From positions 1 through 64,000 of the forward strand of contig JAFWKK010000078.1 in assembly GCA_017514235.1 (NCBI GenBank): a stretch of DNA of 64,000 nt, given 5' to 3'. This DNA comes from Kiritimatiellia bacterium (GTDB taxonomy: Bacteria > Verrucomicrobiota > Kiritimatiellia > RFP12 > UBA1067). Below the pieces are notes generated by a model. It was not told the DNA's origin. It saw only the letters and a program-made list of their open reading frames with translations, and ran no database searches. This document shows, piece after piece, positions 1-64,000 of the stretch. The first letter of the stretch is position 1, and the number at the start of each line of letters is the position of its first letter. Both the position numbers and the translations under genes were made by a program.

Positions 1-348
1 ATGCACAGGGGAAAGTTGTTTCATCGGATGATTCAGCAAGCCGTGACAATGCGCCCTAAGTCAATAAAGGAGTTCTATGTCTCATCACCCAGAAAGGACG
101 GCCCGGAATGTTAGGCCCGTCAATCAGCCACCCAGTTATCATAAACTCATTCACGTCCGCAACAGCTATATAGACAGGTGACGTGTTGGACGCGATTCGG
201 AACGTCGCTGGCATTGTGGCAGTTGACTTCGGACTCAATCTTTGGGATAATGCTCCGGAGTGAAACTTCCTCAAGACCATAGAAATGCCATGAATGGAAC
301 GACAGGCGCCGCCGTACTGGCGGCGGGCATCGGGAAAGCAAGGAATCC
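1..348. other. Window edge, no supported complete gene
   Basis: This stretch is less G+C-rich than the rest of the window. A frame open at base 1 closes with TAG at 112-114 on the + strand (37 residues, ending KDGPEC). It could be the tail of a gene outside the window or chance. Another short + frame (about 193-273) reads DVLDAIRNVAGIVAVDFG, which is protein-like but has no start or recognisable family. Bases 336-345 hold a purine-rich stretch that serves as ribosome binding site for the next gene. I see no RNA gene or clear promoter. Confidence 0.3.
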
Positions 349-1161
349 GTGCTGCTGGAAATAGATAACCTGGACGTGTCCTTCCGGAACGAGGAAGGAG
401 ACGTGGTGCGCGCGGCGCGCGACGTAAGCCTGGCGCTCGACCGAGGCGAGGTCCTCGGCATCATAGGGGAGTCAGGCTCTGGGAAAAGCTCGGTCGCCAT
501 GTCGGTGCCGCGACTCCTGCCCAGCCCGCCGGCGTTCTGGCCCAAGGGCCGCATACTCCTTGACGGCTCCGACACGCTCTCCATGCCGCTGCGGGAGCTG
601 CGCGGCTTGCGCGGACGCAAGATCGGCGTGATCTTCCAGGATCCGATGGGTTCGCTTTCGCCTCTGCACCGCATCGCGGACCAGCTCGTGGAAACGGTGC
701 TGCTGCACGAGGACATCTCGCGGCAAACCGCCCGCGAACGTGCGCTCGACTGGCTCGGAAGGGTCGGCATACCGGACCCTGCGGTGCGCGCAAGGGCATA
801 CCCGCACGAGCTTTCCGGCGGAATGCAGCAGCGCGTGATGATCGCGATGGGACTGATGCTCGGACCGGACCTCCTCATCGCCGACGAGCCCACCACCGCG
901 CTCGACGTAACGATGCAGGCGCAGATACTTAAGCTCATGAAACGCCTGCACAGGGCAAATTCTGCGATACTGCTCATAACGCACGACCTCGGCGTCGTGT
1001 CGCAGATGGCGACGAAGCTCGCAGTCATGAAGGACGGAACGGTCATCGAGACGTCCGACGACCCAGCGTCATTCTTCGCCGGGCCATCCCACCCGTACTC
1101 CAAGGCACTCGTCGCAGAAGCGCGAAAGATGGAGCTGAAACGGGCTACTCACGGATCCTGA
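349..1161 (+). CDS. Peptide/nickel-type ABC transporter ATP-binding protein (DppD/OppD family)
   Basis: This 270-residue ATPase would power import of peptides or other solutes through an inner-membrane permease. It has every ABC signature: Walker A GESGSGKS at residues 40-47, Q-loop FQDPMGS near 105, signature LSGGMQQR near 154, Walker B LLIADEPT near 175, and H-loop THD near 211. The DppD/OppD subgroup is indicated by the long GKS to Q-loop spacing and the PSHPYSKAL motif near the C-terminus. At 270 residues it lacks most of the C-terminal oligopeptide extension of full DppD (about 325). Start is GTG with AAGCAAGGAA just upstream. No permease, binding protein or partner ATPase is visible; they may lie left of the window. 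The last 17 bases overlap the convergent phosphodiesterase gene. Confidence 0.85.
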   Translation: MLLEIDNLDVSFRNEEGDVVRAARDVSLALDRGEVLGIIGESGSGKSSVAMSVPRLLPSPPAFWPKGRILLDGSDTLSMPLRELRGLRGRKIGVIFQDPMGSLSPLHRIADQLVETVLLHEDISRQTARERALDWLGRVGIPDPAVRARAYPHELSGGMQQRVMIAMGLMLGPDLLIADEPTTALDVTMQAQILKLMKRLHRANSAILLITHDLGVVSQMATKLAVMKDGTVIETSDDPASFFAGPSHPYSKALVAEARKMELKRATHGS

Positions 1162-1918
1162 ACGCGGCTATGGACGACGCCTTGCCCGTCGTCGGATCGA
1201 ACTCTATGACCGCGCCTTCCATCGTGCACGGCCCGTCCGCCACCTCGAAGCGCGCCGGCATTCCGGTTACGAACTTCCGCATGACAGGCTTCAGGTCGCG
1301 CCCGATCGACGAGACGTAAGGTCCGGTCATGCCGAGGTCGGTTACATACGCCGTTCCCTTCGGCAGCAGCATAGCGTCCGACGTCTGCACATGCGTGTGC
1401 GTGCCGACAACGGCGGTGACGCGCCCGTCGAGATAATGGGCCATCGTGATCTTCTCGCTCGTGGCCTCGGCATGGAAGTCCACGAAGACCGGCACATCCT
1501 TGGGGATTTCGGCGAGAGTGCGGTCCATCGCCTTGAAGGGACAGTCCGCAGGGCTCATGAACACGCGCCCCTCGACGTTCACGACGGCGAAGCGGAACGT
1601 GGGCATCGTTACGATGCACCAGCCGCGGCCCGGGCATTCGGACGGAAAGTTCACCGGACGAACGAGGTTCTCGATGCCGCCGATCTGGCCGGCAAACTCC
1701 TTCTGCCCCCACGTGTGGTCACCCAGCGTGATGGCGTCGGCCCCGGCCTCGAAGATCTCCTGCGCGAGCGCGGCGGTGATGCCGCTGCCGGCAGCGCAGT
1801 TCTCGGCGTTCACGACCACAGCACCGACGCCATGCTCGGCGCGCGCCTTGGCAAGCTCGCGCTTCAGCATCCGCCGGCCAGGGTTGCCGACGACATCGCC
1901 TATCATCATAATCTTCAT
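1145..1918 (-). CDS. ymdB: YmdB-family metallophosphoesterase (TIGR00282 type)
   Basis: This 257-residue cytoplasmic dimetal phosphodiesterase belongs to the YmdB/MG_246/BB_0505 family; B. subtilis YmdB hydrolyses 2',3'-cyclic nucleotides and affects RNA turnover. Visible motifs are IGDVVGNPG at the N-terminus (metal Asp), VNAENCAAGSG, LGDHTWGQKE, VDFHAEATSEK, GTHTHVQTSD and YVTDLGMTGP. These cover the conserved metal and active-site blocks in the usual order, and the length is normal. The frame is open further upstream, but MKIMMIGD is chosen because the family begins there and its ATG overlaps the upstream stop as ATGA, implying translational coupling. It is the last gene of the minus-strand housekeeping run. 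Confidence 0.9.
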   Translation of the reverse strand: MKIMMIGDVVGNPGRRMLKRELAKARAEHGVGAVVVNAENCAAGSGITAALAQEIFEAGADAITLGDHTWGQKEFAGQIGGIENLVRPVNFPSECPGRGWCIVTMPTFRFAVVNVEGRVFMSPADCPFKAMDRTLAEIPKDVPVFVDFHAEATSEKITMAHYLDGRVTAVVGTHTHVQTSDAMLLPKGTAYVTDLGMTGPYVSSIGRDLKPVMRKFVTGMPARFEVADGPCTMEGAVIEFDPTTGKASSIAAFRIRE

Positions 1919-2640
1919 TTGCGCTCCCTCAGCCATTTCGCCGCCGCCTCGTCGCCTCTGGCGGCGCGCCCGCGCATTCCCCAGAAGAGGGAAAGCTCCA
2001 TGTCCTTCTTCACTCCGTGCCCAAACTGGTACATCGCCGAGAGATTGTCCATCGCCTCCGGGTGCCCGGCCTCGGCGGCGGACCGATAGCATTGGAAGGC
2101 CATCTCCATGTCCTGCTTGCAGCCCAGTCCCTGCAGGTAGCAGGCGCCGAGGTTGACGAATCCGTTCGGGTCGCGCTGGGCCGCCGCCCTGCTGAAGTAG
2201 CCGTAGCTGCGCTCAAGCACCCGCTGGAGCTTGTTGGTGTCGATGGAGCCCCTGGCGTTCAGCGCCTCATGCGTGGCCAGCGACCCAAGGGCGTTTAGCG
2301 CCTGCACGTTGCCGCCATCAGCCGCACGGCGAAGCATCCGGAAGTCATTGGCCTCAAGCGACAGCAGGTACCACGCCAGCGGATTGTCCCTCTGCTCAGC
2401 AAGGGCCCTGATGCGGCCACGGGACGCGGCAAGGTACCGGGCGGCGAGCGCCTTATCGTCCGTCGTCACCCCAATCACGAACTGCTGGAGAGGACGTCCC
2501 GCTGCGGCATCTCGCTCGACCATCTTCCTGGCAGCCGCGAACGTCTTTGCCCCGGAGGCCGACGGCGAGTTGAGCACCGTCGCCACAGCGTCTGCGGACG
2601 TCATCGCGAAGAGCAGCGAAATGGAGGCGAGAATCGTCAT
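1915..2640 (-). CDS. Exported Sel1-repeat protein
   Basis: A 241-residue protein with a short N-terminal signal peptide (MTILASISLLFAMTSADA). The C-terminal half contains Sel1-like (TPR-related) helical repeats, such as NLGACYLQGLGCKQDMEMAFQCYRSAAEAG and NLSAMYQFGHGVKKDMELS in adjacent positions. Sel1 repeats are protein-interaction scaffolds; no enzymatic motif is seen. It is coupled by ATGA overlaps to the methyltransferase-like gene upstream and ymdB downstream. It probably acts in the periplasm, but the partner is unknown. Confidence 0.75.
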   Translation of the reverse strand: MTILASISLLFAMTSADAVATVLNSPSASGAKTFAAARKMVERDAAAGRPLQQFVIGVTTDDKALAARYLAASRGRIRALAEQRDNPLAWYLLSLEANDFRMLRRAADGGNVQALNALGSLATHEALNARGSIDTNKLQRVLERSYGYFSRAAAQRDPNGFVNLGACYLQGLGCKQDMEMAFQCYRSAAEAGHPEAMDNLSAMYQFGHGVKKDMELSLFWGMRGRAARGDEAAAKWLRERK

Positions 2641-3068
2641 GCGTAGGGACGGAACCGGTTGTTTAGCGTCCGCCAGTTCTTCTTAAGGGCGCATATCGAA
2701 AGCGTGCGGCCGCCGAAGCCGAAGCGCCACCAGGCCGGACGCTCCACCTCGACGATGTTGAAGCCGTCGCGCACCATCGAATAGATTTCGGGGAGGGCGA
2801 GGCCCTCCTGCTTGTTCGTCCGCTGCGGGACGGTGAAGAAGAGCCGGCCCTCCGGCTTCAGCACACGGTGGGCCTCCCGCACCGAGGCGCGCGAGACCGC
2901 GCCGCCATCCATGATGACTACTTCGAACTGCTCGTCCTCGAACGGGAATTCGGTTAGGTTCCCTATCGCCCGCCACGCACGGCCGCGGAGACGCGCGTAG
3001 CGCGGGGGCAGCCCGTCTTCGGGGAAACCGACCTCCAGGCTGGTGCGTACGTCCTTCAGTTCAGGCAT
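2637..3068 (-). CDS. Small SAM methyltransferase-like protein
   Basis: 143 residues resembling the C-terminal half of a class I SAM-dependent methyltransferase. The strand-4 block FEVVIMDGG and post-motif EAHRVLKPEGRLFFTVP are clear. The glycine-rich SAM-binding motif I (GxGxG) that should lie upstream is absent, so this is either a minimal or reduced family member or a structural homologue without activity. The start at 3068 lies 13 bases inside the end of hisS, and the end overlaps the Sel1 gene as ATGA, so it is cotranscribed. The substrate cannot be told. Confidence 0.6.
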   Translation of the reverse strand: MPELKDVRTSLEVGFPEDGLPPRYARLRGRAWRAIGNLTEFPFEDEQFEVVIMDGGAVSRASVREAHRVLKPEGRLFFTVPQRTNKQEGLALPEIYSMVRDGFNIVEVERPAWWRFGFGGRTLSICALKKNWRTLNNRFRPYA

Positions 3069-4288
3069 ACCTCCGTCTCCGTTCGCGTATCAAGGTCCTT
3101 CATCCTGGCGGCGCCACGCGCGACATCGTCCGGCCCAAGGAACACCGCCTTCGCCGCGCCGCTTTCCGAAGCATGCGCGAAAAACTTCTTGGGCTTCATG
3201 CTCCTGAGCGAAAGATCGGCCCTTTCGCCGCTGCGCCTGAGGCGCGTCGCGAGGGCGAGTACGGCGTCGCGCTGTTCCGAGAACATGAAGCCGACTGCGA
3301 CGCCGGCGCGCGCCTTTGCGGCGTCAGCTCCAAGGCGAGCCTTCAGCAGCTCGGTCACCACGACGTCGCCGAAGCCGAGGCCTACGGCAGTCGCAGGCTC
3401 TCCGCCGATGGTGGTCAGCAGGTTGTCGTACCGCCCGCCGCCGAAGATCGCGCGGAACTCGCCAGCCGTGTCGAAGCACTCGAAGACGATGCCGGTGTAG
3501 TAGGCGAGACCACGTATCACCGAGATGTCGAACTGTAGCACGTCGGCGAAACCGGCGACCTCCGCAAGGCGGAAAAGCTCCACGAGCTCCGGGCAACCGG
3601 AGCAGTCGCGTGTGTCCATCACGGCGAAGGCCGCCTGCGTCTCCGCATCCGAGAGACCGCCGTCGCGGAGCATCGCTGCGATCTCGGAGTCCGGCATCTT
3701 GCCGCGCTTGTCCAGCGCGAGGAAGACCTGCGCATGGCGCTCTGGCGCGATGCCGCTCCCGGCAAGCAGCTCGCCGAGGAAGCGGCGCGACGATACGCGC
3801 ACGCGGAAGTCGCTGTCGGAAAGGCCCATGCGCCTGAGGGCGTCCACGGCCGCGCCAATCACCTCCGCCTCGGCAAGGATAGACTCCTCGCCGATGATGT
3901 CCACATTCCACTGGTAGTGCTCGCGCTTGCGGCCTTTCGTCATGCGCTCGTAGCGGAAGCACTGGGCGATCGTCGTCCACTTCAACGGGAATGGAAGCTC
4001 CTTCTGGCGTTGCGCGACCATCCTGGCAAGCGTAGGCGTCATCTCCGCCCGAAGCGCAAGGTGTCGGTCGGACTTGTCGAAGAAATGGTATATCTGCTCT
4101 CCTACCTCTTCTCCAGCCTTGCGCGCCAGCAGCTCATAGCTCTCCACGACGCAGGCGTCGTAAGGCTCGAAACCAGCGGCGTCTGCCGCCGCACGAAACG
4201 CGCCGAACACCCGGTTGCGCCACGCCATGTCCGCCGGATAGAAGTCCCGCATGCCACGGGGTGCCTCGAAACTGATCTTGTCTGCCAT
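3056..4288 (-). CDS. hisS: Histidyl-tRNA synthetase
   Basis: A class II aminoacyl-tRNA synthetase of 410 residues that charges tRNA-His in the cytoplasm. It starts with FEAPRGMRDFYP, the family N-terminus. Motif 2 is FRYERMTKGRKREHYQ near residue 110, the histidine-specific block GLAYYTGIVFE lies near 260, FGGGRYDNLL follows, and motif 3 is the AVGLGFG region. The C-terminal anticodon-binding domain is recognisable (VGFMFSEQRDAVLALATRLR). A candidate promoter sits just upstream at 4316-4321, and GGGGCAGGGA precedes the ATG. Confidence 0.95.
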   Translation of the reverse strand: MADKISFEAPRGMRDFYPADMAWRNRVFGAFRAAADAAGFEPYDACVVESYELLARKAGEEVGEQIYHFFDKSDRHLALRAEMTPTLARMVAQRQKELPFPLKWTTIAQCFRYERMTKGRKREHYQWNVDIIGEESILAEAEVIGAAVDALRRMGLSDSDFRVRVSSRRFLGELLAGSGIAPERHAQVFLALDKRGKMPDSEIAAMLRDGGLSDAETQAAFAVMDTRDCSGCPELVELFRLAEVAGFADVLQFDISVIRGLAYYTGIVFECFDTAGEFRAIFGGGRYDNLLTTIGGEPATAVGLGFGDVVVTELLKARLGADAAKARAGVAVGFMFSEQRDAVLALATRLRRSGERADLSLRSMKPKKFFAHASESGAAKAVFLGPDDVARGAARMKDLDTRTETEVCLN

Positions 4289-4315
4289 GTGTCCCTGCCC
4301 CTCTGTCGGACATAT

Positions 4316-4321
4316 AGTATA
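4316..4321 (-). promoter_or_regulatory. Candidate hisS -10 (TGCTATACT)
   Basis: On the minus strand the sequence reads TTGCTATACT, an extended -10 (TG-N-TATACT) about 28 bases before the hisS ATG. It lies in the short gap behind the FkbH-like gene, so hisS could be read both from here and by readthrough. Confidence 0.45.
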
Positions 4322-4350
4322 GCAAAAATCTGCGAAAAGTGCGGCGAGCC

Positions 4351-5589
4351 CTACGGTTGCCCAATCGCTTCCCTAAAGTGGGTACGGCCGGCAGTGCCGG
4401 CTGCAAGGGCGCAGCGAAACTCGGCGAACGGCGCATTCTTCGCCGTCGGCGCGAAATCGATCTCAGGCGCATAGCCTAGCCGCTCCGACACATATGCATA
4501 GGCGAAGTGCTCAAGCGTGCGGCCCATCGCCCGGCAGCTCATCACGAAGTCGGTCAGGCGGCGCGTTGCCAGGTCGGCGACGACGTAGCAGACCAACCCC
4601 TGCTCGCCAAAGCGGTCGCCTGCACGGAAGACGAACACGCTCCGGTCAGGACGCGCAATGAGCGAGGCGAAGTCCTCGCGCGTACGTCGGATCGTCGTGG
4701 CGTTGAACTGGTTGGTCTTGCCTGCCATCTGGGCGAGGCGGTCAAGGTCAGCCTCCGAGGCAAGCGAGGGACGCACCCAGAGCGCCAGATCGTCGAGATA
4801 GTCGTCAGCAGTCGCAAACTGGCGCAGCGGAGGGCGCGGACGCGCATAGTCGGCGGCACGCAGACGGTCCTCGTCCGTCGTTCCCATGCCGGAGAAGAAA
4901 TATTCCCTAAGCCGACGAAGGAACTGCCGGGGCCGCGTCAGGTCGGCCGGGAACGGCGCCACAGCTACCTCCGGCAGGTGCGCCGCCATCTGGGCGCGCT
5001 CGAACGGATTGTCATCCACGAAGACCGCCGCATCAGGCGAAAGGTTCAGTTCGCGGCATGCGTCCAGCAGGTTCCCGGCCTTTGGCGCCCAGTTGACGCG
5101 GCAAACGGTGAACCAGTCGAGCTCGAACGGATCGTTCTTCGAGAGAAGCACAAGCGCCGCTCCGTCATCGCGCAGCTCCTTTAGCCCTTGCTGGAAATCG
5201 GCGTATGGCACAAGCGCGTCGCGTCCGTCCTCCGACAGTATTCCGCGCCACAGCGTGTTGTCCGCATCGACGGCGAGAATCTTCTTGGGCGCACGAAGGC
5301 GCTCCCACGCAAACTCATCCACGATGGCGCGGATTCCATCGAGCGAGTACGGGCAGCCGGACAGCTTGGCGAGGCGCGGGTCGAAGAAACCGGGAACTTC
5401 GCCGGAGAGGACGGCGTCATGAGCCGTCACGTCATAGACGAAGTCGGGACGGAACTCGTCGAGCGGCGGCGAGTCGGGGCCATGGACATCGTAGCCGGCC
5501 TCGCGGAAATACGGCGCAATCAGCTCAAGGGCCACGTTGCCCGTGAGGGCGACGCGGATTCGCGGCGAATCCTGGGTCAGCCGTTCCAC
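4351..5589 (-). CDS. FkbH-like HAD-IIIC phosphatase/acyl-transferase family protein
   Basis: The HAD nucleophile motif is VDADNTLW (DxDxT-like), followed by LLSKND and FVDDNPFER. These are the hallmarks of FkbH/HAD-superfamily subfamily IIIC, which in glyceryl-ACP biosynthesis loads a three-carbon unit from 1,3-bisphosphoglycerate. The C-terminal half (GKTNQFNATTIRR, later VMSCRAMGRTLE) is the GNAT-like domain normally found C-terminal in FkbH proteins. I chose the GTG at 5589 because GAGGAG lies 8 bases before it; an ATG at 5631 would lie 55 bases inside dnaG. No acyl carrier protein or polyketide gene is adjacent, so the usual partner is missing and the role here is unclear. Confidence 0.75.
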   Translation of the reverse strand: MERLTQDSPRIRVALTGNVALELIAPYFREAGYDVHGPDSPPLDEFRPDFVYDVTAHDAVLSGEVPGFFDPRLAKLSGCPYSLDGIRAIVDEFAWERLRAPKKILAVDADNTLWRGILSEDGRDALVPYADFQQGLKELRDDGAALVLLSKNDPFELDWFTVCRVNWAPKAGNLLDACRELNLSPDAAVFVDDNPFERAQMAAHLPEVAVAPFPADLTRPRQFLRRLREYFFSGMGTTDEDRLRAADYARPRPPLRQFATADDYLDDLALWVRPSLASEADLDRLAQMAGKTNQFNATTIRRTREDFASLIARPDRSVFVFRAGDRFGEQGLVCYVVADLATRRLTDFVMSCRAMGRTLEHFAYAYVSERLGYAPEIDFAPTAKNAPFAEFRCALAAGTAGRTHFREAIGQP

Positions 5590-7478
5590 TGGCGAAGCTC
5601 CTCGTGAATCATGTCCTTGACGGAATGCCACTTTACGGCGGCAAGGCGCTTCGCCGCGACGGAAAGCCGCAACCGCTCCATTTCCGAAGCCGTGTCGCCG
5701 GTGGCCGGCAAGCCTCCGCGACGGCGGAGAAGCGAGGCGATCCAGAGCGAGCGGATGAAGTTCTTCAGGTTGTCGACGGCGCTCAGTTCGCTTGCCTGGG
5801 CCTTGCCACCCTCAAGGAGAATCCTGTCGAACCACGTGCGCTCGCGAGCGGAAAGTCCGTCGGCCAACGCCCGAAGATGGTCTGCCCCGTCGGAGACTCC
5901 CGCCCGCCAAGCCGAGACGAAGCGCACTATAAAATCGGAGACAAACACGGGTGGCGGAAGGAACTCGCCGACCATGCCGTCCAGCGTCTTGTCCTGCTCG
6001 TTCTCCAGGAGGAAGGCACAGAACGCCATTTCGCCAGGCGGCGGAGCGGCGACGGCAGCGTCCTCCCCGACAATCGGCACGGGAGGCTCCTCCTGAAGTT
6101 CCGTATCGCCATGCATGTCCGCCGGTTCCTGCGGCTGTTGCGTACGGCGTTTCTGGGCCGCCGCATTATTCTCAAGCGTCTTTTCAAGCTCCGAATTGAG
6201 CGCGGCGGCGGGCAAACCAGTCAGGCGGGAGGCCTCGGCAAGCATGCCTGCGCGAAGGACTGCGTTCGGGCATGATGCAACTGTGTCGAGCAGTTCGCGG
6301 CAGATGCGGCCGACGGCATCGACAGACGTCGGATCGCGCTCGGCGGAGCGGGCCGTGCGCACCTGAAAGGACATTATGGACTCCGCGTCGTCGAGCATGG
6401 CGCGAAACTCCTCGGCCGGATGCGCCCGGAGGAATGAGTCAGGGTCGTCGCCGCCCGGCAGCGACACGACGCGCACCGGCAGCCCGGCGGCCAGGCAAAG
6501 GCGTGCGGACCTGACGGTGGCCTTGTGCCCGGCGGCATCATCGTCGTAGACGAGCGCAACCTGCTCGGCCAGGCGGGAGATCATTCGGACGTGCTCTTCG
6601 GTGAATGCCGTGCCCTGACCGGCAACGGCGTTGGGGAAGCCGCTCGTCTGGAGTCGTATGCAGTCGATCTGCCCCTCGCACACTATCACCTCGTGATGCG
6701 GAGCCTTGCCGATCGCACGCGCGGCAGTATCGAATCCGTAGAGGACGTTCGACTTCCTGAAGATGGGGGTCTCGGGGGAGTTGACGTACTTGCCGGAGTT
6801 CTTCGAGGCGACGAGCTGGCGTCCGGAGAAGCCGACGACGCGTCCCTGCCTGTCGCGGATCGTGAACATCAGGCGTCCGCCGAAGCGGTGGTAGCCATAG
6901 TCACCGGGACGCGTAGGCGCGCGCATGACGCCTGCCTCCTCCAGCTCCGCCGGGGAGTAGCGGTACTTTTCAGCCCATTTCAGCATCGTGGCGGCGCCGT
7001 TCGGCGCATAGCCAATCAGGTAGTCGGCCTGAATCTTCTCGCCAAGGTCGCGTCCACGCAGGTACTCGCGGGCGGCCTCGCCCTCCTTGGCGCGAAGGAG
7101 ACAGCGGTGGTAGAACTGGGCGAGCTCAGCCATCAACGCATACAGCCGGGCGCGGCGCCCGGCCGCCGGGTCTTCGCGTGACTCCAGCTTGACGCCGCAC
7201 TGGTCAGCCAGTTTTTTCACGGCCTCCACGAAAGTGAGGCCTTCCATCTTCTGGACGAACTTTATCGCGTCACCGCTCTCGCCGCAGCCGAAGCAGTGGT
7301 AGAAGCCCCTTGACTCGTTGATGCTGAAGCTGGGGGTCTTCTCGTGGTGGAACGGGCAGCACGCCTTCTTGGAGGAGCCTGCAGACTTGACCTGCACGCC
7401 GTAGGAGGCTATCAGGTCGGCGAGGTCGATTCGCGCCTTGATCTCATCGATGGCCGATTCTGTGATTCCGCCCGCCAT
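5577..7478 (-). CDS. dnaG: DNA primase
   Basis: 633 residues, normal for bacterial primase, which makes RNA primers at the replication fork. The N-terminal CHC2 zinc finger has its ligands at about C41, H44, C62 and C65 (CCPFHHEKTPSF and YHCFGCGESGD). The RNA polymerase core follows, with motif FSGRQ, the TOPRIM block VIVCEGQIDCI near 265, and VYDDDAAGH near 310 for Mg binding. The C-terminal helicase-binding region is acidic and divergent, as usual. Its 3' end overlaps the start of the FkbH-like gene, and lspA ends 15 bases before its start. Confidence 0.96.
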   Translation of the reverse strand: MAGGITESAIDEIKARIDLADLIASYGVQVKSAGSSKKACCPFHHEKTPSFSINESRGFYHCFGCGESGDAIKFVQKMEGLTFVEAVKKLADQCGVKLESREDPAAGRRARLYALMAELAQFYHRCLLRAKEGEAAREYLRGRDLGEKIQADYLIGYAPNGAATMLKWAEKYRYSPAELEEAGVMRAPTRPGDYGYHRFGGRLMFTIRDRQGRVVGFSGRQLVASKNSGKYVNSPETPIFRKSNVLYGFDTAARAIGKAPHHEVIVCEGQIDCIRLQTSGFPNAVAGQGTAFTEEHVRMISRLAEQVALVYDDDAAGHKATVRSARLCLAAGLPVRVVSLPGGDDPDSFLRAHPAEEFRAMLDDAESIMSFQVRTARSAERDPTSVDAVGRICRELLDTVASCPNAVLRAGMLAEASRLTGLPAAALNSELEKTLENNAAAQKRRTQQPQEPADMHGDTELQEEPPVPIVGEDAAVAAPPPGEMAFCAFLLENEQDKTLDGMVGEFLPPPVFVSDFIVRFVSAWRAGVSDGADHLRALADGLSARERTWFDRILLEGGKAQASELSAVDNLKNFIRSLWIASLLRRRGGLPATGDTASEMERLRLSVAAKRLAAVKWHSVKDMIHEELRQWNG

Positions 7479-7493
7479 GCGCCCTCCGCGCCG

Positions 7494-7982
7494 TCAGGCG
7501 CCTTGCTTCCTGCCAGGCGCCATGAACGACGAAAGGATCAACAACCCGACGGACACGCATATCAGCGAGTCGGCGACGTTGAAGCAGGGGAAGTGGTGCG
7601 GTCCCCAGTGGAAGTCGAACATGTCCACCACGTAACCGCGGAAGACCCGGTCGATCAGGTTGCCGACGATGCCGGCGAAAAGCAGCGGTTCGGCGACTGC
7701 GGCAAGACGTCCGGGCCCGAAGAACGAGCGCCGCTTCCAGACAAGCAGGGCGAGCGCGGCGGCGCCGAACGCAGCAAGCGGCCACACGCTTCCCTGAAAC
7801 ATGCCCCAGGCGCAGCCACGGTTCTCGACATAGGCCAGGTTGAACAGGCCGGGAATCACGCAAACCACACGCGGACCGGACTCCGCTGCCGGCCCAAGCA
7901 ACCCGCATGCGAGCTCCTTCACGACCGCGTCCGCCAGAACGAGGTTCAGGACGACCGCGACCGTGATGAGCAGCCGCTTCAC
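7494..7982 (-). CDS. lspA: Lipoprotein signal peptidase (signal peptidase II)
   Basis: A 162-residue four-helix inner-membrane aspartyl protease that removes signal peptides from lipoproteins. Conserved blocks are NLAYVENRGCAWGMF, GNLIDRVFRGYVVDMFDF (first catalytic Asp) and FNVADSLICVSVG (second catalytic Asp). The start is the GTG at 7982, which overlaps the stop of the upstream dksA-like gene as GTGA. The family N-terminus (hydrophobic helix LLITVAVVLNLVLADAVVK) begins right there. It fits the exported lipoproteins encoded elsewhere in this window. Confidence 0.93.
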   Translation of the reverse strand: MKRLLITVAVVLNLVLADAVVKELACGLLGPAAESGPRVVCVIPGLFNLAYVENRGCAWGMFQGSVWPLAAFGAAALALLVWKRRSFFGPGRLAAVAEPLLFAGIVGNLIDRVFRGYVVDMFDFHWGPHHFPCFNVADSLICVSVGLLILSSFMAPGRKQGA

Positions 7983-8734
7983 TTCGTCGTGCGCTCCATC
8001 TCGCGCTGACACTCCATGCAGGTCAGCACGAACGGCTGGTTCAGGAGCCGCGGCTTGCGGATCAGCTGGCCGCAAACGGTGCATACGCCGTACGTGCCGT
8101 CGTCTATGCGGTGAAGCGCCTCGTCGATCTGCTGGATGGTGCGGTTGATGTTGCCCATCTGGCCGAGCGCCTGAAGGCGAAGCGTCTGGTTGGTGCCGTC
8201 TCCGCCGTCGGCCTCGTGGTCCTCGGACTCGTTGAACCCTGTCGCCCGCATCGCGTCGACGCCGCTCGTGGCGCGCGTGCGCGCCTCAAGGAGACGGCGG
8301 CGGAAATCGCGCAGGTCGACGGCGGAAAACTGCACGGTTTCCTTGCCCTGGGCGCGCGTCGTCGGGCGCCGCGAAAGGCGGACCGCCTGGTTCTCCAGCT
8401 CGTCGGCCTTTGCGCTCTGCGCGGCCGAACGCTTCATCTCGGCGGCGATGGACGCCGCGAACGCGACCGCCTTCTCGGTGTCGATCGGCTCGAAATCCTC
8501 CTCCTGCGGTTTCATCGCGGAGGCCGGGACCTTCCGGATTATGCGCGGCGGCACGCGCTTGACCGCAGGCTCGGCAGACTCGGCCTTGGCGGGCGGAGCC
8601 TTGGCCGCCGGTTTCTTCGCTGCAGGCTTCTTCGCCGCCGGCTTTTTTGCCAGAGCCGCCATCTTCGCAACCGGCTTCTTCGCGGCAGGCTTCTTCGTAA
8701 CGTTCTTCTTGGCAGCAGTCTTTTTCGTGGACAT
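7979..8734 (-). CDS. DksA/TraR zinc-finger protein with a histone H1-like Lys/Ala-rich tail
   Basis: 251 residues. The C-terminal 110 or so are a DksA/TraR module: a helical hairpin, then RIDDGTYGVCTVCG and a second Cys pair (TCMEC), forming a four-Cys zinc finger. Such proteins enter the RNA polymerase secondary channel. The N-terminal 70 residues are repeats of AKKPAAKKP type, resembling histone H1 tails and able to bind DNA; this is unusual length for DksA (about 150). The start at 8734 is chosen because AAAGGGGG lies 7 bases upstream of its ATG. It sits 14 bases behind the GreA-fusion gene and overlaps lspA, so two secondary-channel factors are cotranscribed. Confidence 0.85.
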   Translation of the reverse strand: MSTKKTAAKKNVTKKPAAKKPVAKMAALAKKPAAKKPAAKKPAAKAPPAKAESAEPAVKRVPPRIIRKVPASAMKPQEEDFEPIDTEKAVAFAASIAAEMKRSAAQSAKADELENQAVRLSRRPTTRAQGKETVQFSAVDLRDFRRRLLEARTRATSGVDAMRATGFNESEDHEADGGDGTNQTLRLQALGQMGNINRTIQQIDEALHRIDDGTYGVCTVCGQLIRKPRLLNQPFVLTCMECQREMERTTK

Positions 8735-8748
8735 GGCCGTTCCCCCTT

Positions 8749-10764
8749 TCATATCTCCATTCCGGGCGGAAGCTTCATCCATTCCCGGATATCGTCGCCG
8801 AGAGGCCTGATCTCGCGGATGGTCGCGAACGAGATTCCGCCGTCCGCGTCAGGCAGCTCGAAGTCATCGCCAACCTTCTTGCCCAGCATGTTCTGCGCCA
8901 CGCGCGTCTTAGACGACAGGATGCCCCTGTCGGGGTCATTGTCCCACTCGCCAAGGACAGACCACGTCTTCTCGCCGTCCTTGGTCGCGACCACCACGGT
9001 GACGCCGGGCATGACCTCGTCGGTCGTGGCGTCGGCGAAGTCGCCGGGCTTTACGGCCTCCAGGTCGGCCTGCATCAGCGTCTGCTTCTGCATCAGGGCG
9101 CGCTGCTCGTCCTTCGCATACTGGTACTCGGCATTCTCGGAGAGGTCTCCGTAGCTCTTCGCGAACTCGATGCGCTTGACGTTCGCAGGCATCTCCTCGT
9201 TGATGAGCTTGAGGTACTCCGCCTTCTTCAGCCCGAAGCTGCGATAGGAGGTGATGCGGGCGTATTCGCGCTTCGTCTCCGCCTTGACAACGTGAGACTC
9301 AAGCGTCGGGACGATCTTTGTCATGCGTATGACCGTCGCGTGGTGAGTCGACGGATCCCATGCGATCGATGCCTGGAAGCGCTCGAAGAACAGCGCCTGG
9401 TCGCCCGGCGAAAGCCAGCCGAACACCTTCTCCAGCCAAGCCCTGTCGCCGAAGAGACGGCGCACGAGGTTCTGCATCTTGAGCGTCTCTCCGCTCTGGC
9501 GACCTTCGCCGAGCGCGATCGCGTGGGCAAGAAGCGTGATGAGCGGCGGCAGCTCCGCCCAGTCGCGGAACTGCTCGTACCGTCCCACGAGGAGCGTGGT
9601 CAGCGTTGGCGGCGCCTTGGGCTGGCGCATCATCTCGCCGACGGCCGCACGGCACGCAGGATCGGCTCCGAACTGCGCGACGACCTCCGCGACTGCCGTG
9701 AAGCAGAGTTCTGGAAGCGCCTGGCAGAGGCGCGCCTTCGCGTCGCTGTCCGACGCAAGGAACGCGATCATCGCGCCGACTTCACGCGCCGGCAGCGCGG
9801 CAGCCGCCTTGATGTAGCGCTTGCGCTCCCAGAGGTAGGCGCGCATCTCGTCCGCCGGCGGGTTCGCGAACCCCAGTGCTGAGACTTCGCACGCGAGGCG
9901 CGCGTAGAGCGCGTCGTCGACCTTGCGCGCCGCCGTGACTGCGAAGACGAGCCTCTCCCCGATCTTTGCCCGCACGGCATCGTCGGCCGCCTTGAACTTG
10001 CCCTGCGCAACAAACTCCCGCACAGACGCAAGGATCCTCTTCGGATCGGTCTCGTGGGCGAACGCAGTGAACCAGCCGTCGCCATAGTTCTCGGCTGACG
10101 CCTTCAGGCGAATCGGCTCCGCACGCTTCGCTGGAATCTCGACGCACTTGTCCTGTCGCAAGTCGGCCCTCGCGCGGTCCCAGAACGCCTTCCAGGCGAC
10201 GGTCTTGACGAAGCCGTTCTGGGCGCAGACATCCTCCAGCCGCGCAATCGGCATATCGCCGTAGCTCGACAGCACCTCCTTGAGGAAATCGCCGGGGCGA
10301 TCCTTCAGCATCTGCTCGAAAGCGGCAGGATCGCGCTCGCGCAGCACGAGGATGTGCTTTTCGGGCGCCTGGTCGAGCATGTCGGCCGCCGCGTCGTAAG
10401 TGAACTGGTGGCCCTTCCTCGTCTTGAAGTCGACAGTGATGCGCCTGTAGAAGTAGTCGAGCTTCTGGACCTTGCCGAGCCCCCAGGCCCTGCTGAGGAC
10501 CAGCGTGCCCTGCTGGAACGAAAGGAGCTTCTCAAGCCTCATGACTGACTCCGCAAGCGGACGCCCCCCGAAGTCCGCGCCGTCTATGAACGACAAGACG
10601 AGCCTGTCCGTCGTAGTCTTCTTCAGCGCGTCGCGAATGTTAGCAGGCGTCTGGCTCTTCGCAAGCTCCGCCAGGTTCTCCCGCACAAGACCGAACGCAC
10701 CCTCGAAATCATGCGCGTCGGCGCATTTGCCCAGCTGGTCCGCCAGCGTTCCCGTATCGGCCAT
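8749..10764 (-). CDS. GreA transcript-cleavage factor fused to a long helical N-terminal domain
   Basis: 671 residues. The last 160 or so are a complete GreA: the coiled coil with the catalytic tip motif YGDLSENAEYQYAKDEQ, then the C-terminal FKBP-like domain (VLGEWDNDPDRGILSSKTRVAQNMLGKKVGDDF). GreA rescues backtracked RNA polymerase by stimulating transcript cleavage; ordinary GreA is about 158 residues. The first 500 residues are predicted alpha-helical without a motif I recognise, and may be an ARM/TPR-like scaffold. The start at 10764 follows GGAGGG by 4-5 bases; the alternative ATG at 10776 is less well placed. A strong -10 lies across the gluQ stop codon upstream. Confidence 0.85.
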   Translation of the reverse strand: MADTGTLADQLGKCADAHDFEGAFGLVRENLAELAKSQTPANIRDALKKTTTDRLVLSFIDGADFGGRPLAESVMRLEKLLSFQQGTLVLSRAWGLGKVQKLDYFYRRITVDFKTRKGHQFTYDAAADMLDQAPEKHILVLRERDPAAFEQMLKDRPGDFLKEVLSSYGDMPIARLEDVCAQNGFVKTVAWKAFWDRARADLRQDKCVEIPAKRAEPIRLKASAENYGDGWFTAFAHETDPKRILASVREFVAQGKFKAADDAVRAKIGERLVFAVTAARKVDDALYARLACEVSALGFANPPADEMRAYLWERKRYIKAAAALPAREVGAMIAFLASDSDAKARLCQALPELCFTAVAEVVAQFGADPACRAAVGEMMRQPKAPPTLTTLLVGRYEQFRDWAELPPLITLLAHAIALGEGRQSGETLKMQNLVRRLFGDRAWLEKVFGWLSPGDQALFFERFQASIAWDPSTHHATVIRMTKIVPTLESHVVKAETKREYARITSYRSFGLKKAEYLKLINEEMPANVKRIEFAKSYGDLSENAEYQYAKDEQRALMQKQTLMQADLEAVKPGDFADATTDEVMPGVTVVVATKDGEKTWSVLGEWDNDPDRGILSSKTRVAQNMLGKKVGDDFELPDADGGISFATIREIRPLGDDIREWMKLPPGMEI

Positions 10765-10798
10765 TTTTCCCTCCATGTTGAAAATCGAAACGGAGGGG

Positions 10799-10804
10799 AT
10801 TATA
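10799..10804 (-). promoter_or_regulatory. -10 element for the GreA-fusion gene, overlapping the gluQ stop codon
   Basis: Minus-strand TATGGTATAAT contains an extended -10 (TG-G-TATAAT) whose bases include the TAA stop of gluQ (10800-10802). The predicted start of transcription is about 7 bases downstream, giving a leader of about 28 bases to the ATG at 10764. It separates the housekeeping block from the glycan operon reading in from upstream. Confidence 0.6.
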
Positions 10805-11714
10805 CCATAATTGGCGCATGAGGAACAGTGGCTAAATCAAAGCGCGGCAGAAGGTCGGAAAGTGCGACCTGTTCGCCAGGCTCCGCCCAGCCGCAGGTGG
10901 CGGCAAGGCGCCCTATAACCGACTCCGGAAGCATGCCTTCGCGGCGGAATGTAGCGATGCGCGTGTCACCGTGACGTTTGGCGAGGCGTAGCCCGTCCGG
11001 ACCGACCACGAGCGGCACGTGACAGTACGCCGGCTCAGGCAGGCCGAGCGCGCGCTGCACGAGCATCTGCGCCGGCGTCGCCGGCAGCAGGTCGTCGCCA
11101 CGCACTACCTCGGTCACGCCCATCGCGGCGTCGTCCACGACGACCGCAAGCGTGTACCCGGCGCCGTTCTCGTCGCGGGCAAGCGGAAAGTCGCCGAGCG
11201 CGGAGGCGACGTCTTGCGAAAAGGGCCCGGCGAACTCGTCGTCGAATGTCACGACAGCGTCCGGAGGGGTCTTGAAGCGCCAGCACGGCGCACCGCCCTT
11301 CGCCTCCGCAGCGTCGGCCCATGACGCAAAGCGCCCGCGGCAGGTTCCCGGGTAGCGGAGCTGTTCGCCTGCGTGCGGAGCGGACTGCGCGGCCGCGACG
11401 TCCCGCCGCGAACAGACGCACGGGTAGGCCAGGCCTGCCGCCAGCAGCCGATTCAGCGCGTCCCTATAGAGACAGATGCGCTCGCTCTGTACATACTCCT
11501 CGTCCCAGTCGAAGCCAAGCCAGCGCAGGTCTTCTATCGCCTGCGCCGCCGCACCCGGCTTGTCGCGAGGGTGGTCCAGGTCCTCGATCCTCAAGATGAC
11601 GCGTCCGCCGGCCGAACGCGCGCGCAGCCAGGCGATCATGAAGGTGCGGACGTTGCCGAGGTGCAACGCGCCGGTCGGCGACGGCGCCAGCCGGCCTACC
11701 GCCTTAGCGTTCAT
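10800..11714 (-). CDS. gluQ: Glutamyl-Q tRNA(Asp) synthetase
   Basis: 304 residues, the length of GluQRS, which attaches glutamate to queuosine in the anticodon of tRNA-Asp. The class I catalytic core starts with GRLAPSPTGALHLGNVRT (HIGH-like). RIEDLDHPR follows, then the putative zinc-binding Cys block (CVCSRRD and later YPGTCRGR) and the KMSKS-position sequence LAKRHGDTRI. The anticodon-binding domain of full GltX is absent, as expected for GluQRS. The ATG overlaps the stop of the large glycosidase fusion gene as ATGA, so translation of this tRNA-modifying enzyme is coupled to a glycan operon. Confidence 0.88.
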   Translation of the reverse strand: MNAKAVGRLAPSPTGALHLGNVRTFMIAWLRARSAGGRVILRIEDLDHPRDKPGAAAQAIEDLRWLGFDWDEEYVQSERICLYRDALNRLLAAGLAYPCVCSRRDVAAAQSAPHAGEQLRYPGTCRGRFASWADAAEAKGGAPCWRFKTPPDAVVTFDDEFAGPFSQDVASALGDFPLARDENGAGYTLAVVVDDAAMGVTEVVRGDDLLPATPAQMLVQRALGLPEPAYCHVPLVVGPDGLRLAKRHGDTRIATFRREGMLPESVIGRLAATCGWAEPGEQVALSDLLPRFDLATVPHAPIMV

Positions 11715-14700
11715 GGCGTCTCGCCCTCCGGGAACGGATGGACAGAGCGTCTCAACTGGGTGTCAGCAACAGGGACAAGACGGCAGCCGCCCACTTCGAT
11801 GACTCCGTCGCCGACCACGCGAGCGCCATCCTTGACCGCAAAATCGCATTCCGACCGGGGCTTGAGCTCGACCTTTGGGAAATCCTTGCGGATCCCCTTC
11901 CCCGGATGCGGAATCTCAGTCGTCTGGATCGGCAACGAATACAGAAGCGGTCCGCGCAAATAAGACTTCTCGTCGCGCGGCCCGGTCCATTCGCGCACCG
12001 GCATGTCGAATTCAAGTTCGATAACGTCGCCTTTGCGCCAAGGGCCATTGAAACATCCGCCGTTCGGCCATTTCACCGGTTTCCCGTTCAGCCTTGCCGC
12101 CACAGACCTGCAGCCGCGCGGCTTGCGAAGGACAATCGGCCACCAATCGCCGTGGACTACGTCAAGGAACTCGAATTTCACCTTGTTGCCCCTTGGATAC
12201 GACCCGCTTTCCCGAATCGTCATCTCCGGCGTCCTTAAAAGACAGTCGCCATACGCACAGGCCATATAGCCGCCCCACATCAGCTCCATCCACATCGACT
12301 CGACGAATTTCGGAAGCGCCGCATGGAAATTCGAGCGGCAGCAGGCGAAGCCGGAATCGGGGCCCGGGCAGACGGAGTCGCCGGTCGAATTACACTCATA
12401 CCCAAGCTTCTCGTCAAGCGAGCATTGCGACTGATTGAGACGGTTGTAATAACGCATGCCCTTCCCGTCTGCAGACAACGTCGACGGCAGTGTGTTGTAG
12501 GCAACCGTCTCCAGGTCGTCCATCGCATCGGCGTTGCCTGTCGCGGACACCACCTCGCGGCACGAAAGAATGCGTTCGGTAATCGCACAGAGCTCAGTTC
12601 CGTCCAAAGGCGAAAGCGGTTCGGAGCCGTTCAGCATACGGTCGGGCCGGCCAAACGCCTGCATGGCCCAGCTCTTCGGATCGAACACAGACGAATAGGC
12701 CTCGGCATCGGCTTTTTCCCCTAACAGCCGGAACCGGAGTGCCGGAGTCTTGAGACCCTGCATGAAGTTGACTATATGGGACTGATAGCCGTCGGCATCA
12801 AGGAGCCCCCCCTCGTCGCCCGTGCGATAATATGCCGTCCAATCCGCGCCCTGCTCGAAAAGAAGCTTCATAAGAGATACGAGCCTGTCGGACGGCTGGT
12901 TATCGTGAAGCCACATTACGACCTCAATCTCATCTCCCGCACGCGCCACTGCCCAAGGGGAATCGGCGACGAGCGGATGCTCCGGCAGGCGCTTGGCCTG
13001 ATATTCGAAATAACGCCTCAAGAACGGAAGCACGCGGCGGTCGAGACTCGTCATGTACCAGTCGCGAACAATCTGCAGTGCGAGCATGTTCGCCCACCAG
13101 TTGTCGTTCTTGGGGCCGAAGTCCCCGTTCGGACGTTGCGATGAGAGGATTGCATCCACCCAGCGTTTCGACTTCGCCTTCAGCCGTTCGTCATCAAGCG
13201 CGAACGCGAGCGAAAGAAGTCCGCGGGCGTAGTAAGGTCCGCGCTCCCACGCATGCTGGCCGCCGCGGTTCCTGCCAGTAAGCCAGTCGGACAGGCCGAT
13301 GTCCTCGTAAAGCTCCTCGGCATGGCCGGTGAGCCCGTCGCGCTGGAGCTCCAGCTGCCTTTTGAGCCATCCCTCCGCCAGGATCGATCCGGGCGGGAGT
13401 TTCCTGCCGGACCAAGGCAGGCGCGGCGCAAGGTCGAAGTCGGAAACCTTCACGTTCTCTAGATGAACGTTCTCGTCATAGAAGAAAAGCGGCACATGGC
13501 GCTGGTATGGCATCGGCAGCGGCGGATCCATCGGCGGCTCGGCCTTGTACATCCTCACGTGAGATATGTCAATGTCCCTGAAGACGCCGACCGCGCGGCG
13601 CTCGGGAAAATAATGTGTGAAGCCGATGCCATAACAGAAGAACGATCCTTTCACGTTCTTAATGCTGACACGCTCGACAGGCTCGCCGGCGGAGAGCATA
13701 CGGACCGCGCTGTGGCCGTACTCGGCGTAAATGCCGTCGATTTCGATGTCGGTGATCGGTCCCTGGTGGATCGCGCACACACCGTCGTTCGCGTTCAGGG
13801 CGACCGTGTCGTCCCAGCAGGTGCCGCGAACGTTCCGTATGACGCCGTGATGGCACCCGCCGTCGAGATGGATGCCGTCCATGTTGCCCTTCGCAGGATT
13901 CTCCGTAGTATAGTCGAAGACAATATTCTCAACGGCAAAATCGCTCACCTTGGCGAGCTGGCAGGCGTAAGTCACCGGATTGCGGACCGTTAGGTTGCGG
14001 AACCGGAAATTCTTCACGTTCACGAAGAAAAACGCATTGCCGAGGAACCGGTCCGCCACGTATCCGGGCCGGGTGTCCGGCGGCAGCGGCGGATTCGCGT
14101 AGGCGTTCAGCATCGGATTCGGCGACTGGACGACGTTAACCATGTCCCAAACGCCGCCGTCGACGGTGATGTTCTCGTTGCCGCGCACAATGTCTGCATT
14201 CCCCGCCATGGCGCAGTCGGAACCGAGCGCCAGCCGTATGCGCGCGCCCTTCGCCAGCTTCAACGAGGTGTCGGACTTGAACATGAGCTTGCGCGAGATG
14301 ACATACTCTCGCTCGGGCAGATCGACTTCGCCCCCCTTGTCAAGGAGCGCCTGTATGAAATCGGTGTCATCGCGCGTCTCAATCTCGACGAATCGGATCG
14401 TCTTACGGTTGAACGTGTAGGTGATCGCGACGATTCCCGGCCGAGGCTCTATTATCGCGGGATAGGAATACTCGTCGCCGTCCCAGGCGTTCCGCCCGGG
14501 AACGCGGCTGATGAGCGTGCGGAACGGCTTCCATGTGGCGCCGTCGTCTGCCGAGACCCTGAGGTCAAGCCTGGTGCGCGGCCCCCAGTCGACGTCAGAG
14601 ACGTTCATCGCCATGTAAAGCCTTCCATCGGAGGCTCGCACGAGATCGATGCCGGAATTGTTGTTGGGAAGCCCCGTGTCCGCCACTTCGCTCCACGTCT

Positions 14701-15418
14701 CGCCGTCGTCGGAGGAGTCGCTTCGGAATATCCGCCCGGCGTTCGAGCGGAGGAATGCGTGCACGCGTCCGTCCGCCGACTGCCACAGCGTCGGCTGGAT
14801 CACCCCGAAGGGCTTGCCGGTCTTCAGCTTCAGGTCTGGGACGCGCATCTCCGGCGCGGCCCGCCAGGTGCGCCCGTCGTCATCGGAAATGTCCACGAAC
14901 GCCCGCCACGGGCCGCGCTCGCGAGAGGCGGGCGCGAGAAGGCGTCCCGACTTCAGCCGCAGGCACTTGTTCTTTACCGGACCGCGTCCGCCGGAGACGT
15001 CGCCGGGGACTAGTTCCTTAGGCGAACTCCAGGTCTGGCCCTCGTCCCGGCTTTCGGTGACATACGTCTGCCAGTCGCCAATGGGCTTCCCGACCTTGAA
15101 GAAGAGAACGATCCGCCCGTCCCTGCCGCGAAACAGGACTGGGTTCCAATGCGCTACGTCGCGCACCTTGGCGATTTGGCGCGCATTCTCCCATGTCCCG
15201 CCGATGCGCCGCGAACCCCAGACAGCGACATCAGGATTGCCTTCCTTCGTTCCCTGGAACCAGCAGACGAGATACTCGCCCTGGCCCTTGAGGGGAAGGA
15301 CCGTAGAGGCATGGACCTGCCCGTCGACGAACGGCGAGCAGAATTCCTGGATATCCGACGCGTATTCCGCCCGCGCAAGCGAAGCCGCAAAAGCGGCAAG
15401 GAGAATCATCTTTTTCAT
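11711..15418 (-). CDS. Exported triple fusion: sialidase-type propeller, GH28-like beta-helix, DUF1680 (GH127-like)
   Basis: 1235 residues with a signal peptide (MKKMILLAAFAASLARA). Residues 20-350 form a BNR/sialidase-like propeller with four Asp boxes (SRDEGQTW near 123, SDDDGRTW near 178, SSDDGETW near 235, SADDGATW near 289). Residues 350-665 form a right-handed parallel beta-helix resembling GH28 polygalacturonase, with NMDGIH near 512, CWDDTVA near 535 and YGHSAVR near 567 in place of the GH28 NTD, DD and GHG blocks. Residues 665-1235 are a DUF1680 alpha/alpha-toroid, related to beta-L-arabinofuranosidases, beginning PPGSILAEGWLKRQLELQ. Each domain is normally a separate enzyme. It is coupled by ATGA overlaps to the LamG-type gene upstream and gluQ downstream, and probably acts on a pectin-like or arabinose-containing glycan. 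Confidence 0.8.
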   Translation of the reverse strand: MKKMILLAAFAASLARAEYASDIQEFCSPFVDGQVHASTVLPLKGQGEYLVCWFQGTKEGNPDVAVWGSRRIGGTWENARQIAKVRDVAHWNPVLFRGRDGRIVLFFKVGKPIGDWQTYVTESRDEGQTWSSPKELVPGDVSGGRGPVKNKCLRLKSGRLLAPASRERGPWRAFVDISDDDGRTWRAAPEMRVPDLKLKTGKPFGVIQPTLWQSADGRVHAFLRSNAGRIFRSDSSDDGETWSEVADTGLPNNNSGIDLVRASDGRLYMAMNVSDVDWGPRTRLDLRVSADDGATWKPFRTLISRVPGRNAWDGDEYSYPAIIEPRPGIVAITYTFNRKTIRFVEIETRDDTDFIQALLDKGGEVDLPEREYVISRKLMFKSDTSLKLAKGARIRLALGSDCAMAGNADIVRGNENITVDGGVWDMVNVVQSPNPMLNAYANPPLPPDTRPGYVADRFLGNAFFFVNVKNFRFRNLTVRNPVTYACQLAKVSDFAVENIVFDYTTENPAKGNMDGIHLDGGCHHGVIRNVRGTCWDDTVALNANDGVCAIHQGPITDIEIDGIYAEYGHSAVRMLSAGEPVERVSIKNVKGSFFCYGIGFTHYFPERRAVGVFRDIDISHVRMYKAEPPMDPPLPMPYQRHVPLFFYDENVHLENVKVSDFDLAPRLPWSGRKLPPGSILAEGWLKRQLELQRDGLTGHAEELYEDIGLSDWLTGRNRGGQHAWERGPYYARGLLSLAFALDDERLKAKSKRWVDAILSSQRPNGDFGPKNDNWWANMLALQIVRDWYMTSLDRRVLPFLRRYFEYQAKRLPEHPLVADSPWAVARAGDEIEVVMWLHDNQPSDRLVSLMKLLFEQGADWTAYYRTGDEGGLLDADGYQSHIVNFMQGLKTPALRFRLLGEKADAEAYSSVFDPKSWAMQAFGRPDRMLNGSEPLSPLDGTELCAITERILSCREVVSATGNADAMDDLETVAYNTLPSTLSADGKGMRYYNRLNQSQCSLDEKLGYECNSTGDSVCPGPDSGFACCRSNFHAALPKFVESMWMELMWGGYMACAYGDCLLRTPEMTIRESGSYPRGNKVKFEFLDVVHGDWWPIVLRKPRGCRSVAARLNGKPVKWPNGGCFNGPWRKGDVIELEFDMPVREWTGPRDEKSYLRGPLLYSLPIQTTEIPHPGKGIRKDFPKVELKPRSECDFAVKDGARVVGDGVIEVGGCRLVPVADTQLRRSVHPFPEGETP

Positions 15419-18400
15419 TGAACGATAATCGCGAGGCCCTTCCTGGACACTTCAACCTTGACGTTGTTCCCGTCGCGGAAGAAGCGGACGTTCCGCCGCG
15501 CAAGGAGCGCCCCGTCGCCGACCGTCCAGCCAGTGAAGTCAACGTCGCCGAGGGTTGATGCCGAAACCAGCGTGTACACGCCAAGCTGAAGCGCACGGAC
15601 GTCGTCCAACGCAAACGAGACAGTCACCGCGCCGCCGAAATCCACAGCCCCAGACACGGCAAGGGAAGACACCGCGCCGCCCTCCGAAACGCCGACCGCG
15701 AGTGAACCTGCGTCCACGACTTCAAGTGAAGCGCATGTCAAGGAGGCGGCACCGTCAACGGCAATGGCGCCGGCGACAACCTTCATGTCGGATCCGGCGT
15801 CGAATGCGGCTCCGCCATTGAGCGTTATCGAACGAACCGCCGTTGACGGATCGGCGCGCTGGAGCCACTTCTCCTTCAACGCCGCGATGATGCCCTCGCG
15901 CCGTTCGTCGGACAGGACGTCGTTGAACGCCAGGATTTCTGCAACCTTTCCGCCGCCGGCAGAAGAGGCACGGTCTGCGCATAGACAGCCAAACACGCCA
16001 CTGACAACAGGTCGATAGGACAGGACATGGAACCCCTTAGGCAAGACATCGGTGTTAGCCTTTGCCACCCCGTCCACGCTGATCATGTCCTTGTTGCTCG
16101 CAAGGTCGGCTGCATTTCGATTGAGAAGTCCGCAGCCACCAGTGCGTAAGAAGTGGTAATCATAAGAGCTTGAGACAAAGTCGCCATAGTCATCTGCTCC
16201 ATCTGCGCCTAATGCGCGCTGATCGGCACAAACGACGAATATCTCCTTCAACGACGCGAACTGGTCCGGCTGAGGACCAATATATATCGTCATGGCGGCA
16301 GCATCCGCCGCATTGCGGGAACCGAAGTCCACAACGGAGACCACCCTGCCGTTCGGCATTGCCGCCGCCGCAAACGTCGGATGCGCCTGAACATGAGCCT
16401 CGCTGCGCGCACGGTTGACATACTTGTCGCTCTTGAACCAGAGATTCGCGGAGTTCTGGGAATCCCAGACAAGGACATTTGTCGTTGCAGAACCGTCGCC
16501 ATTGTTGACGATGTCGAATGTGAATGACGAAAGATCCGAAGCGTCGAAATGAAGTGCGCATCCCGCATCATCTACCTCAATTTCGCCATGCGGATAGGTG
16601 ATGGCCAGCGCCCCTCCGGCGACCGTCACGTCGTTTGTGGCCACCGCTCCGTCCGTTTCGGACACAACCACCGCGCCGGCGCCTGCCGCCGACATGGAGC
16701 CGTTGCTGCCCGACACCCTTGGAATGACATTGGTCGTTCCCGCGACGGGATTGCCCACCGACGCCTCCACGTCGTCGGCAAAGCGATACTCGTCGACTTG
16801 CGACTCGGCTTCGGGATGGGGCTTGCCCAGCCACTTAGCCATCAGGTATGCTTCGGTCTTGCGGACTTCGTCCAGCGTCAGCGGACGGTCGTAGAGAATC
16901 ACTTCGGCAAGATCGATGTTTCCGGAATAAGGATCGTTCGGATTGTCAAGTGCCAGGTTCGCCAGCAGGTCGCCGCGAATCTTGCCGAGTGAGCCTGAAT
17001 AGGACTGCACCCGCCAATCGAGGGTGTTGAAGGATCCGTCGAAATCGGCGAACCACGGATCGAGCACCCGCCCATCCAGCGCCCAGCGCGCCATCCGGGA
17101 ATTTGGATGCGCATAGGCCAAGCCGAGAAACTGGCCTGAACCATGGACCAGTTCCGCATTGGAGGAACCAAGGCAATAATTGTGGTCATTCGGATTGGTG
17201 TTCACGCGATAGACGACAAACGCCGCATAGGAATCGACCTGATCGCGCGGCTGAAGCCACATCCATGACGCATTGCCCTTGTTTACGTATCCGAACGACA
17301 CGGAATCAAGGTCTGTCGGCGTCTGCCCTGCAATGAGCGACGGGAAGTGTCCGGCGGTCCTGGCGCTGGTATGGTAAAGCGTTCCCGCGTCAACCGCCGG
17401 AATCTCGGCATAATAGTCGCTGGCGCCACGGCGGTCGTTCCAGCGGACGATCTTGGAGGTGTCGCTGCCGCCGCCGTCACAGACGAACGACGAAGTCGCT
17501 GTCGCGTCAAGCCAGAGCATCGGGGACGCAGCCGGTGCATTCGTGGCAATCGCCGAACCGACGCGCTCGACCTTACCGCCGCGGACCTCGACGACGAGAT
17601 TCGTCTGCGCGATGCCGTCCACGAGGAGCGTACCGGCGCCATCCTTGACGATCTTTCCGCAGCCATGCGCGGAGAGGCTGCCGACGCGCGCGACGCGGCC
17701 CGCCGGCACTTCGACCGTCGCCGTGTCGGCATGTACGACCAGCTCTCCGACATCCTTGTCCACATAGTCACGATGCCATTTCTTCATGAGGAACCTGACC
17801 GCCTCCGCGCGCTCGTCGTCCGTCAGGTCGCGGTTGTATACGAGTATCTCGCCCACGCGCCAGCCGCCTGTGCCGTTGACCATCTCGCGTTCGCTGGCGA
17901 TCGTTTTGAATTCCTGTGCCGACGACAACTTGACACTGACGACTGACAGCGAGCCAAGATCCTCCCCGTTGAAGCGCGTCGGGAATATCTTTCGGTTCGA
18001 GCCAGGGCAACCGTTGACCGTAATATCGGCCCGCATCGCCGCATCGGAGCAATACCAGCCAAAGACCGCAGTGCGACCGCCCCCCTGCAGGTAAACGTCC
18101 GGACCCCAGATTCCGCCGAGAAGCGATCCGGAAGACTCTGCCGCGTCTCCGACGGGCACTGTGTTTTGGGCGACGTAAAAGATTTCCTTGGCCATGATGG
18201 TCGTGCTGACCTGGAAAAAGCAATTCGAGGGCGAGTCTTCGGTCGCGCATGTCGCCGGCAGCCCGAAGTCAAGCAGCGGCAGCCCTGTCGTGCTCGTAAC
18301 GGAGGCAAGATATGGCGCACGGGCTGAACCGACGTAGCCGTCCCCGGTCCGCGGCGAGCTTGGAACGTAGCAATAGACGTTGTTGCCGTCGCAGTCGCGC

Positions 18401-19185
18401 CAGGCCGTGACCGCCGTGCGCTTATTGCCCGGGCCATAAGTCTCCTCCCGGGTGTCGGTTCCAGATATCTTCGTCGCATCCAAGTGCAGGACCGAGCCGT
18501 CTGGCAGCGCCGGTTCGAGGGCGGCCTCGTCGACGCCTTTAAGGACAAGCGTGCCGTCATCAACGTAAATCCGCGAATCGGCCCCGGCGGCGTTGTCGAC
18601 CGTAAGCTTGCCGGTACCCATCTTTCTCAGGGCTCCGGAGCGGACGAGCGAGCCGACTTCCGCCGCGATTCCCGGCTCCGGCACGTCGATGGCCATATAC
18701 CCCCACGTGTCAAAGTACTTGACGAAAGGAGAATGCAGCGACGCCGCCTCAAGCACGAGCTTGCCGCGTCCGGCCGTGGACGTCCAGAATCCGCCGAAAC
18801 CGTTCGGGTCCGAGACGGTGATCGTCTGTCCGAATCCCGAATATCCGTCCGAAACGGTGTAAAGCGTAAGCAGCGGATGAAGACCGTCGTCGCAGGCAAG
18901 CGAACCGAACTCCAGTTCGTGAACCGGGGCAGATGCGTAGTAGCCCGAGCTGGGGAAATTGATGACATAGGCGCTTCGGGCCAAACTGTTGCCGCCGTAC
19001 GAAATGTAGGCGCTGTCTTCTGCGCGGTCCGGAGTCCTTTCCGGAACGGCACCGTCGACGCGCCAGACACTTGTGTTGTTCCAGTAGTTGCCGCTGCCGG
19101 CCGTCGTAAGCCAGGTGAAGTCCAGTGCGAATGCCGACGCAACCGCAGTTGCGGCCGACATCATCGTCATCATCTTGCTGGTCAT
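15415..19185 (-). CDS. Large exported protein with three LamG-type modules and a Gly-hydrophobic-Gln C-terminal tail
   Basis: 1256 residues with a signal peptide ending near ATAVASAFA. Three related modules of about 320 residues begin at roughly 235, 560 and 890 (LHLDATK, LWLDATAT, LHFDASD). Each ends with a matching helix-containing block: EILVYNRDLTDDERAE, EVILYDRPLTLDEVRK and EILAFNDVLSDERREG. They look like concanavalin/LamG-type carbohydrate-binding folds joined by beta-helix-like linkers. The protein stops with RKGLAIIVQ, a tail shared with two other large exported proteins here. The start at 19185 is preceded by AAGGAAAGGAA 8 bases away; an upstream ATG at 19227 overlaps the preceding stop but lacks a Shine-Dalgarno and would spoil the signal peptide. 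No catalytic site is seen; a surface adhesin or substrate-capture role is inferred. Confidence 0.75.
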   Translation of the reverse strand: MTSKMMTMMSAATAVASAFALDFTWLTTAGSGNYWNNTSVWRVDGAVPERTPDRAEDSAYISYGGNSLARSAYVINFPSSGYYASAPVHELEFGSLACDDGLHPLLTLYTVSDGYSGFGQTITVSDPNGFGGFWTSTAGRGKLVLEAASLHSPFVKYFDTWGYMAIDVPEPGIAAEVGSLVRSGALRKMGTGKLTVDNAAGADSRIYVDDGTLVLKGVDEAALEPALPDGSVLHLDATKISGTDTREETYGPGNKRTAVTAWRDCDGNNVYCYVPSSPRTGDGYVGSARAPYLASVTSTTGLPLLDFGLPATCATEDSPSNCFFQVSTTIMAKEIFYVAQNTVPVGDAAESSGSLLGGIWGPDVYLQGGGRTAVFGWYCSDAAMRADITVNGCPGSNRKIFPTRFNGEDLGSLSVVSVKLSSAQEFKTIASEREMVNGTGGWRVGEILVYNRDLTDDERAEAVRFLMKKWHRDYVDKDVGELVVHADTATVEVPAGRVARVGSLSAHGCGKIVKDGAGTLLVDGIAQTNLVVEVRGGKVERVGSAIATNAPAASPMLWLDATATSSFVCDGGGSDTSKIVRWNDRRGASDYYAEIPAVDAGTLYHTSARTAGHFPSLIAGQTPTDLDSVSFGYVNKGNASWMWLQPRDQVDSYAAFVVYRVNTNPNDHNYCLGSSNAELVHGSGQFLGLAYAHPNSRMARWALDGRVLDPWFADFDGSFNTLDWRVQSYSGSLGKIRGDLLANLALDNPNDPYSGNIDLAEVILYDRPLTLDEVRKTEAYLMAKWLGKPHPEAESQVDEYRFADDVEASVGNPVAGTTNVIPRVSGSNGSMSAAGAGAVVVSETDGAVATNDVTVAGGALAITYPHGEIEVDDAGCALHFDASDLSSFTFDIVNNGDGSATTNVLVWDSQNSANLWFKSDKYVNRARSEAHVQAHPTFAAAAMPNGRVVSVVDFGSRNAADAAAMTIYIGPQPDQFASLKEIFVVCADQRALGADGADDYGDFVSSSYDYHFLRTGGCGLLNRNAADLASNKDMISVDGVAKANTDVLPKGFHVLSYRPVVSGVFGCLCADRASSAGGGKVAEILAFNDVLSDERREGIIAALKEKWLQRADPSTAVRSITLNGGAAFDAGSDMKVVAGAIAVDGAASLTCASLEVVDAGSLAVGVSEGGAVSSLAVSGAVDFGGAVTVSFALDDVRALQLGVYTLVSASTLGDVDFTGWTVGDGALLARRNVRFFRDGNNVKVEVSRKGLAIIVQ

Positions 19186-19223
19186 TGCGCCATTCCTTTC
19201 CTTTGGTCGTTGATCGCGACAAG

Positions 19224-22200
19224 TCATTTCACCGGAACCATCAGCATGAATTCGTGCGACGGCAGCGCGTATGCGGCGAGCTCGTCGGGCGAATAGACCT
19301 TGTCCGTCATGAGATCCTTCAGCTTCGCCGGCGCCACGCCGGTCTTTGTCCAGTCGAGCCTAAGGGCCGTCGCAAGCGGTTCGCGCGAGAAGTTCGCCGC
19401 GACAAGGAGGAACGGATACGGTCCCTCGCCGGCTTTCCAGGTGTAGAGCGCGGTGCGAATGCCCTTCGCCGCCTCGGCATGCGGGTCGATCCAGTAGGCG
19501 TGGAACTCCGCCGCACCCATGTTGAGCGGCTTGAGGCGGGCCTGCAGCTCGTCCCACGGCTCGCTGAACTCGTGAAAGAGCCCAAGGCACTGGAAGTCGT
19601 AGACGAGCGAAGACATGGGCATGGCTCCGAGGATCGCCTTTCTGCTGAGGTAGGCGTCGAAGTCCTTGTCCACGGTCTCCCGGACGAGAGTGCGGGCGCG
19701 GACGTTCTGCGGAACGGCATAGACTCCACAGCCGTGTATCACGCAGTTGTAGTTGTGCTGGTACTCCTCCTCAGAAATCCCCTCCTGAAAGTGGTAACGA
19801 GGATTGGCGAAGTACGGATACGCCTGCTCCTCGCCAGGCCCAATGCCGCCCGAGAGCAAATGGACGAAAGGAAAGTACTTTGAATGCGCGTGCACGAAGA
19901 ACCACTTGCCGTACTGCTGGCAGAGCTTCACCAGCCGGATGGTGAACGAGCGGTGCGACAAAGCCAGCGAATTGACGTAGTGCTTGCCGAAGGCGTCCGT
20001 GCCGCCGTGGCCATGCCGCTCGTTGTCGCAGAACTCGACGTTGTAGCAGTCGAGGTAGATTCCGCGGAGGAGCGGATATGCCTCGAAGAGCTTCTTGACG
20101 TTCGCCAGCTGCCAGTCGGCCGCACCCGTGTTGCCGCAACACTGCATTACGCGGGTCTTGACGTTGACGGTCGGCTCGGTAAAGTCCCATCGGGCGGCCG
20201 GGTGCCGAGCCCAGGTCGGATAGAAGTAGTCCCATTCGCGGCCGAGGGGGCAAATGTGCATCGGCATCGAGTACGGCGTGTCAACACGACCCTGACTCTT
20301 CAGTCTTTCAAGAAACTTTCCGAACTTCTCTGGATGGGCGGGCACGAGCGACGTCCAGTAGAGCATTCCGTCTTCAGCATCTCTTCCGGCGGCGACTCTC
20401 CAGCCGCTCCACGTCCAGTTGTACTCCTTGTTCCCTTCTCCCAATATCTTCTCCCTGTGAACAGTACCGGCGCGCTTCGGCGGCGTCGCCTCGAAGCCCA
20501 TGAGGTACCGCGCCGAACTGCCGGCGGGGAGCGTCGTCTCCTTCGCTATGATGTCTATCTCGACCGACGTCTCCTTGTCGCCTCGGACGAGATGGACGTT
20601 GTCCGCCGTTCCGTTCTCGACCCAGTTCGCGTCGTTCTCGCGGTACCACGCCAGCCCCACTTCCGTGCCGACCGTCCAGACGAGCGAATAGCTGTCGAAG
20701 TCGAAGCCCAGCCGGCAGTCGTACCGGTCGCCCTTCCATGACTTCGGCATCGGCAGGAACAGGAACTTCGCCTGCTCGGTGGGCGTCGAGTACTTGAGCT
20801 TCATCGACCGGATGACCGTGTCGCCTGTGGACGCACCCTCGACGTCAAAGCCGAATTCGACGAACCCGTCGAACCAGAGCCGTCCGCGGGCACGGAGCCT
20901 AAAACCTCCGACCGTCGCCTCGGCGAGGATGCGCGCCCAGTCCGGATGCTGCTCGCCGACGCGCGTGTTCCTCCATGCGACCTTCTCCCCGTTGAGCTCG
21001 AGGCACGGCGGCTGGACAAGGAGCTCCTTGCCGCGGGACACGACCCGTGTCGGCATCACGCCGTCATGGAACTCGTACGTGCGGTCGAGGACCCTGAAGA
21101 CAAGCGGATCGTCGGCATCCTGCTCAAGCGGCGTCCATGGCGACGGCACGGAGTGATCGAGCCCGATGCGCTGCTTGAGAAATCCCATGTCCGGCACCCT
21201 GAAAAGCGCGGCCGACCGATACTCCGTCCCCTTGATTTCCGAAGCAAGCTCATAGTCATGATTTTCCTTCACGCTGTCGCCGAGGACGAAGTCGACCTTG
21301 CTGTCGGGCTCGGGGAAGACGACGTCTGCGGACGCGATGACTGCGCCGTCGGCCTTGTCTGTCAACACGAGCCGTACTGGGTAATCGTTAGTCATCGGCA
21401 GCCTGACAGCCGCGAAATCAAGCCGAACCGCGAGCGTTTTCGTTCCGGGATCGCACTCGTATTTAAGTTTCACCGGATCGCGCTTCAACTCCGAAACGCT
21501 ATAGCCCTTCACCAGGTCGGGACGTTTCCTGGCGCAAGCCGCGAGGATTTCCTTTTCAGTCATGCGGTAGTCGCGTATCTCGATGTCGTCGAAAGCCGTC
21601 GTGCGCGACTTGTCGAGATACGGCCAGTCCTTCGGGTTGTCAACGGTGATGATGCCGTCCTCAAAAGATTTCGGGAACGGGGGAGGGCTGTCCATCTCTA
21701 TGACCGGGGGATAGTCGGGCACTGGATTCGGCTCCTTGCCGTCGATGTAGAGCCCGCATCCGTTCGGATCCCACGCGAAATCGATGCGATGCCATTGGTC
21801 CTCGCGCCAGTTCGCCTCGCCGCAGACGTAATACCTTTGCTTTTTCTGCGAGAGGTCCGGGGTGTAGAAGGCGCAGATCCGGTTTCCCCAGACGTAATAC
21901 TTGTAGATGTAGAACGAGAAGTTCTTTCCTTTCATAACAAGATAAGGCTGAAAGAACTTGGCGTCGCCGATTGTGTAGTTGCAGGGCTTCACCCAGAAGC
22001 TGACGGTGCCGCGGTCCGGCCGGACATGCCCCTTCAACGGCCACGACACCCATTCCTCGGTTCCGAGCGTAAGCGAATTGCCCTTGTCGTCCATCCCGGG
22101 ATGCATCCGGAGCTGAAGGTCTTTCGTGATTCCGTCGCAGGCCTCCACGGCTCCGTTCCGGTCTGCCGCGGTGGTCATGAAACGGTCGAAATCGGCCCGG

Positions 22201-22295
22201 AAAAGCACACCGTCCTCAAGTCCGCAGGCGGACAGCGAAAAAACGAACAACAGAAACGGAAACGCGCTGGCAGCTCTCATTCTTTTCATCTCCAT
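19224..22295 (-). CDS. LamG-containing glycoside hydrolase-like lipoprotein (DUF6067 type)
   Basis: 1023 residues. The N-terminus carries a lipoprotein signal (FSLSAC, lipobox LSAC), so the protein should be membrane-anchored. Residues about 60-240 form a LamG/concanavalin domain (WVSWPLKGHVRPDRGTVSFWVKP, WHRIDFAWDPNGCGLYIDG, FDDIEIRDYRMTEKEI). The rest is a large beta-sandwich plus TIM barrel of the DUF6067 hydrolase type. It includes GIYLDCYNVEFCDN and HAHSKYFPF, with a C-terminal beta domain ending in LPSHEFMLMVPVK. It is the first gene of operon A, behind a candidate promoter at 22311-22316. ATGs at 22286 and 22280 are alternative starts; the last follows GGAG by 9 bases. Confidence 0.72.
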   Translation of the reverse strand: MEMKRMRAASAFPFLLFVFSLSACGLEDGVLFRADFDRFMTTAADRNGAVEACDGITKDLQLRMHPGMDDKGNSLTLGTEEWVSWPLKGHVRPDRGTVSFWVKPCNYTIGDAKFFQPYLVMKGKNFSFYIYKYYVWGNRICAFYTPDLSQKKQRYYVCGEANWREDQWHRIDFAWDPNGCGLYIDGKEPNPVPDYPPVIEMDSPPPFPKSFEDGIITVDNPKDWPYLDKSRTTAFDDIEIRDYRMTEKEILAACARKRPDLVKGYSVSELKRDPVKLKYECDPGTKTLAVRLDFAAVRLPMTNDYPVRLVLTDKADGAVIASADVVFPEPDSKVDFVLGDSVKENHDYELASEIKGTEYRSAALFRVPDMGFLKQRIGLDHSVPSPWTPLEQDADDPLVFRVLDRTYEFHDGVMPTRVVSRGKELLVQPPCLELNGEKVAWRNTRVGEQHPDWARILAEATVGGFRLRARGRLWFDGFVEFGFDVEGASTGDTVIRSMKLKYSTPTEQAKFLFLPMPKSWKGDRYDCRLGFDFDSYSLVWTVGTEVGLAWYRENDANWVENGTADNVHLVRGDKETSVEIDIIAKETTLPAGSSARYLMGFEATPPKRAGTVHREKILGEGNKEYNWTWSGWRVAAGRDAEDGMLYWTSLVPAHPEKFGKFLERLKSQGRVDTPYSMPMHICPLGREWDYFYPTWARHPAARWDFTEPTVNVKTRVMQCCGNTGAADWQLANVKKLFEAYPLLRGIYLDCYNVEFCDNERHGHGGTDAFGKHYVNSLALSHRSFTIRLVKLCQQYGKWFFVHAHSKYFPFVHLLSGGIGPGEEQAYPYFANPRYHFQEGISEEEYQHNYNCVIHGCGVYAVPQNVRARTLVRETVDKDFDAYLSRKAILGAMPMSSLVYDFQCLGLFHEFSEPWDELQARLKPLNMGAAEFHAYWIDPHAEAAKGIRTALYTWKAGEGPYPFLLVAANFSREPLATALRLDWTKTGVAPAKLKDLMTDKVYSPDELAAYALPSHEFMLMVPVK

Positions 22296-22310
22296 GTTGC
22301 TTTTAGCAGT

Positions 22311-22322
22311 ATTTTACCACAT
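22311..22322 (-). promoter_or_regulatory. Operon A promoter, motif ATGTGGTAAAAT
   Basis: Reading the minus strand, ATGTGG precedes TAAAAT (TG-G-TAAAAT, extended -10). The same 12-base arrangement occurs at 32823-32834 and 39479-39490 ahead of two other operons. The start codon is 15 bases downstream. Confidence 0.5.
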
Positions 22323-22335
22323 CAGCGTGACACAA

Positions 22336-22357
22336 TCGTCCAGTGAACTATTTTATC
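22336..22357. promoter_or_regulatory. Candidate operator A (TCGTCCAGTGAACTATTTTA)
   Basis: This 22-base element matches 17 of 22 bases of the element at 39504-39525. It is separated from its -10 by 19 bases at both loci, overlapping the -35 position. The natural candidate binder is the AraC regulator encoded at 39550, because the other copy lies in that gene's own divergent promoter region. Confidence 0.4.
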
Positions 22358-22374
22358 AACGGCAAGGTTTCATG

Positions 22375-22642
22375 TCATCTTGCGACCACGATTTCTGGCT
22401 TTAACAGAAACGGCCAGTAGAGCGGGCCGTATCCCGCGCTGGGCGTAACCGGCAAGTATGCAGGCGAGATAGACGGCTCCTGGACGCTCCGTGCCGTTAA
22501 AACCTCACACGGCCTTCGGAATCTGCGGATCGGCATCCATCGTCGGCGCCTCAAGCGATTCGCGGATGCCGCGCCGACATCCGTCGATGATCGGGCAAAC
22601 GCCTACCTCCGGGAACGGATGGCTTGCCCAGACCGTGTTCAT
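22375..22642 (-). pseudogene. fucI: Remnant of L-fucose isomerase with internal deletions and a nonsense codon
   Basis: Three islands of FucI are readable in order. The first reads VGVCPIIDGCRRGIRESLE, matching the extreme N-terminus of E. coli FucI. The second reads [28 protein letters not shown], matching the [25 protein letters not shown] segment with the Trp codon replaced by TGA. The third, after a frame change near 22445, reads AGYGPLYWP, like the FucI C-terminus (NYGPLYK). Several hundred residues between the islands are missing, so no isomerase can be made. It lies 14 bases downstream of the FGGY kinase on the same strand, which suggests that kinase once worked on the isomerase product. 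Identification is from memory of the E. coli sequence. Confidence 0.8.
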
Positions 22643-22656
22643 TTCGGCTCTCCCTG

Positions 22657-24051
22657 TCAGCGATGGATTGTTTCGAGAAAGTCCACGAGCGGCAGGGCGC
22701 CGCCGGCGAGGACGTGTGCCCGGTAGGCGGCCAGCGCGGCGATGCCCCACGCGCCGCCCTCGCCGGCCTCGGCCGGGCAGTCGACGGGAACGCCGATCGC
22801 TTCCGACATTGCCTTCTGCGCGACGCCCGGCGTCTTGAAGAGTCCGCCATGGCCGACGAAACGCGTCATGCGGACGCCCTGCGCCTCAAGCAGTCTCACG
22901 CCCTCCGCGATCGCCACGAATATGGCGTTCAGCTGCGCACGCACAATGTTGGCGCGGGTGAGACGCGCGTCAGGCGCATGAGAGAGGCACGGGGCGGGAG
23001 CATCCACGCCGAGTATCGGCTCGGCGGCAATCCAGTTGGTCGCGCGGACGCCGCCGCAGTCCGGATCGCTCTTCTCCATCGCCTCCCTGAGAAGCGCCCC
23101 GTAGTCGCCGCCGAAAAGCGCGACCCACTTGTCCAGCTCGCCGCAGCCGTTGTTGCTGTGGACCATCGCCACGTCGTCGCCGGCCGGCGTCGAGGCGAAG
23201 TCTATGTGGGGGTTGGTCTTTGCGATGGGCTGGTCGAGCACGACCGTTGCGAACACGCTCGTGCCGACTGACGCGCTCCCCATGCCGGGACGTATGGCGC
23301 CCGTCGCCACAAGGCCAGTGCCGACGTCACCCTCCGGCGGGCAGAGCGGGATGCCGGGCTGAAGCGTCCCGGACGGGTCGAGGAGCCGCGCGCCTTCCTC
23401 GGTGAGGCAGCCCGCGTCCGCACCCGCCGGAAGCACGTCGGGGAAGAATGCCGTCACGTCCAAGCCTGTCTTTTCCCTGAACAGTCCGACAAGACGCGCA
23501 TCGTATGCCTGTGAGTTCGCGTCAAGCGGAAACATTCCGGAGGCATCGTTCAAGCCCAGCGCCCTGCGCCCCGTCAGGAGGAAATGCACATAGCCCGCAA
23601 GCGTCGTCTGGAATGCGATGCGGCGCACGTGCTCTTCGCCGTCGAGGACGGACTGGTATAGCTGCGCTACGGGCCAACGGTTGGGCAGATGAATGCCGAA
23701 CAGGGACGACAGCGCCGCTCCGGCCTTCGCGGCATTGGTCGAGCGCCACGTCCGGAACGGGGCGAGTTGCCGGCCGTCGCCGTCGAACACAAGATAGCCG
23801 TGCATCATGGCGGAGATGCCGATCGCGTCGAAGCGCGAAGGGCGCTCGCCACGCCTAGCGGCATAATCGTCGGCGCAGGCGGCATAGGCGGCGGCGAGGC
23901 CGGCGCGCGCGTCGGCCAGGCCGTAGGACCACACGTTGTCCCCAAGCGGACTGTTCTCCCATGCGAACGCACCCTTCGCCAGCACCGCACCCGAACCGTC
24001 GATCACGACGGCCTTGATGCGCGTCGAGCCGAGCTCTATGCCGAGAAACAT
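22657..24051 (-). CDS. FGGY-family carbohydrate kinase (probable deoxyketose kinase)
   Basis: 464 residues. The N-terminal phosphate-1 motif is FLGIELGSTRIKAVVIDG; the middle holds the sugar-binding half; DVGTGLVATGAI and VGTSVFATVV lie in the ATPase fold; the C-terminal signature region is RFVGHGGLFKTPGVAQKAMSEAIGVPV. FGGY kinases phosphorylate ketoses such as fuculose, rhamnulose or xylulose. The adjoining fucI remnant favours L-fuculose, though loss of the isomerase makes current use uncertain. Start at 24051 (MFLGIELG) is preceded by AGGGA with 8-base spacing; the gene begins 4 bases after the upstream stop. A 94% identical copy of its first 165 bases lies at 36932-37102. Confidence 0.82.
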   Translation of the reverse strand: MFLGIELGSTRIKAVVIDGSGAVLAKGAFAWENSPLGDNVWSYGLADARAGLAAAYAACADDYAARRGERPSRFDAIGISAMMHGYLVFDGDGRQLAPFRTWRSTNAAKAGAALSSLFGIHLPNRWPVAQLYQSVLDGEEHVRRIAFQTTLAGYVHFLLTGRRALGLNDASGMFPLDANSQAYDARLVGLFREKTGLDVTAFFPDVLPAGADAGCLTEEGARLLDPSGTLQPGIPLCPPEGDVGTGLVATGAIRPGMGSASVGTSVFATVVLDQPIAKTNPHIDFASTPAGDDVAMVHSNNGCGELDKWVALFGGDYGALLREAMEKSDPDCGGVRATNWIAAEPILGVDAPAPCLSHAPDARLTRANIVRAQLNAIFVAIAEGVRLLEAQGVRMTRFVGHGGLFKTPGVAQKAMSEAIGVPVDCPAEAGEGGAWGIAALAAYRAHVLAGGALPLVDFLETIHR

Positions 24052-24055
24052 GCTG

Positions 24056-26146
24056 TCATTCCCTGTAATCATGCGCAATGCCTTTGCGGCACGAAGCTGC
24101 AACTCGGAAGAACACAGGTGTCGCAGGCATCACCTCGGCCTTTGGCAGAAGCGTCCGCCCCGAAGCCGTGGCTATCCGTTCCCAGCTGCCATTCTCGCGC
24201 AACACCTCCATCGGCGATCCCTGCCACTCGCTTGAGAACTTGAGCGCGATGTCGTCGCGCGGTTCGCCCGCAAGGTTTTCGACCATCACCAGAAGTCCCG
24301 TGTCGTTCTTGGCCGCAAGAACCCAAGTGGACGGCGTAAACGGGGCGCAGACGTCCAGCGTGCCGCCTGAAAGACGGTCGAACAGGTTCATGAACAGCTC
24401 CTGCTTGCGTTCGGAATAAAGCGACGGATGGTCTTGGGAGACATCAATCGAACGGTTGATCACGGCTACCGTGCCGCCTTTCGCATTGCGGAACACCAAT
24501 GTCGCGGGCGCAACCTTTTCACCGTGCAGGGAGAAGAGTGCCGACCATTCCTCCGCCCCCGGAGCGGGCTTCAGGAGCGCGATCACGCTCTTCTCGGGCG
24601 TCCAGCCGATAATCGGCTTTGATGCGATCTTGCGATTGTACAGCCTCTTGCCGCGCATTTTGCATCCGGCGGCGGGCAGTATCTTTTCGCAGGCATGAAG
24701 CATGTCCTCAGGCATCTCTTCCGCCGTGCAGCCCATAAGACCGGCAAATCCCCGCTTGGTGAGCAGCACCGCCGCCTCCGCATCTATCAGCACCCCGCCT
24801 TCGAGCAGCTGGCCAATGGCCGCGTCCGAAAGTCCATTGGGGGCAGTCCCGAAGAGGACGCTCGCCGCCGCATCGGGCGTGGTCTGCATCGGAAAACCGA
24901 ACTTCGAAACGAAATGAGCGCCGCCGGGAAGCGTTCCGAACGAACGACCGCCCTTCTCCGACACGCGATACATGTAAACCTCGGCAGGATCGTAAACCAC
25001 GTTTATGCCGCAGGGTTTCATCGCAGCACGCATGTCGCGCACGATCTCGAACTGCTTCATGTATTCCTTGAGCCGCAGCGCATAGCCGGGATCGCCCATC
25101 GGATCGTCGTTGTACTGGGTGCAGTAGTAGTACGTCCCGCGCGCGCCGCCCATGACTGCGCCCGCAAGTTCGGAGACGAGAAAGAGCGACGAGTTGTAGA
25201 AACGCGTGTGGGGATAGGGATCGGTCTCGTGGATCATTTCGATGTCCGGCCCGAAGTGCTGTGCGCTCCATATCGCGTGGGCCACGATCCGAGGAATCTT
25301 TGCCGGCGTCTCCTCGAAGTAGCCCGCCCCGCAGATGCGGATCATCGGTCGCGTCTTTCCGGCAAACGCCCGCGCCACCGCCTCCGTGGAAGCTCCGTCG
25401 ACATCCACGAACCCGCTCTGGCAGATGCATACGCGGATCGACGGATCGATCTTGTCGATGGTCTTGCGGATTTCGGCGGCAAGCTGCGCAAGCGAGTCGC
25501 GCGAAAGTTCCGCGAACGCCCGCCGCGCCGCGGCGTTCTCGTCAGTCGGTGCGAGGAACAGCGCGGCGATTTCCTTCGCCGACAGGCTGCGGCCTGTTCG
25601 TCGGGCAAATTCGGCGAGGTGCAGCGGACAGAAGCAGCCCTTCATGCGGTTCATGCCGCCGTGATTCGCAAGGGTGTAGTCGTCCTCCACGAAAACAACG
25701 GCCGGCCGCGCCTCGCGCACGCACGCCTCGACGCGAGCGCAAAGCGCGGCGGCGAACTCGCGCGACAACGGACATGAGGCGAACGTCACGTTGCCGTCGC
25801 AGTCCATCATCCGCTGCCCGGGGAAATCGCGGGAAGATCCTATGGACGGCGCAAGCCACCATCCGATCTCCACGTCCTTGAGATCGGCAAGAGCCTTTTT
25901 CGCGTAGGCGATGTCACGCCCCGTCTGCGCGTATGCCGCCACGTCCGCCTCGCACGCAAACCGCTTGTTCCAGGGCGCGATGAGGACGAACTTCCTGAGA
26001 CCGAACGCGTCGTGCATGCGCCTCAGTTCCATCACATGCTTCTCCGGCGGCTCGGCCGACCAATCGACAGGAACCAGCACATTGAACGGCTCCGCCGCGA
26101 CTGATGCTGCCATCATCATGACGGCAGCGATTATCGCACATTTCAT
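24056..26146 (-). CDS. Exported putative glycosidase (TIM-barrel type)
   Basis: 696 residues with a signal peptide (MKCAIIAAVMMMAASVAA). The N-terminal 350 residues look like a TIM barrel: FVLIAPWNK, VEIGWWLAPS, VVFVEDDYTLANHGG, RVCICQSGFVDVDG and MIHETDPYPHTRFYN end strands in the expected order. Acidic pairs (EDD and HETD) are at positions typical for clan GH-A catalytic residues. The C-terminal region has a Rossmann-like part similar to the trimerisation domain of GH42-like enzymes, then a beta domain. I cannot assign a CAZy family. The start follows AGGA by about 10 bases. It lies in operon B between the DUF4838 fusion and the FGGY kinase. Confidence 0.6.
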   Translation of the reverse strand: MKCAIIAAVMMMAASVAAEPFNVLVPVDWSAEPPEKHVMELRRMHDAFGLRKFVLIAPWNKRFACEADVAAYAQTGRDIAYAKKALADLKDVEIGWWLAPSIGSSRDFPGQRMMDCDGNVTFASCPLSREFAAALCARVEACVREARPAVVFVEDDYTLANHGGMNRMKGCFCPLHLAEFARRTGRSLSAKEIAALFLAPTDENAAARRAFAELSRDSLAQLAAEIRKTIDKIDPSIRVCICQSGFVDVDGASTEAVARAFAGKTRPMIRICGAGYFEETPAKIPRIVAHAIWSAQHFGPDIEMIHETDPYPHTRFYNSSLFLVSELAGAVMGGARGTYYYCTQYNDDPMGDPGYALRLKEYMKQFEIVRDMRAAMKPCGINVVYDPAEVYMYRVSEKGGRSFGTLPGGAHFVSKFGFPMQTTPDAAASVLFGTAPNGLSDAAIGQLLEGGVLIDAEAAVLLTKRGFAGLMGCTAEEMPEDMLHACEKILPAAGCKMRGKRLYNRKIASKPIIGWTPEKSVIALLKPAPGAEEWSALFSLHGEKVAPATLVFRNAKGGTVAVINRSIDVSQDHPSLYSERKQELFMNLFDRLSGGTLDVCAPFTPSTWVLAAKNDTGLLVMVENLAGEPRDDIALKFSSEWQGSPMEVLRENGSWERIATASGRTLLPKAEVMPATPVFFRVAASCRKGIAHDYRE

Positions 26147-26169
26147 TTTCAGCATTTCCTATTACAAGC

Positions 26170-26188
26170 ATTTGCGCATGACGCAAAT
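26170..26188. other. Intercistronic hairpin in operon B
   Basis: ATTTGCG, a 5-base loop CATGA, then CGCAAAT form a perfect 7-bp stem in the gap between the DUF4838 fusion and the secreted TIM-barrel gene. There is no U-run, so it is more likely an mRNA-stability or processing element, or a protein site, than a terminator. Confidence 0.4.
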
Positions 26189-26200
26189 CTCTCAAACCTC

Positions 26201-29200
26201 TCACTTGCCGACGCGTGAGATTTCGATGCGGTCGAGGTAGACCGCCTTGACGGCACCATGGCCGCCGCCGTTGGTGAAGCGTCCGCTGCCGAACTCGAAC
26301 ATGTCGCCCGGCGCGGGGCGGAACGTGCCGAGGTCGTACCACTCGTAGCCCTCGGAGCGGATGTCTTCCGCCTTGGGCCCTATGTCCAGCTTGGGCTTGC
26401 CGTCCACGACGTTCACGAGCGCCTGGAACGCCTCGCCCTTGCCGCCCGGCACCTTCTCGACGCGCACGTGCGCGCGCACCCGGTAGTCGACGCCCGGATC
26501 GTAGGCGACGTTGTTGAAGAAGAGCGTAATGCAGGGCCGTGGCTGCACGGGCAGCGCCATCGCCGCCCGTCCGCCGGTTGCCGCCGGATCGTCCACAAGT
26601 CTTCCCCAGCTGCCCGGATGGCTGACGAGCACGTCGTCCGGACCGGCGAACGCGCAGTCGCTCCCCTTGGCCGGACGCCGCGACCGGGAGGCGTGCCGCC
26701 AGGTGCTGGTGGGGTTGGTGTAGCCAAAGGCGATGCCGGTCTTGGGGTGGAGGCGCTGTTCCCTGGCGATCCAGTCGAGCATCTCCGCATAAAGGCCGGA
26801 CACCTTTTCGAAGGTGTCGAATTTTTCGGGGTGTCGGGTCACCCAGACGTTCTTCGAGGTGGCGGCGGCCCGGTCGAGGATGGTCGCGATCGTGCCCGCC
26901 TTGCCGGACTGCACGTTCGCGAGGGCACCGGGGTCGTCCTTCGCCGCCCGCTCGCCTTCGCGCCAGAGCGCGAGCGCTTCGTTCAGCAGGCTGTCGGTGT
27001 AGACGTTGGGACGGTCGTTCTCGAAAATGCCCAGGCGACGAGGGTTGATGGGCGCGTTCGCAAGGGCGAGGGTAAACTTGTCCGAGACGGCGCGGGCGTA
27101 CGGCGCGGCCGGGCCATAGTAGCCCTCGAAGAAGCGCTGCAGGAGCGGCTCTGCCGGAAGGTCGGGGTTCCACATCCACTTGGAGACGAGCCAGCACTTG
27201 AGCGCGAAGAAGTCGGCGTGCATGCACGTGCCCTCCTCGAACAGCCATCTCACGCCGTGATCGCGGAAGAACTTCACGTTCTGCTGCATCGAGTTGAGGT
27301 TGGGGAAGGCGTGGAACGACCAGCGGAAGTTGGTGATGTAGTCCCAGAAGTAGAGGTTGTCGGTGAGGGCGCTCCACGCCACGAAGTCGTCAAGGAACGC
27401 CGCATTCGTCGCCGTCCCGGCAGCGGAGAGCGGAAGCGAGTGGTCGCACTCGATGTTGCAGAAGCAGATCGCCACGTTCTTCGCAGGACGCGTCTTTTTC
27501 GGCGGCTTGCGCGTGTACTGGTAGGCGAGCGTCTCGCAGGTGAGGCCCGGGCGGATCTTCTCGATGCGCTCGGCGACGGCGTTGACGAACCGGATGAGCG
27601 TACCGGCGTGCGAACCCTCTTCCTCGTCGATGGCGCGGCATTTGGCGCACGTGCAGTAGTTCTCCCAGTCGGCCTGGCTCACCCCGTAGAACTTCGCCTG
27701 GGGATCGGCGTCGATCTTGACCACGAGATTGGAGACCATGATCTCGAGAACATCCGGATTGGTGAGGCAGAGCTGCGTCTCGCCGTTGCGCCTCACCCCG
27801 CCGATCTCGCTGTAGTACTCGGGGTGGTCCTTGAAGTACTTCTCGGGCGGCACAAGCCGGAGGAAGGTGTGGCACAGCCCCGCGCCGCCCACGAACAGCC
27901 CCGCGTCGGCGAAGCCGCCGTACTTCTCCTGCAGCCGGATCTTGAACGCGCCGTTCTGGCGGCAGTGCACGAAGAACTCGCGCTTGGGCTCCACGTTCTG
28001 TCCGCTCCAGTCGTTGTCGCCGCACCAGTAGAAGTCGGTATAGCGCATCTCGAACGCGGGCCGCTGCGTGTCGTAGAGCGAATCGGGAACCTTCAGCACG
28101 CCGGTCTTGGGCACAACCGTCCGCCAGGGGCTGAACCACCCGATGCCGCCATAGGTCTCGAGCAACTCGTTTACGCCGTAGAGCATCCCGCGCCGCCCGC
28201 CGCGCACCACCACGTCCGACTTCTCCGTGCGCAGGTTGAAGCCCTCGTCGCCGAGCGCGAGATGCGGCTCGGGCTCGATCAGCCGCACGTGGCACGGCGC
28301 CTCGCCCTTGCCCTCGCAGATCGCCAGCTCGACGCCGGTGAGTTCCTTCGTCCATTTCCGCAGTTCGCTCGCGGCATGGCGTTGCCAGACGGTTGGCTTC
28401 GCCGGGATCACGATGTCGTATTTCGGCGCCCTGCCGCGCTCGGCGATGACAAGGTCCGATGCCGGGGAACGCAGGGGCCGCCCCACCTCGACGCACCGCT
28501 GGAGCTCGTCGTCGAGCGCCTCCAGCCTGTCGGCCACATACACCATGCAGTTCACCCAGTCGCTGCCCTTGCGCGAATCGAAGTAGGTGGGGATCGTGCC
28601 GTCCGCGCGCTGGTGCCGCGTGACGTTATCGGCGAGAGCCTTGGCCTTTTCAAGGTAGAGCCTGTCCCCCGTAGCCTTGTACGCAGCAGCGAACGCGCCA
28701 ATCATGTCACCCATCGACGCGTCAATCGGCGTGTAGTAGTCGTACTGCTCAAGCGCCGTCGGCATCTTCCAGTTCTTCCAGTCCATGTTGTGGATCGGAT
28801 CGCTCCACACGACAAACTGGTCTTCGCACCAGTCCACCATCTCGCATGCCTCGGCCTTGCGCCCCATAGCGAAGAGGCGCAGGGCAGTATCGACTGCAAC
28901 TCCCTTCTGGAGGTTTCTGTACGGCGGCATCGGATCCATGTCCTCGAACTGTCCGTCCCAGTTCCACGTCTTCGCCGGGCCGTCCAGCACGTATGCGAAC
29001 GCACGGTCGCGCGCCGCCGAAAACGCCGCGTCGCCAGTCGCCGCGAACACCCTGTCGAACATCCCGAGCAGATAGCGGTTCGGCACAAGCCGGTTGGCGC
29101 GGACGGGCGAGCCGTCCTTCTCCAGAACCTTGAGCGGCCATGTGCCGTCCTCGCCCTGTCGTTTCATGTACGTACGGGCGATGGCAATCGCGGCGTCGCG

Positions 29201-30091
29201 GTACTTCGCCTCGCCCGTCGCCTCCGCGAGATCAAAGTATGCGTTCGCCGCGTGTGCCGGATAGCCAAGCATGTTCTGCCCCGCATTCTTGACGGCGACG
29301 TCGCGGCGGTCACCCCAGTACGTCGGCGGAAAATGCGCAAGAGGCGCGCCCTCCGGCTGGCTGTGCGAAATGAGCCAGTCGGCCATCTTGCGCGCGATGG
29401 CAAGGGCATCGTCGTGAACGGGCGAGCCGCCCGCTCTACTGCAAGGCATGCCCATTGTAGAACGGGCAGCTTGCCCGTTCGATGCCTTGGCGTGGCGGCA
29501 GAGCGCGCGGATCATCGAGCTGAGGATTTTCGCCGGATAGCAGTAGAGGTCGTAACCCTTAGGCGGATCATCGCTCGTCTTCCACCCCTGCACCTGCGGC
29601 ATGTTGTAAACCGCCGCATACACGCGCCGCGCCGCGTCCGCGTAGTCGCCAGTTCCGCTCGGATAGGGCCCCTTGAAGAACGCGGCGCGATAGGTTTCGC
29701 GCGTTCCCGCCTCGCCCAGCTCGCGGCCGTTCGCGTCGACGCCGACGGCCTTCACGCTCACGTACCCCGGCGGGATGTCGCCCCACACCGGCGTCAGTGC
29801 CGCCCACGGGTTGTCCGCCGTGAAGACGTGCGTCTTGCCGCCCGCCTTTTCGGTGACGGTGAAGCGGTACTTCGCCGCGCCCTCCACAGCCTTGAAGTCG
29901 AACGCGGGCGGATGGATGAACGCCTTCGACTTGATGTTCCAGAACGGCGTCTTGCCGGGCACGCCGGGATGCACGACCGTCAAGCTCTCGCGCCGCGCCT
30001 GTTCGTTCAGGGCCGCCCAGTCCGGCGCGGCCGTGATGGCCAACGCGGCGACCGCGCTCGCCGCGCAAAGGAATCCTTTTCTGCTCTTCAT
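26201..30091 (-). CDS. Exported fusion: alpha/alpha-toroid domain plus DUF4838 glycosidase-like domains
   Basis: 1296 residues with a signal peptide (MKSRKGFLCAASAVAALAITAAP). Residues 30-540 resemble the barrel of D-glucuronyl epimerase or heparinase-type proteins (RVYAAVYNMPQVQGW, NLQKGVAVDTALRLFAMGRK, ADNVTRHQRADGTIPTYFD). From about 560 a GH67/GH20-type N-terminal domain starts (IVIPAKPTVWQRHAASELRKWTKELTGVEL, RGGRRGMLYGVNELLE). The DUF4838 barrel follows (DHPEYYSEIGG, FYGVSQADWENYCTCAKCRAID, VAICFCNIECDHSLPL), then a C-terminal carbohydrate-binding-like beta domain. Such DUF4838 proteins are predicted uronidase- or hexosaminidase-like enzymes. A palindromic element (29442-29489) is inserted in frame around residue 215. 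The ATG at 30091 gives the better signal peptide than 30106. Confidence 0.72.
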   Translation of the reverse strand: MKSRKGFLCAASAVAALAITAAPDWAALNEQARRESLTVVHPGVPGKTPFWNIKSKAFIHPPAFDFKAVEGAAKYRFTVTEKAGGKTHVFTADNPWAALTPVWGDIPPGYVSVKAVGVDANGRELGEAGTRETYRAAFFKGPYPSGTGDYADAARRVYAAVYNMPQVQGWKTSDDPPKGYDLYCYPAKILSSMIRALCRHAKASNGQAARSTMGMPCSRAGGSPVHDDALAIARKMADWLISHSQPEGAPLAHFPPTYWGDRRDVAVKNAGQNMLGYPAHAANAYFDLAEATGEAKYRDAAIAIARTYMKRQGEDGTWPLKVLEKDGSPVRANRLVPNRYLLGMFDRVFAATGDAAFSAARDRAFAYVLDGPAKTWNWDGQFEDMDPMPPYRNLQKGVAVDTALRLFAMGRKAEACEMVDWCEDQFVVWSDPIHNMDWKNWKMPTALEQYDYYTPIDASMGDMIGAFAAAYKATGDRLYLEKAKALADNVTRHQRADGTIPTYFDSRKGSDWVNCMVYVADRLEALDDELQRCVEVGRPLRSPASDLVIAERGRAPKYDIVIPAKPTVWQRHAASELRKWTKELTGVELAICEGKGEAPCHVRLIEPEPHLALGDEGFNLRTEKSDVVVRGGRRGMLYGVNELLETYGGIGWFSPWRTVVPKTGVLKVPDSLYDTQRPAFEMRYTDFYWCGDNDWSGQNVEPKREFFVHCRQNGAFKIRLQEKYGGFADAGLFVGGAGLCHTFLRLVPPEKYFKDHPEYYSEIGGVRRNGETQLCLTNPDVLEIMVSNLVVKIDADPQAKFYGVSQADWENYCTCAKCRAIDEEEGSHAGTLIRFVNAVAERIEKIRPGLTCETLAYQYTRKPPKKTRPAKNVAICFCNIECDHSLPLSAAGTATNAAFLDDFVAWSALTDNLYFWDYITNFRWSFHAFPNLNSMQQNVKFFRDHGVRWLFEEGTCMHADFFALKCWLVSKWMWNPDLPAEPLLQRFFEGYYGPAAPYARAVSDKFTLALANAPINPRRLGIFENDRPNVYTDSLLNEALALWREGERAAKDDPGALANVQSGKAGTIATILDRAAATSKNVWVTRHPEKFDTFEKVSGLYAEMLDWIAREQRLHPKTGIAFGYTNPTSTWRHASRSRRPAKGSDCAFAGPDDVLVSHPGSWGRLVDDPAATGGRAAMALPVQPRPCITLFFNNVAYDPGVDYRVRAHVRVEKVPGGKGEAFQALVNVVDGKPKLDIGPKAEDIRSEGYEWYDLGTFRPAPGDMFEFGSGRFTNGGGHGAVKAVYLDRIEISRVGK
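29442..29489. repeat. Nested palindromic element inside the DUF4838-fusion gene
   Basis: Outer arms CAAGGCAT (29442-29449) and ATGCCTTG (29482-29489) enclose inner arms AACGGGCA (29461-29468) and TGCCCGTT (29472-29479) with a 3-base loop. It adds roughly 20 residues (GQAARSTMGMPCSRAG) between otherwise toroid-like sequence and keeps the frame open. It has the shape of a REP-like or small mobile palindrome. Confidence 0.5.
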
Positions 30092-30114
30092 AACAATGCC
30101 TGTCATGACAATGA

Positions 30115-32769
30115 CTACCGAATGTAGATGACCGTGCCCTTCCGCACCCAGCTCTTCAGGACGAACTCGATATGCGGGGCCAGAGACGGGCCTTGTGCAC
30201 GTTCGCGGGTGACGAAACCGAAGTTCCAGTTGTCGTTGCTGTTCCTTGTCGCGGTGTGGAGCGTCAGGTGCGTCTCGTTGGCGGCAAGCGCCTCTCGGAC
30301 GGCGGCGCTGATGTCAAACGCAATATCCTTGCCCGCCGTGAACCGGTCGGTGCCGGAGATGATGTACGTGCCCAGCAGAGGTTCCGACTCGCGCACGGGA
30401 TCGGGATGACTTTCGCGCGCCAGCGGCGTCGCCCACTGGTTTCCGAACATGTCGTTCCACGTCGGTGCGTTCGCATCGGTCCACTCGCGGTCTGGGCACT
30501 TGAGCACATAGAGCCGGGAGCCGCTGACGCAGTCCCCGTCGTCGCCAGTCACCGTCAGATGAAGCGTTGCGGAGGAGATCCTCGCCGGCACGCGGGAAAG
30601 GTCGAATCGGATAAGGCCTTCACGCACGCCGCCTGAACCTTCGCTGGAGACGTACTTTTCGACGATGGAGGCCTCAGTTCCGTGTTTCGTGTCGCCATTG
30701 CTGCCGTTCTGCACGTAGGTGTCGGCGCAGGCGAAAAGCGTCATCCGGGCATCGAGCGTCACCGCCTTCGTGACGCTTGCGGTCGAAGTGTCCGACAGCG
30801 TTGCGGTGATTTCGTACTCGTATTCGACGTTCGGCTCTGCGGTCGCGTCAAGGCATGTCGCCTCGGAAATGCCGTTCGCGACGGCCGCCCATCCTTCTCC
30901 GTCGCGGCGGCGCACGGTGTAGGTCGCGCCGCTCAAGTCAGACGGCGACCACGTGAGGCGCAGCGCGGGCGATTCGCCGCTCGTGTCGAGGGATGCGACG
31001 ACGCGCGCGCCGAATCGCGCATCGGGGTCAGGGAAGACAAGTTCCGCCGGTCTGGCGGCGTCTGCGCCTTTGTAGAAGTTGTGCCAGGCCTTGTTGGAGA
31101 AGAGTCCGAGCGTCAGCATCTTGCCTTCTGCGGCGGCGGCACGCGCAGCGGCGGTGACGTCTGCTTCGAAATACCGCGACGCGCTCTTGTTCTGTTCCAG
31201 TCGGAAAGTCGCAACCTCCCCGTCAATCGTCGTTGCCGCCGTGATGGCCGCCGGTTGCGGGAACGTCGGACTGGCCGTGTTCCAGGTGAAGTTCGTCTCG
31301 TTCCATCTGCCGGTCGTCCACGCCGCGACGCGCAGGGCTCCGCCGTCCGCCTTGATGGTGCCGTCGTTCTTGACGCGGAAGCGCACGAACGGCGCGTTTT
31401 CAAGACCGTTCACGTCAAAGAGCATCGTCGCGTACTGCACGCTGGAGCCGCTGCATCCAATCTGGACGATGTTGGTCCACTGCCCGTTGTAGTAAGTTTT
31501 ATCCTTCGAGCCGTTGCTGATGAACGTTTCCTGGACGGGCTTGCGTGTCACCAGCGCGGCGTCAACAGTCGGCGTAATCAAAAGGCGCGGGTGACACCAC
31601 TCGTCCGGGTGTTCCTTGGAAAGGGGGAAAAAGCACTTCGCGTTTCCAGATTGGTTCATCGTGATGTGGATGGACATCGTCGTCTTGCCGGCGGACAGAG
31701 TTTGGTTGACAAGCGGAGCCAGATCGACGGTGCAGAATCGGTTGGTGTAGACGGAGGGGATGCGCACGGCGTTCGCCGGCGTTTCAGCAGACCATGCCGC
31801 TCCGGGCGTGACGCCCGCCTGCGTAGATGCGTTGTTCCAAGTGAGGGTTGATCCGCTCCAGGAGTCTTTGTCCATCAACTGGAATTGCACCTGGCTGCCG
31901 GGTGTGTGGTTCGGCTGCGTTGGGGACATTCGCATCAGGAAGACTGCCGAATCCACGGATTGCGCACCGATGCCGGAAAGGTCGAACTTGAAGAATCCCT
32001 CTCGGAAGTTTTGCTGGACGAAAATGCTGGTGCTGCCGCCATAGGCTGTGTCTGCGGTGCTACCAGCACAGTTGATGAACGTATCCTCCGTCGGAATCAG
32101 TGTCAGCGTGTCCGGGTTCGCTGTCGTTGCGCCCTGGAACATCAGCCTGGGACGCAGCGATGAATCCGCCGCATCCTTGGAGTGCAATCCCAATGGAGTG
32201 GTATCGCCGCCCTCGTCGGAATCCCACATGGTGACGGCGTGGAGCGCCAAGCGCCCCGTCCGCACAGCCGCCGCCTTCACCGCCTCGGTGAGATCGACCT
32301 CCTGCCATGTGCCCTGCGAGCCGGCGGGGATGACGACCGTTCCCGCAATCGTCGCGTCGTTCGTCGCGACGACAGCGGCCGGCACGGTGCGGAACTCATC
32401 GGGCAGCGAGTTCCACGTGAGTGTATTTTCGTTCCAACGATCGTTGCGCATGACCTGGAAGTAAACTGGCCATTTCGCGCCCGATGTGGTGCCGCACTGC
32501 GACACGTAAAACCTGAACTTCGCGGCGGTGACGTTCGCAAGATCGGAGACGTCGAACATCAGGCAGCCTTCGCGTCCGTTGCCGATGGTGATGCCTTTCG
32601 AGTCGCCATACGCAATGTTCTGGCGAGCAGCGGCAGAGTCGACATAGGTGTCCTGCACCGGCAGGCGCTCCGTCCAAGCGTCATCGGCCCGCGCCGCGCC
32701 GTGGATGGCTGCGGCAACCGCGCAGACGAACAGCAACCGTTCGAGTCCCGATGGTGTTATGCCTGACAT
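30115..32769 (-). CDS. Large exported DNRLRE-repeat protein with a Gly-hydrophobic-Arg C-terminal tail
   Basis: 884 residues with a signal peptide (LLFVCAVAAAIHGAARA). Four DNRLRE/CBM96-like beta-sandwich domains are recognisable by their openings: VQDTYVDSAAARQNIAYG, TEDTFINCAGSTADTAYG, VQETFISNGSKDKTYYNG and CADTYVQNGSNGDTKHG. A fibronectin type III-like segment lies between the third and fourth (ALRLTWSPSDLSGATYTVRRRDG). It ends WVRKGTVIYIR, like two other exported giants in this window. There is no catalytic motif; glycan binding or surface display is inferred. GAAAGGA lies 9-10 bases before the ATG at 32769, so I prefer it to 32787. It is the first gene of operon B. Confidence 0.78.
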   Translation of the reverse strand: MSGITPSGLERLLFVCAVAAAIHGAARADDAWTERLPVQDTYVDSAAARQNIAYGDSKGITIGNGREGCLMFDVSDLANVTAAKFRFYVSQCGTTSGAKWPVYFQVMRNDRWNENTLTWNSLPDEFRTVPAAVVATNDATIAGTVVIPAGSQGTWQEVDLTEAVKAAAVRTGRLALHAVTMWDSDEGGDTTPLGLHSKDAADSSLRPRLMFQGATTANPDTLTLIPTEDTFINCAGSTADTAYGGSTSIFVQQNFREGFFKFDLSGIGAQSVDSAVFLMRMSPTQPNHTPGSQVQFQLMDKDSWSGSTLTWNNASTQAGVTPGAAWSAETPANAVRIPSVYTNRFCTVDLAPLVNQTLSAGKTTMSIHITMNQSGNAKCFFPLSKEHPDEWCHPRLLITPTVDAALVTRKPVQETFISNGSKDKTYYNGQWTNIVQIGCSGSSVQYATMLFDVNGLENAPFVRFRVKNDGTIKADGGALRVAAWTTGRWNETNFTWNTASPTFPQPAAITAATTIDGEVATFRLEQNKSASRYFEADVTAAARAAAAEGKMLTLGLFSNKAWHNFYKGADAARPAELVFPDPDARFGARVVASLDTSGESPALRLTWSPSDLSGATYTVRRRDGEGWAAVANGISEATCLDATAEPNVEYEYEITATLSDTSTASVTKAVTLDARMTLFACADTYVQNGSNGDTKHGTEASIVEKYVSSEGSGGVREGLIRFDLSRVPARISSATLHLTVTGDDGDCVSGSRLYVLKCPDREWTDANAPTWNDMFGNQWATPLARESHPDPVRESEPLLGTYIISGTDRFTAGKDIAFDISAAVREALAANETHLTLHTATRNSNDNWNFGFVTRERAQGPSLAPHIEFVLKSWVRKGTVIYIR

Positions 32770-32822
32770 TTTGGTGCATCCTTTCATGTTCGGGATAGTT
32801 CCCCACTACTTTAAATGCGTTT

Positions 32823-32834
32823 ATTATACCACAT
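32823..32834 (-). promoter_or_regulatory. Operon B promoter, motif ATGTGGTATAAT
   Basis: On the minus strand ATGTGG runs into TATAAT, giving an extended -10 (TG-G-TATAAT). Predicted transcription starts near 32816, leaving a leader of about 47 bases to the DNRLRE gene. The motif matches the operon A promoter and that of the aldolase/symporter operon. Confidence 0.6.
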
Positions 32835-32866
32835 CCCCCCCGCAAAGGCGTTGCATTTTGAGAAGT

Positions 32867-32893
32867 TGTTATTTCGCATTATGCGAAATAACA
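32867..32893. promoter_or_regulatory. 27-bp perfect palindrome, probable XylR-type operator
   Basis: TGTTATTTCGCAT and ATGCGAAATAACA are perfect 13-base arms around a single central T. It lies between the divergent -10 elements of operon B (32823-32828) and the regulator gene (32917-32922), just upstream of the regulator's -35 position. Position and symmetry fit a dimeric regulator controlling both directions. Confidence 0.6.
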
Positions 32894-32913
32894 GAAGCAG
32901 TCGCACCCAATTG

Positions 32914-32922
32914 TGCTATAAT
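32914..32922 (+). promoter_or_regulatory. Extended -10 (TGCTATAAT), leaderless start of the XylR-type gene
   Basis: TATAAT at 32917-32922 is followed after 6 bases by the ATG at 32929. Transcription should therefore start at or next to the A of the ATG. No Shine-Dalgarno sequence exists in the gap (GGGCAC). Confidence 0.6.
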
Positions 32923-32928
32923 GGGCAC

Positions 32929-34023
32929 ATGAAAACGATTCTCTTCTTCAAACGACCGCGGCAACGGATAACGGATTCGATACAGTTGCTCGCACCGCTG
33001 TCGACAAAATGCTACGTGCAGGCAATCGACTCCGCAACAACGGATGCGGAGGCGGCGGAACTGCTCCGGTTCTGGAAGCCAGACGGCTGCATCGTCAACA
33101 ACGATCGCCTCTCCGCACGCCTTTTCAACGGCATCCCTACAATCTTCCTCCACCGCGATCCCGCGAAGCTCCCGCGCAATGCCGACTGGGGGGCGTACGA
33201 CGAGAACGCCATCGCCGAACTCGCCGCCAGGGAGCTCCTGCCGCTGGGCTGCGCATCGTTTGTCTATGTACCCGCCCCTGCAGCGGAGCATTGGGATTCC
33301 GCCCGGCGTACCGCGTTCATCCACGCACTGAAGATGAACGGACAGAGCTGCTCCGTCGTCCGTCATCCGCATACACGCAGCGCCGTCCGAATCCAGACTT
33401 CGCTCGGACGCGCCCTGACCGCCCTGCCACGTCCGATCGGCGTGTTCGCCGCATGCGACACAGTCGCGGAGCAGGTCGTCCACGCCTGCACGCACGCCGG
33501 ACTCTCCATACCGGACGAAGTCGCCATCGTCGGCGTCGACAACAACACGGGCATCTGCGAAATGACGCGGCCGACCCTTACCAGCATCAATTGCGAAGGG
33601 AATTTCTCCCGGGCATTCTATCTCGACCTCATCGAATCCCGCATCGGCAATCCACGGTTGCCGCGCCGTCTGCTTTCCGTCCAGCCGATGGGGATAGTCC
33701 GCCGCGCCTCGACGCAACGCTTCCAGAAATTCGACGCCGTCGCCGCCGCCGCCTGCGAAGCGATCCGCACGCGGGTCTGCGAGGGCATCACCGCGCGCGA
33801 GGTGGCCGCCACCTTCCCCTGCTCGCGGCGAATGGCTGAGATCCGCTTTCGCGCGGCAACGGGGCAGTCAATCCTCGAGCGCATCCGCGATGAGCGCCGC
33901 ACCGCCGCCCAGAAGGCGGAGGGGGTCCGACCGCTTTCGCCGAAGCTTCTCGCCGCGCAGTTCGGCTATTCCGCCGTCAGCTCCGTCTACCGTCTCCTTC
34001 GGCAGAAGGATCCCGTCAAATGA
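32929..34023 (+). CDS. XylR-type transcriptional regulator (LacI-like sensor plus AraC HTH)
   Basis: 364 residues. The N-terminal 265 form a periplasmic-binding/LacI-like sensor, with GVFAACDTVAEQVVHAC and the hallmark IPDEVAIVGVDNNTGICEMTRPTLTSI near 215. The C-terminal 90 are an AraC-type helix-turn-helix region (EGITAREVAATFPCSRRMAEIRFRAATGQSILERI). This is the inverse domain order of LacI and matches XylR of E. coli. It should bind a sugar released from the substrate of operon B and control both the operon and itself through the palindrome at 32867. The frame is open upstream to 32815, but the ATG at 32929 sits at the normal N-terminus. Confidence 0.85.
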   Translation: MKTILFFKRPRQRITDSIQLLAPLSTKCYVQAIDSATTDAEAAELLRFWKPDGCIVNNDRLSARLFNGIPTIFLHRDPAKLPRNADWGAYDENAIAELAARELLPLGCASFVYVPAPAAEHWDSARRTAFIHALKMNGQSCSVVRHPHTRSAVRIQTSLGRALTALPRPIGVFAACDTVAEQVVHACTHAGLSIPDEVAIVGVDNNTGICEMTRPTLTSINCEGNFSRAFYLDLIESRIGNPRLPRRLLSVQPMGIVRRASTQRFQKFDAVAAAACEAIRTRVCEGITAREVAATFPCSRRMAEIRFRAATGQSILERIRDERRTAAQKAEGVRPLSPKLLAAQFGYSAVSSVYRLLRQKDPVK

Positions 34024-34147
34024 CCTGTCCGATCACGACGGCCTTGATGCAATCAAGCAACATCCGTTCAAGCGTAGCCCCCTGAACGGCCGCATAGTCT
34101 CGCGCTTCCTGTGCCATCGCAGGCGGCAAATCTATCATTATGCTCAT
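34016..34147 (-). CDS. Small antitoxin-like protein
   Basis: 43 residues, MSIMIDLPPAMAQEARDYA at the N-terminus, resembling short ribbon-helix-helix-type or RelB-like antitoxins (beta strand SIMIDLPP, then helices). GGAGGG lies 6 bases before the ATG, a very good ribosome binding site, and a candidate -10 (TGATATAAC) is further upstream. The last 8 bases overlap the convergent XylR-type gene. No toxin gene follows, so it may be a solitary antitoxin or a remnant of a pair. Confidence 0.5.
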   Translation of the reverse strand: MSIMIDLPPAMAQEARDYAAVQGATLERMLLDCIKAVVIGQVI

Positions 34148-34183
34148 GCCAATCCCTCCAACGCCGCGTGTTATATCATAAAT

Positions 34184-34203
34184 CCCCCGTCGAAGGACGG
34201 GGG
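34184..34203. other. GC hairpin (CCCCCGTC-GAAG-GACGGGGG)
   Basis: A perfect 8-bp stem with a 4-base loop lies between the antitoxin gene and the ATPase segment. There is no U tract on either side, so it is a weak terminator candidate at best; it may be a structural or boundary element. Confidence 0.35.
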
Positions 34204-34396
34204 GGGGCGCCGCTGGGCAAGATGACATCACGCGGCTTGCGGCGACATGGGCATGCCCGTTTTCAAGTGTAGGAGTCACCGTCGTAAGCCTGCTTGCGAC
34301 CTCGACCGCACCAAACGCAAACTCCACCGTCAGGGTCTAGCCCTTGACATATTCGAGGTGCGCCTAAAGTTCCGAATTTAGTCGGAGTGAATCCTC

Positions 34397-34486
34397 AAAA
34401 ATTGACAATCGGTGCAAAAGTTACAATTAAAAATTGACAATCCGTGCAAAAGTCGCATTGAAAAATATGACAGATTGTGATATAAT
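34397..34486 (+). repeat. 32-bp tandem repeats with the AAA-ATPase promoter
   Basis: AAAAATTGACAATC(G/C)GTGCAAAAGT begins at 34397 and 34429, and a decayed third unit begins at 34461, a constant 32-base period. Each full unit contains TTGACA. The last unit runs into TTGAAA (34458-34463), 17 bases, then TATAAT (34481-34486, extended TG-A), a near-consensus promoter for the downstream ATPase gene. The repeats look like operators or iterons. Confidence 0.6.
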
Positions 34487-34524
34487 TTTCACCGCAAAAG
34501 ATAAAAAGGGTGATAATCAAGGAA

Positions 34525-35880
34525 ATGAAGCGAAAAGTGTACGATAAACTTCTTGAGTGGAAGAGGCTTGATCATGGGACATCGGCAGTGCTAGTTAACG
34601 GAGCGCGGCGGGTTGGCAAGAGCTTCATTGTCGAGAAGTTCGCCAAGCGGGAATATCGTAACTACGTGATGATTGACTTTGCGACGGCAAAGGACGATGT
34701 GCGCATCACGGACACATTCATGACCTACCTCGCCGACACAAAGGAGTTCTTCAAACGACTGTCCGCAATCTTTGGCAAAAAATTCTACGAACGCGAGACG
34801 CTGTTCATCTTCGACGAAGTGCAGAAGTTCCCGCGCGCCCGTGAGGCAATCAAGAAGCTGGTGGCGGATGGCAGGTATGATTTCATCGAGACAGGATCCC
34901 TCGTTTCTATTCACGAGAACGTCAAAGACATACTAATCCCCTCCGAGGAGATTGACATTGACATGTATCCGATGGACTTCGAGGAGTTCTTGTGGGCGAA
35001 GGGCAACGAGACGCTAATGGACATGATCAGGGAATGTTATGCGAAGCGAGTGCCAATGGGTTCTCTGCATCGCGTTGCCATGGATGCTTTCCGGGAGTAC
35101 GTGATCGTCGGGGGAATGCCACAGGCGGTGAAGAAGTACATTGCGACGGATGATTTCAAGGCGGTTGACCGCGAGAAGCGCAAGATCCTGTCGCTGTATC
35201 GCAAGGGCATCAGGGAGCATGCCGGAGCACTCGCCGAGCGAGTTGAGGCTTTGTACGATTTCGTGCCGTCGCAGTTGCAGGAGCACGAGAAGAAAGTGGT
35301 GCTTTCGGAGATTGAACCTGAGGCGCGGATGCGCGACTATCAGGATCCCATCTTTTGGCTTAAGGACGCCAAGGTCGTCAACGTTGCCTACAATGCGACG
35401 GAGCCAAATGTCGGGTTGCGGATGAGCCTCGACCATTCGACCGTCAAGTGCTACTTTGGCGACACCGGGCTACTCATCAGCCATGCTTTTGACGAGAACG
35501 AACTTATGTCCGAAGACATACACAACCGTTTGCTATTCGACGACATAGCCCTGAACAAGGGAATGCTGACCGAAAATGTCGTAGCGCAGATGCTTGCCGC
35601 ATCGGGGCGGAAACTGTATTTCTTCTCCCGCTCCAGCCCGACCGACCGCAAAGACCGTATGGAGATAGACTTTCTCGTCTCCAAGTCGAAGCTGGCGAAG
35701 AAGAACAACGTTGTTGCAATTGAAGTCAAAAGCGGAAAGAACGTGACGCACCGGTCTTTGGACAAGTTCAAGGCGAAGTATTCGGACTGGATGGGCGAGC
35801 CGTGCCTTCTCTGGGATCGCGACTTGAAGATTGATAACGGCATCGCCTACCTTCCGCTCTACATGGCTTCGCTTCTGTAA
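34525..35880 (+). CDS. AAA-family ATPase with C-terminal DUF4143 nuclease-like domain
   Basis: 451 residues. Walker A is NGARRVGKSF near residue 27, Walker B is LFIFDEVQKF near 93, and sensor ETGSL follows near 125. The C-terminal DUF4143 region ends in a PD-(D/E)XK-like nuclease fold, with RMEIDFLV and AIEVKSGK providing the D and ExK residues. These proteins are common, patchily distributed and often mobile; their biological role is not settled. G+C is visibly lower than in neighbours, suggesting transfer. I prefer the ATG at 34525 (MKRKVYDKLLEWK matches the family start) over the GTG at 34510. Confidence 0.85.
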   Translation: MKRKVYDKLLEWKRLDHGTSAVLVNGARRVGKSFIVEKFAKREYRNYVMIDFATAKDDVRITDTFMTYLADTKEFFKRLSAIFGKKFYERETLFIFDEVQKFPRAREAIKKLVADGRYDFIETGSLVSIHENVKDILIPSEEIDIDMYPMDFEEFLWAKGNETLMDMIRECYAKRVPMGSLHRVAMDAFREYVIVGGMPQAVKKYIATDDFKAVDREKRKILSLYRKGIREHAGALAERVEALYDFVPSQLQEHEKKVVLSEIEPEARMRDYQDPIFWLKDAKVVNVAYNATEPNVGLRMSLDHSTVKCYFGDTGLLISHAFDENELMSEDIHNRLLFDDIALNKGMLTENVVAQMLAASGRKLYFFSRSSPTDRKDRMEIDFLVSKSKLAKKNNVVAIEVKSGKNVTHRSLDKFKAKYSDWMGEPCLLWDRDLKIDNGIAYLPLYMASLL

Positions 35881-35912
35881 AAGTTTGGGGACAAAAAGTT
35901 TGGGGACAGCCC
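35880..35912. repeat. Two copies of AAAGTTTGGGGACA plus GGGGACAGCCCC
   Basis: The 14-base unit occurs at 35880-35893 and 35895-35908 (period 15), and the second runs into GGGGACAGCCCC, a short imperfect hairpin. It joins the ATPase stop codon directly to the truncated histidine kinase, so it probably marks a recombination or REP-type element junction. Confidence 0.45.
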
Positions 35913-36264
35913 CTTCGTCGGCGACGCCGCGCTGACCGTCCGCTTCAACGTGCCGCGCGCGGAGATATCAGACGACACCGCCCACGCGCTCATGCGCATC
36001 GTGCGCGAACTCGCCACCAACGCCGTCCGCCACTGACAGGCGAAGGCGATCCACATCGCCGGCACGCTCGACGGCGACCGGCTGCTCTTCTCGGTCAAGG
36101 ACGACGGCTGCGGCTTCGACCCCGCCGCCCTCCCCGGCCTCGCCGAGGGACACTTCGGTCTCGCCGGCATCCGCGAGCGCGTCGCCCGCGCCGGAGGCAG
36201 CCTCTCCATAGACTCCGTCCCCGGCCGCGGCGCCAAAATCTCCGTCGCGCTGAAGACGGCATGA
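35905..36264 (+). pseudogene. Truncated histidine kinase (HATPase domain only, with internal stop)
   Basis: The readable frame starts without any start codon at the repeat junction. It contains the N-box ELATNAVRH, then TGA at 36034-36036, then DDGCGFD (G1) and GHFGLAGIRERVARAGG (G2) of a NarL/DegS-type (HisKA_3) sensor kinase ATPase domain. Sensor, dimerisation and phosphoacceptor parts are gone. It ends 25 bases before the response regulator gene, its natural partner. A broken kinase beside an intact regulator means the regulator must be orphaned or driven by another kinase. Confidence 0.8.
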
Positions 36265-36289
36265 CATCAAACGAAAACGAGGTGCTGTC

Positions 36290-36910
36290 TTGAAGAAGAT
36301 ACGCGTACTGATCGCCGATGACCACGCCGTCGTGCGGATGGGGTTCGTCTCGCTGCTCGAGTCGGAACGGGATGTCGCCGTCGTCGGCGAGGCGGACGAC
36401 GGCGAGGCGGCCGTCCGCCTTGCCGCCGAGACGCAACCCGACGTCGTCCTCATGGATCTCGTGATGCCGAAGATGGACGGCGCGGAGGCGACGGCAGCGA
36501 TCCGTCGGGCGAACCCGTCGACGCGCGTCGTCTTGCTCACCACCTTCAGCACCTCTGACGGCATTTCCCGCGCCCTCGAGGCCGGCGCCGACGGTGCGCT
36601 CCTCAAGAACGCCGACTGCGCCGAGGTCATCGAAGCGATCCGCGCCATCGCCGCCGGTGAAACCCACATCGCGCCAGAAGTGCAAAAGATGCTGAAGGAG
36701 GATCCGCCGATTCCGGACCTCTCCGACCGCCAGCGCGACATCCTCGAAGCCATGACCCGCGGACTCACCAACGCCGACATGGCGAAGATGCTCGGCATCA
36801 CCCCCGACGGCGTGAAGTTCCACATCACCTCGCTCTTCGCGAAGCTCGGCGTCGTCAACCGCGCCGAGGCCATCGCCCTCGCCATCAGAAAGCAGATCGT
36901 GCAACCGTGA
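36290..36910 (+). CDS. NarL/FixJ-type response regulator
   Basis: 206 residues. The receiver domain has the acidic pocket ADDH near residue 9, phosphoacceptor Asp in VVLMDLVMPKMDG near 55, Thr in LLTTFST near 84 and Lys in ALLKNAD near 105. The C-terminal LuxR-type HTH reads LSDRQRDILEAMTRGLTNADMAKMLGITPDGVKFHITSLFAKLGVVNRAEA. The start is TTG, with GAGG 7 bases upstream. Its kinase gene upstream is a pseudogene. The nearest intact genes are the ATPase and the symporter, neither an obvious target. Confidence 0.9.
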   Translation: MKKIRVLIADDHAVVRMGFVSLLESERDVAVVGEADDGEAAVRLAAETQPDVVLMDLVMPKMDGAEATAAIRRANPSTRVVLLTTFSTSDGISRALEAGADGALLKNADCAEVIEAIRAIAAGETHIAPEVQKMLKEDPPIPDLSDRQRDILEAMTRGLTNADMAKMLGITPDGVKFHITSLFAKLGVVNRAEAIALAIRKQIVQP

Positions 36911-36931
36911 CGGAGATGCCCCGACAAGATG

Positions 36932-37102
36932 CGTCGGCCAGGCCGTAGGACCACACATTGTCCGCAAGCGGCCTGTTCTCCCATGCGAACGCGCCCTTCG
37001 CCAACACCGCGCCCGAACCGTCGATCACGCCAGCCTTGATGCGCGTCGAGCCGAGCTCTATGCCGAGAAACCCGCTGTCATTCCCTGTAATCATGCGCAA
37101 TA
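36932..37102 (-). pseudogene. Duplicated 5' fragment of the FGGY kinase
   Basis: About 171 bases match 23909-24079 with roughly ten differences (about 94% identity). The copy covers the last bases of the gene preceding the kinase (GCGCATGATTACAGGGAATGA), the kinase start region and about 44 codons up to NVWSYGLADA. The kinase ATG has become GGG, and homology stops at GACGC before unrelated sequence. It lies immediately downstream of the symporter gene, whose last codons run into it. It is not expressible as a kinase. Confidence 0.8.
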
Positions 37103-38545
37103 TTTTTCTTTGCCCAGGCGCGAAAGGGCGAATCCCGAAAGCAGAAGGACGCTCGTACCGAAGACGATCGAGAGATTCGGGTGGAACGACTTCTGGAAGA
37201 ACACCACCCACGCGACCGTCGCCATCCCCAGGATCGTCGCAACGCCGGCCTGCGACGGGCTCACGCGCCGAGAAGCCCACCCGAGCAGGAACAGCCCCAG
37301 CATTCCGCCGGAAAGCACACTCTGCAGCATCCACCACGTCGAGAGCGCGGACTCAACGCCGATGACTGCAAACGCTATCGCGACCGAGGCAATCCCAAGG
37401 GCGACCGTGGACGCGCGCAGCACCGTCACGCAAGTCCTTTCTGACGCATCGCGCCGGACATAGCGGCGGAACCAGTCCTCCATGATCACCGTAGCGCCGG
37501 AATTTAGCGTCGTGGAAATGGTGCTCATCGCAGCCGCCGCGATCGCCGCGACCAGAAGCCCGGTCACGCCGGGCGGCAGGGAGTGGACTATGAAATACGG
37601 GAACACGGAGTCCGTCACGGCCGCGACCTCGTCCGGCAGCGAACCGGGCTTTCCCGTGTAGTACGCCCAGAGCAGCGTTCCTATGGCGACGAAGCAGAAC
37701 GTGACCGGCAGGTACAGGAAGCATCCGAAGCAGACCGACTTCGCGGCGGCACGGCCGTCCTTTGCGGATATGTAGCGCTGCGTGAAGCTCTGGTCGATGC
37801 CGAGGTTCTGGAGATTGATGAAGACCGCATAGAAGAACGTGACCCAGAACGTCTCGCCAGCCCAGTCGGAAAGGGAGAACGATCCGAGCGAAACCTTGCC
37901 GTCCGCCCAGATGCGCGATGCCGCCGACGCAAGGCCGTCCGGCATGGTGAACAAGAGGACGCCGATGCAGAGCAGCGTCCCAGCGATCAGCACGATCGAC
38001 TGTATCGCGTCCGTCCATATCACCGCCAGAACGCCGCCCAACATGGAGTAAACGCAAGTAGCGAGCCCCACGCCAAGGATGATCGCCGGCACTGGCCAGC
38101 CGAAGAGCGTCTTGAGCAGGATCGCCAGAAGGTAGAGGATGACGCCCGAACGCGCCGTCTGCATCACGAGGAAGCAAGCGCTGCCGTACATGCGCGCCCA
38201 CGGCCCGAAGCGTTTCTCAAGGAATGCATATGCCGAAACCGAGTTCAGGTTCCTGTAAAGCGGCACGAACGCCACCGCAGCCACAATCGCCGCAAGCGGA
38301 ACGGTGAAGGAGAGCACGAGCGCGTTCCAGTTCGACGCAAACGCCTTCGCCGGCAGGGCGAGAAATGATATGGACGACACGTAAGTCGCGAAGATCGAAA
38401 GGCTGATCGCCCAGCTAGGGACGCGCCCGCCCCCGGAGACGAAGCCATCGGTGCCTTTCGCGCTCTTCCTGAAGTAAAACGAGCAGCCGAAGGCGGTCAC
38501 CCCAGCAAGGTAGGCGGCAAGAATGAAAAGATCGATCGTCCTCAT
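37091..38545 (-). CDS. Sodium:solute symporter (SSS family)
   Basis: 484 residues with about 13 predicted membrane helices. The SSS hallmarks are a helix beginning IDLFILAAYLAGVTAFG, RVPSWAISLSIFATYVSSISFLALP, the sodium-site region GVGLATCVYSMLGGVLAVIWTDAIQ, LGIDQSFTQRYISAKDGRAA, and VAAIAAAAMSTISTTLNSGATV. SSS members beside an aldolase of the DHDPS/NAL family are typical sialic acid or keto-sugar importers, so uptake of the aldolase substrate is likely. The ATG overlaps the aldolase stop as ATGA. The C-terminus (GKEKYCA) abuts the duplicated kinase fragment, so it may have been altered by that event. Confidence 0.88.
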   Translation of the reverse strand: MRTIDLFILAAYLAGVTAFGCSFYFRKSAKGTDGFVSGGGRVPSWAISLSIFATYVSSISFLALPAKAFASNWNALVLSFTVPLAAIVAAVAFVPLYRNLNSVSAYAFLEKRFGPWARMYGSACFLVMQTARSGVILYLLAILLKTLFGWPVPAIILGVGLATCVYSMLGGVLAVIWTDAIQSIVLIAGTLLCIGVLLFTMPDGLASAASRIWADGKVSLGSFSLSDWAGETFWVTFFYAVFINLQNLGIDQSFTQRYISAKDGRAAAKSVCFGCFLYLPVTFCFVAIGTLLWAYYTGKPGSLPDEVAAVTDSVFPYFIVHSLPPGVTGLLVAAIAAAAMSTISTTLNSGATVIMEDWFRRYVRRDASERTCVTVLRASTVALGIASVAIAFAVIGVESALSTWWMLQSVLSGGMLGLFLLGWASRRVSPSQAGVATILGMATVAWVVFFQKSFHPNLSIVFGTSVLLLSGFALSRLGKEKYCA

Positions 38546-39471
38546 CGCGCCAGCACCCCCAGTCTTACAAGGCCTGCACGGATTTTCGCCCGATCCCCGG
38601 CGTTGAAAGGTTCGCGCGGTTCCGCCAGCGCATCGGAACAGATGCCCATCAGCGAGATGGCGCACTTGACGCCCTTGACGAAACTGGAGTTGTGATGGCC
38701 TATGCCATAGAGCAGCGAAGAGGCCAGCATCACCCGATCCTGAAGCGCCCTTACGCGCGGGACGTCCATCGCAATTGCGGCGTCATAGAGATCGGCGAAC
38801 AGGCGGGGGAAGATGTTGGCGCCACCCGCTACGCCGCCGGAAGCCCCCATCAGCACGGCTTCGCCCATAGCCTCCTCGGGGCCCATGAGAATCGAAAAGC
38901 CGGGACGATCCTTCAGCGCATGCAGGCAGGCATTGAAGTAGCCGATGTTGCCTGACGAATCCTTCAGCCCCGCGATGTTCGGATGGCGCGAGAGTTCCAC
39001 CACGGTCTTGACCTCGATCATCACCTTTACCTGGGACGGCATGTTGTACAGGAAGAGCGGCAGCGGCAGTTCATCCGCAAGCCTGCGGTAGTAGGCCAGC
39101 AACTCCGGCTGCCCGGCGGCGAAATAGTACGGCGGCGCGGCGACAAGCGCAGACGCACCGCACGAACGCGCAAACTCGCCCATGCACAGGGACTCGGACG
39201 ACACCGTGTCGGTGATGCCGACAAGCACGGGGACGCGCCCCGCCACAAGGGCGCAGGTCCGCTCGACAAGCTCGCGCCTCACGTCGTAGGGAAGATCCGG
39301 CGCTTCGCCAGTCGTGCCCAAAGCGAACAGGCCGTGGACGCCGCCGCCGAGTATGTGCGCGACAAGCCGCTCCAGCCCTCCCGCGTCCAATTTGCGCTCC
39401 GGCGTAAGCGGAGTGACCATGGGAGGTATGACCCCACGGAGAGGCCTCAGCTCTCTTTCTTCCTTCTTCAC
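38542..39471 (-). CDS. DHDPS/N-acetylneuraminate lyase family aldolase
   Basis: 309 residues, a cytoplasmic class I aldolase forming a Schiff base. FALGTTGEA provides the pyruvate-binding GTTGE block near residue 50, LFLYNMPSQ the active-site Tyr near 140, and IAGLKDSSG the catalytic Lys near 168. The family cleaves or makes 2-keto-3-deoxy sugars; coupling to an SSS symporter favours catabolism of an imported keto sugar such as a sialic or uronic derivative. I place the start at the GTG at 39471 (KKEERELRPLRGVIPPMVTP), which is 7 bases after the -10 and therefore probably leaderless; an internal ATG is unlikely. Confidence 0.82.
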   Translation of the reverse strand: MKKEERELRPLRGVIPPMVTPLTPERKLDAGGLERLVAHILGGGVHGLFALGTTGEAPDLPYDVRRELVERTCALVAGRVPVLVGITDTVSSESLCMGEFARSCGASALVAAPPYYFAAGQPELLAYYRRLADELPLPLFLYNMPSQVKVMIEVKTVVELSRHPNIAGLKDSSGNIGYFNACLHALKDRPGFSILMGPEEAMGEAVLMGASGGVAGGANIFPRLFADLYDAAIAMDVPRVRALQDRVMLASSLLYGIGHHNSSFVKGVKCAISLMGICSDALAEPREPFNAGDRAKIRAGLVRLGVLAR

Positions 39472-39478
39472 GCAGCAT

Positions 39479-39490
39479 ATTATGCCACAT
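39479..39490 (-). promoter_or_regulatory. Aldolase/symporter promoter, motif ATGTGGCATAAT
   Basis: Minus strand ATGTGG then CATAAT (TG-G-CATAAT). It is the third instance of the shared motif. The GTG start lies 7 bases downstream with no Shine-Dalgarno, so the transcript is predicted to be leaderless. Confidence 0.55.
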
Positions 39491-39503
39491 CCCCGGCATA
39501 AAA

Positions 39504-39525
39504 TCATCCATTGAACAATTTTCAC
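39504..39525. promoter_or_regulatory. Candidate operator (TCATCCATTGAACAATTTTC)
   Basis: This matches 17 of 22 bases of the element at 22336-22357, with the same 19-base gap from the promoter -10. It lies between the aldolase operon and the AraC gene, where such a regulator would bind to control both. Confidence 0.45.
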
Positions 39526-39536
39526 GCTCGATATTG

Positions 39537-39542
39537 TATAAT
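39537..39542 (+). promoter_or_regulatory. TATAAT, leaderless start of the AraC gene
   Basis: TTGTATAAT is followed after 7 bases (ACTCCCC) by ATG at 39550. There is no Shine-Dalgarno, so initiation at the transcript's 5' end is predicted. Confidence 0.55.
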
Positions 39543-39549
39543 ACTCCCC

Positions 39550-40422
39550 ATGGAAAACGACGGGTACGCAAACGTCAGCCACAATATCGGCCAAGCAGAC
39601 ATAGGCCTGGGATGGCTTTCGGGAATAACGGACTGGATGACGACAAAGGCAATGCACATGCACCCGCACATGCATTCGCATATCGAGCTGATCTTCTGCC
39701 TGAGGGGCACCATGACATACAAGGTGGACGGTCACGGGAACGTGACGATCCACGAAGGCAGCGGAGTGGTAATGCCGGCGAATACCGTCCATGTCCTCAA
39801 GGACGGGACGGACGCACCATGCGAACGCCTTGGGCTGCACATCTCCCGCTCCATGTCGCCCAAGCGCCGCTATGCGGTGTTCTCGCCGGCGGACTTCAAG
39901 TCGTTCCATGCCACGCTGGCGAAGATGGCGGCTCGCTCGTTCCGTTTGAGCGCGAAACTCCAGTCGTCAGTCAAGGAACTGGTCAGGCTCATCCGTCAGG
40001 ACTCGATCTCGTCGCCGGAACGTGGTCTTCTCCGTGCGTTGTGCTGCACCGTCCTGTTCCATGTGGCGGAGACGCTTTCCAAGCCGTTCGCCGCACCCCA
40101 GCCACAGATGATGGATGAAGCGGTGAAGTTCCTTGAATCGCATTATTCGCAAAAGATGACGCTAGACGCGCTCGTGCTGCACATGGGGTACGGCAGGACG
40201 CAGTTCTTCAACCTCTTCAAGCGGCACACCGGGCTGACGCCGAACGAGTATCTCGTGCGCTTCAGGATAAGGAACGCCAAGGCGATGCTCGTGGACACGG
40301 ACAAGCCTCTCGCCGCCATAGCGAAAGCCGTCGGCTTCTCGTCGGCAAGCTACTTCCGCCGCGTATTCCTGAAATACGAAGGCAGGAAGCCGGAATCATT
40401 CCGACATACGGGCGAAGCCTAG
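39550..40422 (+). CDS. AraC-family regulator with cupin sensor
   Basis: 290 residues. The N-terminal cupin is marked by the His-rich MHMHPHMHSHIELIFCLRGTMTYKV and later MPANTVHVL, a metal- or sugar-binding pocket. The C-terminal double HTH is MTLDALVLHMGYGRTQFFNLFKRHTGLTPNEYLVRFRI, then LAAIAKAVGFSSASYFRRVFLKYEGRKPESFR. Such proteins activate carbohydrate operons on ligand binding. It is divergent from the aldolase/symporter genes, with a shared candidate operator that recurs before operon A, so it may link the two. Confidence 0.88.
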   Translation: MENDGYANVSHNIGQADIGLGWLSGITDWMTTKAMHMHPHMHSHIELIFCLRGTMTYKVDGHGNVTIHEGSGVVMPANTVHVLKDGTDAPCERLGLHISRSMSPKRRYAVFSPADFKSFHATLAKMAARSFRLSAKLQSSVKELVRLIRQDSISSPERGLLRALCCTVLFHVAETLSKPFAAPQPQMMDEAVKFLESHYSQKMTLDALVLHMGYGRTQFFNLFKRHTGLTPNEYLVRFRIRNAKAMLVDTDKPLAAIAKAVGFSSASYFRRVFLKYEGRKPESFRHTGEA

Positions 40423-40459
40423 CGCGTCGGCCGCCCTGCGCAAATTCACGGAGAGACGG

Positions 40460-41425
40460 TCATACGGCGGCGGCAAGCTGGTCGATGGCGTCAAGGTGCC
40501 TCTGGTCGTGTTCAGGCGTCGTGTAGCGCCAGATCGAAACCTGAAAGCCTTTCAGTCGGTCCGGATCGATGTGCTTGCGGCAGTAGCGGACGGTATCGCC
40601 GATGTTCGTGGCCCAGGCATGGTTGCTGCAGCCGGGGAACTGGTCGAACCCCGCCTTATCAAGTTCGTCGTAGGTGAGCAGCTCTTCGGGATGTTTCATC
40701 TTCGCAGGATCAAACTCCTTGCCGTAGTACCAGTTCGTCTGCAAGACCGACCGCGGAGCCTTCTTCAGATACTCGTCCTTATGCGCCCATGCGTAGTCCG
40801 CAGCCATTTGCGCGCGCACCCCATGCCGCTCGACCTGCGAGACGAACCAGAGCAGGTCGTGCCACCACAGCTCGCCCTGACGGCACACGCAGAAGTTCTG
40901 GTTGCGCTGAAGGCGCGGCGACTCCTCGTCATAGCCGATGCTGAAGAGCTTAGGCGTACCGAACATCTCGCAGACGTCAGCGATAATTTCCGAGCAGGTC
41001 CGGTAATACTCCGCGGTGGAGAGCATTCGAGAATACTCTCCAAGCCAGATGTCGTGCGCAGCTGAGAAATTCAATGACGGCATCAGCTCGATGCCCATCT
41101 CCTCAAGGCGGCGGACCTCGTCACGCACCCTGTCAGGCGACCACGAATCATCAACCGCAAGCTCCGGGTGGCTTGGATATCTCACGCCCTCGGCGAGGTC
41201 GAGCTGGATCATGTTGAAGCCATGCTTGGCGGCATAGGCCGTGATGCGCCGCCAGGAGCCGTCGTCAAAATGCAGCCGGTTCCAGTGCTCGACGACCCAG
41301 CGCGCACCGTCGTCGTAAGGCATGCGCTCGTCGCCGCGCACCTTGCCGCCAAACGTATCCATCGGCCCGCGCCACATGTGCTGGCCGAGCTGCATGTACA
41401 GGCACCGCAATTCCCGTTCCTTCAT
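40460..41425 (-). CDS. Cytoplasmic TIM-barrel hydrolase-like protein
   Basis: 321 residues without a signal peptide. A TIM-barrel pattern similar to GH20 or related hexosaminidase-like proteins is visible: HGFNMIQLDLAEG, MGIELMPSLNFSAAHDIWLG, LFSIGYDEESP with an Asp-Glu pair at the place of the GH20 catalytic DE, and GFQVSIWRYTTPEHD. The family cannot be fixed by eye. It is the last gene of operon C; its ATG overlaps the upstream stop as ATGA. Lack of export suggests it acts on an imported fragment, if it is an enzyme. Confidence 0.55.
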   Translation of the reverse strand: MKERELRCLYMQLGQHMWRGPMDTFGGKVRGDERMPYDDGARWVVEHWNRLHFDDGSWRRITAYAAKHGFNMIQLDLAEGVRYPSHPELAVDDSWSPDRVRDEVRRLEEMGIELMPSLNFSAAHDIWLGEYSRMLSTAEYYRTCSEIIADVCEMFGTPKLFSIGYDEESPRLQRNQNFCVCRQGELWWHDLLWFVSQVERHGVRAQMAADYAWAHKDEYLKKAPRSVLQTNWYYGKEFDPAKMKHPEELLTYDELDKAGFDQFPGCSNHAWATNIGDTVRYCRKHIDPDRLKGFQVSIWRYTTPEHDQRHLDAIDQLAAAV

Positions 41426-43596
41426 TTTCTTTCTCCATTTGCCGTCGCCACAAAATCCCGTATCACCTTCTGGTCACATTCGGGATAGTTGTCAGGATCG
41501 ACGCATTCCATCACGATGCCGGCCGCGCCGCAGCGTACGGCGATCTCCATCTGGAGCCGCAGTCCCTCCGCAACGCTCACGCCGGCCCACTTCGATATCT
41601 GCCCGTATCCCGGTCGCTGCTTAGAGAAGTTATACGCCATGATCGGGAAATACACATTGCAGCGCCCGTTCACGAAATCCATCACCCGGCGGAAGTAGCG
41701 CTCCATACTGCCGAGGGCATCCACCGGATCGACTGCGATCGACGCGACTACCACTCCGTCGACGATGCCTTCGTTCACATAGCGCCGCCAGTCAACCCCG
41801 ACAGAGGTTGTTGTGCGGTCCGTATCCGTGCCGTTGACGGAATCAACGCCGACAAGCAGAGGGATCCTCCGCCCGGACGCGTCGATCAGCCGCCGGATTC
41901 CCTTGAAGTAGTTGTAGCGGCCTTCCGATGCGATGGCCACCCACCGCGGGTCGCTTGAGTCAGACGGCACGGACTCGCCTGGATACAGCTTCGCCCAACG
42001 GTCAAGGTAGGGCTTCACGTACTCGTTAGCGAGAAAGTACCCGCCGTTCCGGCAGGTGTCGACGTAAATCATGTCGGGGCCGTAACCGATCAGCTCCTTC
42101 ACTATGGACAGGCGATGCTTCAACACTTCCGGATAGGCAAACGAGCCGTGGTACATCTGCACGGTACCGTCTCGCTTGCGGCACCAGAACTGCGGGTGCT
42201 CAAGGTTCCACGCACCCAGGTACATGAACTGCCAGTGCGCCTCCTCCAGCAGCATGTGAAGTCCCCATTTGCGCACCTGCGGACGCTTCGAGCAGACATC
42301 ACTCACGACCTGCAGCTGGTCGGGGTTGTTGCCCCAAAGCGTCACCCACCCGTTGACCTCGGTACTGCGGCTCGAGCGTCTCTTGTCAACTGGCCACACC
42401 ATGCGGTCAAGGTCCTCCTGCGCACTCACATATCGCGGCATCGCCCCCGAATGGGTACGCCAGAGGATCACATCCGCCCCGGTCTCAAGCACGCGGTCTA
42501 CGATCCGCTCCGTTCCGGCGGCATTCTCGATGTCGAAGACGTGCGGATAGTCGCTGCCGTCCACAAAGGCGATCTTCTCAAACGTCGTTGCTTTCGCTGC
42601 GGGGAGTTTTGGAGTTTTGGAGGGCTGGGGATTTTTTTGGATAATCTCCACATCACCCAAACGCTTTTCAGGTGCGTCTTCAGCTTCCGGCAGGGCGTGT
42701 TCGCCGAACGCGCTGTCGAGCAGAGACATAAAGATCTCACTATCGCGGTCATAGAAAACCGCCCGACAATCCGGGGCGAAGGATGGATTTCTCCCCTTCG
42801 CAAGTCGCTTCATCGATCCGCCGTTCGCCGGCATCAGATAGACGTGCCAGCCGCCATCGCCCTCCTGGCATCCCGTAAACGCAATGTATTTCCCGCCCGG
42901 GCTCCACGTCGGCGCATAGGCCGGCATCGTCTTCGGCGTAAGATATGTACGCCCGGCACAGTTGGTCACCGGCGAAACGACAATGCGCCAAGGTTGGTTG
43001 TACTGCTCTGCCTCGGCGCGCAGAAGCAGCCGACCATCCGGCGAGACGGACGGATCGCCGAACATACAGGGCGTTTCGGGAAGTGTAACCGCCGTCTCGC
43101 GTCTGCCGTCAACGCCAATGCGGACGATGCTCGGGATGTCCTTGCCGTCAGTCACGTCGGCCACGAAGTAGAGCGAACCGTCTGGAGCAAAAGACGCGCA
43201 GGTTTCGCGGATACGGCCCGACGTCAGCTTTTCGATCTGCCCGTCGCGGAACAGGTGGAGGTTCCATCCGGTCTGGTCGTTCCGCGCCGCAAAAGCACTC
43301 TTCGTCTCGTTCGCCGCCGTGAAGACGATCGCTCCGTCTTTTCGCCAACGCGGCATGATCGCCTGTCCAGGGCCAGATGGAACAGCAGTTTCCGATCCGG
43401 TCCGCAGATCGCGTACCAATACGCAGAAACGATGTCCCTCAAGGCGCATGAACGCGATGGAGCCGCCGTCGGGAGAGACGGCCGCCGACTCGCCGCGGCA
43501 GATCCGCGTTTCGCGTAACGGCAGCTGGCCGCCGCGCTCGCCAAGCGCCACGGCTGCCGACATCACAGCAGCCAACAGGGCAAACAACATGCGCAT
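41422..43596 (-). CDS. Exported fusion: PD40/TolB-like propeller plus glycosidase-like TIM barrel
   Basis: About 724 residues with a signal peptide (MRMLFALLAAVMSAAVALG). Residues 30-310 contain WD40-like/PD40 propeller blades (AVSPDGGSIAFMR, SFAPDGSLYFVAD, SVSPDGRLLLRAE, TWSPGGKYIAFTG). A Pro/Lys linker (NPQPSKTPKLPAAKA), coded by a short TTTTGGAG repeat, precedes a TIM-barrel domain. That domain contains DVILWRTHSGAMPRY, WGLHMLLEEAHWQFMYLG, DMIYVDTCRNGGYF, PLLVGVDSVNGTD and AAGIVMECVDPDNYP, similar to uncharacterised GH-like barrels. The start is uncertain: a TTG at 43602 or ATGs at 43596 or 43590; I list the first ATG. Confidence 0.65.
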   Translation of the reverse strand: MRMLFALLAAVMSAAVALGERGGQLPLRETRICRGESAAVSPDGGSIAFMRLEGHRFCVLVRDLRTGSETAVPSGPGQAIMPRWRKDGAIVFTAANETKSAFAARNDQTGWNLHLFRDGQIEKLTSGRIRETCASFAPDGSLYFVADVTDGKDIPSIVRIGVDGRRETAVTLPETPCMFGDPSVSPDGRLLLRAEAEQYNQPWRIVVSPVTNCAGRTYLTPKTMPAYAPTWSPGGKYIAFTGCQEGDGGWHVYLMPANGGSMKRLAKGRNPSFAPDCRAVFYDRDSEIFMSLLDSAFGEHALPEAEDAPEKRLGDVEIIQKNPQPSKTPKLPAAKATTFEKIAFVDGSDYPHVFDIENAAGTERIVDRVLETGADVILWRTHSGAMPRYVSAQEDLDRMVWPVDKRRSSRSTEVNGWVTLWGNNPDQLQVVSDVCSKRPQVRKWGLHMLLEEAHWQFMYLGAWNLEHPQFWCRKRDGTVQMYHGSFAYPEVLKHRLSIVKELIGYGPDMIYVDTCRNGGYFLANEYVKPYLDRWAKLYPGESVPSDSSDPRWVAIASEGRYNYFKGIRRLIDASGRRIPLLVGVDSVNGTDTDRTTTSVGVDWRRYVNEGIVDGVVVASIAVDPVDALGSMERYFRRVMDFVNGRCNVYFPIMAYNFSKQRPGYGQISKWAGVSVAEGLRLQMEIAVRCGAAGIVMECVDPDNYPECDQKVIRDFVATANGERK

Positions 43597-43608
43597 GTTC
43601 AACGCGAC

Positions 43609-46515
43609 CTACCGAACGATCAATACGGCGCCTATGCGCTTGCGCAGCTGCAACGTGTTCCCCTTCACCGCGGCATACCATTCCTGCGGCTCCGTCTCTA
43701 CGCCGTTGTCGACAAAGACAAGCCGCGGAGTCTCAGACGAGTAGAGAAGCCCGCCGTTGGTCTTGACCTCCGCAACCGTGAACCTTGTCTCGTCCGATGC
43801 CGCGAGCGCCGCTGCGCCAAGCACCTTGACGACCGCGTACTCTCCCAATGTCATCCGTTGGTTGACCGTGAGATGGTCGCCGGCCAAGAGATCCGTCGCG
43901 AAGCACTCAACGGCGTTGGTGACGGTATAGTAGCCAAATGACGTCGTACCGCAGCCGCGGATGAACGGCACGGTGACAGCCACACTGGCCGTGTTGAATG
44001 AAATCATCGCACCTTTGTGGAGAATGATGCCGCTTCCTTGCGGCATGCCGCACTGGGGCGCCTGCGGATTCAAGAAGGACAGGATGCCTTCCACAACTTC
44101 CGTATCGCCGCGATACGTATTTGCGCCGTACATGTTAAGTCGTGGCGCACCAACCTTGCGGAAGCCCGTCCAACCGGTTTCAGGCTGATCCTCAAGCTCA
44201 ACGGGGCAGGTGTAGGCGCCCTGGCGATTTCCGGACTCGATCGTAACCACGGTGTCGTTGCCATATCCCCAGCCAGGACACGTGACGACCACCCCTCGAT
44301 TGGTATGCCCCACGTCATCATAATCTACAAACGCCGTTGCACCTTCGCCAGAGCCGGAAATCGTGACCGTCGGCGGCCCCATGAACACGTCAGCCGCATA
44401 GGCAGCATCTGACATCGGTAGCACAATCGACTTGATTCGCTTGCCCGCTCCTGGCGACTGGAAAGCGTATTCCATGTTGACATCCGCGGACAGGCTCGAT
44501 GTATCGACGGTAAACCCTTTTTCGTAAACGGTAACGCGTGTCGGCTGTCGGGACGTGTCGTTCCAGGCCGTACCGTTGGCAAACCAGGGGGTCGCAGAAA
44601 GCTTGCGGATAATGCCGCCATTCAGGTTCACCTTCATCTGGCACCCGTCACCGCCGTCGAGACGGTAGAGGTTCGGAGAGGAAAGCATCGCACCGTCGTT
44701 TATGTTCAAAGTGAAGTCGCCTCCGGCGTTCGTCCAGAACACACGCATGTACTTGCCGACATGGAGAACCGTCCCAGTCCCCATAAGCGTGACGTCCGCC
44801 GCGCCGGCTTGGTTGCGGACGGCATTGCGTCCGAAGTCCAGCGTCTGCAACGCCTCCATCTTCGCGCCGTCTGAGAGACAGGCGGAGAACCGACCGCCCG
44901 TTACGGCGGCAAATTCCACATGCGTGGCCGATTGCGACGGCGTACCAACAAACTCGACTTCGCCCCCTGCACGGACGGCAAGCGTCGCCGTGCCCTGATA
45001 GCCCCAGAACGACCTGATCGAATTGTCTGCAATTTTCGATCCATCAACCTTCAGTTTCCCGTTCGACACCGACACATATCCGTAGGCACCCGAATTGTAA
45101 CCGAGAGAATCAAAGTTGTAGTTGTAGATAGGATAGTAGCAATTGGCACCAGCGATGACAAGCGCACCATATCCAGAGTGACCGACAGCCATTGAAATGT
45201 TCGAGACGACCGATCCTCCATTCACAGTCAAGCGTCCATACTTGGAGTGGTTCGCCGATATGTCACTGCCAAGATAGAAACGGCAACTCGCACCGCCCTC
45301 GGCATTTGTGTCGCATGAGGCAAACGTGTTCTCAAAGGCGACATCCGCCGGCCAGCTCTTTTCGCCCGCCGCATAGAGCCCTGTCGGGGCATCCCATACG
45401 ACTTCGGTATCCTTAAACGTGATGCTGCCCGCAGTCGCGTCGATCGCGCCGCTGGCAATCGTCTTGCCACCGTCGAACACGGTGCGTCCGCTTCTGCTCG
45501 TGATCTTCAACAACTCGTTGGTGCCTTTCAGAGTAAGAAGCCCATTGTTAGCGAACTGCGCGTTCGCGATGGCATTGCGCCCCGTCACGTTTCCGGCAAG
45601 CGTCAGGTGCGAACCGTTCTGTTTCGGAGTGACGGTCAGCTGCTTGTGCAGTTCCACCGGACCTGCCCACACGTTCTGAACATCCGACGAACCTGATTCG
45701 TCGTCCTCGATGTACGCCGAACTGTCTCCGTCCACAATGAGTTTCCATTGTATATGCGTGTCTGTGTTGCGCAGGCGCAGAATCGGCTTGGCATAGCCCT
45801 TGGAACTCAAGCAGTCCTTCAGCGTAAGCGTATTGTTCGTCGAACCGCCCCCCATCGCATTGTAGCGCGGGTAGAAGGTTCCGCCCTCGACAACGATATG
45901 CCCCGGATCGTCTGTCGAACCGTTTTTCTTGAACTGACCTCTCGGCCAGTAGAATACGGAATTCTGGCCGCTAATGCCAGCGTTGATCGTCAACGTGTGC
46001 CCTTCGAGATTGAAGGTGCTTGCGCTGCTGTCTGGGCAGCCGATTTGAACAGAGTTGCAGATTGAGGCATCGGCGGTAAGCGTCACATTGCCGAGCAGCG
46101 AATTGATTGGGCCTCCGCCGGTGCGGCGGATCGCGCCGCCGCCTTTTACACCAGTACCGGCGATGAAGATCGGCGTAGAGGCGATGTTCCCGGCTCCAGT
46201 GCTTTCTGACGTCAAATCCAATGTCGCACCGGATGACACCGTGATCTTCGTCGGCGTACCGAAGTTCTGCAAATACTGGGCGGCGAGCGTGCCTTGCTGT
46301 ACCTCGATCTCGCCGGCGAACGAAGATGTTGCCGTACCGTACTTGATCGTCGCCTTGTAGGCACCCGTCTTCACCACCTTCGACGCCCGTGCCAGCGCGA
46401 CGTTGTCGGTGAAGGTGATGTCTTCCGTAGGGGCGTCTATCGTCAGGACGCCATCCGCAACAGCTGCGGAACATGCGGCCAAGGCCGCCATTATGGGAAT
46501 GACCGTTCTTTTCAT
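43609..46515 (-). CDS. Large exported beta-helix (autotransporter-repeat) protein with a Gly-hydrophobic-Arg tail
   Basis: 968 residues with a signal peptide (MKRTVIPIMAALAACSAAVA). The body is rich in Gly, Thr, Ser and Asn with repeated short strands (GTLAAQYLQNFGTPTKITVSSGATLDL, GANTYRGDTEVVEGILSF), the pattern of autotransporter-associated beta strand repeats. No C-terminal outer-membrane barrel is visible; instead it ends LRKRIGAVLIVR. The tail resembles those of the LamG-type and DNRLRE proteins. The ATG overlaps the upstream stop as ATGA. Role inferred: surface adhesin or scaffold of operon C. Confidence 0.75.
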   Translation of the reverse strand: MKRTVIPIMAALAACSAAVADGVLTIDAPTEDITFTDNVALARASKVVKTGAYKATIKYGTATSSFAGEIEVQQGTLAAQYLQNFGTPTKITVSSGATLDLTSESTGAGNIASTPIFIAGTGVKGGGAIRRTGGGPINSLLGNVTLTADASICNSVQIGCPDSSASTFNLEGHTLTINAGISGQNSVFYWPRGQFKKNGSTDDPGHIVVEGGTFYPRYNAMGGGSTNNTLTLKDCLSSKGYAKPILRLRNTDTHIQWKLIVDGDSSAYIEDDESGSSDVQNVWAGPVELHKQLTVTPKQNGSHLTLAGNVTGRNAIANAQFANNGLLTLKGTNELLKITSRSGRTVFDGGKTIASGAIDATAGSITFKDTEVVWDAPTGLYAAGEKSWPADVAFENTFASCDTNAEGGASCRFYLGSDISANHSKYGRLTVNGGSVVSNISMAVGHSGYGALVIAGANCYYPIYNYNFDSLGYNSGAYGYVSVSNGKLKVDGSKIADNSIRSFWGYQGTATLAVRAGGEVEFVGTPSQSATHVEFAAVTGGRFSACLSDGAKMEALQTLDFGRNAVRNQAGAADVTLMGTGTVLHVGKYMRVFWTNAGGDFTLNINDGAMLSSPNLYRLDGGDGCQMKVNLNGGIIRKLSATPWFANGTAWNDTSRQPTRVTVYEKGFTVDTSSLSADVNMEYAFQSPGAGKRIKSIVLPMSDAAYAADVFMGPPTVTISGSGEGATAFVDYDDVGHTNRGVVVTCPGWGYGNDTVVTIESGNRQGAYTCPVELEDQPETGWTGFRKVGAPRLNMYGANTYRGDTEVVEGILSFLNPQAPQCGMPQGSGIILHKGAMISFNTASVAVTVPFIRGCGTTSFGYYTVTNAVECFATDLLAGDHLTVNQRMTLGEYAVVKVLGAAALAASDETRFTVAEVKTNGGLLYSSETPRLVFVDNGVETEPQEWYAAVKGNTLQLRKRIGAVLIVR

Positions 46516-48674
46516 TTGTTCACTCCTGTAGTTTCATTTGTTGCGTTGAAAATCGCAAATCCATCCGCCGCCACCGTTCCGTGCGAACGCGAGCCTACGA
46601 TACGCAGCGTCGCACCGGGCTCAAGGTCGAATTCGCCAAGCTTCCGCCAGCTCCCGGTGGCAATGCCCTGATCAACGGCGAATGCCGTGTCCTTCCCCGA
46701 TGAGAAAACGGCCATCGCAGTCGAAGATCCAGGATGCGTCTTGTAGAAATAAGGCACGCGACCCATCAGCACGTACTTCCCCGGCGTCTCGACCGGCAGC
46801 GGATAGACGACATCGCCAACGTCCCTGTTGGGCTTGTGATCAGGGCTCCAGTTGCCGCTGCCCTTGGGGAAATGCGAAACATCTCCCACCTGTTCGCCGT
46901 TTGGATTGTGGCCAATGACCCATCCCTTGCCGAACGTCACGCCCTCAGACTCGTCGTCAACGATGCGCCAGCCGGCCTCTCTTGCGTCCGGCACGCCGGG
47001 GAAACCGCCTCCGAGCAGGGCCTGAAGTTCGCGGACGTGTCCATGCGCGAAGATGCCGCGCGGCGTCTCGCCAAGCCGGCGGCACATCGCAGCCGCTTCA
47101 CCGGCTGCGACGCCGAGCTGCGACAGGGTGTTGATCACACGCGGGCCGCCCAAGCCGACATGCGTGCAGCTGAAGCAGCGGCCGACCATGAACAGATTGC
47201 CGACGTTGCGCGAATAGATCGACCGATAGGGAATCCAGTAGCGGCCGTAATGCGGCTGGCGACAGGTCGTGAGGAAATCAACACCGGGCTTGCAGTCGTC
47301 GTAATGGAGATCCACGCTCCATGAACCGGACGCGATCGAGTCCTCGAAGAGACGCTTCTCCGTCACATCCTTCTCCGAATAGATCCAGTCGCCCAACAGA
47401 CGGCGCGATTCGCGCTTGCCTAGCAGGAACGGACAGAAGTTCAGCATGCGGTTGGTGTTTTCCGGCAGGCGCTTCGCGCGGGAGAACGCGCCGTAGATGG
47501 CCAGCAGCAGCCTGTCACGGATATGCTCGCCTTCAGAAATCATGTCACGATGGATGCCGTACTCCCAGTTCCACTCGCCGTTGACCGCCGTCTCGCCCTG
47601 CGCGAACGGCTCCGCCCACGGCGCGGCGAACGGGACTGGCGCGTTCGCCTCTGCGCTCGTCCACATGATCGAAGCGCCGAGGGTGTCGGCGTCGGCCTTC
47701 TCAGGCGCGAAGCTTTCGCCATGCTCCGCCTTCGCCTCTCGACCCATACGCCAATCTGCTCCGGCCCAATAACCAATCCACCCATCACCTGTCGCATCGC
47801 AGAAGAGCGGAGACTCGAACCTGACCATCCGGTTGCGGCGAAGGTCAAGCGCCTTGACGGCGGCGATGGTTCCGTCCGGCCTCCGCTCTACCCCGACGGC
47901 ACGGGTCAGAAGCCGAACCGTCAGGTTCGTCTCATCCTCAACAATCCGCATCCGGCGCACGTCGCAGAGAGGCATGTTGACGTCGCGGTTGAGAAAGACG
48001 CTGCGCAATTCGCGAACAAGCGGATATCGCGCCTCGCCTGCGCACCAGACACGAATCTCGGCAGAGGCGTTGCCGCCCAACACCGGACGATCCTGAACAA
48101 GCACGACCTTGAGACCATGTCGTGCCGCCGCAACCGCCGCGCATGTGCCCGGCATTCCGCCGCCAACCACCGTGAAGTCAGAAACTATGGTCTCGGCAAC
48201 CTCGTCCGGCGGCACAAGTGGCCCTTCCGGAACGGTTCCGTCATTCGTCAGCACGATGCCGGCACAGCGTCCGTCAAATCCGTCCTTGTCCGCAAGCGAA
48301 AGAACGGCAATGCCCTTCTCAAGCGCTACCGTTCCGCCGTCCTCCCAGAACCAGTCGCTCCTCCCGGCGCCGAACATATGATCCAGCTCGCGACCATTGA
48401 CCGCAACCTTGAATAATCCTGCCCCCTTCACCCATTGTCTGTTGCGAACCCACACGCGCCATTCCCCAGAGGCAGGAATATCCACCGATGCTCGGGCATC
48501 CAGGACACGGACACCACACCCGTGCGCCAGCAGATATGGGGAGCCCATGACGTCGGCGAACTGCGAATCAAGCTTCCATCCGCGCGCGTCGAACGCCAAT
48601 GCGGACACGTCCACCCTGGCGGCGGTTGCCGTCAAGAGAGTCAACATGGCAAAAAGAAAGATCGATCGTTTCAT
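46512..48674 (-). CDS. Exported FAD-dependent oxidoreductase
   Basis: 720 residues with a signal peptide (MKRSIFLFAMLTLLTATAA). An N-terminal carbohydrate-binding-like beta domain (residues 20-150) precedes an FAD_oxidored module: VVGGGMPGTCAAVAAARHGLKVVLVQDRPVLGGNASAEIR is the dinucleotide-binding region near 165, DATGDGWIGYWAGAD lies near 290, and RNVGNLFMVGRCFSCTHVGLGGPRVI binds FAD near the end. A second beta domain ends the protein. Such exported flavoproteins sit in polysaccharide loci and may oxidise sugars, but the substrate is unknown. It overlaps its neighbours on both sides as ATGA. Confidence 0.8.
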   Translation of the reverse strand: MKRSIFLFAMLTLLTATAARVDVSALAFDARGWKLDSQFADVMGSPYLLAHGCGVRVLDARASVDIPASGEWRVWVRNRQWVKGAGLFKVAVNGRELDHMFGAGRSDWFWEDGGTVALEKGIAVLSLADKDGFDGRCAGIVLTNDGTVPEGPLVPPDEVAETIVSDFTVVGGGMPGTCAAVAAARHGLKVVLVQDRPVLGGNASAEIRVWCAGEARYPLVRELRSVFLNRDVNMPLCDVRRMRIVEDETNLTVRLLTRAVGVERRPDGTIAAVKALDLRRNRMVRFESPLFCDATGDGWIGYWAGADWRMGREAKAEHGESFAPEKADADTLGASIMWTSAEANAPVPFAAPWAEPFAQGETAVNGEWNWEYGIHRDMISEGEHIRDRLLLAIYGAFSRAKRLPENTNRMLNFCPFLLGKRESRRLLGDWIYSEKDVTEKRLFEDSIASGSWSVDLHYDDCKPGVDFLTTCRQPHYGRYWIPYRSIYSRNVGNLFMVGRCFSCTHVGLGGPRVINTLSQLGVAAGEAAAMCRRLGETPRGIFAHGHVRELQALLGGGFPGVPDAREAGWRIVDDESEGVTFGKGWVIGHNPNGEQVGDVSHFPKGSGNWSPDHKPNRDVGDVVYPLPVETPGKYVLMGRVPYFYKTHPGSSTAMAVFSSGKDTAFAVDQGIATGSWRKLGEFDLEPGATLRIVGSRSHGTVAADGFAIFNATNETTGVNK

Positions 48675-49699
48675 GTTATGATTGCCAGGTTGCGACGGAC
48701 GAGTCCGAAAGCATCGGCCTCGCGTACAAGTTCCTCATATTCCTTTTCAGTCAACGGCTGTTCGGGCGGGCGGAACGAGCCGCAGTCCAGCCCGATGTAG
48801 CGCATCATGCCCTTGCGGAAGCTGGCGTTGGGGTGGCTGTGGCAGACGAACTCCACGATGCGATTCGTCTCCTCCTGCCAGGCCGCTGCCTCGTTCCATC
48901 GGTTCTGGCGCATCGCCTCATATATCCTGACAAAGTGCGCCGGCACCACATTCTGCACAGTGCCGATGGAGCCGGAGAAGACATTGCCGAAGGAAAGCGC
49001 CGCAACGAAATGCTGGTCGCTGCCGGAGAGGAACAGCGCCTCCTTGCCGATGCGCCGCTTCAGACGCTGGACGGCGTAGAAGTCAGTTCCCGTATATTTC
49101 ATGCCCTTCACGTTGGGTATGTCGAAGAGCTTTGCGTCACGGTCAGGGTTAACCTGGCTGCCACCGATCGAATAGATCAGGAACGGCAAATCGGTTGCGG
49201 ACGAAATGATCGAATAATGACGGTACGCATCCTCGAACTTCCCGCCGAAATAGACGGGCGGAACACTCGACACCCAGTCGCAACCAGCCTCTGCCGCCGC
49301 ACGCGCAAGCTTCGCCGCCTCGTCGGAGTTAATGCAACCGACGTGCGCAATCAGCTTCGCGCGGCCGTTCGCCGCCTTCACCGCGCGACGATAAACGCGA
49401 ACCCGTTCGTCAAAGGTCATGTTAAGGCCCTCTCCGGTTCCGCCAGTCAGGTAGAAGCCCCTCAAGCCGTTCCTTAGACCGTAATCGATCTCCCTCTCGA
49501 CCATTTCCTCGTTGAGAGAACCGTCTTTGCCGAACGGCGTGAAAAGAGCGGCATAGACGCCGTCCATGCCCTGAAACTCCTTGCCAGTGTAGGTCGGGAA
49601 GGCAAGCGTTCGTCCGACCGTGCCGGCCTGTACGCCATACGCCGCCCCCGCGCCAAGCACGGCAGCCCCAGCAATGAAATCTCTCCTGCTCGTCTCCAT
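48671..49699 (-). CDS. Tat-exported DHDPS/N-acetylneuraminate lyase family aldolase
   Basis: 342 residues beginning METSRRDFIAGAAVLGAGAAYG, a twin-arginine signal (SRRDFI). The rest is a class I aldolase: YLTGGTGEGLN replaces GTTGE, FLIYSIGGSQVN holds the Tyr, and VKGMKYTGTDF the Schiff-base Lys, closer to sialic acid lyases than to DapA. Family members are normally cytoplasmic, so an exported one is unusual. It would cleave or form a keto sugar outside the cytoplasm, matching the sialidase-esterase encoded upstream. Other in-frame ATGs at 49723 and 49741 would bury the Tat motif further in and overlap the upstream gene. Confidence 0.75.
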   Translation of the reverse strand: METSRRDFIAGAAVLGAGAAYGVQAGTVGRTLAFPTYTGKEFQGMDGVYAALFTPFGKDGSLNEEMVEREIDYGLRNGLRGFYLTGGTGEGLNMTFDERVRVYRRAVKAANGRAKLIAHVGCINSDEAAKLARAAAEAGCDWVSSVPPVYFGGKFEDAYRHYSIISSATDLPFLIYSIGGSQVNPDRDAKLFDIPNVKGMKYTGTDFYAVQRLKRRIGKEALFLSGSDQHFVAALSFGNVFSGSIGTVQNVVPAHFVRIYEAMRQNRWNEAAAWQEETNRIVEFVCHSHPNASFRKGMMRYIGLDCGSFRPPEQPLTEKEYEELVREADAFGLVRRNLAIIT

Positions 49700-49709
49700 C
49701 TTGTCTTGC

Positions 49710-51617
49710 TTATTCCTTTCCATGCTTGAAGTACTCCTCAAAACGGGCGAACACCGTCTTCATCGCCTCGTAGGCAAACGTGCGCGTATGTGAGGAATGT
49801 TCCTCGTCGATGCCGCGGACCTCCTGATGCACGTGGGCGACTCGGTTGGAAGACAGAAGGTCGTGTAACGCCCGGTTGACGCCAAAGAAGAAGTCGCCAG
49901 TGCCGATGACGGTGGTGAGCTGCACCTCGCCGTTGCGCAACTTTGCCGCGCGCGAGACCGCCGAGAAGCGCCGCCAGTCGTCAGGGTACGCAGCTGAATC
50001 GCCCAGCAACTTCACTAAATCCTTCCGCGTGGAAAACGGACGCAGGTCAACGCCGCCCATCACATTACCTACGGCACCAAAAATATCAGTGTGCCCAAAT
50101 CCGACGAAGCATGCCCCGTGTCCGCCCATGGAATGCCCGGCTATGGCGCGCCCGCGACGGTCTGCAATCGTGCGGTAATGCCCGTCGACATACGGAACAA
50201 GCTCCTTCGCGACGAACGTCTCGTAGCGCATCCACGGCATTCGCGGCGAATCGATCCACCAGCTCGCGTCGCCGTAAGGGCACACGACAATGGCGCCGAT
50301 GCGGTCGGCAAGCGACAGGATCGGCCCGCAGGCATACGTGCGCTGATCGTTGCCGGCGCCATGCAGCATATAGACCACTGGATAACGCCGATCCCCGGAA
50401 GTCGCGTAGTCGCTCGGAAGCATGACCGTGGTCGGCACGTCCTTCTTCATCGACGCGCTACGGACCGCAACCTCGGTGACGCGATCCGGCTTGGTCCCGA
50501 GCCGCCACTTGACAGCCTGTATCACCGCCGGCGCATGCAGACCGAAATGACGGTAGAAGACCGTCAGCAGCGCGCCGTCGTCGAGTTCTGCAGTCGTGGC
50601 GTAGCCAAGATCGGGATTGTCGTCGCGCTGAATGACAAGCTCGTTCGCCACGTCCCATGTACGGCCGTCATCGCTGCTCATGACGGCGAACTCGCCCATG
50701 CGGCCCTCCTTGCGACGGGCATACGTCAGCAGCACGCGCCCATCGCGCAGTCGCAAAACATGCGGCGGATAGCCGTCCACGTCCGTCTCCTTGAGCCGCG
50801 ACCAGGTGCGTCCTCCGTCTCTCGACTCCGCATAAAGCAGATGCGCAAGCCCCTTGTGATAGCGGAAGTACGCATGAAGCGTCCCGTCCTTCGCCTCATA
50901 TACGGTCGGCTCGGCAATGTTCCATCGGTCCCAGCCGTCTGGAGAGATGTGTGCGACCGTCTGCCAGCTGCGTCCGCCGTCACTCGACTCGCAGACGACT
51001 ATCTTCTTGTGCTGCGGCTCGTCATTCTCCGCCTCGTCGCCGACAAGATGTCCACGGGTGTATCGGCTCTGCATCCCGACCATAAGTATCCGTCCGTCGC
51101 GGAGCAAGGTTGGTCCGTGCGGCGTCATCGCCGGAAGGCGCACCGGAGCGGACCAGGTCTTGCCTCCGTCTGTCGAACGGACGCAAAACGACCCCAGCAT
51201 TCGCCTGACGGCATTCTTGTCGAGCTTGTTCCAGTACTTCTGGTAGCGCTCGCTGGAGGCGTATTTCGGATCGCCAAAGTCAACATCGGTGAACCAGAAT
51301 ACGAGCTGGGCGCCGTCCTTTAGTTCCAGCAGGGCCGCGTCCCGGTCGTCGATGGCGCAGTCATAGACCGTCTCGGGCTTGGACCAAGTCTCGCCGTTGT
51401 CCGCCGACCTGATCATGCGCACCTTTCCCCACGGGCATATGTGAGCATCGCGGTCGCCCGAATAGACGACGCGCAGCTCACCGTTCCTAAGCCGCTTCAG
51501 CGTAGGCCAGCCGGCATAGCGTCCGCCCTCGTCGGCAATCGTCCGCGTCCAGAGCACCTCCGCTTTCGGCGCGGCAACAGCGAAACAGGCAAGGGCAAGC
51601 GTTGCAAGCATAATCAT
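49710..51617 (-). CDS. Exported sialidase-type propeller fused to an alpha/beta-hydrolase esterase
   Basis: 635 residues with a signal peptide (MIMLATLALACFAVAA). The N-terminal 380 residues form a BNR propeller with five Asp boxes (SADNGETW, STDGGKTW, SSDGGRSW, SRDGGRTW, SSDDGRTW). The C-terminal part is an esterase D/CE1-like hydrolase: VVYMLHGAGNDQRT (oxyanion region), nucleophile Ser in AGHSMGGHGA, and a late His in EEHSSHTRTF. Together they could remove sialic-like sugars and their acyl groups, but the propeller's catalytic Arg triad and Tyr cannot be confirmed by eye. The ATG overlaps the upstream stop as ATGA. Confidence 0.75.
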   Translation of the reverse strand: MIMLATLALACFAVAAPKAEVLWTRTIADEGGRYAGWPTLKRLRNGELRVVYSGDRDAHICPWGKVRMIRSADNGETWSKPETVYDCAIDDRDAALLELKDGAQLVFWFTDVDFGDPKYASSERYQKYWNKLDKNAVRRMLGSFCVRSTDGGKTWSAPVRLPAMTPHGPTLLRDGRILMVGMQSRYTRGHLVGDEAENDEPQHKKIVVCESSDGGRSWQTVAHISPDGWDRWNIAEPTVYEAKDGTLHAYFRYHKGLAHLLYAESRDGGRTWSRLKETDVDGYPPHVLRLRDGRVLLTYARRKEGRMGEFAVMSSDDGRTWDVANELVIQRDDNPDLGYATTAELDDGALLTVFYRHFGLHAPAVIQAVKWRLGTKPDRVTEVAVRSASMKKDVPTTVMLPSDYATSGDRRYPVVYMLHGAGNDQRTYACGPILSLADRIGAIVVCPYGDASWWIDSPRMPWMRYETFVAKELVPYVDGHYRTIADRRGRAIAGHSMGGHGACFVGFGHTDIFGAVGNVMGGVDLRPFSTRKDLVKLLGDSAAYPDDWRRFSAVSRAAKLRNGEVQLTTVIGTGDFFFGVNRALHDLLSSNRVAHVHQEVRGIDEEHSSHTRTFAYEAMKTVFARFEEYFKHGKE

Positions 51618-52990
51618 TCGTAGCGCAATGTCCAGATCTGCCACCTCATGCGGTCGGACAGATACTTGTCCTTGAACTCCGGCGAATGGAGCCATGTGCC
51701 GGCGTAGCACATCTTCGCCAGAAACGGGAACGGGCCAAAGCCCCCAAGCTGCTCGCGCGGCGCGACCGTGACTTCGTCCGCCCCGGTTTCAAGGGTCTCC
51801 AATGCCGCGAACAGGAAATCGGCAGGGCCGATCTCTATCTCACCGACGCGAATGGAGACCGGCAGGAAGCGCGAAATGTCCATGTCATTTGCCGCCGCCA
51901 CAAGGTCTCGGCGAGAGACCCTGACCGGCGTGGCGACTCCGCGCGGCTTTTCGAGGAACCCATACGCCATACCCGGCATGCAGCTCTCTTCGCCGCGCAG
52001 GAAACGGACAGCGGCGACGAAGCAATCGGAGAGCGACCACGAGCCCGGCTCGCGCACGGGTCCGAACGATGCGGCGAGCGCCGCCCTTACCGTCGGCACG
52101 TCGCTGCGCGTCATCGCACGGCGCGGCTTGCGCGTGGCATCGATCTCCGGAAGCGTCGTGATGCGGAAGCGCGGATCGCCCTTGATGCGGCGCACCAGCT
52201 CGCGAATGCGTCCGAGATAGGTCTCAACCTCCTCCGGCGGCCTCTGCGGCGAAATCTCCCACTCTCCCCACTTGTGGCGGTTCTCGCCCTTGAAGTTGAG
52301 TTCGTCCCAGAACTCGCGCGCGTGCACCTTGTTCGGGTGGCAATAGACGATCGAGCGCTTCGTCTTCGCAAGACGGTTGAGAAAGTCGTCGGGGTCGTAT
52401 TTCGCCCCTCTCTCGATGAACTCCTCCCACGTAAGCCCGTAAGGGATATGGCGCAGGTTGCAGAACCACACGTCTTCGCCAGGCGTCTCTTCCGCGAACC
52501 ATGCGCCGCAGTAAAACGGAAGACCAAGCCGGGCATAGACATAAAAAGCCACGTAGGAATCGCTGTTGCCGGGTGGCACCGAGCCCCAGACGCGGTCCAC
52601 GCCGGTCGCCGCCTCGACCATGCCGATGGATTCAGCCTCGCGCGCCAGCACCGCGTCGTAGGCGGCATCGAAATCCTCGACATCGGATATCTCAAGGAGG
52701 TTGGGGTGGACGCTGTGCGAAATGGTGTGGTTCAGCCGGAGGTGCGGCTTCAGCGCCTCGATGACGTCCCACCGGCCTCGCTGGACGAACGCTCGCGCCA
52801 TGTAGCCTACGGTCACGAAATGCGCCGTCACGCCCTCTTCGGTGAAGAGCCGCGCCAGTTCTAGGACGCCATCGGCAGAAATCGGCGACGTGAAGTCCTC
52901 CGTGTCGAAGTTGAAAAGAACCTCGGTCGGCTCGGCCTGCGCGACCGACACGAAGGCAGCTGCAAATGCAGTTAGGGTAGTCCTTTTCAT
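51614..52990 (-). CDS. Exported polysaccharide deacetylase-like protein
   Basis: 458 residues with a signal peptide (MKRTTLTAFAAAFVSVAQA). The first half has the NodB-type fold: FNFDTEDF as motif 1 (Asp pair), LNHTISHSVHP as the metal His motif, and SVPPGNSDSY as the motif 3 region. A C-terminal alpha/beta domain of about 180 residues is unassigned. A deacetylase in the same operon as a membrane N-acetyltransferase and a sialidase-esterase suggests handling of acetylated amino sugars. It overlaps both neighbours as ATGA. Confidence 0.7.
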   Translation of the reverse strand: MKRTTLTAFAAAFVSVAQAEPTEVLFNFDTEDFTSPISADGVLELARLFTEEGVTAHFVTVGYMARAFVQRGRWDVIEALKPHLRLNHTISHSVHPNLLEISDVEDFDAAYDAVLAREAESIGMVEAATGVDRVWGSVPPGNSDSYVAFYVYARLGLPFYCGAWFAEETPGEDVWFCNLRHIPYGLTWEEFIERGAKYDPDDFLNRLAKTKRSIVYCHPNKVHAREFWDELNFKGENRHKWGEWEISPQRPPEEVETYLGRIRELVRRIKGDPRFRITTLPEIDATRKPRRAMTRSDVPTVRAALAASFGPVREPGSWSLSDCFVAAVRFLRGEESCMPGMAYGFLEKPRGVATPVRVSRRDLVAAANDMDISRFLPVSIRVGEIEIGPADFLFAALETLETGADEVTVAPREQLGGFGPFPFLAKMCYAGTWLHSPEFKDKYLSDRMRWQIWTLRYE

Positions 52991-54135
52991 CTCTGCTTGA
53001 TCTTTCTTCGAATTGACAGCACCGCCACTATCTCAAGCACCACCACGACGGCGACGATGAGCGGCTGGTAGCGGTCAGTGCCGAGCAGGTGGGGGAACCC
53101 GGGCGTAAGTATCTCTGCGAACTTGACCGTCACCGGCTTGAAGAACTCCTCCATCAGATATGCGGTCAGCGCAAACTGCCCGAAGAGAACCGGCAGTCCA
53201 AAGCCGCGGCGGACGCCGAAGATGTCCGTCAGCACGTAGAGCGCGTCCAGCAGCAGCACGCACCAGCCCATCGCCTGTGCCGTGAAGGACACGGTGAAGA
53301 TGTGCTTAACCGTCCGAACGCCAGCGAAAGTCAAGATCCAGCCGAGCGCAAGCAACGACGCGCCGTAAACGGCAAGCCGAACGGCCTTCCGCCGCGGCTC
53401 GGCGCCAGCCTGGAGGATCTTGGTGGCGAAGTATCCGCAGAACGTCATGAACACGAACATCGGAGAGGTGAGGATCCAGGTGTAGCAGATCTCCCCTTTC
53501 TCCGAAACGTCCGGCAGATAGCCCAGCTCGCCGATTTCGTGGATCGCCTTCGAGCCTGCCGGCAGCACCGCCGACAAGACCGCATTCTCGAAGCGATACG
53601 CGAAATTGTCCTGCATCGAATAGTCGCCGAGGAAATGTACCAGCAACCCGTATGCTGCGAAGCAGGCAACGGGAATCGCGATTCGGAACTTCATTGACTT
53701 CACGCAGATCGCCATGGCGCAGGCAAGATAGCCGAGGGCGATCGTCTGCAGGGTGTTGTTGTAGGGCCTGATCTCAAGCGCGTCCAGCGAGGCGAGATGG
53801 CCCTGCACCAGCATGCCCAGCACCCACAGCATGGCCACGCGGCAGATCACATGCTTCCAGTAGGCGCGGTCGGGGGAGCCGCCCGCCTGCTCGATCCGGC
53901 GTTCCAGGGAAAGCGGAATCGCCGCGCCGCACATGAACAGGAACATCGGCATGATGATGTCCCAGCATGTGAAGCCCTCCCATGGGTGCGTCAGCTGAAA
54001 CAGCACGCCGTCAGGAAGGCCCCATACCGCATGCACCGCCCAGAGAAGAGGCCCGACCACCGTCAAAAACATCATGTCCAACCCCCGAAGCACGTCGAGG
54101 GAATACAGACGCCGCTGAGACACATCGCTTTTCAT
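52987..54135 (-). CDS. Membrane acyltransferase, DUF5009/HGSNAT-like
   Basis: 382 residues with about ten membrane helices. The N-terminus SLDVLRGLDMMFLTVVG and HPWEGFTCWDIIMPMFLFMCGAAIPLSL are typical of the COG4299/DUF5009 family, related to heparan-alpha-glucosaminide N-acetyltransferase, which moves acetyl groups across the membrane to terminal glucosamine. It heads the eight-gene operon C. The start lies 8 bases after a TATAAT (54144-54149), so it is probably leaderless. It is divergent from a regulator with its own acetyltransferase domain. Confidence 0.82.
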   Translation of the reverse strand: MKSDVSQRRLYSLDVLRGLDMMFLTVVGPLLWAVHAVWGLPDGVLFQLTHPWEGFTCWDIIMPMFLFMCGAAIPLSLERRIEQAGGSPDRAYWKHVICRVAMLWVLGMLVQGHLASLDALEIRPYNNTLQTIALGYLACAMAICVKSMKFRIAIPVACFAAYGLLVHFLGDYSMQDNFAYRFENAVLSAVLPAGSKAIHEIGELGYLPDVSEKGEICYTWILTSPMFVFMTFCGYFATKILQAGAEPRRKAVRLAVYGASLLALGWILTFAGVRTVKHIFTVSFTAQAMGWCVLLLDALYVLTDIFGVRRGFGLPVLFGQFALTAYLMEEFFKPVTVKFAEILTPGFPHLLGTDRYQPLIVAVVVVLEIVAVLSIRRKIKQR

Positions 54136-54143
54136 GTACGCGC

Positions 54144-54149
54144 ATTATA
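54144..54149 (-). promoter_or_regulatory. Operon C -10 (TGCTATAAT)
   Basis: Minus strand TTTGCTATAAT is an extended -10 only 8 bases from the ATG at 54135; transcript leader is predicted to be 0-2 bases. Confidence 0.55.
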
Positions 54150-54223
54150 GCAAACCGCGCTATTGTTATTCGGCAAGAGTTTCTTTGCTTATATGGCAAG
54201 CGACGCTGCGGCGAGACGAACTT

Positions 54224-54232
54224 TGTTATAAT
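54224..54232 (+). promoter_or_regulatory. Extended -10 (TGTTATAAT), leaderless start of the regulator-GNAT gene
   Basis: TATAAT at 54227-54232 is followed by 7 bases (TCCACCC) and the ATG at 54240. No Shine-Dalgarno is present. Confidence 0.6.
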
Positions 54233-54239
54233 TCCACCC

Positions 54240-55859
54240 ATGAAAACCATCGCCATCCACCTGAGGCTTGAAACGGCATCGCACCGCAAGCGCATGATGG
54301 GGATATTCCGGCACGTCGGGGCGTCGAACGCGTGGGACGTCAGGATCATTCCCAACGAGGACATCCTCTGCAAGCAGCTGCTCACCGAGAACCCGGACGA
54401 GCGACCGGACGGAATAATCTCCGGCATACCATATTCAAAGCAGGCATTAAGCGCCATCAGCGCGTCCGGCATACCTTTCGTCGGCATAGGGATGACTGAG
54501 TCAGAACTGTCCGCACGCTCCAGCAAGTGCGGGTTCGTGCTGAACGACAACGAGGGCATCGGACGTTCGGCGGCGGAATATTTCCTTTCGCTCGGCGACT
54601 TCCGGTCGTACGCCTTCGTCTCCGACACGCGCGGACGCAACTGGAGCCTGCTCCGCGGAGAATCCTTTGCAGCCGCCTTGAAGTCGGCGGGCAGGTGCTG
54701 CATCACGTACCGCTCCTCCGAACAGGACGCTGCGACTCTCTCCGAGTTCCTTGCGAAGCTGCCCAAGCCCGCCGCCATCTTCGCCGCCTGGGACGGAAGA
54801 GGCGCCGACGTCATTCATGCGGCGCACAAGGCGAGGCTTCAGGTTCCAGATGACGTTTCGATCCTAGGCGTCGATGACGACGACCTCATCTGTGAACATA
54901 CCGTCCCTACCCTAACCAGCATCAGGACGGACGCCGAAGGAATGGGCGAGCATGCCGCAAGGATGCTGGATGCGCTTGTCAACGGCAATGCGCGAAACCA
55001 TCCGCGCAACATCAAATGCCCGATTCTCGGAATAACGGAACGTGGCTCCACGCATCCGACTTCGCCTGCTTCCAGCCTAATCAAGCGCGCAGTCTCCTTC
55101 ATCAGCTCCGAAGCCGTGAACGGCATAACCCCCGACGACGTCGCCAGGCATCTCAAGATATCCCGCAGGCTTCTTGACCTTCGCTTCAAGCAGTATGAAT
55201 CCAGGTCCGTTGCCGAAAGCATAACGGACCGCAAGCTGGAAAGCGTGAAACAGCTGCTGGCGAACTCAGAGGTTCAGATAAAGGACGCGTTCAGGCGCTC
55301 CGGCTTCGGGAATGTCGCCTATGCGACAAAGCTCTTCAGGGAAACCTTCGGCATTACGCCGGAAAACTGGCGACGGGAGCAACGCGCCGCAATGTCTGGA
55401 GCTGCGGCTTCCGCGCCAAGGCGGAGCGGGCAGCTGGAGCGACTGTCGGACATTTCCAATGCCGACGCGGCGTCCCTCCTTGAACTGTCCATGCAACTTT
55501 CGGACGAATCGGCGTTTGACGTCGAGTCGCTGCGCCGGTCCATGCAGCGCGGCACGACTTCCATATTCGTGATGCGGCACAAGGCCAGAATCATCGCCAG
55601 CGTCTCCGTCGCCTGCTTCGCGACCCCTACCGGGAACCATTGCCGCATCGAGGACGTAGTCGTGGACGAAAGGCATCGCGGCAAGGGCCTCGGGCGAAAG
55701 CTGATGACCAAGGCCATTGAAGCGCTGCGAGCAATGAACGTAAAGCACGTGGAACTGACGTCGCGGCCTTCGCGGACAGTCGCGAATGAACTTTACCGGT
55801 CGCTGGGCTTCAAGCTCCGAAAGACGAACGTCTACGGCTTTGAACTGAAGGACGCCTGA
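54240..55859 (+). CDS. XylR-type regulator fused to a C-terminal GNAT acetyltransferase
   Basis: 539 residues in three parts. Residues 1-265 form a LacI-like sensor (FVGIGMTESELSARS, IFAAWDGRGADVIHA, VPDDVSILGVDDDDLICEHTVPTLTSI). Residues about 280-385 form an AraC-type DNA-binding region (GITPDDVARHLKISRRLLDLRF, then DAFRRSGFGNVAYATKLFRETFGITPENWR). Residues about 400-539 form a complete GNAT domain with the acetyl-CoA motif VDERHRGKGLGRKLM and NELYRSLGFK. Regulators of this type normally end after the HTH. It is divergent from operon C, whose first product is a membrane acetyltransferase. The frame is open upstream to 53982 but the ATG at 54240 is the family start. Confidence 0.85.
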   Translation: MKTIAIHLRLETASHRKRMMGIFRHVGASNAWDVRIIPNEDILCKQLLTENPDERPDGIISGIPYSKQALSAISASGIPFVGIGMTESELSARSSKCGFVLNDNEGIGRSAAEYFLSLGDFRSYAFVSDTRGRNWSLLRGESFAAALKSAGRCCITYRSSEQDAATLSEFLAKLPKPAAIFAAWDGRGADVIHAAHKARLQVPDDVSILGVDDDDLICEHTVPTLTSIRTDAEGMGEHAARMLDALVNGNARNHPRNIKCPILGITERGSTHPTSPASSLIKRAVSFISSEAVNGITPDDVARHLKISRRLLDLRFKQYESRSVAESITDRKLESVKQLLANSEVQIKDAFRRSGFGNVAYATKLFRETFGITPENWRREQRAAMSGAAASAPRRSGQLERLSDISNADAASLLELSMQLSDESAFDVESLRRSMQRGTTSIFVMRHKARIIASVSVACFATPTGNHCRIEDVVVDERHRGKGLGRKLMTKAIEALRAMNVKHVELTSRPSRTVANELYRSLGFKLRKTNVYGFELKDA

Positions 55860-55871
55860 GAGCGTCCACCC

Positions 55872-58418
55872 TTATTTCGCGGGCTTCGCCTCAAAATCGA
55901 CTACGACCGGCGAATGATCCGAGACGTCGAGGACGCCCTGTTCCGTAACCACCGCATGGCGGAGCGCATGGACGCGATTCGTTCCAACCAGCACATGGTC
56001 GATCGAAGTGGCGGAAGTGTTGTCTTTTTCACGCAAGGTTCCGCGATAACGCCCCTGGTCGTCACGCCTGGGATTGCCGTGGTGGGATGAAATCTTCGAC
56101 GCGTCGTCCGCCGCTTCGGCCGCCGTGACGAACCCTTCCTTTTCCAGCATCTCGTACGCCCAGCTTCCCGGCTTGGAATTCAAATCCCCTCCGACGACGA
56201 CGGGGACGTCGCCGTATTTCCACTTTATCGAGCGGATTCGCCATATCAGCATCTGCGCGTTCTGCTCCCTTATTGCATCAGACTCGCGCCCGTTGGCCTG
56301 CCACCAGAAATGCGTCGATGCGGCAACGACGAGTCCGCCAGTGTTCCTGTCCTCAAGGACGGCCCACGTCAGGCCCTTGTTGTATTCCAGCCGCGCATGA
56401 AACACGTCAAACCCGCAATCGACAAGCCTGTACCTTTCTTTCCTGTAAAGGAGCGGCACATGGTTGCGCAAGCGGTCAGGGGCGATTCCGCCGGCGCATG
56501 CCGCCTTGAACGCCTCGGCTTCGTTTCCCTTGATCACGGCATATCCGGCTTTGTCCAACTTAGGGAACAACGCAGACCTCCACCAGTTTGGAGTCACCTC
56601 CTGCAATGCGATTATATCCGGCCTGGCGGACACGATGGCATCCGCAACGCCATCTTCCCGCTCGTTCGGCGGATTGCCGAAGTAATCGCCCCATATGTTG
56701 AAGGTCATCATTCGAGCGGTTTCGCGGCAAAGTGCGTTGCCGGCATCAGTGGCGAAGTGAGGTTCTGAACACGAGCCTGAAGAGAGCCGACAGTCCACTT
56801 TCAGCTGCGTTACCGCCGAAAGCACAAGCGCAGAAGGTTCCGCGGACACATCCCACTCGAACTTGCCGTCCGCCGCCGTCAACGGCATTCTCCGCCCCAT
56901 CACATCGAACAGTTCGGCTTCGTGCGCATCGGTGGCCAAGTGCACTGCCGCATGTGCGCCGCCAGCGGTCCAGCCGACAAGAACGATCTTGTCCCCTCCC
57001 CTAAAGCGATATACCTTCATCTCGTCTCCGTCGGCGTGGGCACATTCGAAGTCTAGTCCGTTGAATATGGCCGCCAAGGCGCAGAACGAGGCGAACGCCG
57101 GCATAGGATGCCAGTCATGCGTCATTACGCCATAAGCCCATTCCACCCCGGCGCCTGCGCGTCCAGATTTCGCGCGCAGGTTGTACCAGGTGTAATCCGT
57201 GCTTCCGTGCGCCCATGCGTACAGAATCTTCCGCCACACGTCGATCGCGACCGGCACTTCGCGCCCGCCTGACGCATGGTCGGCCGTCTCGTTCGAATAC
57301 CACGGCTGCTTGACGCCGTAGCGCTTCAGCAAAGGGAAGAACTTGGAATTGAGTCTCGATTCGTAATTGTCGAAAGAGCCGTGCAGATGCACCGGCAAGA
57401 CGTCGAACCAACCCTGTCCCTTTTCAAGAAACTCCTCCATTATGCCGAGGTTTGGAAGGCGCTTGCCCTTGTGAAAGTAGTCGTCCGAACCTCCCACCGC
57501 CCATCCGCAGGTGGTGACGCATGCCGCAGGGCACGATTCCTTTATGCCCTCCCACGCTTCTCGCTGGAGGCGCAACGCCACGCCGGGCGGCAGTATCCAG
57601 CGCGGCACCATGTCGAATTCATTGCCTATCTCATAGTAGTCTATCTGCGTGCCGTAGCGCGCGGCAAGAGCCCGACAATAGTCCCTGAACAACCCTTCCC
57701 TGGGCGGCATGCAGCCTATCGCCCATTCAACCTTGTCGCGAATGCAGTTTGCCACACGGTTTGACTCGGCCGCCCAGCGCGGCACCCTGCCGTAAATCGT
57801 GGCATTAACCGATATTCCACGGCTGCGGAACGCCTCTATGCCCTCGTCTGACTCGCGCCAGTCAAAGCAGCCCTCGCCGCCGGACATCACGTCGCCGAAC
57901 CCTGCAAGACCGACACGGGCAAGTTTCGCGCCAGACGCCACAAACGCATCGTACAAGAGACGCCGTTCCTCATGAGCGTAGTACAGCGGATGGTCGGTGA
58001 AGCCGAAACGGAATTTCGGCTTGGACAAGAGAGGCGTAACCTCGTGCCGTTCCACGAACGCAAAGCTTGTCGAGGCGGCAGGCCTGTCCGAACTTCCTTC
58101 AAAAAGACGTATCCAGTAGAAGCCCTTTGCGGGGAGCGGCCCCGGCAGAGGATATCGGCCGGCCATGCCCGGCGGCAAGGTGTCGGCCACGGGCACGGTG
58201 AAGCCGCGCCCCTTCCAGTCCCGCACCTCTAGCCGCCCTCCGACAGCCTGCGCCGAAGAAGATGCGTTGGAAACAACCGCAACGACAGGCGAACGTGCAT
58301 CATGGACCAGATGCAGCGCGTTGCCGGTATCGACATCAAGCGACACGTCCGACGCCGGCAGCATGCGAACCGACGCGAGACAGAGCAGGACCGGAAAGGC
58401 AATTCTGGACATCTTCAT
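55872..58418 (-). CDS. Exported fusion: clan GH-A glycosidase plus endonuclease/exonuclease/phosphatase domain
   Basis: 848 residues with a signal peptide (MKMSRIAFPVLLCLASVRMLPAS). Residues about 130-480 form a GH-A-type barrel with the acid/base Glu267 in YYEIGNEFDM and the probable nucleophile Glu377 in PWYSNETADH, GH39/GH5-like. Residues about 570-848 are an EEP domain: TFNIWGDYFG, DIIALQEVT (metal Glu near 607), VVGGDLNSKPG, IDHVLV and SDHSPVVVDFE, the complete set of EEP catalytic motifs. The phosphodiester substrate is unknown (lipid, nucleic acid or phosphorylated glycan). AGGG lies about 7 bases before the ATG. It is downstream of, and cotranscribed with, the gene at 58436. Confidence 0.82.
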   Translation of the reverse strand: MKMSRIAFPVLLCLASVRMLPASDVSLDVDTGNALHLVHDARSPVVAVVSNASSSAQAVGGRLEVRDWKGRGFTVPVADTLPPGMAGRYPLPGPLPAKGFYWIRLFEGSSDRPAASTSFAFVERHEVTPLLSKPKFRFGFTDHPLYYAHEERRLLYDAFVASGAKLARVGLAGFGDVMSGGEGCFDWRESDEGIEAFRSRGISVNATIYGRVPRWAAESNRVANCIRDKVEWAIGCMPPREGLFRDYCRALAARYGTQIDYYEIGNEFDMVPRWILPPGVALRLQREAWEGIKESCPAACVTTCGWAVGGSDDYFHKGKRLPNLGIMEEFLEKGQGWFDVLPVHLHGSFDNYESRLNSKFFPLLKRYGVKQPWYSNETADHASGGREVPVAIDVWRKILYAWAHGSTDYTWYNLRAKSGRAGAGVEWAYGVMTHDWHPMPAFASFCALAAIFNGLDFECAHADGDEMKVYRFRGGDKIVLVGWTAGGAHAAVHLATDAHEAELFDVMGRRMPLTAADGKFEWDVSAEPSALVLSAVTQLKVDCRLSSGSCSEPHFATDAGNALCRETARMMTFNIWGDYFGNPPNEREDGVADAIVSARPDIIALQEVTPNWWRSALFPKLDKAGYAVIKGNEAEAFKAACAGGIAPDRLRNHVPLLYRKERYRLVDCGFDVFHARLEYNKGLTWAVLEDRNTGGLVVAASTHFWWQANGRESDAIREQNAQMLIWRIRSIKWKYGDVPVVVGGDLNSKPGSWAYEMLEKEGFVTAAEAADDASKISSHHGNPRRDDQGRYRGTLREKDNTSATSIDHVLVGTNRVHALRHAVVTEQGVLDVSDHSPVVVDFEAKPAK

Positions 58419-58435
58419 GACACGCCCTATAAACG

Positions 58436-60736
58436 CTATAGCGATGCCGCCAGCGAGGCTTCCGAGAGGACCGCGCCGACGACATCATCCGAGGCGTCCG
58501 TGTCTATGTAAACCCGCCCGGATATGTCGAATGCGCCATTCTCCGCCGCCAGCGGCTCTCCATCCGGCTCTTTGCGGAGCGTGAAAGTGAAGCCGGACGG
58601 AAACGATATGCGCCCCTTCCCTGTGTTGTGCCACATCATAACGACACGCCGCCCATTCCGTGAAAAGAGAAAAGCCGACACGCACCCGCCCGCAACACCG
58701 CGAATCTCACGAACCGGCACAAGCTCATACTCGCCTTTCCCGTTGACGAGAAGATGATGTTCTTGCGTTGGCGACTTCAACGCCTCCTTCTGCTCTGCCG
58801 TGAGCCAGTTCCTTGCGCGGACGTCCTCCCACCTGCGCATGACCTCCAGCAAGTCATCAGCTCGCGGATGCTTGAAGAAATGGCCCGGGTTCAGATGGAT
58901 CGCCGCCGGACAGTCCCATGCGGCGGCGCGGCTCGTCCCCCACTCCCACATGTCAGGCTGGACGCCTGTTTCGCTCACGTAGTCCCTGTTTATCGGCTTC
59001 GTGCCAGGCAGCGTTACGTCCCACCAGCCGAAATCAAGCCGCGTGAAGTTGCGGCGCATCAGCGGGGCGCTCGCCTGCGGGTATTCGACAATCTTCGCCT
59101 TGAACATCTCCGGAGGAAACACGTCGAACGCGTTTGCACCGGCCTGCAGATGCCAGCCGAAGTGCGACTTCGCCGCGCCCTCGGTGAATATCGGCGGCGT
59201 GGCGAACTTGCGGGCGACGCGCCACTGCGCGTACGATACGTTCACGCCGCACGGCGGGTTGACTCCCTCGGACCCATCCATGTAGCAGAACTCGAAGCCA
59301 CAGTCGTAGAGCCTCGCGATCTTCTCCGCGACTTCGTCCTGAAGGGACGTCTGCTGGTTGATGTAGCAGCTGAAGGCGGCAAACTCGCTGACATCCAGCA
59401 CCCCGCCTACCTGGCCGCGCGGATGCTCCTGCGGACGCGTTGCACAATGTCCGCGCGTGCACCCCGTGAACCTGTATGGCGGTTCCGTCGTGTAGTCCGC
59501 GTAGTGCAGCAGCTCGCCGCCGAACTGAAGCACCCTGCATTTCGGATGGCGCGGCGAATCCACCGGGTTCTCCTCGACGGCGATCTCGCATTCGTTCGTG
59601 CCGCAGGGGAGCGGCGCCGACAGCGTGAACGTGCGCGTGTGGTTCAGGCGCGGGTCGGCGACGGGCGTCACGTAGCGGCTCCGCAGCCCGATGTGCGTCT
59701 GCAGCAGGTGAAGGCCCGGCTTGATGCCAGCCGCCCTTATCTTGCCCAGCATGTCCCGTATGTCGTCATAGCCGCGGGGATAGAGCTTCTTGTTGGGACG
59801 GTAGTCGCCGATCGTGGCCCAGCCATAGTCGTCGGTGAACTTGGTGTAGTAGATGAGCATCAAACGGAATCCGCCTCTCTTCGCCAGCTCGATGTGCTGA
59901 TCCACGTTGCCGGGATAGAGCGTGTCGCTCCAGCAGATGGATGCGTTTATGATCGGTGACCGGCGCGCAGCGACTCCACGCGGCAGTGCGTAGTCCGCCT
60001 CCAGCCTGTCCACGGCGTCCAGAAACGCCTCCCGGCCAGCCCCCGCGACGATCGCCGCCGAGCCGCCGCGCAGTTTCATGCCACGCTGCAGGTCTGCGGT
60101 CAGCACCCTGCCGCCAGCGCAATCTTCATGGTCGACTTCGGAAAAGGGATCGACAGACATCACCGCAACCGCCGCCTTGTCATCCCATGCGGCGTTCACC
60201 CAGTCGCCGAAATTGCGACGTTCCGCCACGGGCAGCTGCATGATGCGAAAGCCGGCGACGGGCGGCACGTCCATCACAAGCCGCCTGTACTGCCGCTCCT
60301 GCACGGTGTCCGAGATGAAATCCTCAAGCGTGAAGACCATGTAGTCGTCGCGGCAATCAACCTTGACAATGGCCTCGTAAGGCGCCAGCTCGAAGCCGAC
60401 AACCAATTTGTCTCCATCGCGGCGGAGCCTGTTGGCGCGATACGTCATTCGCTTGCTGGGATGGATGAGCTTCGTCTGGTTGTTGAACGGCCTTATCTGC
60501 GCGGACGCAAAAAGCGGAACAGCCGCGCCAGATTGCAAACACTCTTCGCCGGTTGCCTTTACAACGAGCGATTTCGCGCAGGCATTCTCGCCGATGCGCA
60601 ATGTCATCCGCTTGTTCTCGAACACCACGTCGTCCGCCGACGCCGGCAGCATGCTAATCGCCGCAAGGCAGAAGGCAACTGATGCACGGGTGAAGGTTGA
60701 TTTTACCATCATGCTCATAGGTTCAGCTGTTGTCAT
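58436..60736 (-). CDS. Exported putative glycoside hydrolase (GH36/GH97-like barrel)
   Basis: 766 residues with a signal peptide (VKSTFTRASVAFCLAAISMLPASA). An N-terminal beta-supersandwich (residues 30-260) precedes a barrel: INASICWSDTLYPGNVDQHIELAKRGG, LMLIYYTKFTDDYGW, GIKPGLHLLQTHIG, FEFCYMDGSEGVNPPCG with a candidate nucleophile Asp, and PPIFTEGAAKSHFGWH, then a C-terminal beta domain. The overall plan resembles alpha-galactosidase-like families, but I cannot assign one. The start at 60736 lies 10 bases after TATAAT, which overlaps a more upstream ATG (60748), making that one impossible from this promoter; the ATGs at 60718 and 60709 are alternatives. Confidence 0.65.
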   Translation of the reverse strand: MTTAEPMSMMVKSTFTRASVAFCLAAISMLPASADDVVFENKRMTLRIGENACAKSLVVKATGEECLQSGAAVPLFASAQIRPFNNQTKLIHPSKRMTYRANRLRRDGDKLVVGFELAPYEAIVKVDCRDDYMVFTLEDFISDTVQERQYRRLVMDVPPVAGFRIMQLPVAERRNFGDWVNAAWDDKAAVAVMSVDPFSEVDHEDCAGGRVLTADLQRGMKLRGGSAAIVAGAGREAFLDAVDRLEADYALPRGVAARRSPIINASICWSDTLYPGNVDQHIELAKRGGFRLMLIYYTKFTDDYGWATIGDYRPNKKLYPRGYDDIRDMLGKIRAAGIKPGLHLLQTHIGLRSRYVTPVADPRLNHTRTFTLSAPLPCGTNECEIAVEENPVDSPRHPKCRVLQFGGELLHYADYTTEPPYRFTGCTRGHCATRPQEHPRGQVGGVLDVSEFAAFSCYINQQTSLQDEVAEKIARLYDCGFEFCYMDGSEGVNPPCGVNVSYAQWRVARKFATPPIFTEGAAKSHFGWHLQAGANAFDVFPPEMFKAKIVEYPQASAPLMRRNFTRLDFGWWDVTLPGTKPINRDYVSETGVQPDMWEWGTSRAAAWDCPAAIHLNPGHFFKHPRADDLLEVMRRWEDVRARNWLTAEQKEALKSPTQEHHLLVNGKGEYELVPVREIRGVAGGCVSAFLFSRNGRRVVMMWHNTGKGRISFPSGFTFTLRKEPDGEPLAAENGAFDISGRVYIDTDASDDVVGAVLSEASLAASL

Positions 60737-61114
60737 CGTGCAATGCATTATATCATTTGCAACGCCGGCGAGATACTACACTTTGGTGTACTCTCTCAAA
60801 AGCCTGTGCTTGACCTCCAAGTCACACCCAATCGCCACAAGAACCCGGCGCACCGGGAAATTGCCATGTCGGAACTGATCTTTTAACAATCAACAATCAG
60901 GTCTTGACGACTTAAGGCGGACGGGACCGATGATGCCAGAGGGAACAAAAGGATCTGTTGGCTTCGGGTTGTATCTTGGCTGGTATATGATCCATGTCTT
61001 GCGCTTCATTTCCGGTTGCCCAAGGTCATAGCCGCGCAAAATTCTCGTTGTTGCGGCGGGAGGTTTATGGTATGCTACTGCCGTGGACTGAACAAACGAA
61101 AGGAAAAAAAAGAT
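60737..61114. other. Divergent intergenic region with two promoters
   Basis: I see no gene in these 378 bases. Minus-strand TGATATAAT at 60747-60752 serves the hydrolase operon. A small palindrome TACAC-TTTG-GTGTA lies at 60777-60790, near the -35/-50 region of that promoter, and is a possible operator. On the plus strand TTGTTG (61048-61053), 17 bases, and TATGCT (61071-61076) form a promoter for the gene at 61115. The middle (60870-60960) is featureless. Confidence 0.5.
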
Positions 61115-62044
61115 ATGGCAAAACGTTTCTTGGGCCTGGCGGTTGCATTGACGGCAGCCGCGATGGTCGGCTGCTGCGACAAGTGCGGATGCCGCAAGGC
61201 GGCGGCTCCGGCGAAGCGCGTCGTGCTCGTAGGCGTCGACGGAATGGGAGCGCGCTGGATTCCGTGGAGTGTCATGCCCAATCTATCCAAGCTCCGGGAC
61301 GAGGGCCATTACGCCGTCGGTCGCGACAACTACCCGACTTCCTCGGGCATCAACTGGGCTACGGCGATGTTCGGCACCGTAGTCGAGATACACGGATACC
61401 GCAACTGGAACAGCCGCAAGCCCGACGTGCCTGCGTTCGAGGTGACCGACAAGGGCATCCCACCGTGCATCTTCCACGAGATCCGCAAGCAGGACCCCTC
61501 GGCCTACACGGTTTCGCTCTACAATTGGGACGGCATCGGGTTCGTCCACGCAACGAACGAGGTCTCCTATGTGCGGTACTTCAGCGAAGGGTCGCTGGAG
61601 CAGCGCGACGACGACGCGCTGGCCGACTGCCTCGCGCAACTGAAGGCCCACAACTCCAAGCTGACGTTCCTCTACCAGCACCTGCCCGACTGCTATGGCC
61701 ACAAGGTCGGCTGGGGCACGCCCGAATATACCAACGCCTGCATCAACGTCGACAAGAACATCGGCCTCCTCGTCAAGGGGCTTGAAGAGCTCGGCATGCT
61801 CAACGACACGGCGATTGTGCTCGTGGCGGATCATGGCGGCCTCGGAAAGAAGCACGGCATGGCCAACCTCGAGTGTTTCGAGATTCCGTTCCTCGTGAGC
61901 GGACCGTGCGTGCGCAACGGCTGGCGTCTGCGCGAGCCGGTGCTTCTTGCGGACACCGCGCCGACCGTCGCCTCGCTTCTCGGGTATGATGTGCCGGAGA
62001 CGTGGCGCGGCCGCCCGGCGCTCGTGCCAGCGGCGAAGAAGTAA
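61115..62044 (+). CDS. Alkaline phosphatase superfamily lipoprotein (type I phosphodiesterase-like)
   Basis: 309 residues. The N-terminus ends in a lipobox-like MVGC followed by a Cys-rich DKCGCRK stretch, so it is probably anchored in a membrane. Alkaline-phosphatase-superfamily metal ligands are recognisable: LVGVDGMGARW (first Asp), nucleophile Thr/Ser in NYPTSSGINWATAMFG, QHLPDCYGHKVGWG (Asp and His) and VADHGGLGKKHG (Asp-His and final His). Members cleave phosphodiesters, sulfate or phosphonate esters; the lack of a C/S-x-P-x-R motif argues against a formylglycine sulfatase. AAAGGAAA precedes the ATG. It could supply the phosphate/diester step next to the EEP-fused glycosidase. Confidence 0.8.
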   Translation: MAKRFLGLAVALTAAAMVGCCDKCGCRKAAAPAKRVVLVGVDGMGARWIPWSVMPNLSKLRDEGHYAVGRDNYPTSSGINWATAMFGTVVEIHGYRNWNSRKPDVPAFEVTDKGIPPCIFHEIRKQDPSAYTVSLYNWDGIGFVHATNEVSYVRYFSEGSLEQRDDDALADCLAQLKAHNSKLTFLYQHLPDCYGHKVGWGTPEYTNACINVDKNIGLLVKGLEELGMLNDTAIVLVADHGGLGKKHGMANLECFEIPFLVSGPCVRNGWRLREPVLLADTAPTVASLLGYDVPETWRGRPALVPAAKK

Positions 62045-62112
62045 GTAGAGTTTCACGCGACCTCGCGCGCATTGACAGCCCCTGAACAAAGGAAGGGGCG
62101 ACAATCGGAATG

Positions 62113-64000
62113 TCACCGTGCGTCAATCGTGTTGACGCCCGGCGCAAGCGGCTTTTCCGTGCCGTTCCACCGGAACACGCCTTCAACGCCCTCCGGCAAC
62201 GTGACCGTTCCAGCAGCCGCGCCTGCCCCGTCAAAGCTCAGGCCGACGGTGACGCTGCCCTTCTGGTGCGGCGCACGCGCACGTATGAACGAAAGTCCGC
62301 CAGGGCATGGCGCGACCATCACCTTGGAGTAACCCAACGCAGCAGGCCGGATTCCGGCAAGGCCGGCAAGCGCGTGGTAGATCGGATGCGCGCCCCACGC
62401 ATGGCAGTCGCTACGCGCATTCGCCCCGGGACTTTCCAACGGCGTCTTCAGTCCGAGCCGCACGTAGTCGCGCCACAGGTCCAGCTTCTTGAGAAAGAGA
62501 TCGCCGCGCCTGTGACGGAAATACGCACCGAAAAGATAGTGGGAGAAATACACTGTCGCACGTGCGAGATCCTGCGACGTCAGCAGGCCTTCGAAAGCGC
62601 GTTCCTCCTCGTCCGCCCTCATCAGTCCCGTCGCCATCGCGAGCGACTGGGCGTGCTCGGACCATTTCGAGTGCGCAAGGTCGTCGGCGAAGAGTCCGCG
62701 TCCCTCATCCCAGAACCGCTTGCGCACAGCATCGAATGTACGCTGGGCACGGCCAAGCCAGTAGTCAGCTTGCGCGTCGTCGCCACACCGCCGTTCCGTC
62801 AAGGCGGCACTCTGCATGGTCAAGACCCAGAACAGCGAATGGATCGAGTTCGCTCGCCCCGCCGCCCGTCCATCAGGCGCCTCGCCGTGATTCCATTCAG
62901 GCACCCAGTCCACAAATGGCCATCCAGGCAGATCAATCAGCAGACCGTCGCCGTTCTCATGGCGCTGCAACGCACTCATCGTATGCCGCAGCCCCGGCAG
63001 ACGCGCAGAAAGCCACTTGGCATCCACGCCCCACTTGGCAAGGTCGCCGTACATCATGGCATAGCACATCGTGTACGTGCCAGACTCCTGCTGCAGCCAA
63101 CACGGGAAATTCATCGGCACGAACCCGTCATTGCGTCGGGCGAAGTCAAACAGCTCGACGACGCGCTGCACAATCCGCCGATCTCGATAGCCCGCTTCAA
63201 GAACCTGAAGCTCCACGCGTCCGTCGCCGGGATACATCTGCTGCTCGTAGAACGGACAGTCGAACAGCATCTCGTGCGTACATTCCTCCATGCCGCGGCG
63301 GCATATCGCCAGCACCTCGCCCACAGACGGATCGGAGCACTCGAACGACCACTCCCTCCCCAGCGGATAGCGTGTCTCCTCAATGAACACGTCCTTTATC
63401 TCAAGCGGTTCGTCCGCCGTCTCCACCAAAAGCTCGCACCAGCGTCCGCACCGCATCCATGGCGCGGTGAACGTGGCGTCGCCCCGTCCGTCGCACGTGA
63501 ACCTGTCGCCGAACCCATTGAACCTCTTGCCTCGCCATTCGTTGCGGTTTCCCTTGGCGCCGTCCGCCTCTCGCAGCGACTCCGCCCACCCCCACCGGAC
63601 CGTCGCCCCTGCGCCGCCGGACACCTTCAATACCGGATACGCGCAGTAGTAGTCTCCAAGGTCCCAGAGCACCCTCCTCTTGGTCTTCTTCGGGACTACG
63701 CCGCACAACTGCCCGCCGTCAACGACTTCGCCGGGACGTATCGCGCTGTTCAGCTGGTCCGGCAGCTGAGACGGATACAGCAGCCGACCCCTGCGCCGCA
63801 CCCCGCCGGCTACGCTTTCCCCCTGCGGCACTTCGCTGACACTTGCCGCCGTCCATTCCGTCGGCTCTTCGTCAAGCAGCCCAGTACCGACAGCACGAGT
63901 CTCCCATCCCGTCCCGAAAGCGCCGCTCCTGCCCTGCCCCGCAAACCGAGTTCCGCGAATGATCCCGACATCCCATGCCGCCTTGCCTGTCGTCAGCCGG
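62113..64000 (-). CDS. GH78-type alpha-L-rhamnosidase, 5' end outside the window
   Basis: At least 629 residues; the frame is open to the right edge. The N-terminal beta part includes GTGWETRAVGTG. The catalytic alpha/alpha-toroid has the GH78 acid region in the form LFDCPFYEQQMYPGDGRVE, then GFVPMNFPCWLQQESGTYTMCY, DLPGWPFVDWVPEW with the second Glu, and a C-terminal beta domain preceded by SDCHAWGAHPIYHAL. GH78 enzymes remove terminal alpha-rhamnose from pectin-type or other glycans. The sequence DCPFYEQQ departs from the classic DCPQRDER of many rhamnosidases, so the exact subfamily is uncertain. It converges with the lipoprotein gene with a 68-base gap. Confidence 0.82.
   Translation of the reverse strand, partial: RLTTGKAAWDVGIIRGTRFAGQGRSGAFGTGWETRAVGTGLLDEEPTEWTAASVSEVPQGESVAGGVRRRGRLLYPSQLPDQLNSAIRPGEVVDGGQLCGVVPKKTKRRVLWDLGDYYCAYPVLKVSGGAGATVRWGWAESLREADGAKGNRNEWRGKRFNGFGDRFTCDGRGDATFTAPWMRCGRWCELLVETADEPLEIKDVFIEETRYPLGREWSFECSDPSVGEVLAICRRGMEECTHEMLFDCPFYEQQMYPGDGRVELQVLEAGYRDRRIVQRVVELFDFARRNDGFVPMNFPCWLQQESGTYTMCYAMMYGDLAKWGVDAKWLSARLPGLRHTMSALQRHENGDGLLIDLPGWPFVDWVPEWNHGEAPDGRAAGRANSIHSLFWVLTMQSAALTERRCGDDAQADYWLGRAQRTFDAVRKRFWDEGRGLFADDLAHSKWSEHAQSLAMATGLMRADEEERAFEGLLTSQDLARATVYFSHYLFGAYFRHRRGDLFLKKLDLWRDYVRLGLKTPLESPGANARSDCHAWGAHPIYHALAGLAGIRPAALGYSKVMVAPCPGGLSFIRARAPHQKGSVTVGLSFDGAGAAAGTVTLPEGVEGVFRWNGTEKPLAPGVNTIDAR

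Follow-up and report, generated by a model that had tools for sequence, protein, structure and literature searches.

Three proteins with a common tail

A 64,000-nucleotide stretch of a Kiritimatiellia genome (contig JAFWKK010000078.1 of assembly GCA_017514235.1; hereafter the window) encodes three large proteins whose C termini look alike, which raises the question of whether this shared end is a signal that sorts exported proteins. All three genes lie on the minus strand and carry the tails that an earlier note on this DNA had described (SRKGLAIIVQ, VRKGTVIYIR and KRIGAVLIVR). Protein 1 (1,270 aa; 15415..19227) ends SRKGLAIIVQ (15415..15447 with the stop codon), protein 2 (890 aa; 30115..32787) ends KSWVRKGTVIYIR (30115..30156 with the stop codon) and protein 3 (968 aa; 43609..46515) ends RKRIGAVLIVR (43609..43644 with the stop codon). 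With a held-out tail matrix, built from 18 tails of other genomes, they scored 16.0, 17.4 and 12.5 bits, respectively. The note had also credited the three with different bodies and with signal peptides, and both claims stood for proteins 2 and 3. A profile search matched DNRLRE/CBM96 domains in four stretches of protein 2, the last domain of which, in a structural search of its model, has a fold resembling the glycan-binding modules 8wab and 7vbo; protein 3 contains an autotransporter-type beta-strand repeat (TIGR02601, E 5e-7), and both proteins pass a hydrophobicity rule for signal peptides. For protein 1, Pfam gave no match at E 0.01, which leaves the 'LamG' label tentative, and its N terminus, MTSKMMTMMSAATAVASAFA, is signal-peptide-like by eye and fails the simple hydrophobicity rule. 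None of the 13 remaining rule-passing proteins of the window has the tail, in agreement with the note, and the gene order fits exactly one tail per large glycan operon.

The tail recurs in Kiritimatiellia as a motif of roughly eight residues, [K/N/R/P]-G-[T/L]-h-h-x-[I/V/L]-R-stop, with the fuller consensus [K/N/R/P]-G-T-[L/V]-[I/L/M/F]-x-[I/V/L]-R-COOH. Of the terminal plan first proposed, the Gly, the hydrophobic run and the end residue hold, and the residue preceding the Gly proved to be basic in many tails but not in all (K 24, N 10, R 9, A 6 and P 6 among 76 tails). The strongest marks are the terminal Arg (72 of 76) and a Thr following the Gly (48 of 76); Pro stands at -9 in 23 of 76, and PPPxGT or xPGT occurs in some of the tails. 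These residue counts and the corresponding logo are partly imposed, because the pattern searches fix the Gly, the hydrophobic second bases and an Arg codon CGN, plus either Lys/Asn preceding the Gly or Thr following it. We adopted pattern searches because a 48-residue protein query from one tail region had no match but itself in the genome of the window. Within the window, a pattern fitting two of the three tails gave 2 matches against 0.18 expected, a number reached by 1 of 100 shuffles. The whole window genome gave 9 matches against 5 in a backward control, with 7 of the 9 ending long open frames, and 59 related genomes gave 78 against 30 (summed by hand, with a pattern that admits TGG for the stop).

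Occurrence at the ends of exported proteins

The earlier note had asked whether such tails are equally frequent in cytoplasmic proteins. We sampled 457 kb of the window genome, about a tenth of it, made up of the window and twenty stretches, six of which were selected for holding a tail. A simple longest-ORF rule defined the genes, and the hydrophobicity rule served to assign signal peptides. At 10 bits, tails ended 14 of 94 signal-peptide proteins, a count that includes protein 1 with its signal peptide assigned by eye, and none of the 227 others; there were also none among 1,562 shadow ORFs and 4,700 internal decoys. The held-out matrix gave the same split (14/94 versus 0/227, P 2e-8, protein 1 again counted by eye), and with signal peptides assigned by rule alone the figures were 13/93 and 1/228 (P 6e-7), the one being protein 1. 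Restricting the count to the 14 stretches not selected for a tail left 3/49 versus 0/156 (P 0.013). When Arg was not required and only a Gly at -7 was fixed, a terminal Arg was found in 13 of 21 signal-peptide proteins and in 3 of 22 others. Thus, in the sampled tenth or so of the genome, the tail sits at the exact C terminus of unrelated exported proteins and is absent from the rest, as would be expected of a sorting signal.

Of 20 stretches read from other genomes, 19 gave a tail frame. Signal peptides were less regular there, and five of nine complete tail proteins passed the signal-peptide rule; the four that failed are frames of 118, 121, 633 and 784 aa, the longer two with a start that is possibly misplaced. 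In genome G160, a score of 8 bits was reached by 3 of the 256 proteins that lack a signal peptide, and two of these three are truncated by the end of a stretch.

Position relative to the folded bodies

The bodies that carry the tail include DNRLRE glycan-binding modules, LamG, autotransporter-type beta-helices and choice-of-anchor Q domains. Where a domain was recognised it was beta-rich, and C-terminal matches (searches of the last 300 residues, or of the whole of one 228-aa protein) were to carbohydrate-binding (CBM), LamG, strand-repeat or anchor domains. This composition, together with the strand-like alternation of the tail, would suit a reading in which the tail simply completes the structure of beta-rich exported proteins, as their final strand or as a C-terminal cap, and holds no sorting information. 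Several results speak against it. In protein 2, the NF033679 match stops at residue 283 of 299, 16 residues short of the C terminus, so the tail lies outside the DNRLRE fold; its AlphaFold2 model places the last strand at 208-213 of 226 and the tail, 214-226, in coil. A second AlphaFold model is confident in the body up to residue 320 and falls below pLDDT 50 at residues 325-330. Both models were built from shallow alignments of five sequences each and are compatible with packing of the tail within the whole protein. The earlier note's own check, whether the tail is the last strand of a domain, therefore found it outside the predicted domain in two unrelated folds and beyond the DNRLRE profile match; like the check on cytoplasmic proteins, it did not refute the note's interpretation. 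A structural search with the two models returned glycan-binding modules, together with weak matches to autotransporter passengers (best E 0.004); all of these concern the bodies and not the tail.

We also read 84 places (83 distinct, not picked blind) that hold a choice_anch_Q domain. The tail follows the domain directly at 13 of 47 such places in tail-type genomes and at none of 37 in PEP-CTERM-rich genomes, where no PEP-CTERM was seen to follow it either; of the other 34 places in tail-type genomes, 28 extend past the stretch and 6 end otherwise. A near-identical short sequence thus follows unrelated domains, including choice_anch_Q. Moreover, the tail was found in none of 49 sampled signal-peptide proteins of f3, a PEP-CTERM-rich family of the same order. 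We therefore regard the structural cap as very unlikely.

Relation to PEP-CTERM and other C-terminal signals

Like the tail, PEP-CTERM is a C-terminal tag that occurs in multiple copies, on exported proteins of various kinds, and has an Arg near the end. Unlike PEP-CTERM, the tail has no PEP motif (none in 76 tails), no transmembrane helix, and a lone terminal Arg at a fixed distance (72 of 76) in place of a basic cluster. The best 19-residue hydropathy mean was 0.0-1.2 in 14 tails versus 1.18-1.72 in 8 PEP-CTERMs, ranges that touch. The three window proteins gave no NCBIfam PEP-CTERM match at E up to 1, nor did nine tail-protein ends, although most matches above E 0.1 are lost to the HMMER filters; none of the NCBIfam sorting models came up for the tail proteins searched. 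Since the window genome also contains five PEP-CTERM matches over the cut-off and an exosortase, both kinds of end coexist there, and the note's distinction between them was upheld. GlyGly-CTERM, MYXO-CTERM and LPXTG signals depend on a segment that spans the membrane and on a protease located in the membrane or bound to it; they resemble the tail in having a C-terminal motif, a hydrophobic segment and a basic end, but the tail lacks the membrane-spanning segment.

Across 145 genomes of the class, a narrow GT-type pattern gave 160 matches against 34 in the control. Three or more GT-type tails were present in 18 of 70 PEP-CTERM-poor genomes, spanning 12 families, and in none of 75 PEP-CTERM-rich genomes, with the dividing line at 7 PEP-CTERM matches chosen after the counts were known. 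The association has P 6e-7 by genome, the related genomes being non-independent, and P 0.003 over 44 families; tail and PEP-CTERM numbers have a rank correlation of -0.34, with PEP-CTERM counts of at least 54 in some genomes. Tails cannot be predicted from a low PEP-CTERM number, because 52 of the 70 PEP-poor genomes have fewer than three. PEP-CTERM is common in sister families without the tail, and all eight tail-type genomes searched have at least one PEP-CTERM match over the cut-off.

Candidate machinery

The earlier note had envisaged a dedicated processing or secretion gene that accompanies the tail; none was found, and of the four candidate families searched (SprA_N, exosortase, Omp85 and PorV) none follows it. 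Of the 58 genomes in the relatives set, 55, among them the window genome, have an exosortase family member. The PEP-rich family f3 has the enzyme too, and we rejected it as a dedicated partner since it occurs both with and without tails. The window-genome copy keeps, by eye, the Cys-x-Gly, Asn-x-x-Arg and His-x-x-x-Gly motifs given for exosortases in PMC1569441. An extra, tail-dedicated Omp85 was likewise rejected: its counts do not track the tail, and 9 of 12 tail-type genomes have a single Omp85 match. Type IX secretion as such was set aside, with nothing over the cut-off for SprA_N in 58 genomes or PorV in 24 (one weak match, in G329, at 24.3 of 27 bits); control genomes gave no match either, so absence is unproven. 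No type IX sorting domain was found in the C-terminal 300 residues of ten tail proteins (Pfam, E up to 1) or in nine tail proteins (NCBIfam, E up to 5).

The neighbours of tail genes were also considered. A DUF4838 protein with a GH127-like region (26201..30106, minus strand) lies directly downstream of protein 2 with an 8-bp gap, and a divergent regulator (Peripla_BP_3, LacI/XylR type by profile match; 32815..34023, plus strand) adjoins protein 2 on its other side. DUF4838-type neighbours recur next to other tail genes and, within three genes of a tail gene, so do a GH39-containing family and GntR and LacI/XylR regulators (one to six members of each family were scanned). These families resemble the company of glycan operons and not a sorter, and we rejected them as sorting partners.

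A proposed sorting signal and its alternatives

The explanation that we consider probable is a minimal sorting signal, so far undescribed, at the C terminus; it would be read in the periplasm in a way that partly resembles the reading of type IX signals. Type A C-terminal domains of type IX substrates (PF18962/TIGR04183) resemble the tail in joining a signal peptide to a helix-free C-terminal signal on varied surface proteins, and their Sec signal peptide is shared by the tail proteins of the window genome (13 of 14 by rule and one by eye). According to PMC10202324, the last 13 residues and conserved motif E Lys residues are needed for type A domains, the last 22 residues of HBP35 are enough to export GFP, and type IX signals are stated to occur in Bacteroidota alone. 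The tail differs in having no Ig-like domain and only about 8-13 residues. In the proposed mechanism, the carriers would be exported by Sec through their signal peptides, assigned by rule or by eye. A tail of this length falls far short of spanning a membrane, and the carriers would therefore be expected to reach the periplasm and be released there, not kept in the inner membrane, with the tail as a flexible appendage beyond the folded body, as predicted by two models. That the length and the Gly are fixed, and the terminal Arg nearly so, suggests a receptor that reads a strand and a carboxyl end; such a receptor, in the outer membrane, may take up the tail as an added beta-strand with its free carboxyl end, and may then move the protein across the outer membrane or fix it at the surface. 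This would be akin to the use of the last residues in type IX signals, with the difference that the type IX domain is absent and that no type IX machinery was detected. The cargo would be large glycan-binding or adhesin-like proteins, often encoded beside glycan-operon regulators and DUF4838 genes. More tentatively, and with somewhat less than even confidence, we propose a new Kiritimatiellia outer-membrane secretion or anchoring route, labelled by a beta-strand at the free C terminus, about eight residues long (G-T-h-h-x-h-Arg-COOH), a route which replaces PEP-CTERM in at least 12 families and whose receptor is not recognisably type IX and is not tracked by exosortase or an extra Omp85.

Besides the structural cap, three readings compete with a periplasmic sorting signal. 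The tail could be a shortened PEP-CTERM still handled by exosortase, its membrane helix reduced to about five residues. The Pro-containing linker (the Pro at -9 and the PPPxGT or xPGT tails), the Gly-Thr-hydrophobic start and the retained terminal Arg agree with this, as do the wide presence of exosortase, the intact motifs of the window copy and the scarcity of PEP-CTERM proteins in tail-rich genomes. Yet the membrane-length stretch is lacking, NCBIfam models did not match, f3 has an exosortase and no sampled tail, and the true PEP-CTERMs of tail-type genomes could alone account for the enzyme; we consider this reading unlikely. We hold it similarly improbable that the tail is a beta-signal for the ordinary BAM complex, with BamA inserting or threading the carriers. 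The beta-signal of outer-membrane proteins, G-x-x-[aromatic]-x-[aromatic], comprises a C-terminal Gly and an alternating hydrophobic strand, and the G-x-x-h-x-h of the tail, followed by Arg, resembles it; the single Omp85 match of most tail-type genomes would also suit BAM. However, the tails end in Arg and not in an aromatic residue, and the BamA of the window genome itself ends GYDF, the classical form with a terminal Phe, so both the classical signal and the tail are present in this genome. Nor was an autotransporter (type V) C-terminal beta-barrel found among the C-terminal matches of tail proteins: one G160 carrier (L119:12765-14297) exceeded the TIGR01414 cut-off only over positions 2-70 of 432, a match taken to be to the stretch preceding the barrel. 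Finally, a short hydrophobic strand at a free end, with one or two carriers per gene neighbourhood, might be a donor strand or docking peptide that joins cargo to a shared surface scaffold and is not a secretion signal; no scaffold candidate was identified, and we rate this as quite unlikely.

Sorting signals are a frequent means of recognising the surface proteins of Gram-negative bacteria, and this tail is recognised by none of the curated models searched here. Judged by title or the start of the abstract, none of the matches listed in the open-access literature on Kiritimatiellia/Verrucomicrobia secretion and on short C-terminal signals describes such a tail. A sorting role would point to a secretion or anchoring route of which no description was found in the literature searched. 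Extrapolation from the 3 tails in 273 kb of unselected stretches puts the proteins so labelled in this genome very roughly at forty, several of them in glycan operons. The named relatives of the window bacterium include ruminant-gut genomes.

A conserved C-terminal tail on exported proteins

The earlier note had claimed that three large exported proteins share a short C-terminal tail, and we located all three genes and their ends as described, each on the minus strand: protein 1 (15415–19227, ending SRKGLAIIVQ), protein 2 (30115–32787, VRKGTVIYIR) and protein 3 (43609–46515, KRIGAVLIVR), which scored 16.0, 17.4 and 12.5 bits, respectively, with a held-out matrix. The bodies were said to differ, which holds for protein 2, with DNRLRE/CBM96 domains, and protein 3, with an autotransporter-type strand repeat; the LamG label of protein 1 was left without a match in a Pfam search. 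Signal peptides are predicted by rule on proteins 2 and 3, and that of protein 1, which fails the rule, was recognized by eye only. None of the 13 remaining window proteins that pass the rule ends in this way, in agreement with the claim that the other exported enzymes lack the tail.

A profile of the tail had been proposed as a check. We scanned a nine-position matrix over 321 genes from the window and 20 genome stretches (simple-rule prediction). Of these genes, 94 encode a signal peptide, 93 according to the rule plus protein 1, judged by eye. With a threshold of 10 bits, the tail was found, exactly at the C terminus, in 14 of the 94 signal-peptide proteins from the window's genome and in 0 of 227 others, 0 of 1,562 shadow open reading frames and 0 of 4,700 internal cut points. 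A matrix trained solely on 18 tails from other genomes again gave 14/94 versus 0/227 (P = 1.6 × 10−8), and with rule-only signal peptides the counts were 13/93 versus 1/228. Six of the 20 stretches had been selected for holding a tail; the 14 that had not gave 3/49 versus 0/156. When the arginine requirement was dropped, proteins with glycine at −7 (the last residue being −1) ended in arginine in 13 of 21 cases with a signal peptide and 3 of 22 without. Tail proteins were bigger than other signal-peptide proteins (median 860 versus 510 residues). Among nine complete tail proteins from other genomes, five passed the signal-peptide rule and four failed: frames of 118 and 121 amino acids, and proteins of 633 and 784 amino acids whose starts may be misplaced. 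In G160, a genome of family f17 in the same class, tails of at least 8 bits end 7 of 75 proteins with a signal peptide; among the 256 without one they end three, of which two are truncated by a stretch edge.

Recurrence and sequence of the tail

A degenerate DNA pattern matched the window's genome (3.96 Mb, 82 contigs) nine times, versus five in a backward control. Seven matches end frames open across all 508 upstream codons examined, with varying protein make-up; in the remaining two the frame spans 102 and 11 codons. A similar pattern, which accepts TGG at the stop position, gave 78 matches in 33 of 59 related genomes versus 30 in the control (summed by hand); at 19 of 29 further loci the frame that the tail ends is open throughout the upstream part examined, and at 10 it is not. 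Elsewhere in the phylum, outside the class, the first pattern looked near background, as judged by eye from unsummed counts. Eleven named loci related to a tail-bearing beta-helix protein lie in metagenome-assembled genomes whose titles read Kiritimatiellae, Verrucomicrobia or uncultured bacterium; by title, one of these genomes is from goat ileum (JAFRDO010000006.1) and one from roe-deer omasum; NCBI taxonomy places the class Kiritimatiellia in the PVC group.

The 76 collected tails have glycine at −7 throughout. Proline (23) is found at −9; lysine (24), asparagine (10) and arginine (9) at −8; threonine (48) and leucine (11) at −6; chiefly leucine or valine at −5; and isoleucine, leucine, methionine or phenylalanine at −4. 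Position −3 is variable, with frequent isoleucine, −2 is isoleucine, valine or leucine, and −1 is arginine in 72 tails, lysine in two, and glutamine and histidine in one each. This logo is partly imposed by the search patterns: the first, for the relatives, set lysine or asparagine at −8 and a later one threonine at −6, and both fixed the glycine, hydrophobic positions and arginine; neither fixed the proline. Three possible variants, IPRGMSVTVH (L050:4417–7092), MVKGIKLVVF (L061:12174–14975) and EKKGLIISVK (L055:6144–8114), suggest some freedom in the terminal residue.

The tail is a module separate from the body

In protein 2, the NCBIfam match of the last DNRLRE domain stops 16 residues before the C terminus, and in an AlphaFold2 model of that domain (mean pLDDT 69, five sequences) the last strand ends at residue 213 of 226, leaving the tail as coil. 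For a beta-helix carrier encoded on another contig, the model (mean pLDDT 82, five sequences) has high confidence to residue 320, and its last six residues are coil with pLDDT below 50. By structure search, the folded part of the protein 2 model is similar to two glycan-binding modules (8wab and 7vbo), and the beta-helix model shows a weak likeness to autotransporter passengers (best E 0.004). In several cases a proline-rich linker precedes the tail (PPPKGTVIMMR, PPPARKGLLMVVR, PPPIGTMMLIR and PPPLGTKLMIR), and for ten tail proteins no best Pfam stretch extends into the tail.

In two G160 proteins, an NCBIfam choice-of-anchor Q domain (residues 1145–1188 of 1199, and 476–521 of 532, the second just below the family cut-off) stops 11 residues before the C terminus, and the rest is the tail. 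We searched this family in 24 genomes and read the downstream sequence at 84 places (83 distinct), picked by us, not blind, among the matches listed. In tail-type genomes, 13 of the 47 places read end as a tail within 9–13 residues (one with terminal histidine), 28 run past the stretch examined and six end otherwise; in PEP-CTERM-rich genomes, none of 37 does. Many of these 37 continue into sequence rich in DSDGDG that closes with an FYxVxV-like end; no PEP-CTERM was seen after the domain among them. The tail can occupy the position where anchors sit. Separately, family f11 (L241–L259 and L218, from G271, G356 and G104) has many choice-of-anchor Q proteins with DSDGDG-rich sequence and an FY[KR]VEV-type end, which is another shared C terminus within the class.

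Tail distribution is inverse to that of PEP-CTERM

Across 145 class genomes, the pattern G-T-h-h-x-[I/V/M]-R-stop gave 160 matches versus 34 in the control. Tail number and PEP-CTERM number (TIGR02595 matches, E up to 1) were inversely rank-correlated (−0.34 over genomes, −0.36 over 44 family means). With a cut at seven PEP-CTERM matches, chosen after the counts were seen, 18 of the 70 genomes at or below it have at least three tails and 52 do not (144 matches versus 13 control in this group), whereas none of the 75 genomes with at least eight does (16 versus 21 control; P = 6 × 10−7). Counted by hand, 12 of the 29 PEP-poor families include a tail-rich genome and none of the 15 PEP-rich ones does (P = 0.003); these P values overstate independence because the genomes are related. 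Family f3, from the order that includes the window's genome, shows the pattern cleanly: none of the 49 signal-peptide proteins sampled in stretches from three of its genomes has a tail, but several end like IPEPTALALLALGVAGVALRRR. Eight tail-type genomes were searched again, and every one has one or more PEP-CTERM matches above the cut-off (five in the window's genome); exosortase is present in 55 of 58 genomes. The window's genome has a single exosortase match, a 513-amino-acid frame (G000:C34:81064–82605; L051:9064–10605) that scores above the TIGR02602 cut-off and keeps the three conserved motifs by eye; its C-terminal region is EpsI-like but falls short of the EpsI model's cut-off. Its neighbours resemble polysaccharide genes by eye.

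Relation to known sorting signals

By computation, the tail is recurrent, exactly C-terminal and modular, lacks a membrane helix and sits on signal-peptide proteins of the window's genome. We file it as a putative C-terminal surface sorting signal, a known kind. NCBIfam gave no sorting model for it at E up to 1 in the window's three proteins, at E up to 5 in a set of nine, or at E up to 0.5 in eight proteins of G160; in these searches HMMER's filtering removes most hits weaker than E 0.1. Among the papers listed in open-access searches on Kiritimatiellia and Verrucomicrobia secretion and on short C-terminal sorting signals, none described such a tail in its title or the start of its abstract. 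Type IX secretion is the nearest precedent: of its type A domains the last 13 residues are reported to be required, and the last 22 of one domain to suffice for GFP export (PMC10202324). We do not claim membership of type IX or PEP-CTERM, because the defining features failed. SprA_N gave no match in 58 genomes and PorV none over the cut-off in 24 (one weak match), but the control genomes gave no match for either. Nine of 12 tail-type genomes have a single Omp85 match; in the other three the second match is weak (G160), a 153-amino-acid fragment (G329) or a 764-amino-acid frame at 50.5 bits (G304). The 12 PEP-type genomes have one to seven. BamA of the window's genome ends GYDF. A tail protein might be released into the periplasm, where an outer-membrane receptor would recognize the tail strand and carboxyl end, and then be passed to the surface or fixed there. 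Should the tail have a receptor of its own, this would be a new route of secretion.

Gene neighbours

Three kinds of gene recur near tails: DUF4838 genes, a second family that includes a GH39 member, and regulators of the GntR and LacI/XylR types. These neighbours fit tail proteins as the glycan-binding surface part of glycan operons. DUF4838 (PF16126) genes lie beside or downstream of a tail gene at 26201–30106 in the window, L053:9662–11953, L054:1836–3980, L062:6050–8101, L119:9036–12719 and L123:14538–17027, directly downstream in the first four; the L054 tail protein has its start cut off and a terminal lysine. In the window's genome and G160, seven of eight sampled family members lie at most three genes from a tail gene, making DUF4838 and the tail gene a candidate glycan-operon pairing. 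Antisense to the window's DUF4838 gene runs a 1,289-amino-acid open frame (26258–30127, plus strand) with lower third-position GC (0.62 versus 0.87); it is probably a shadow frame due to GC-rich codon usage.
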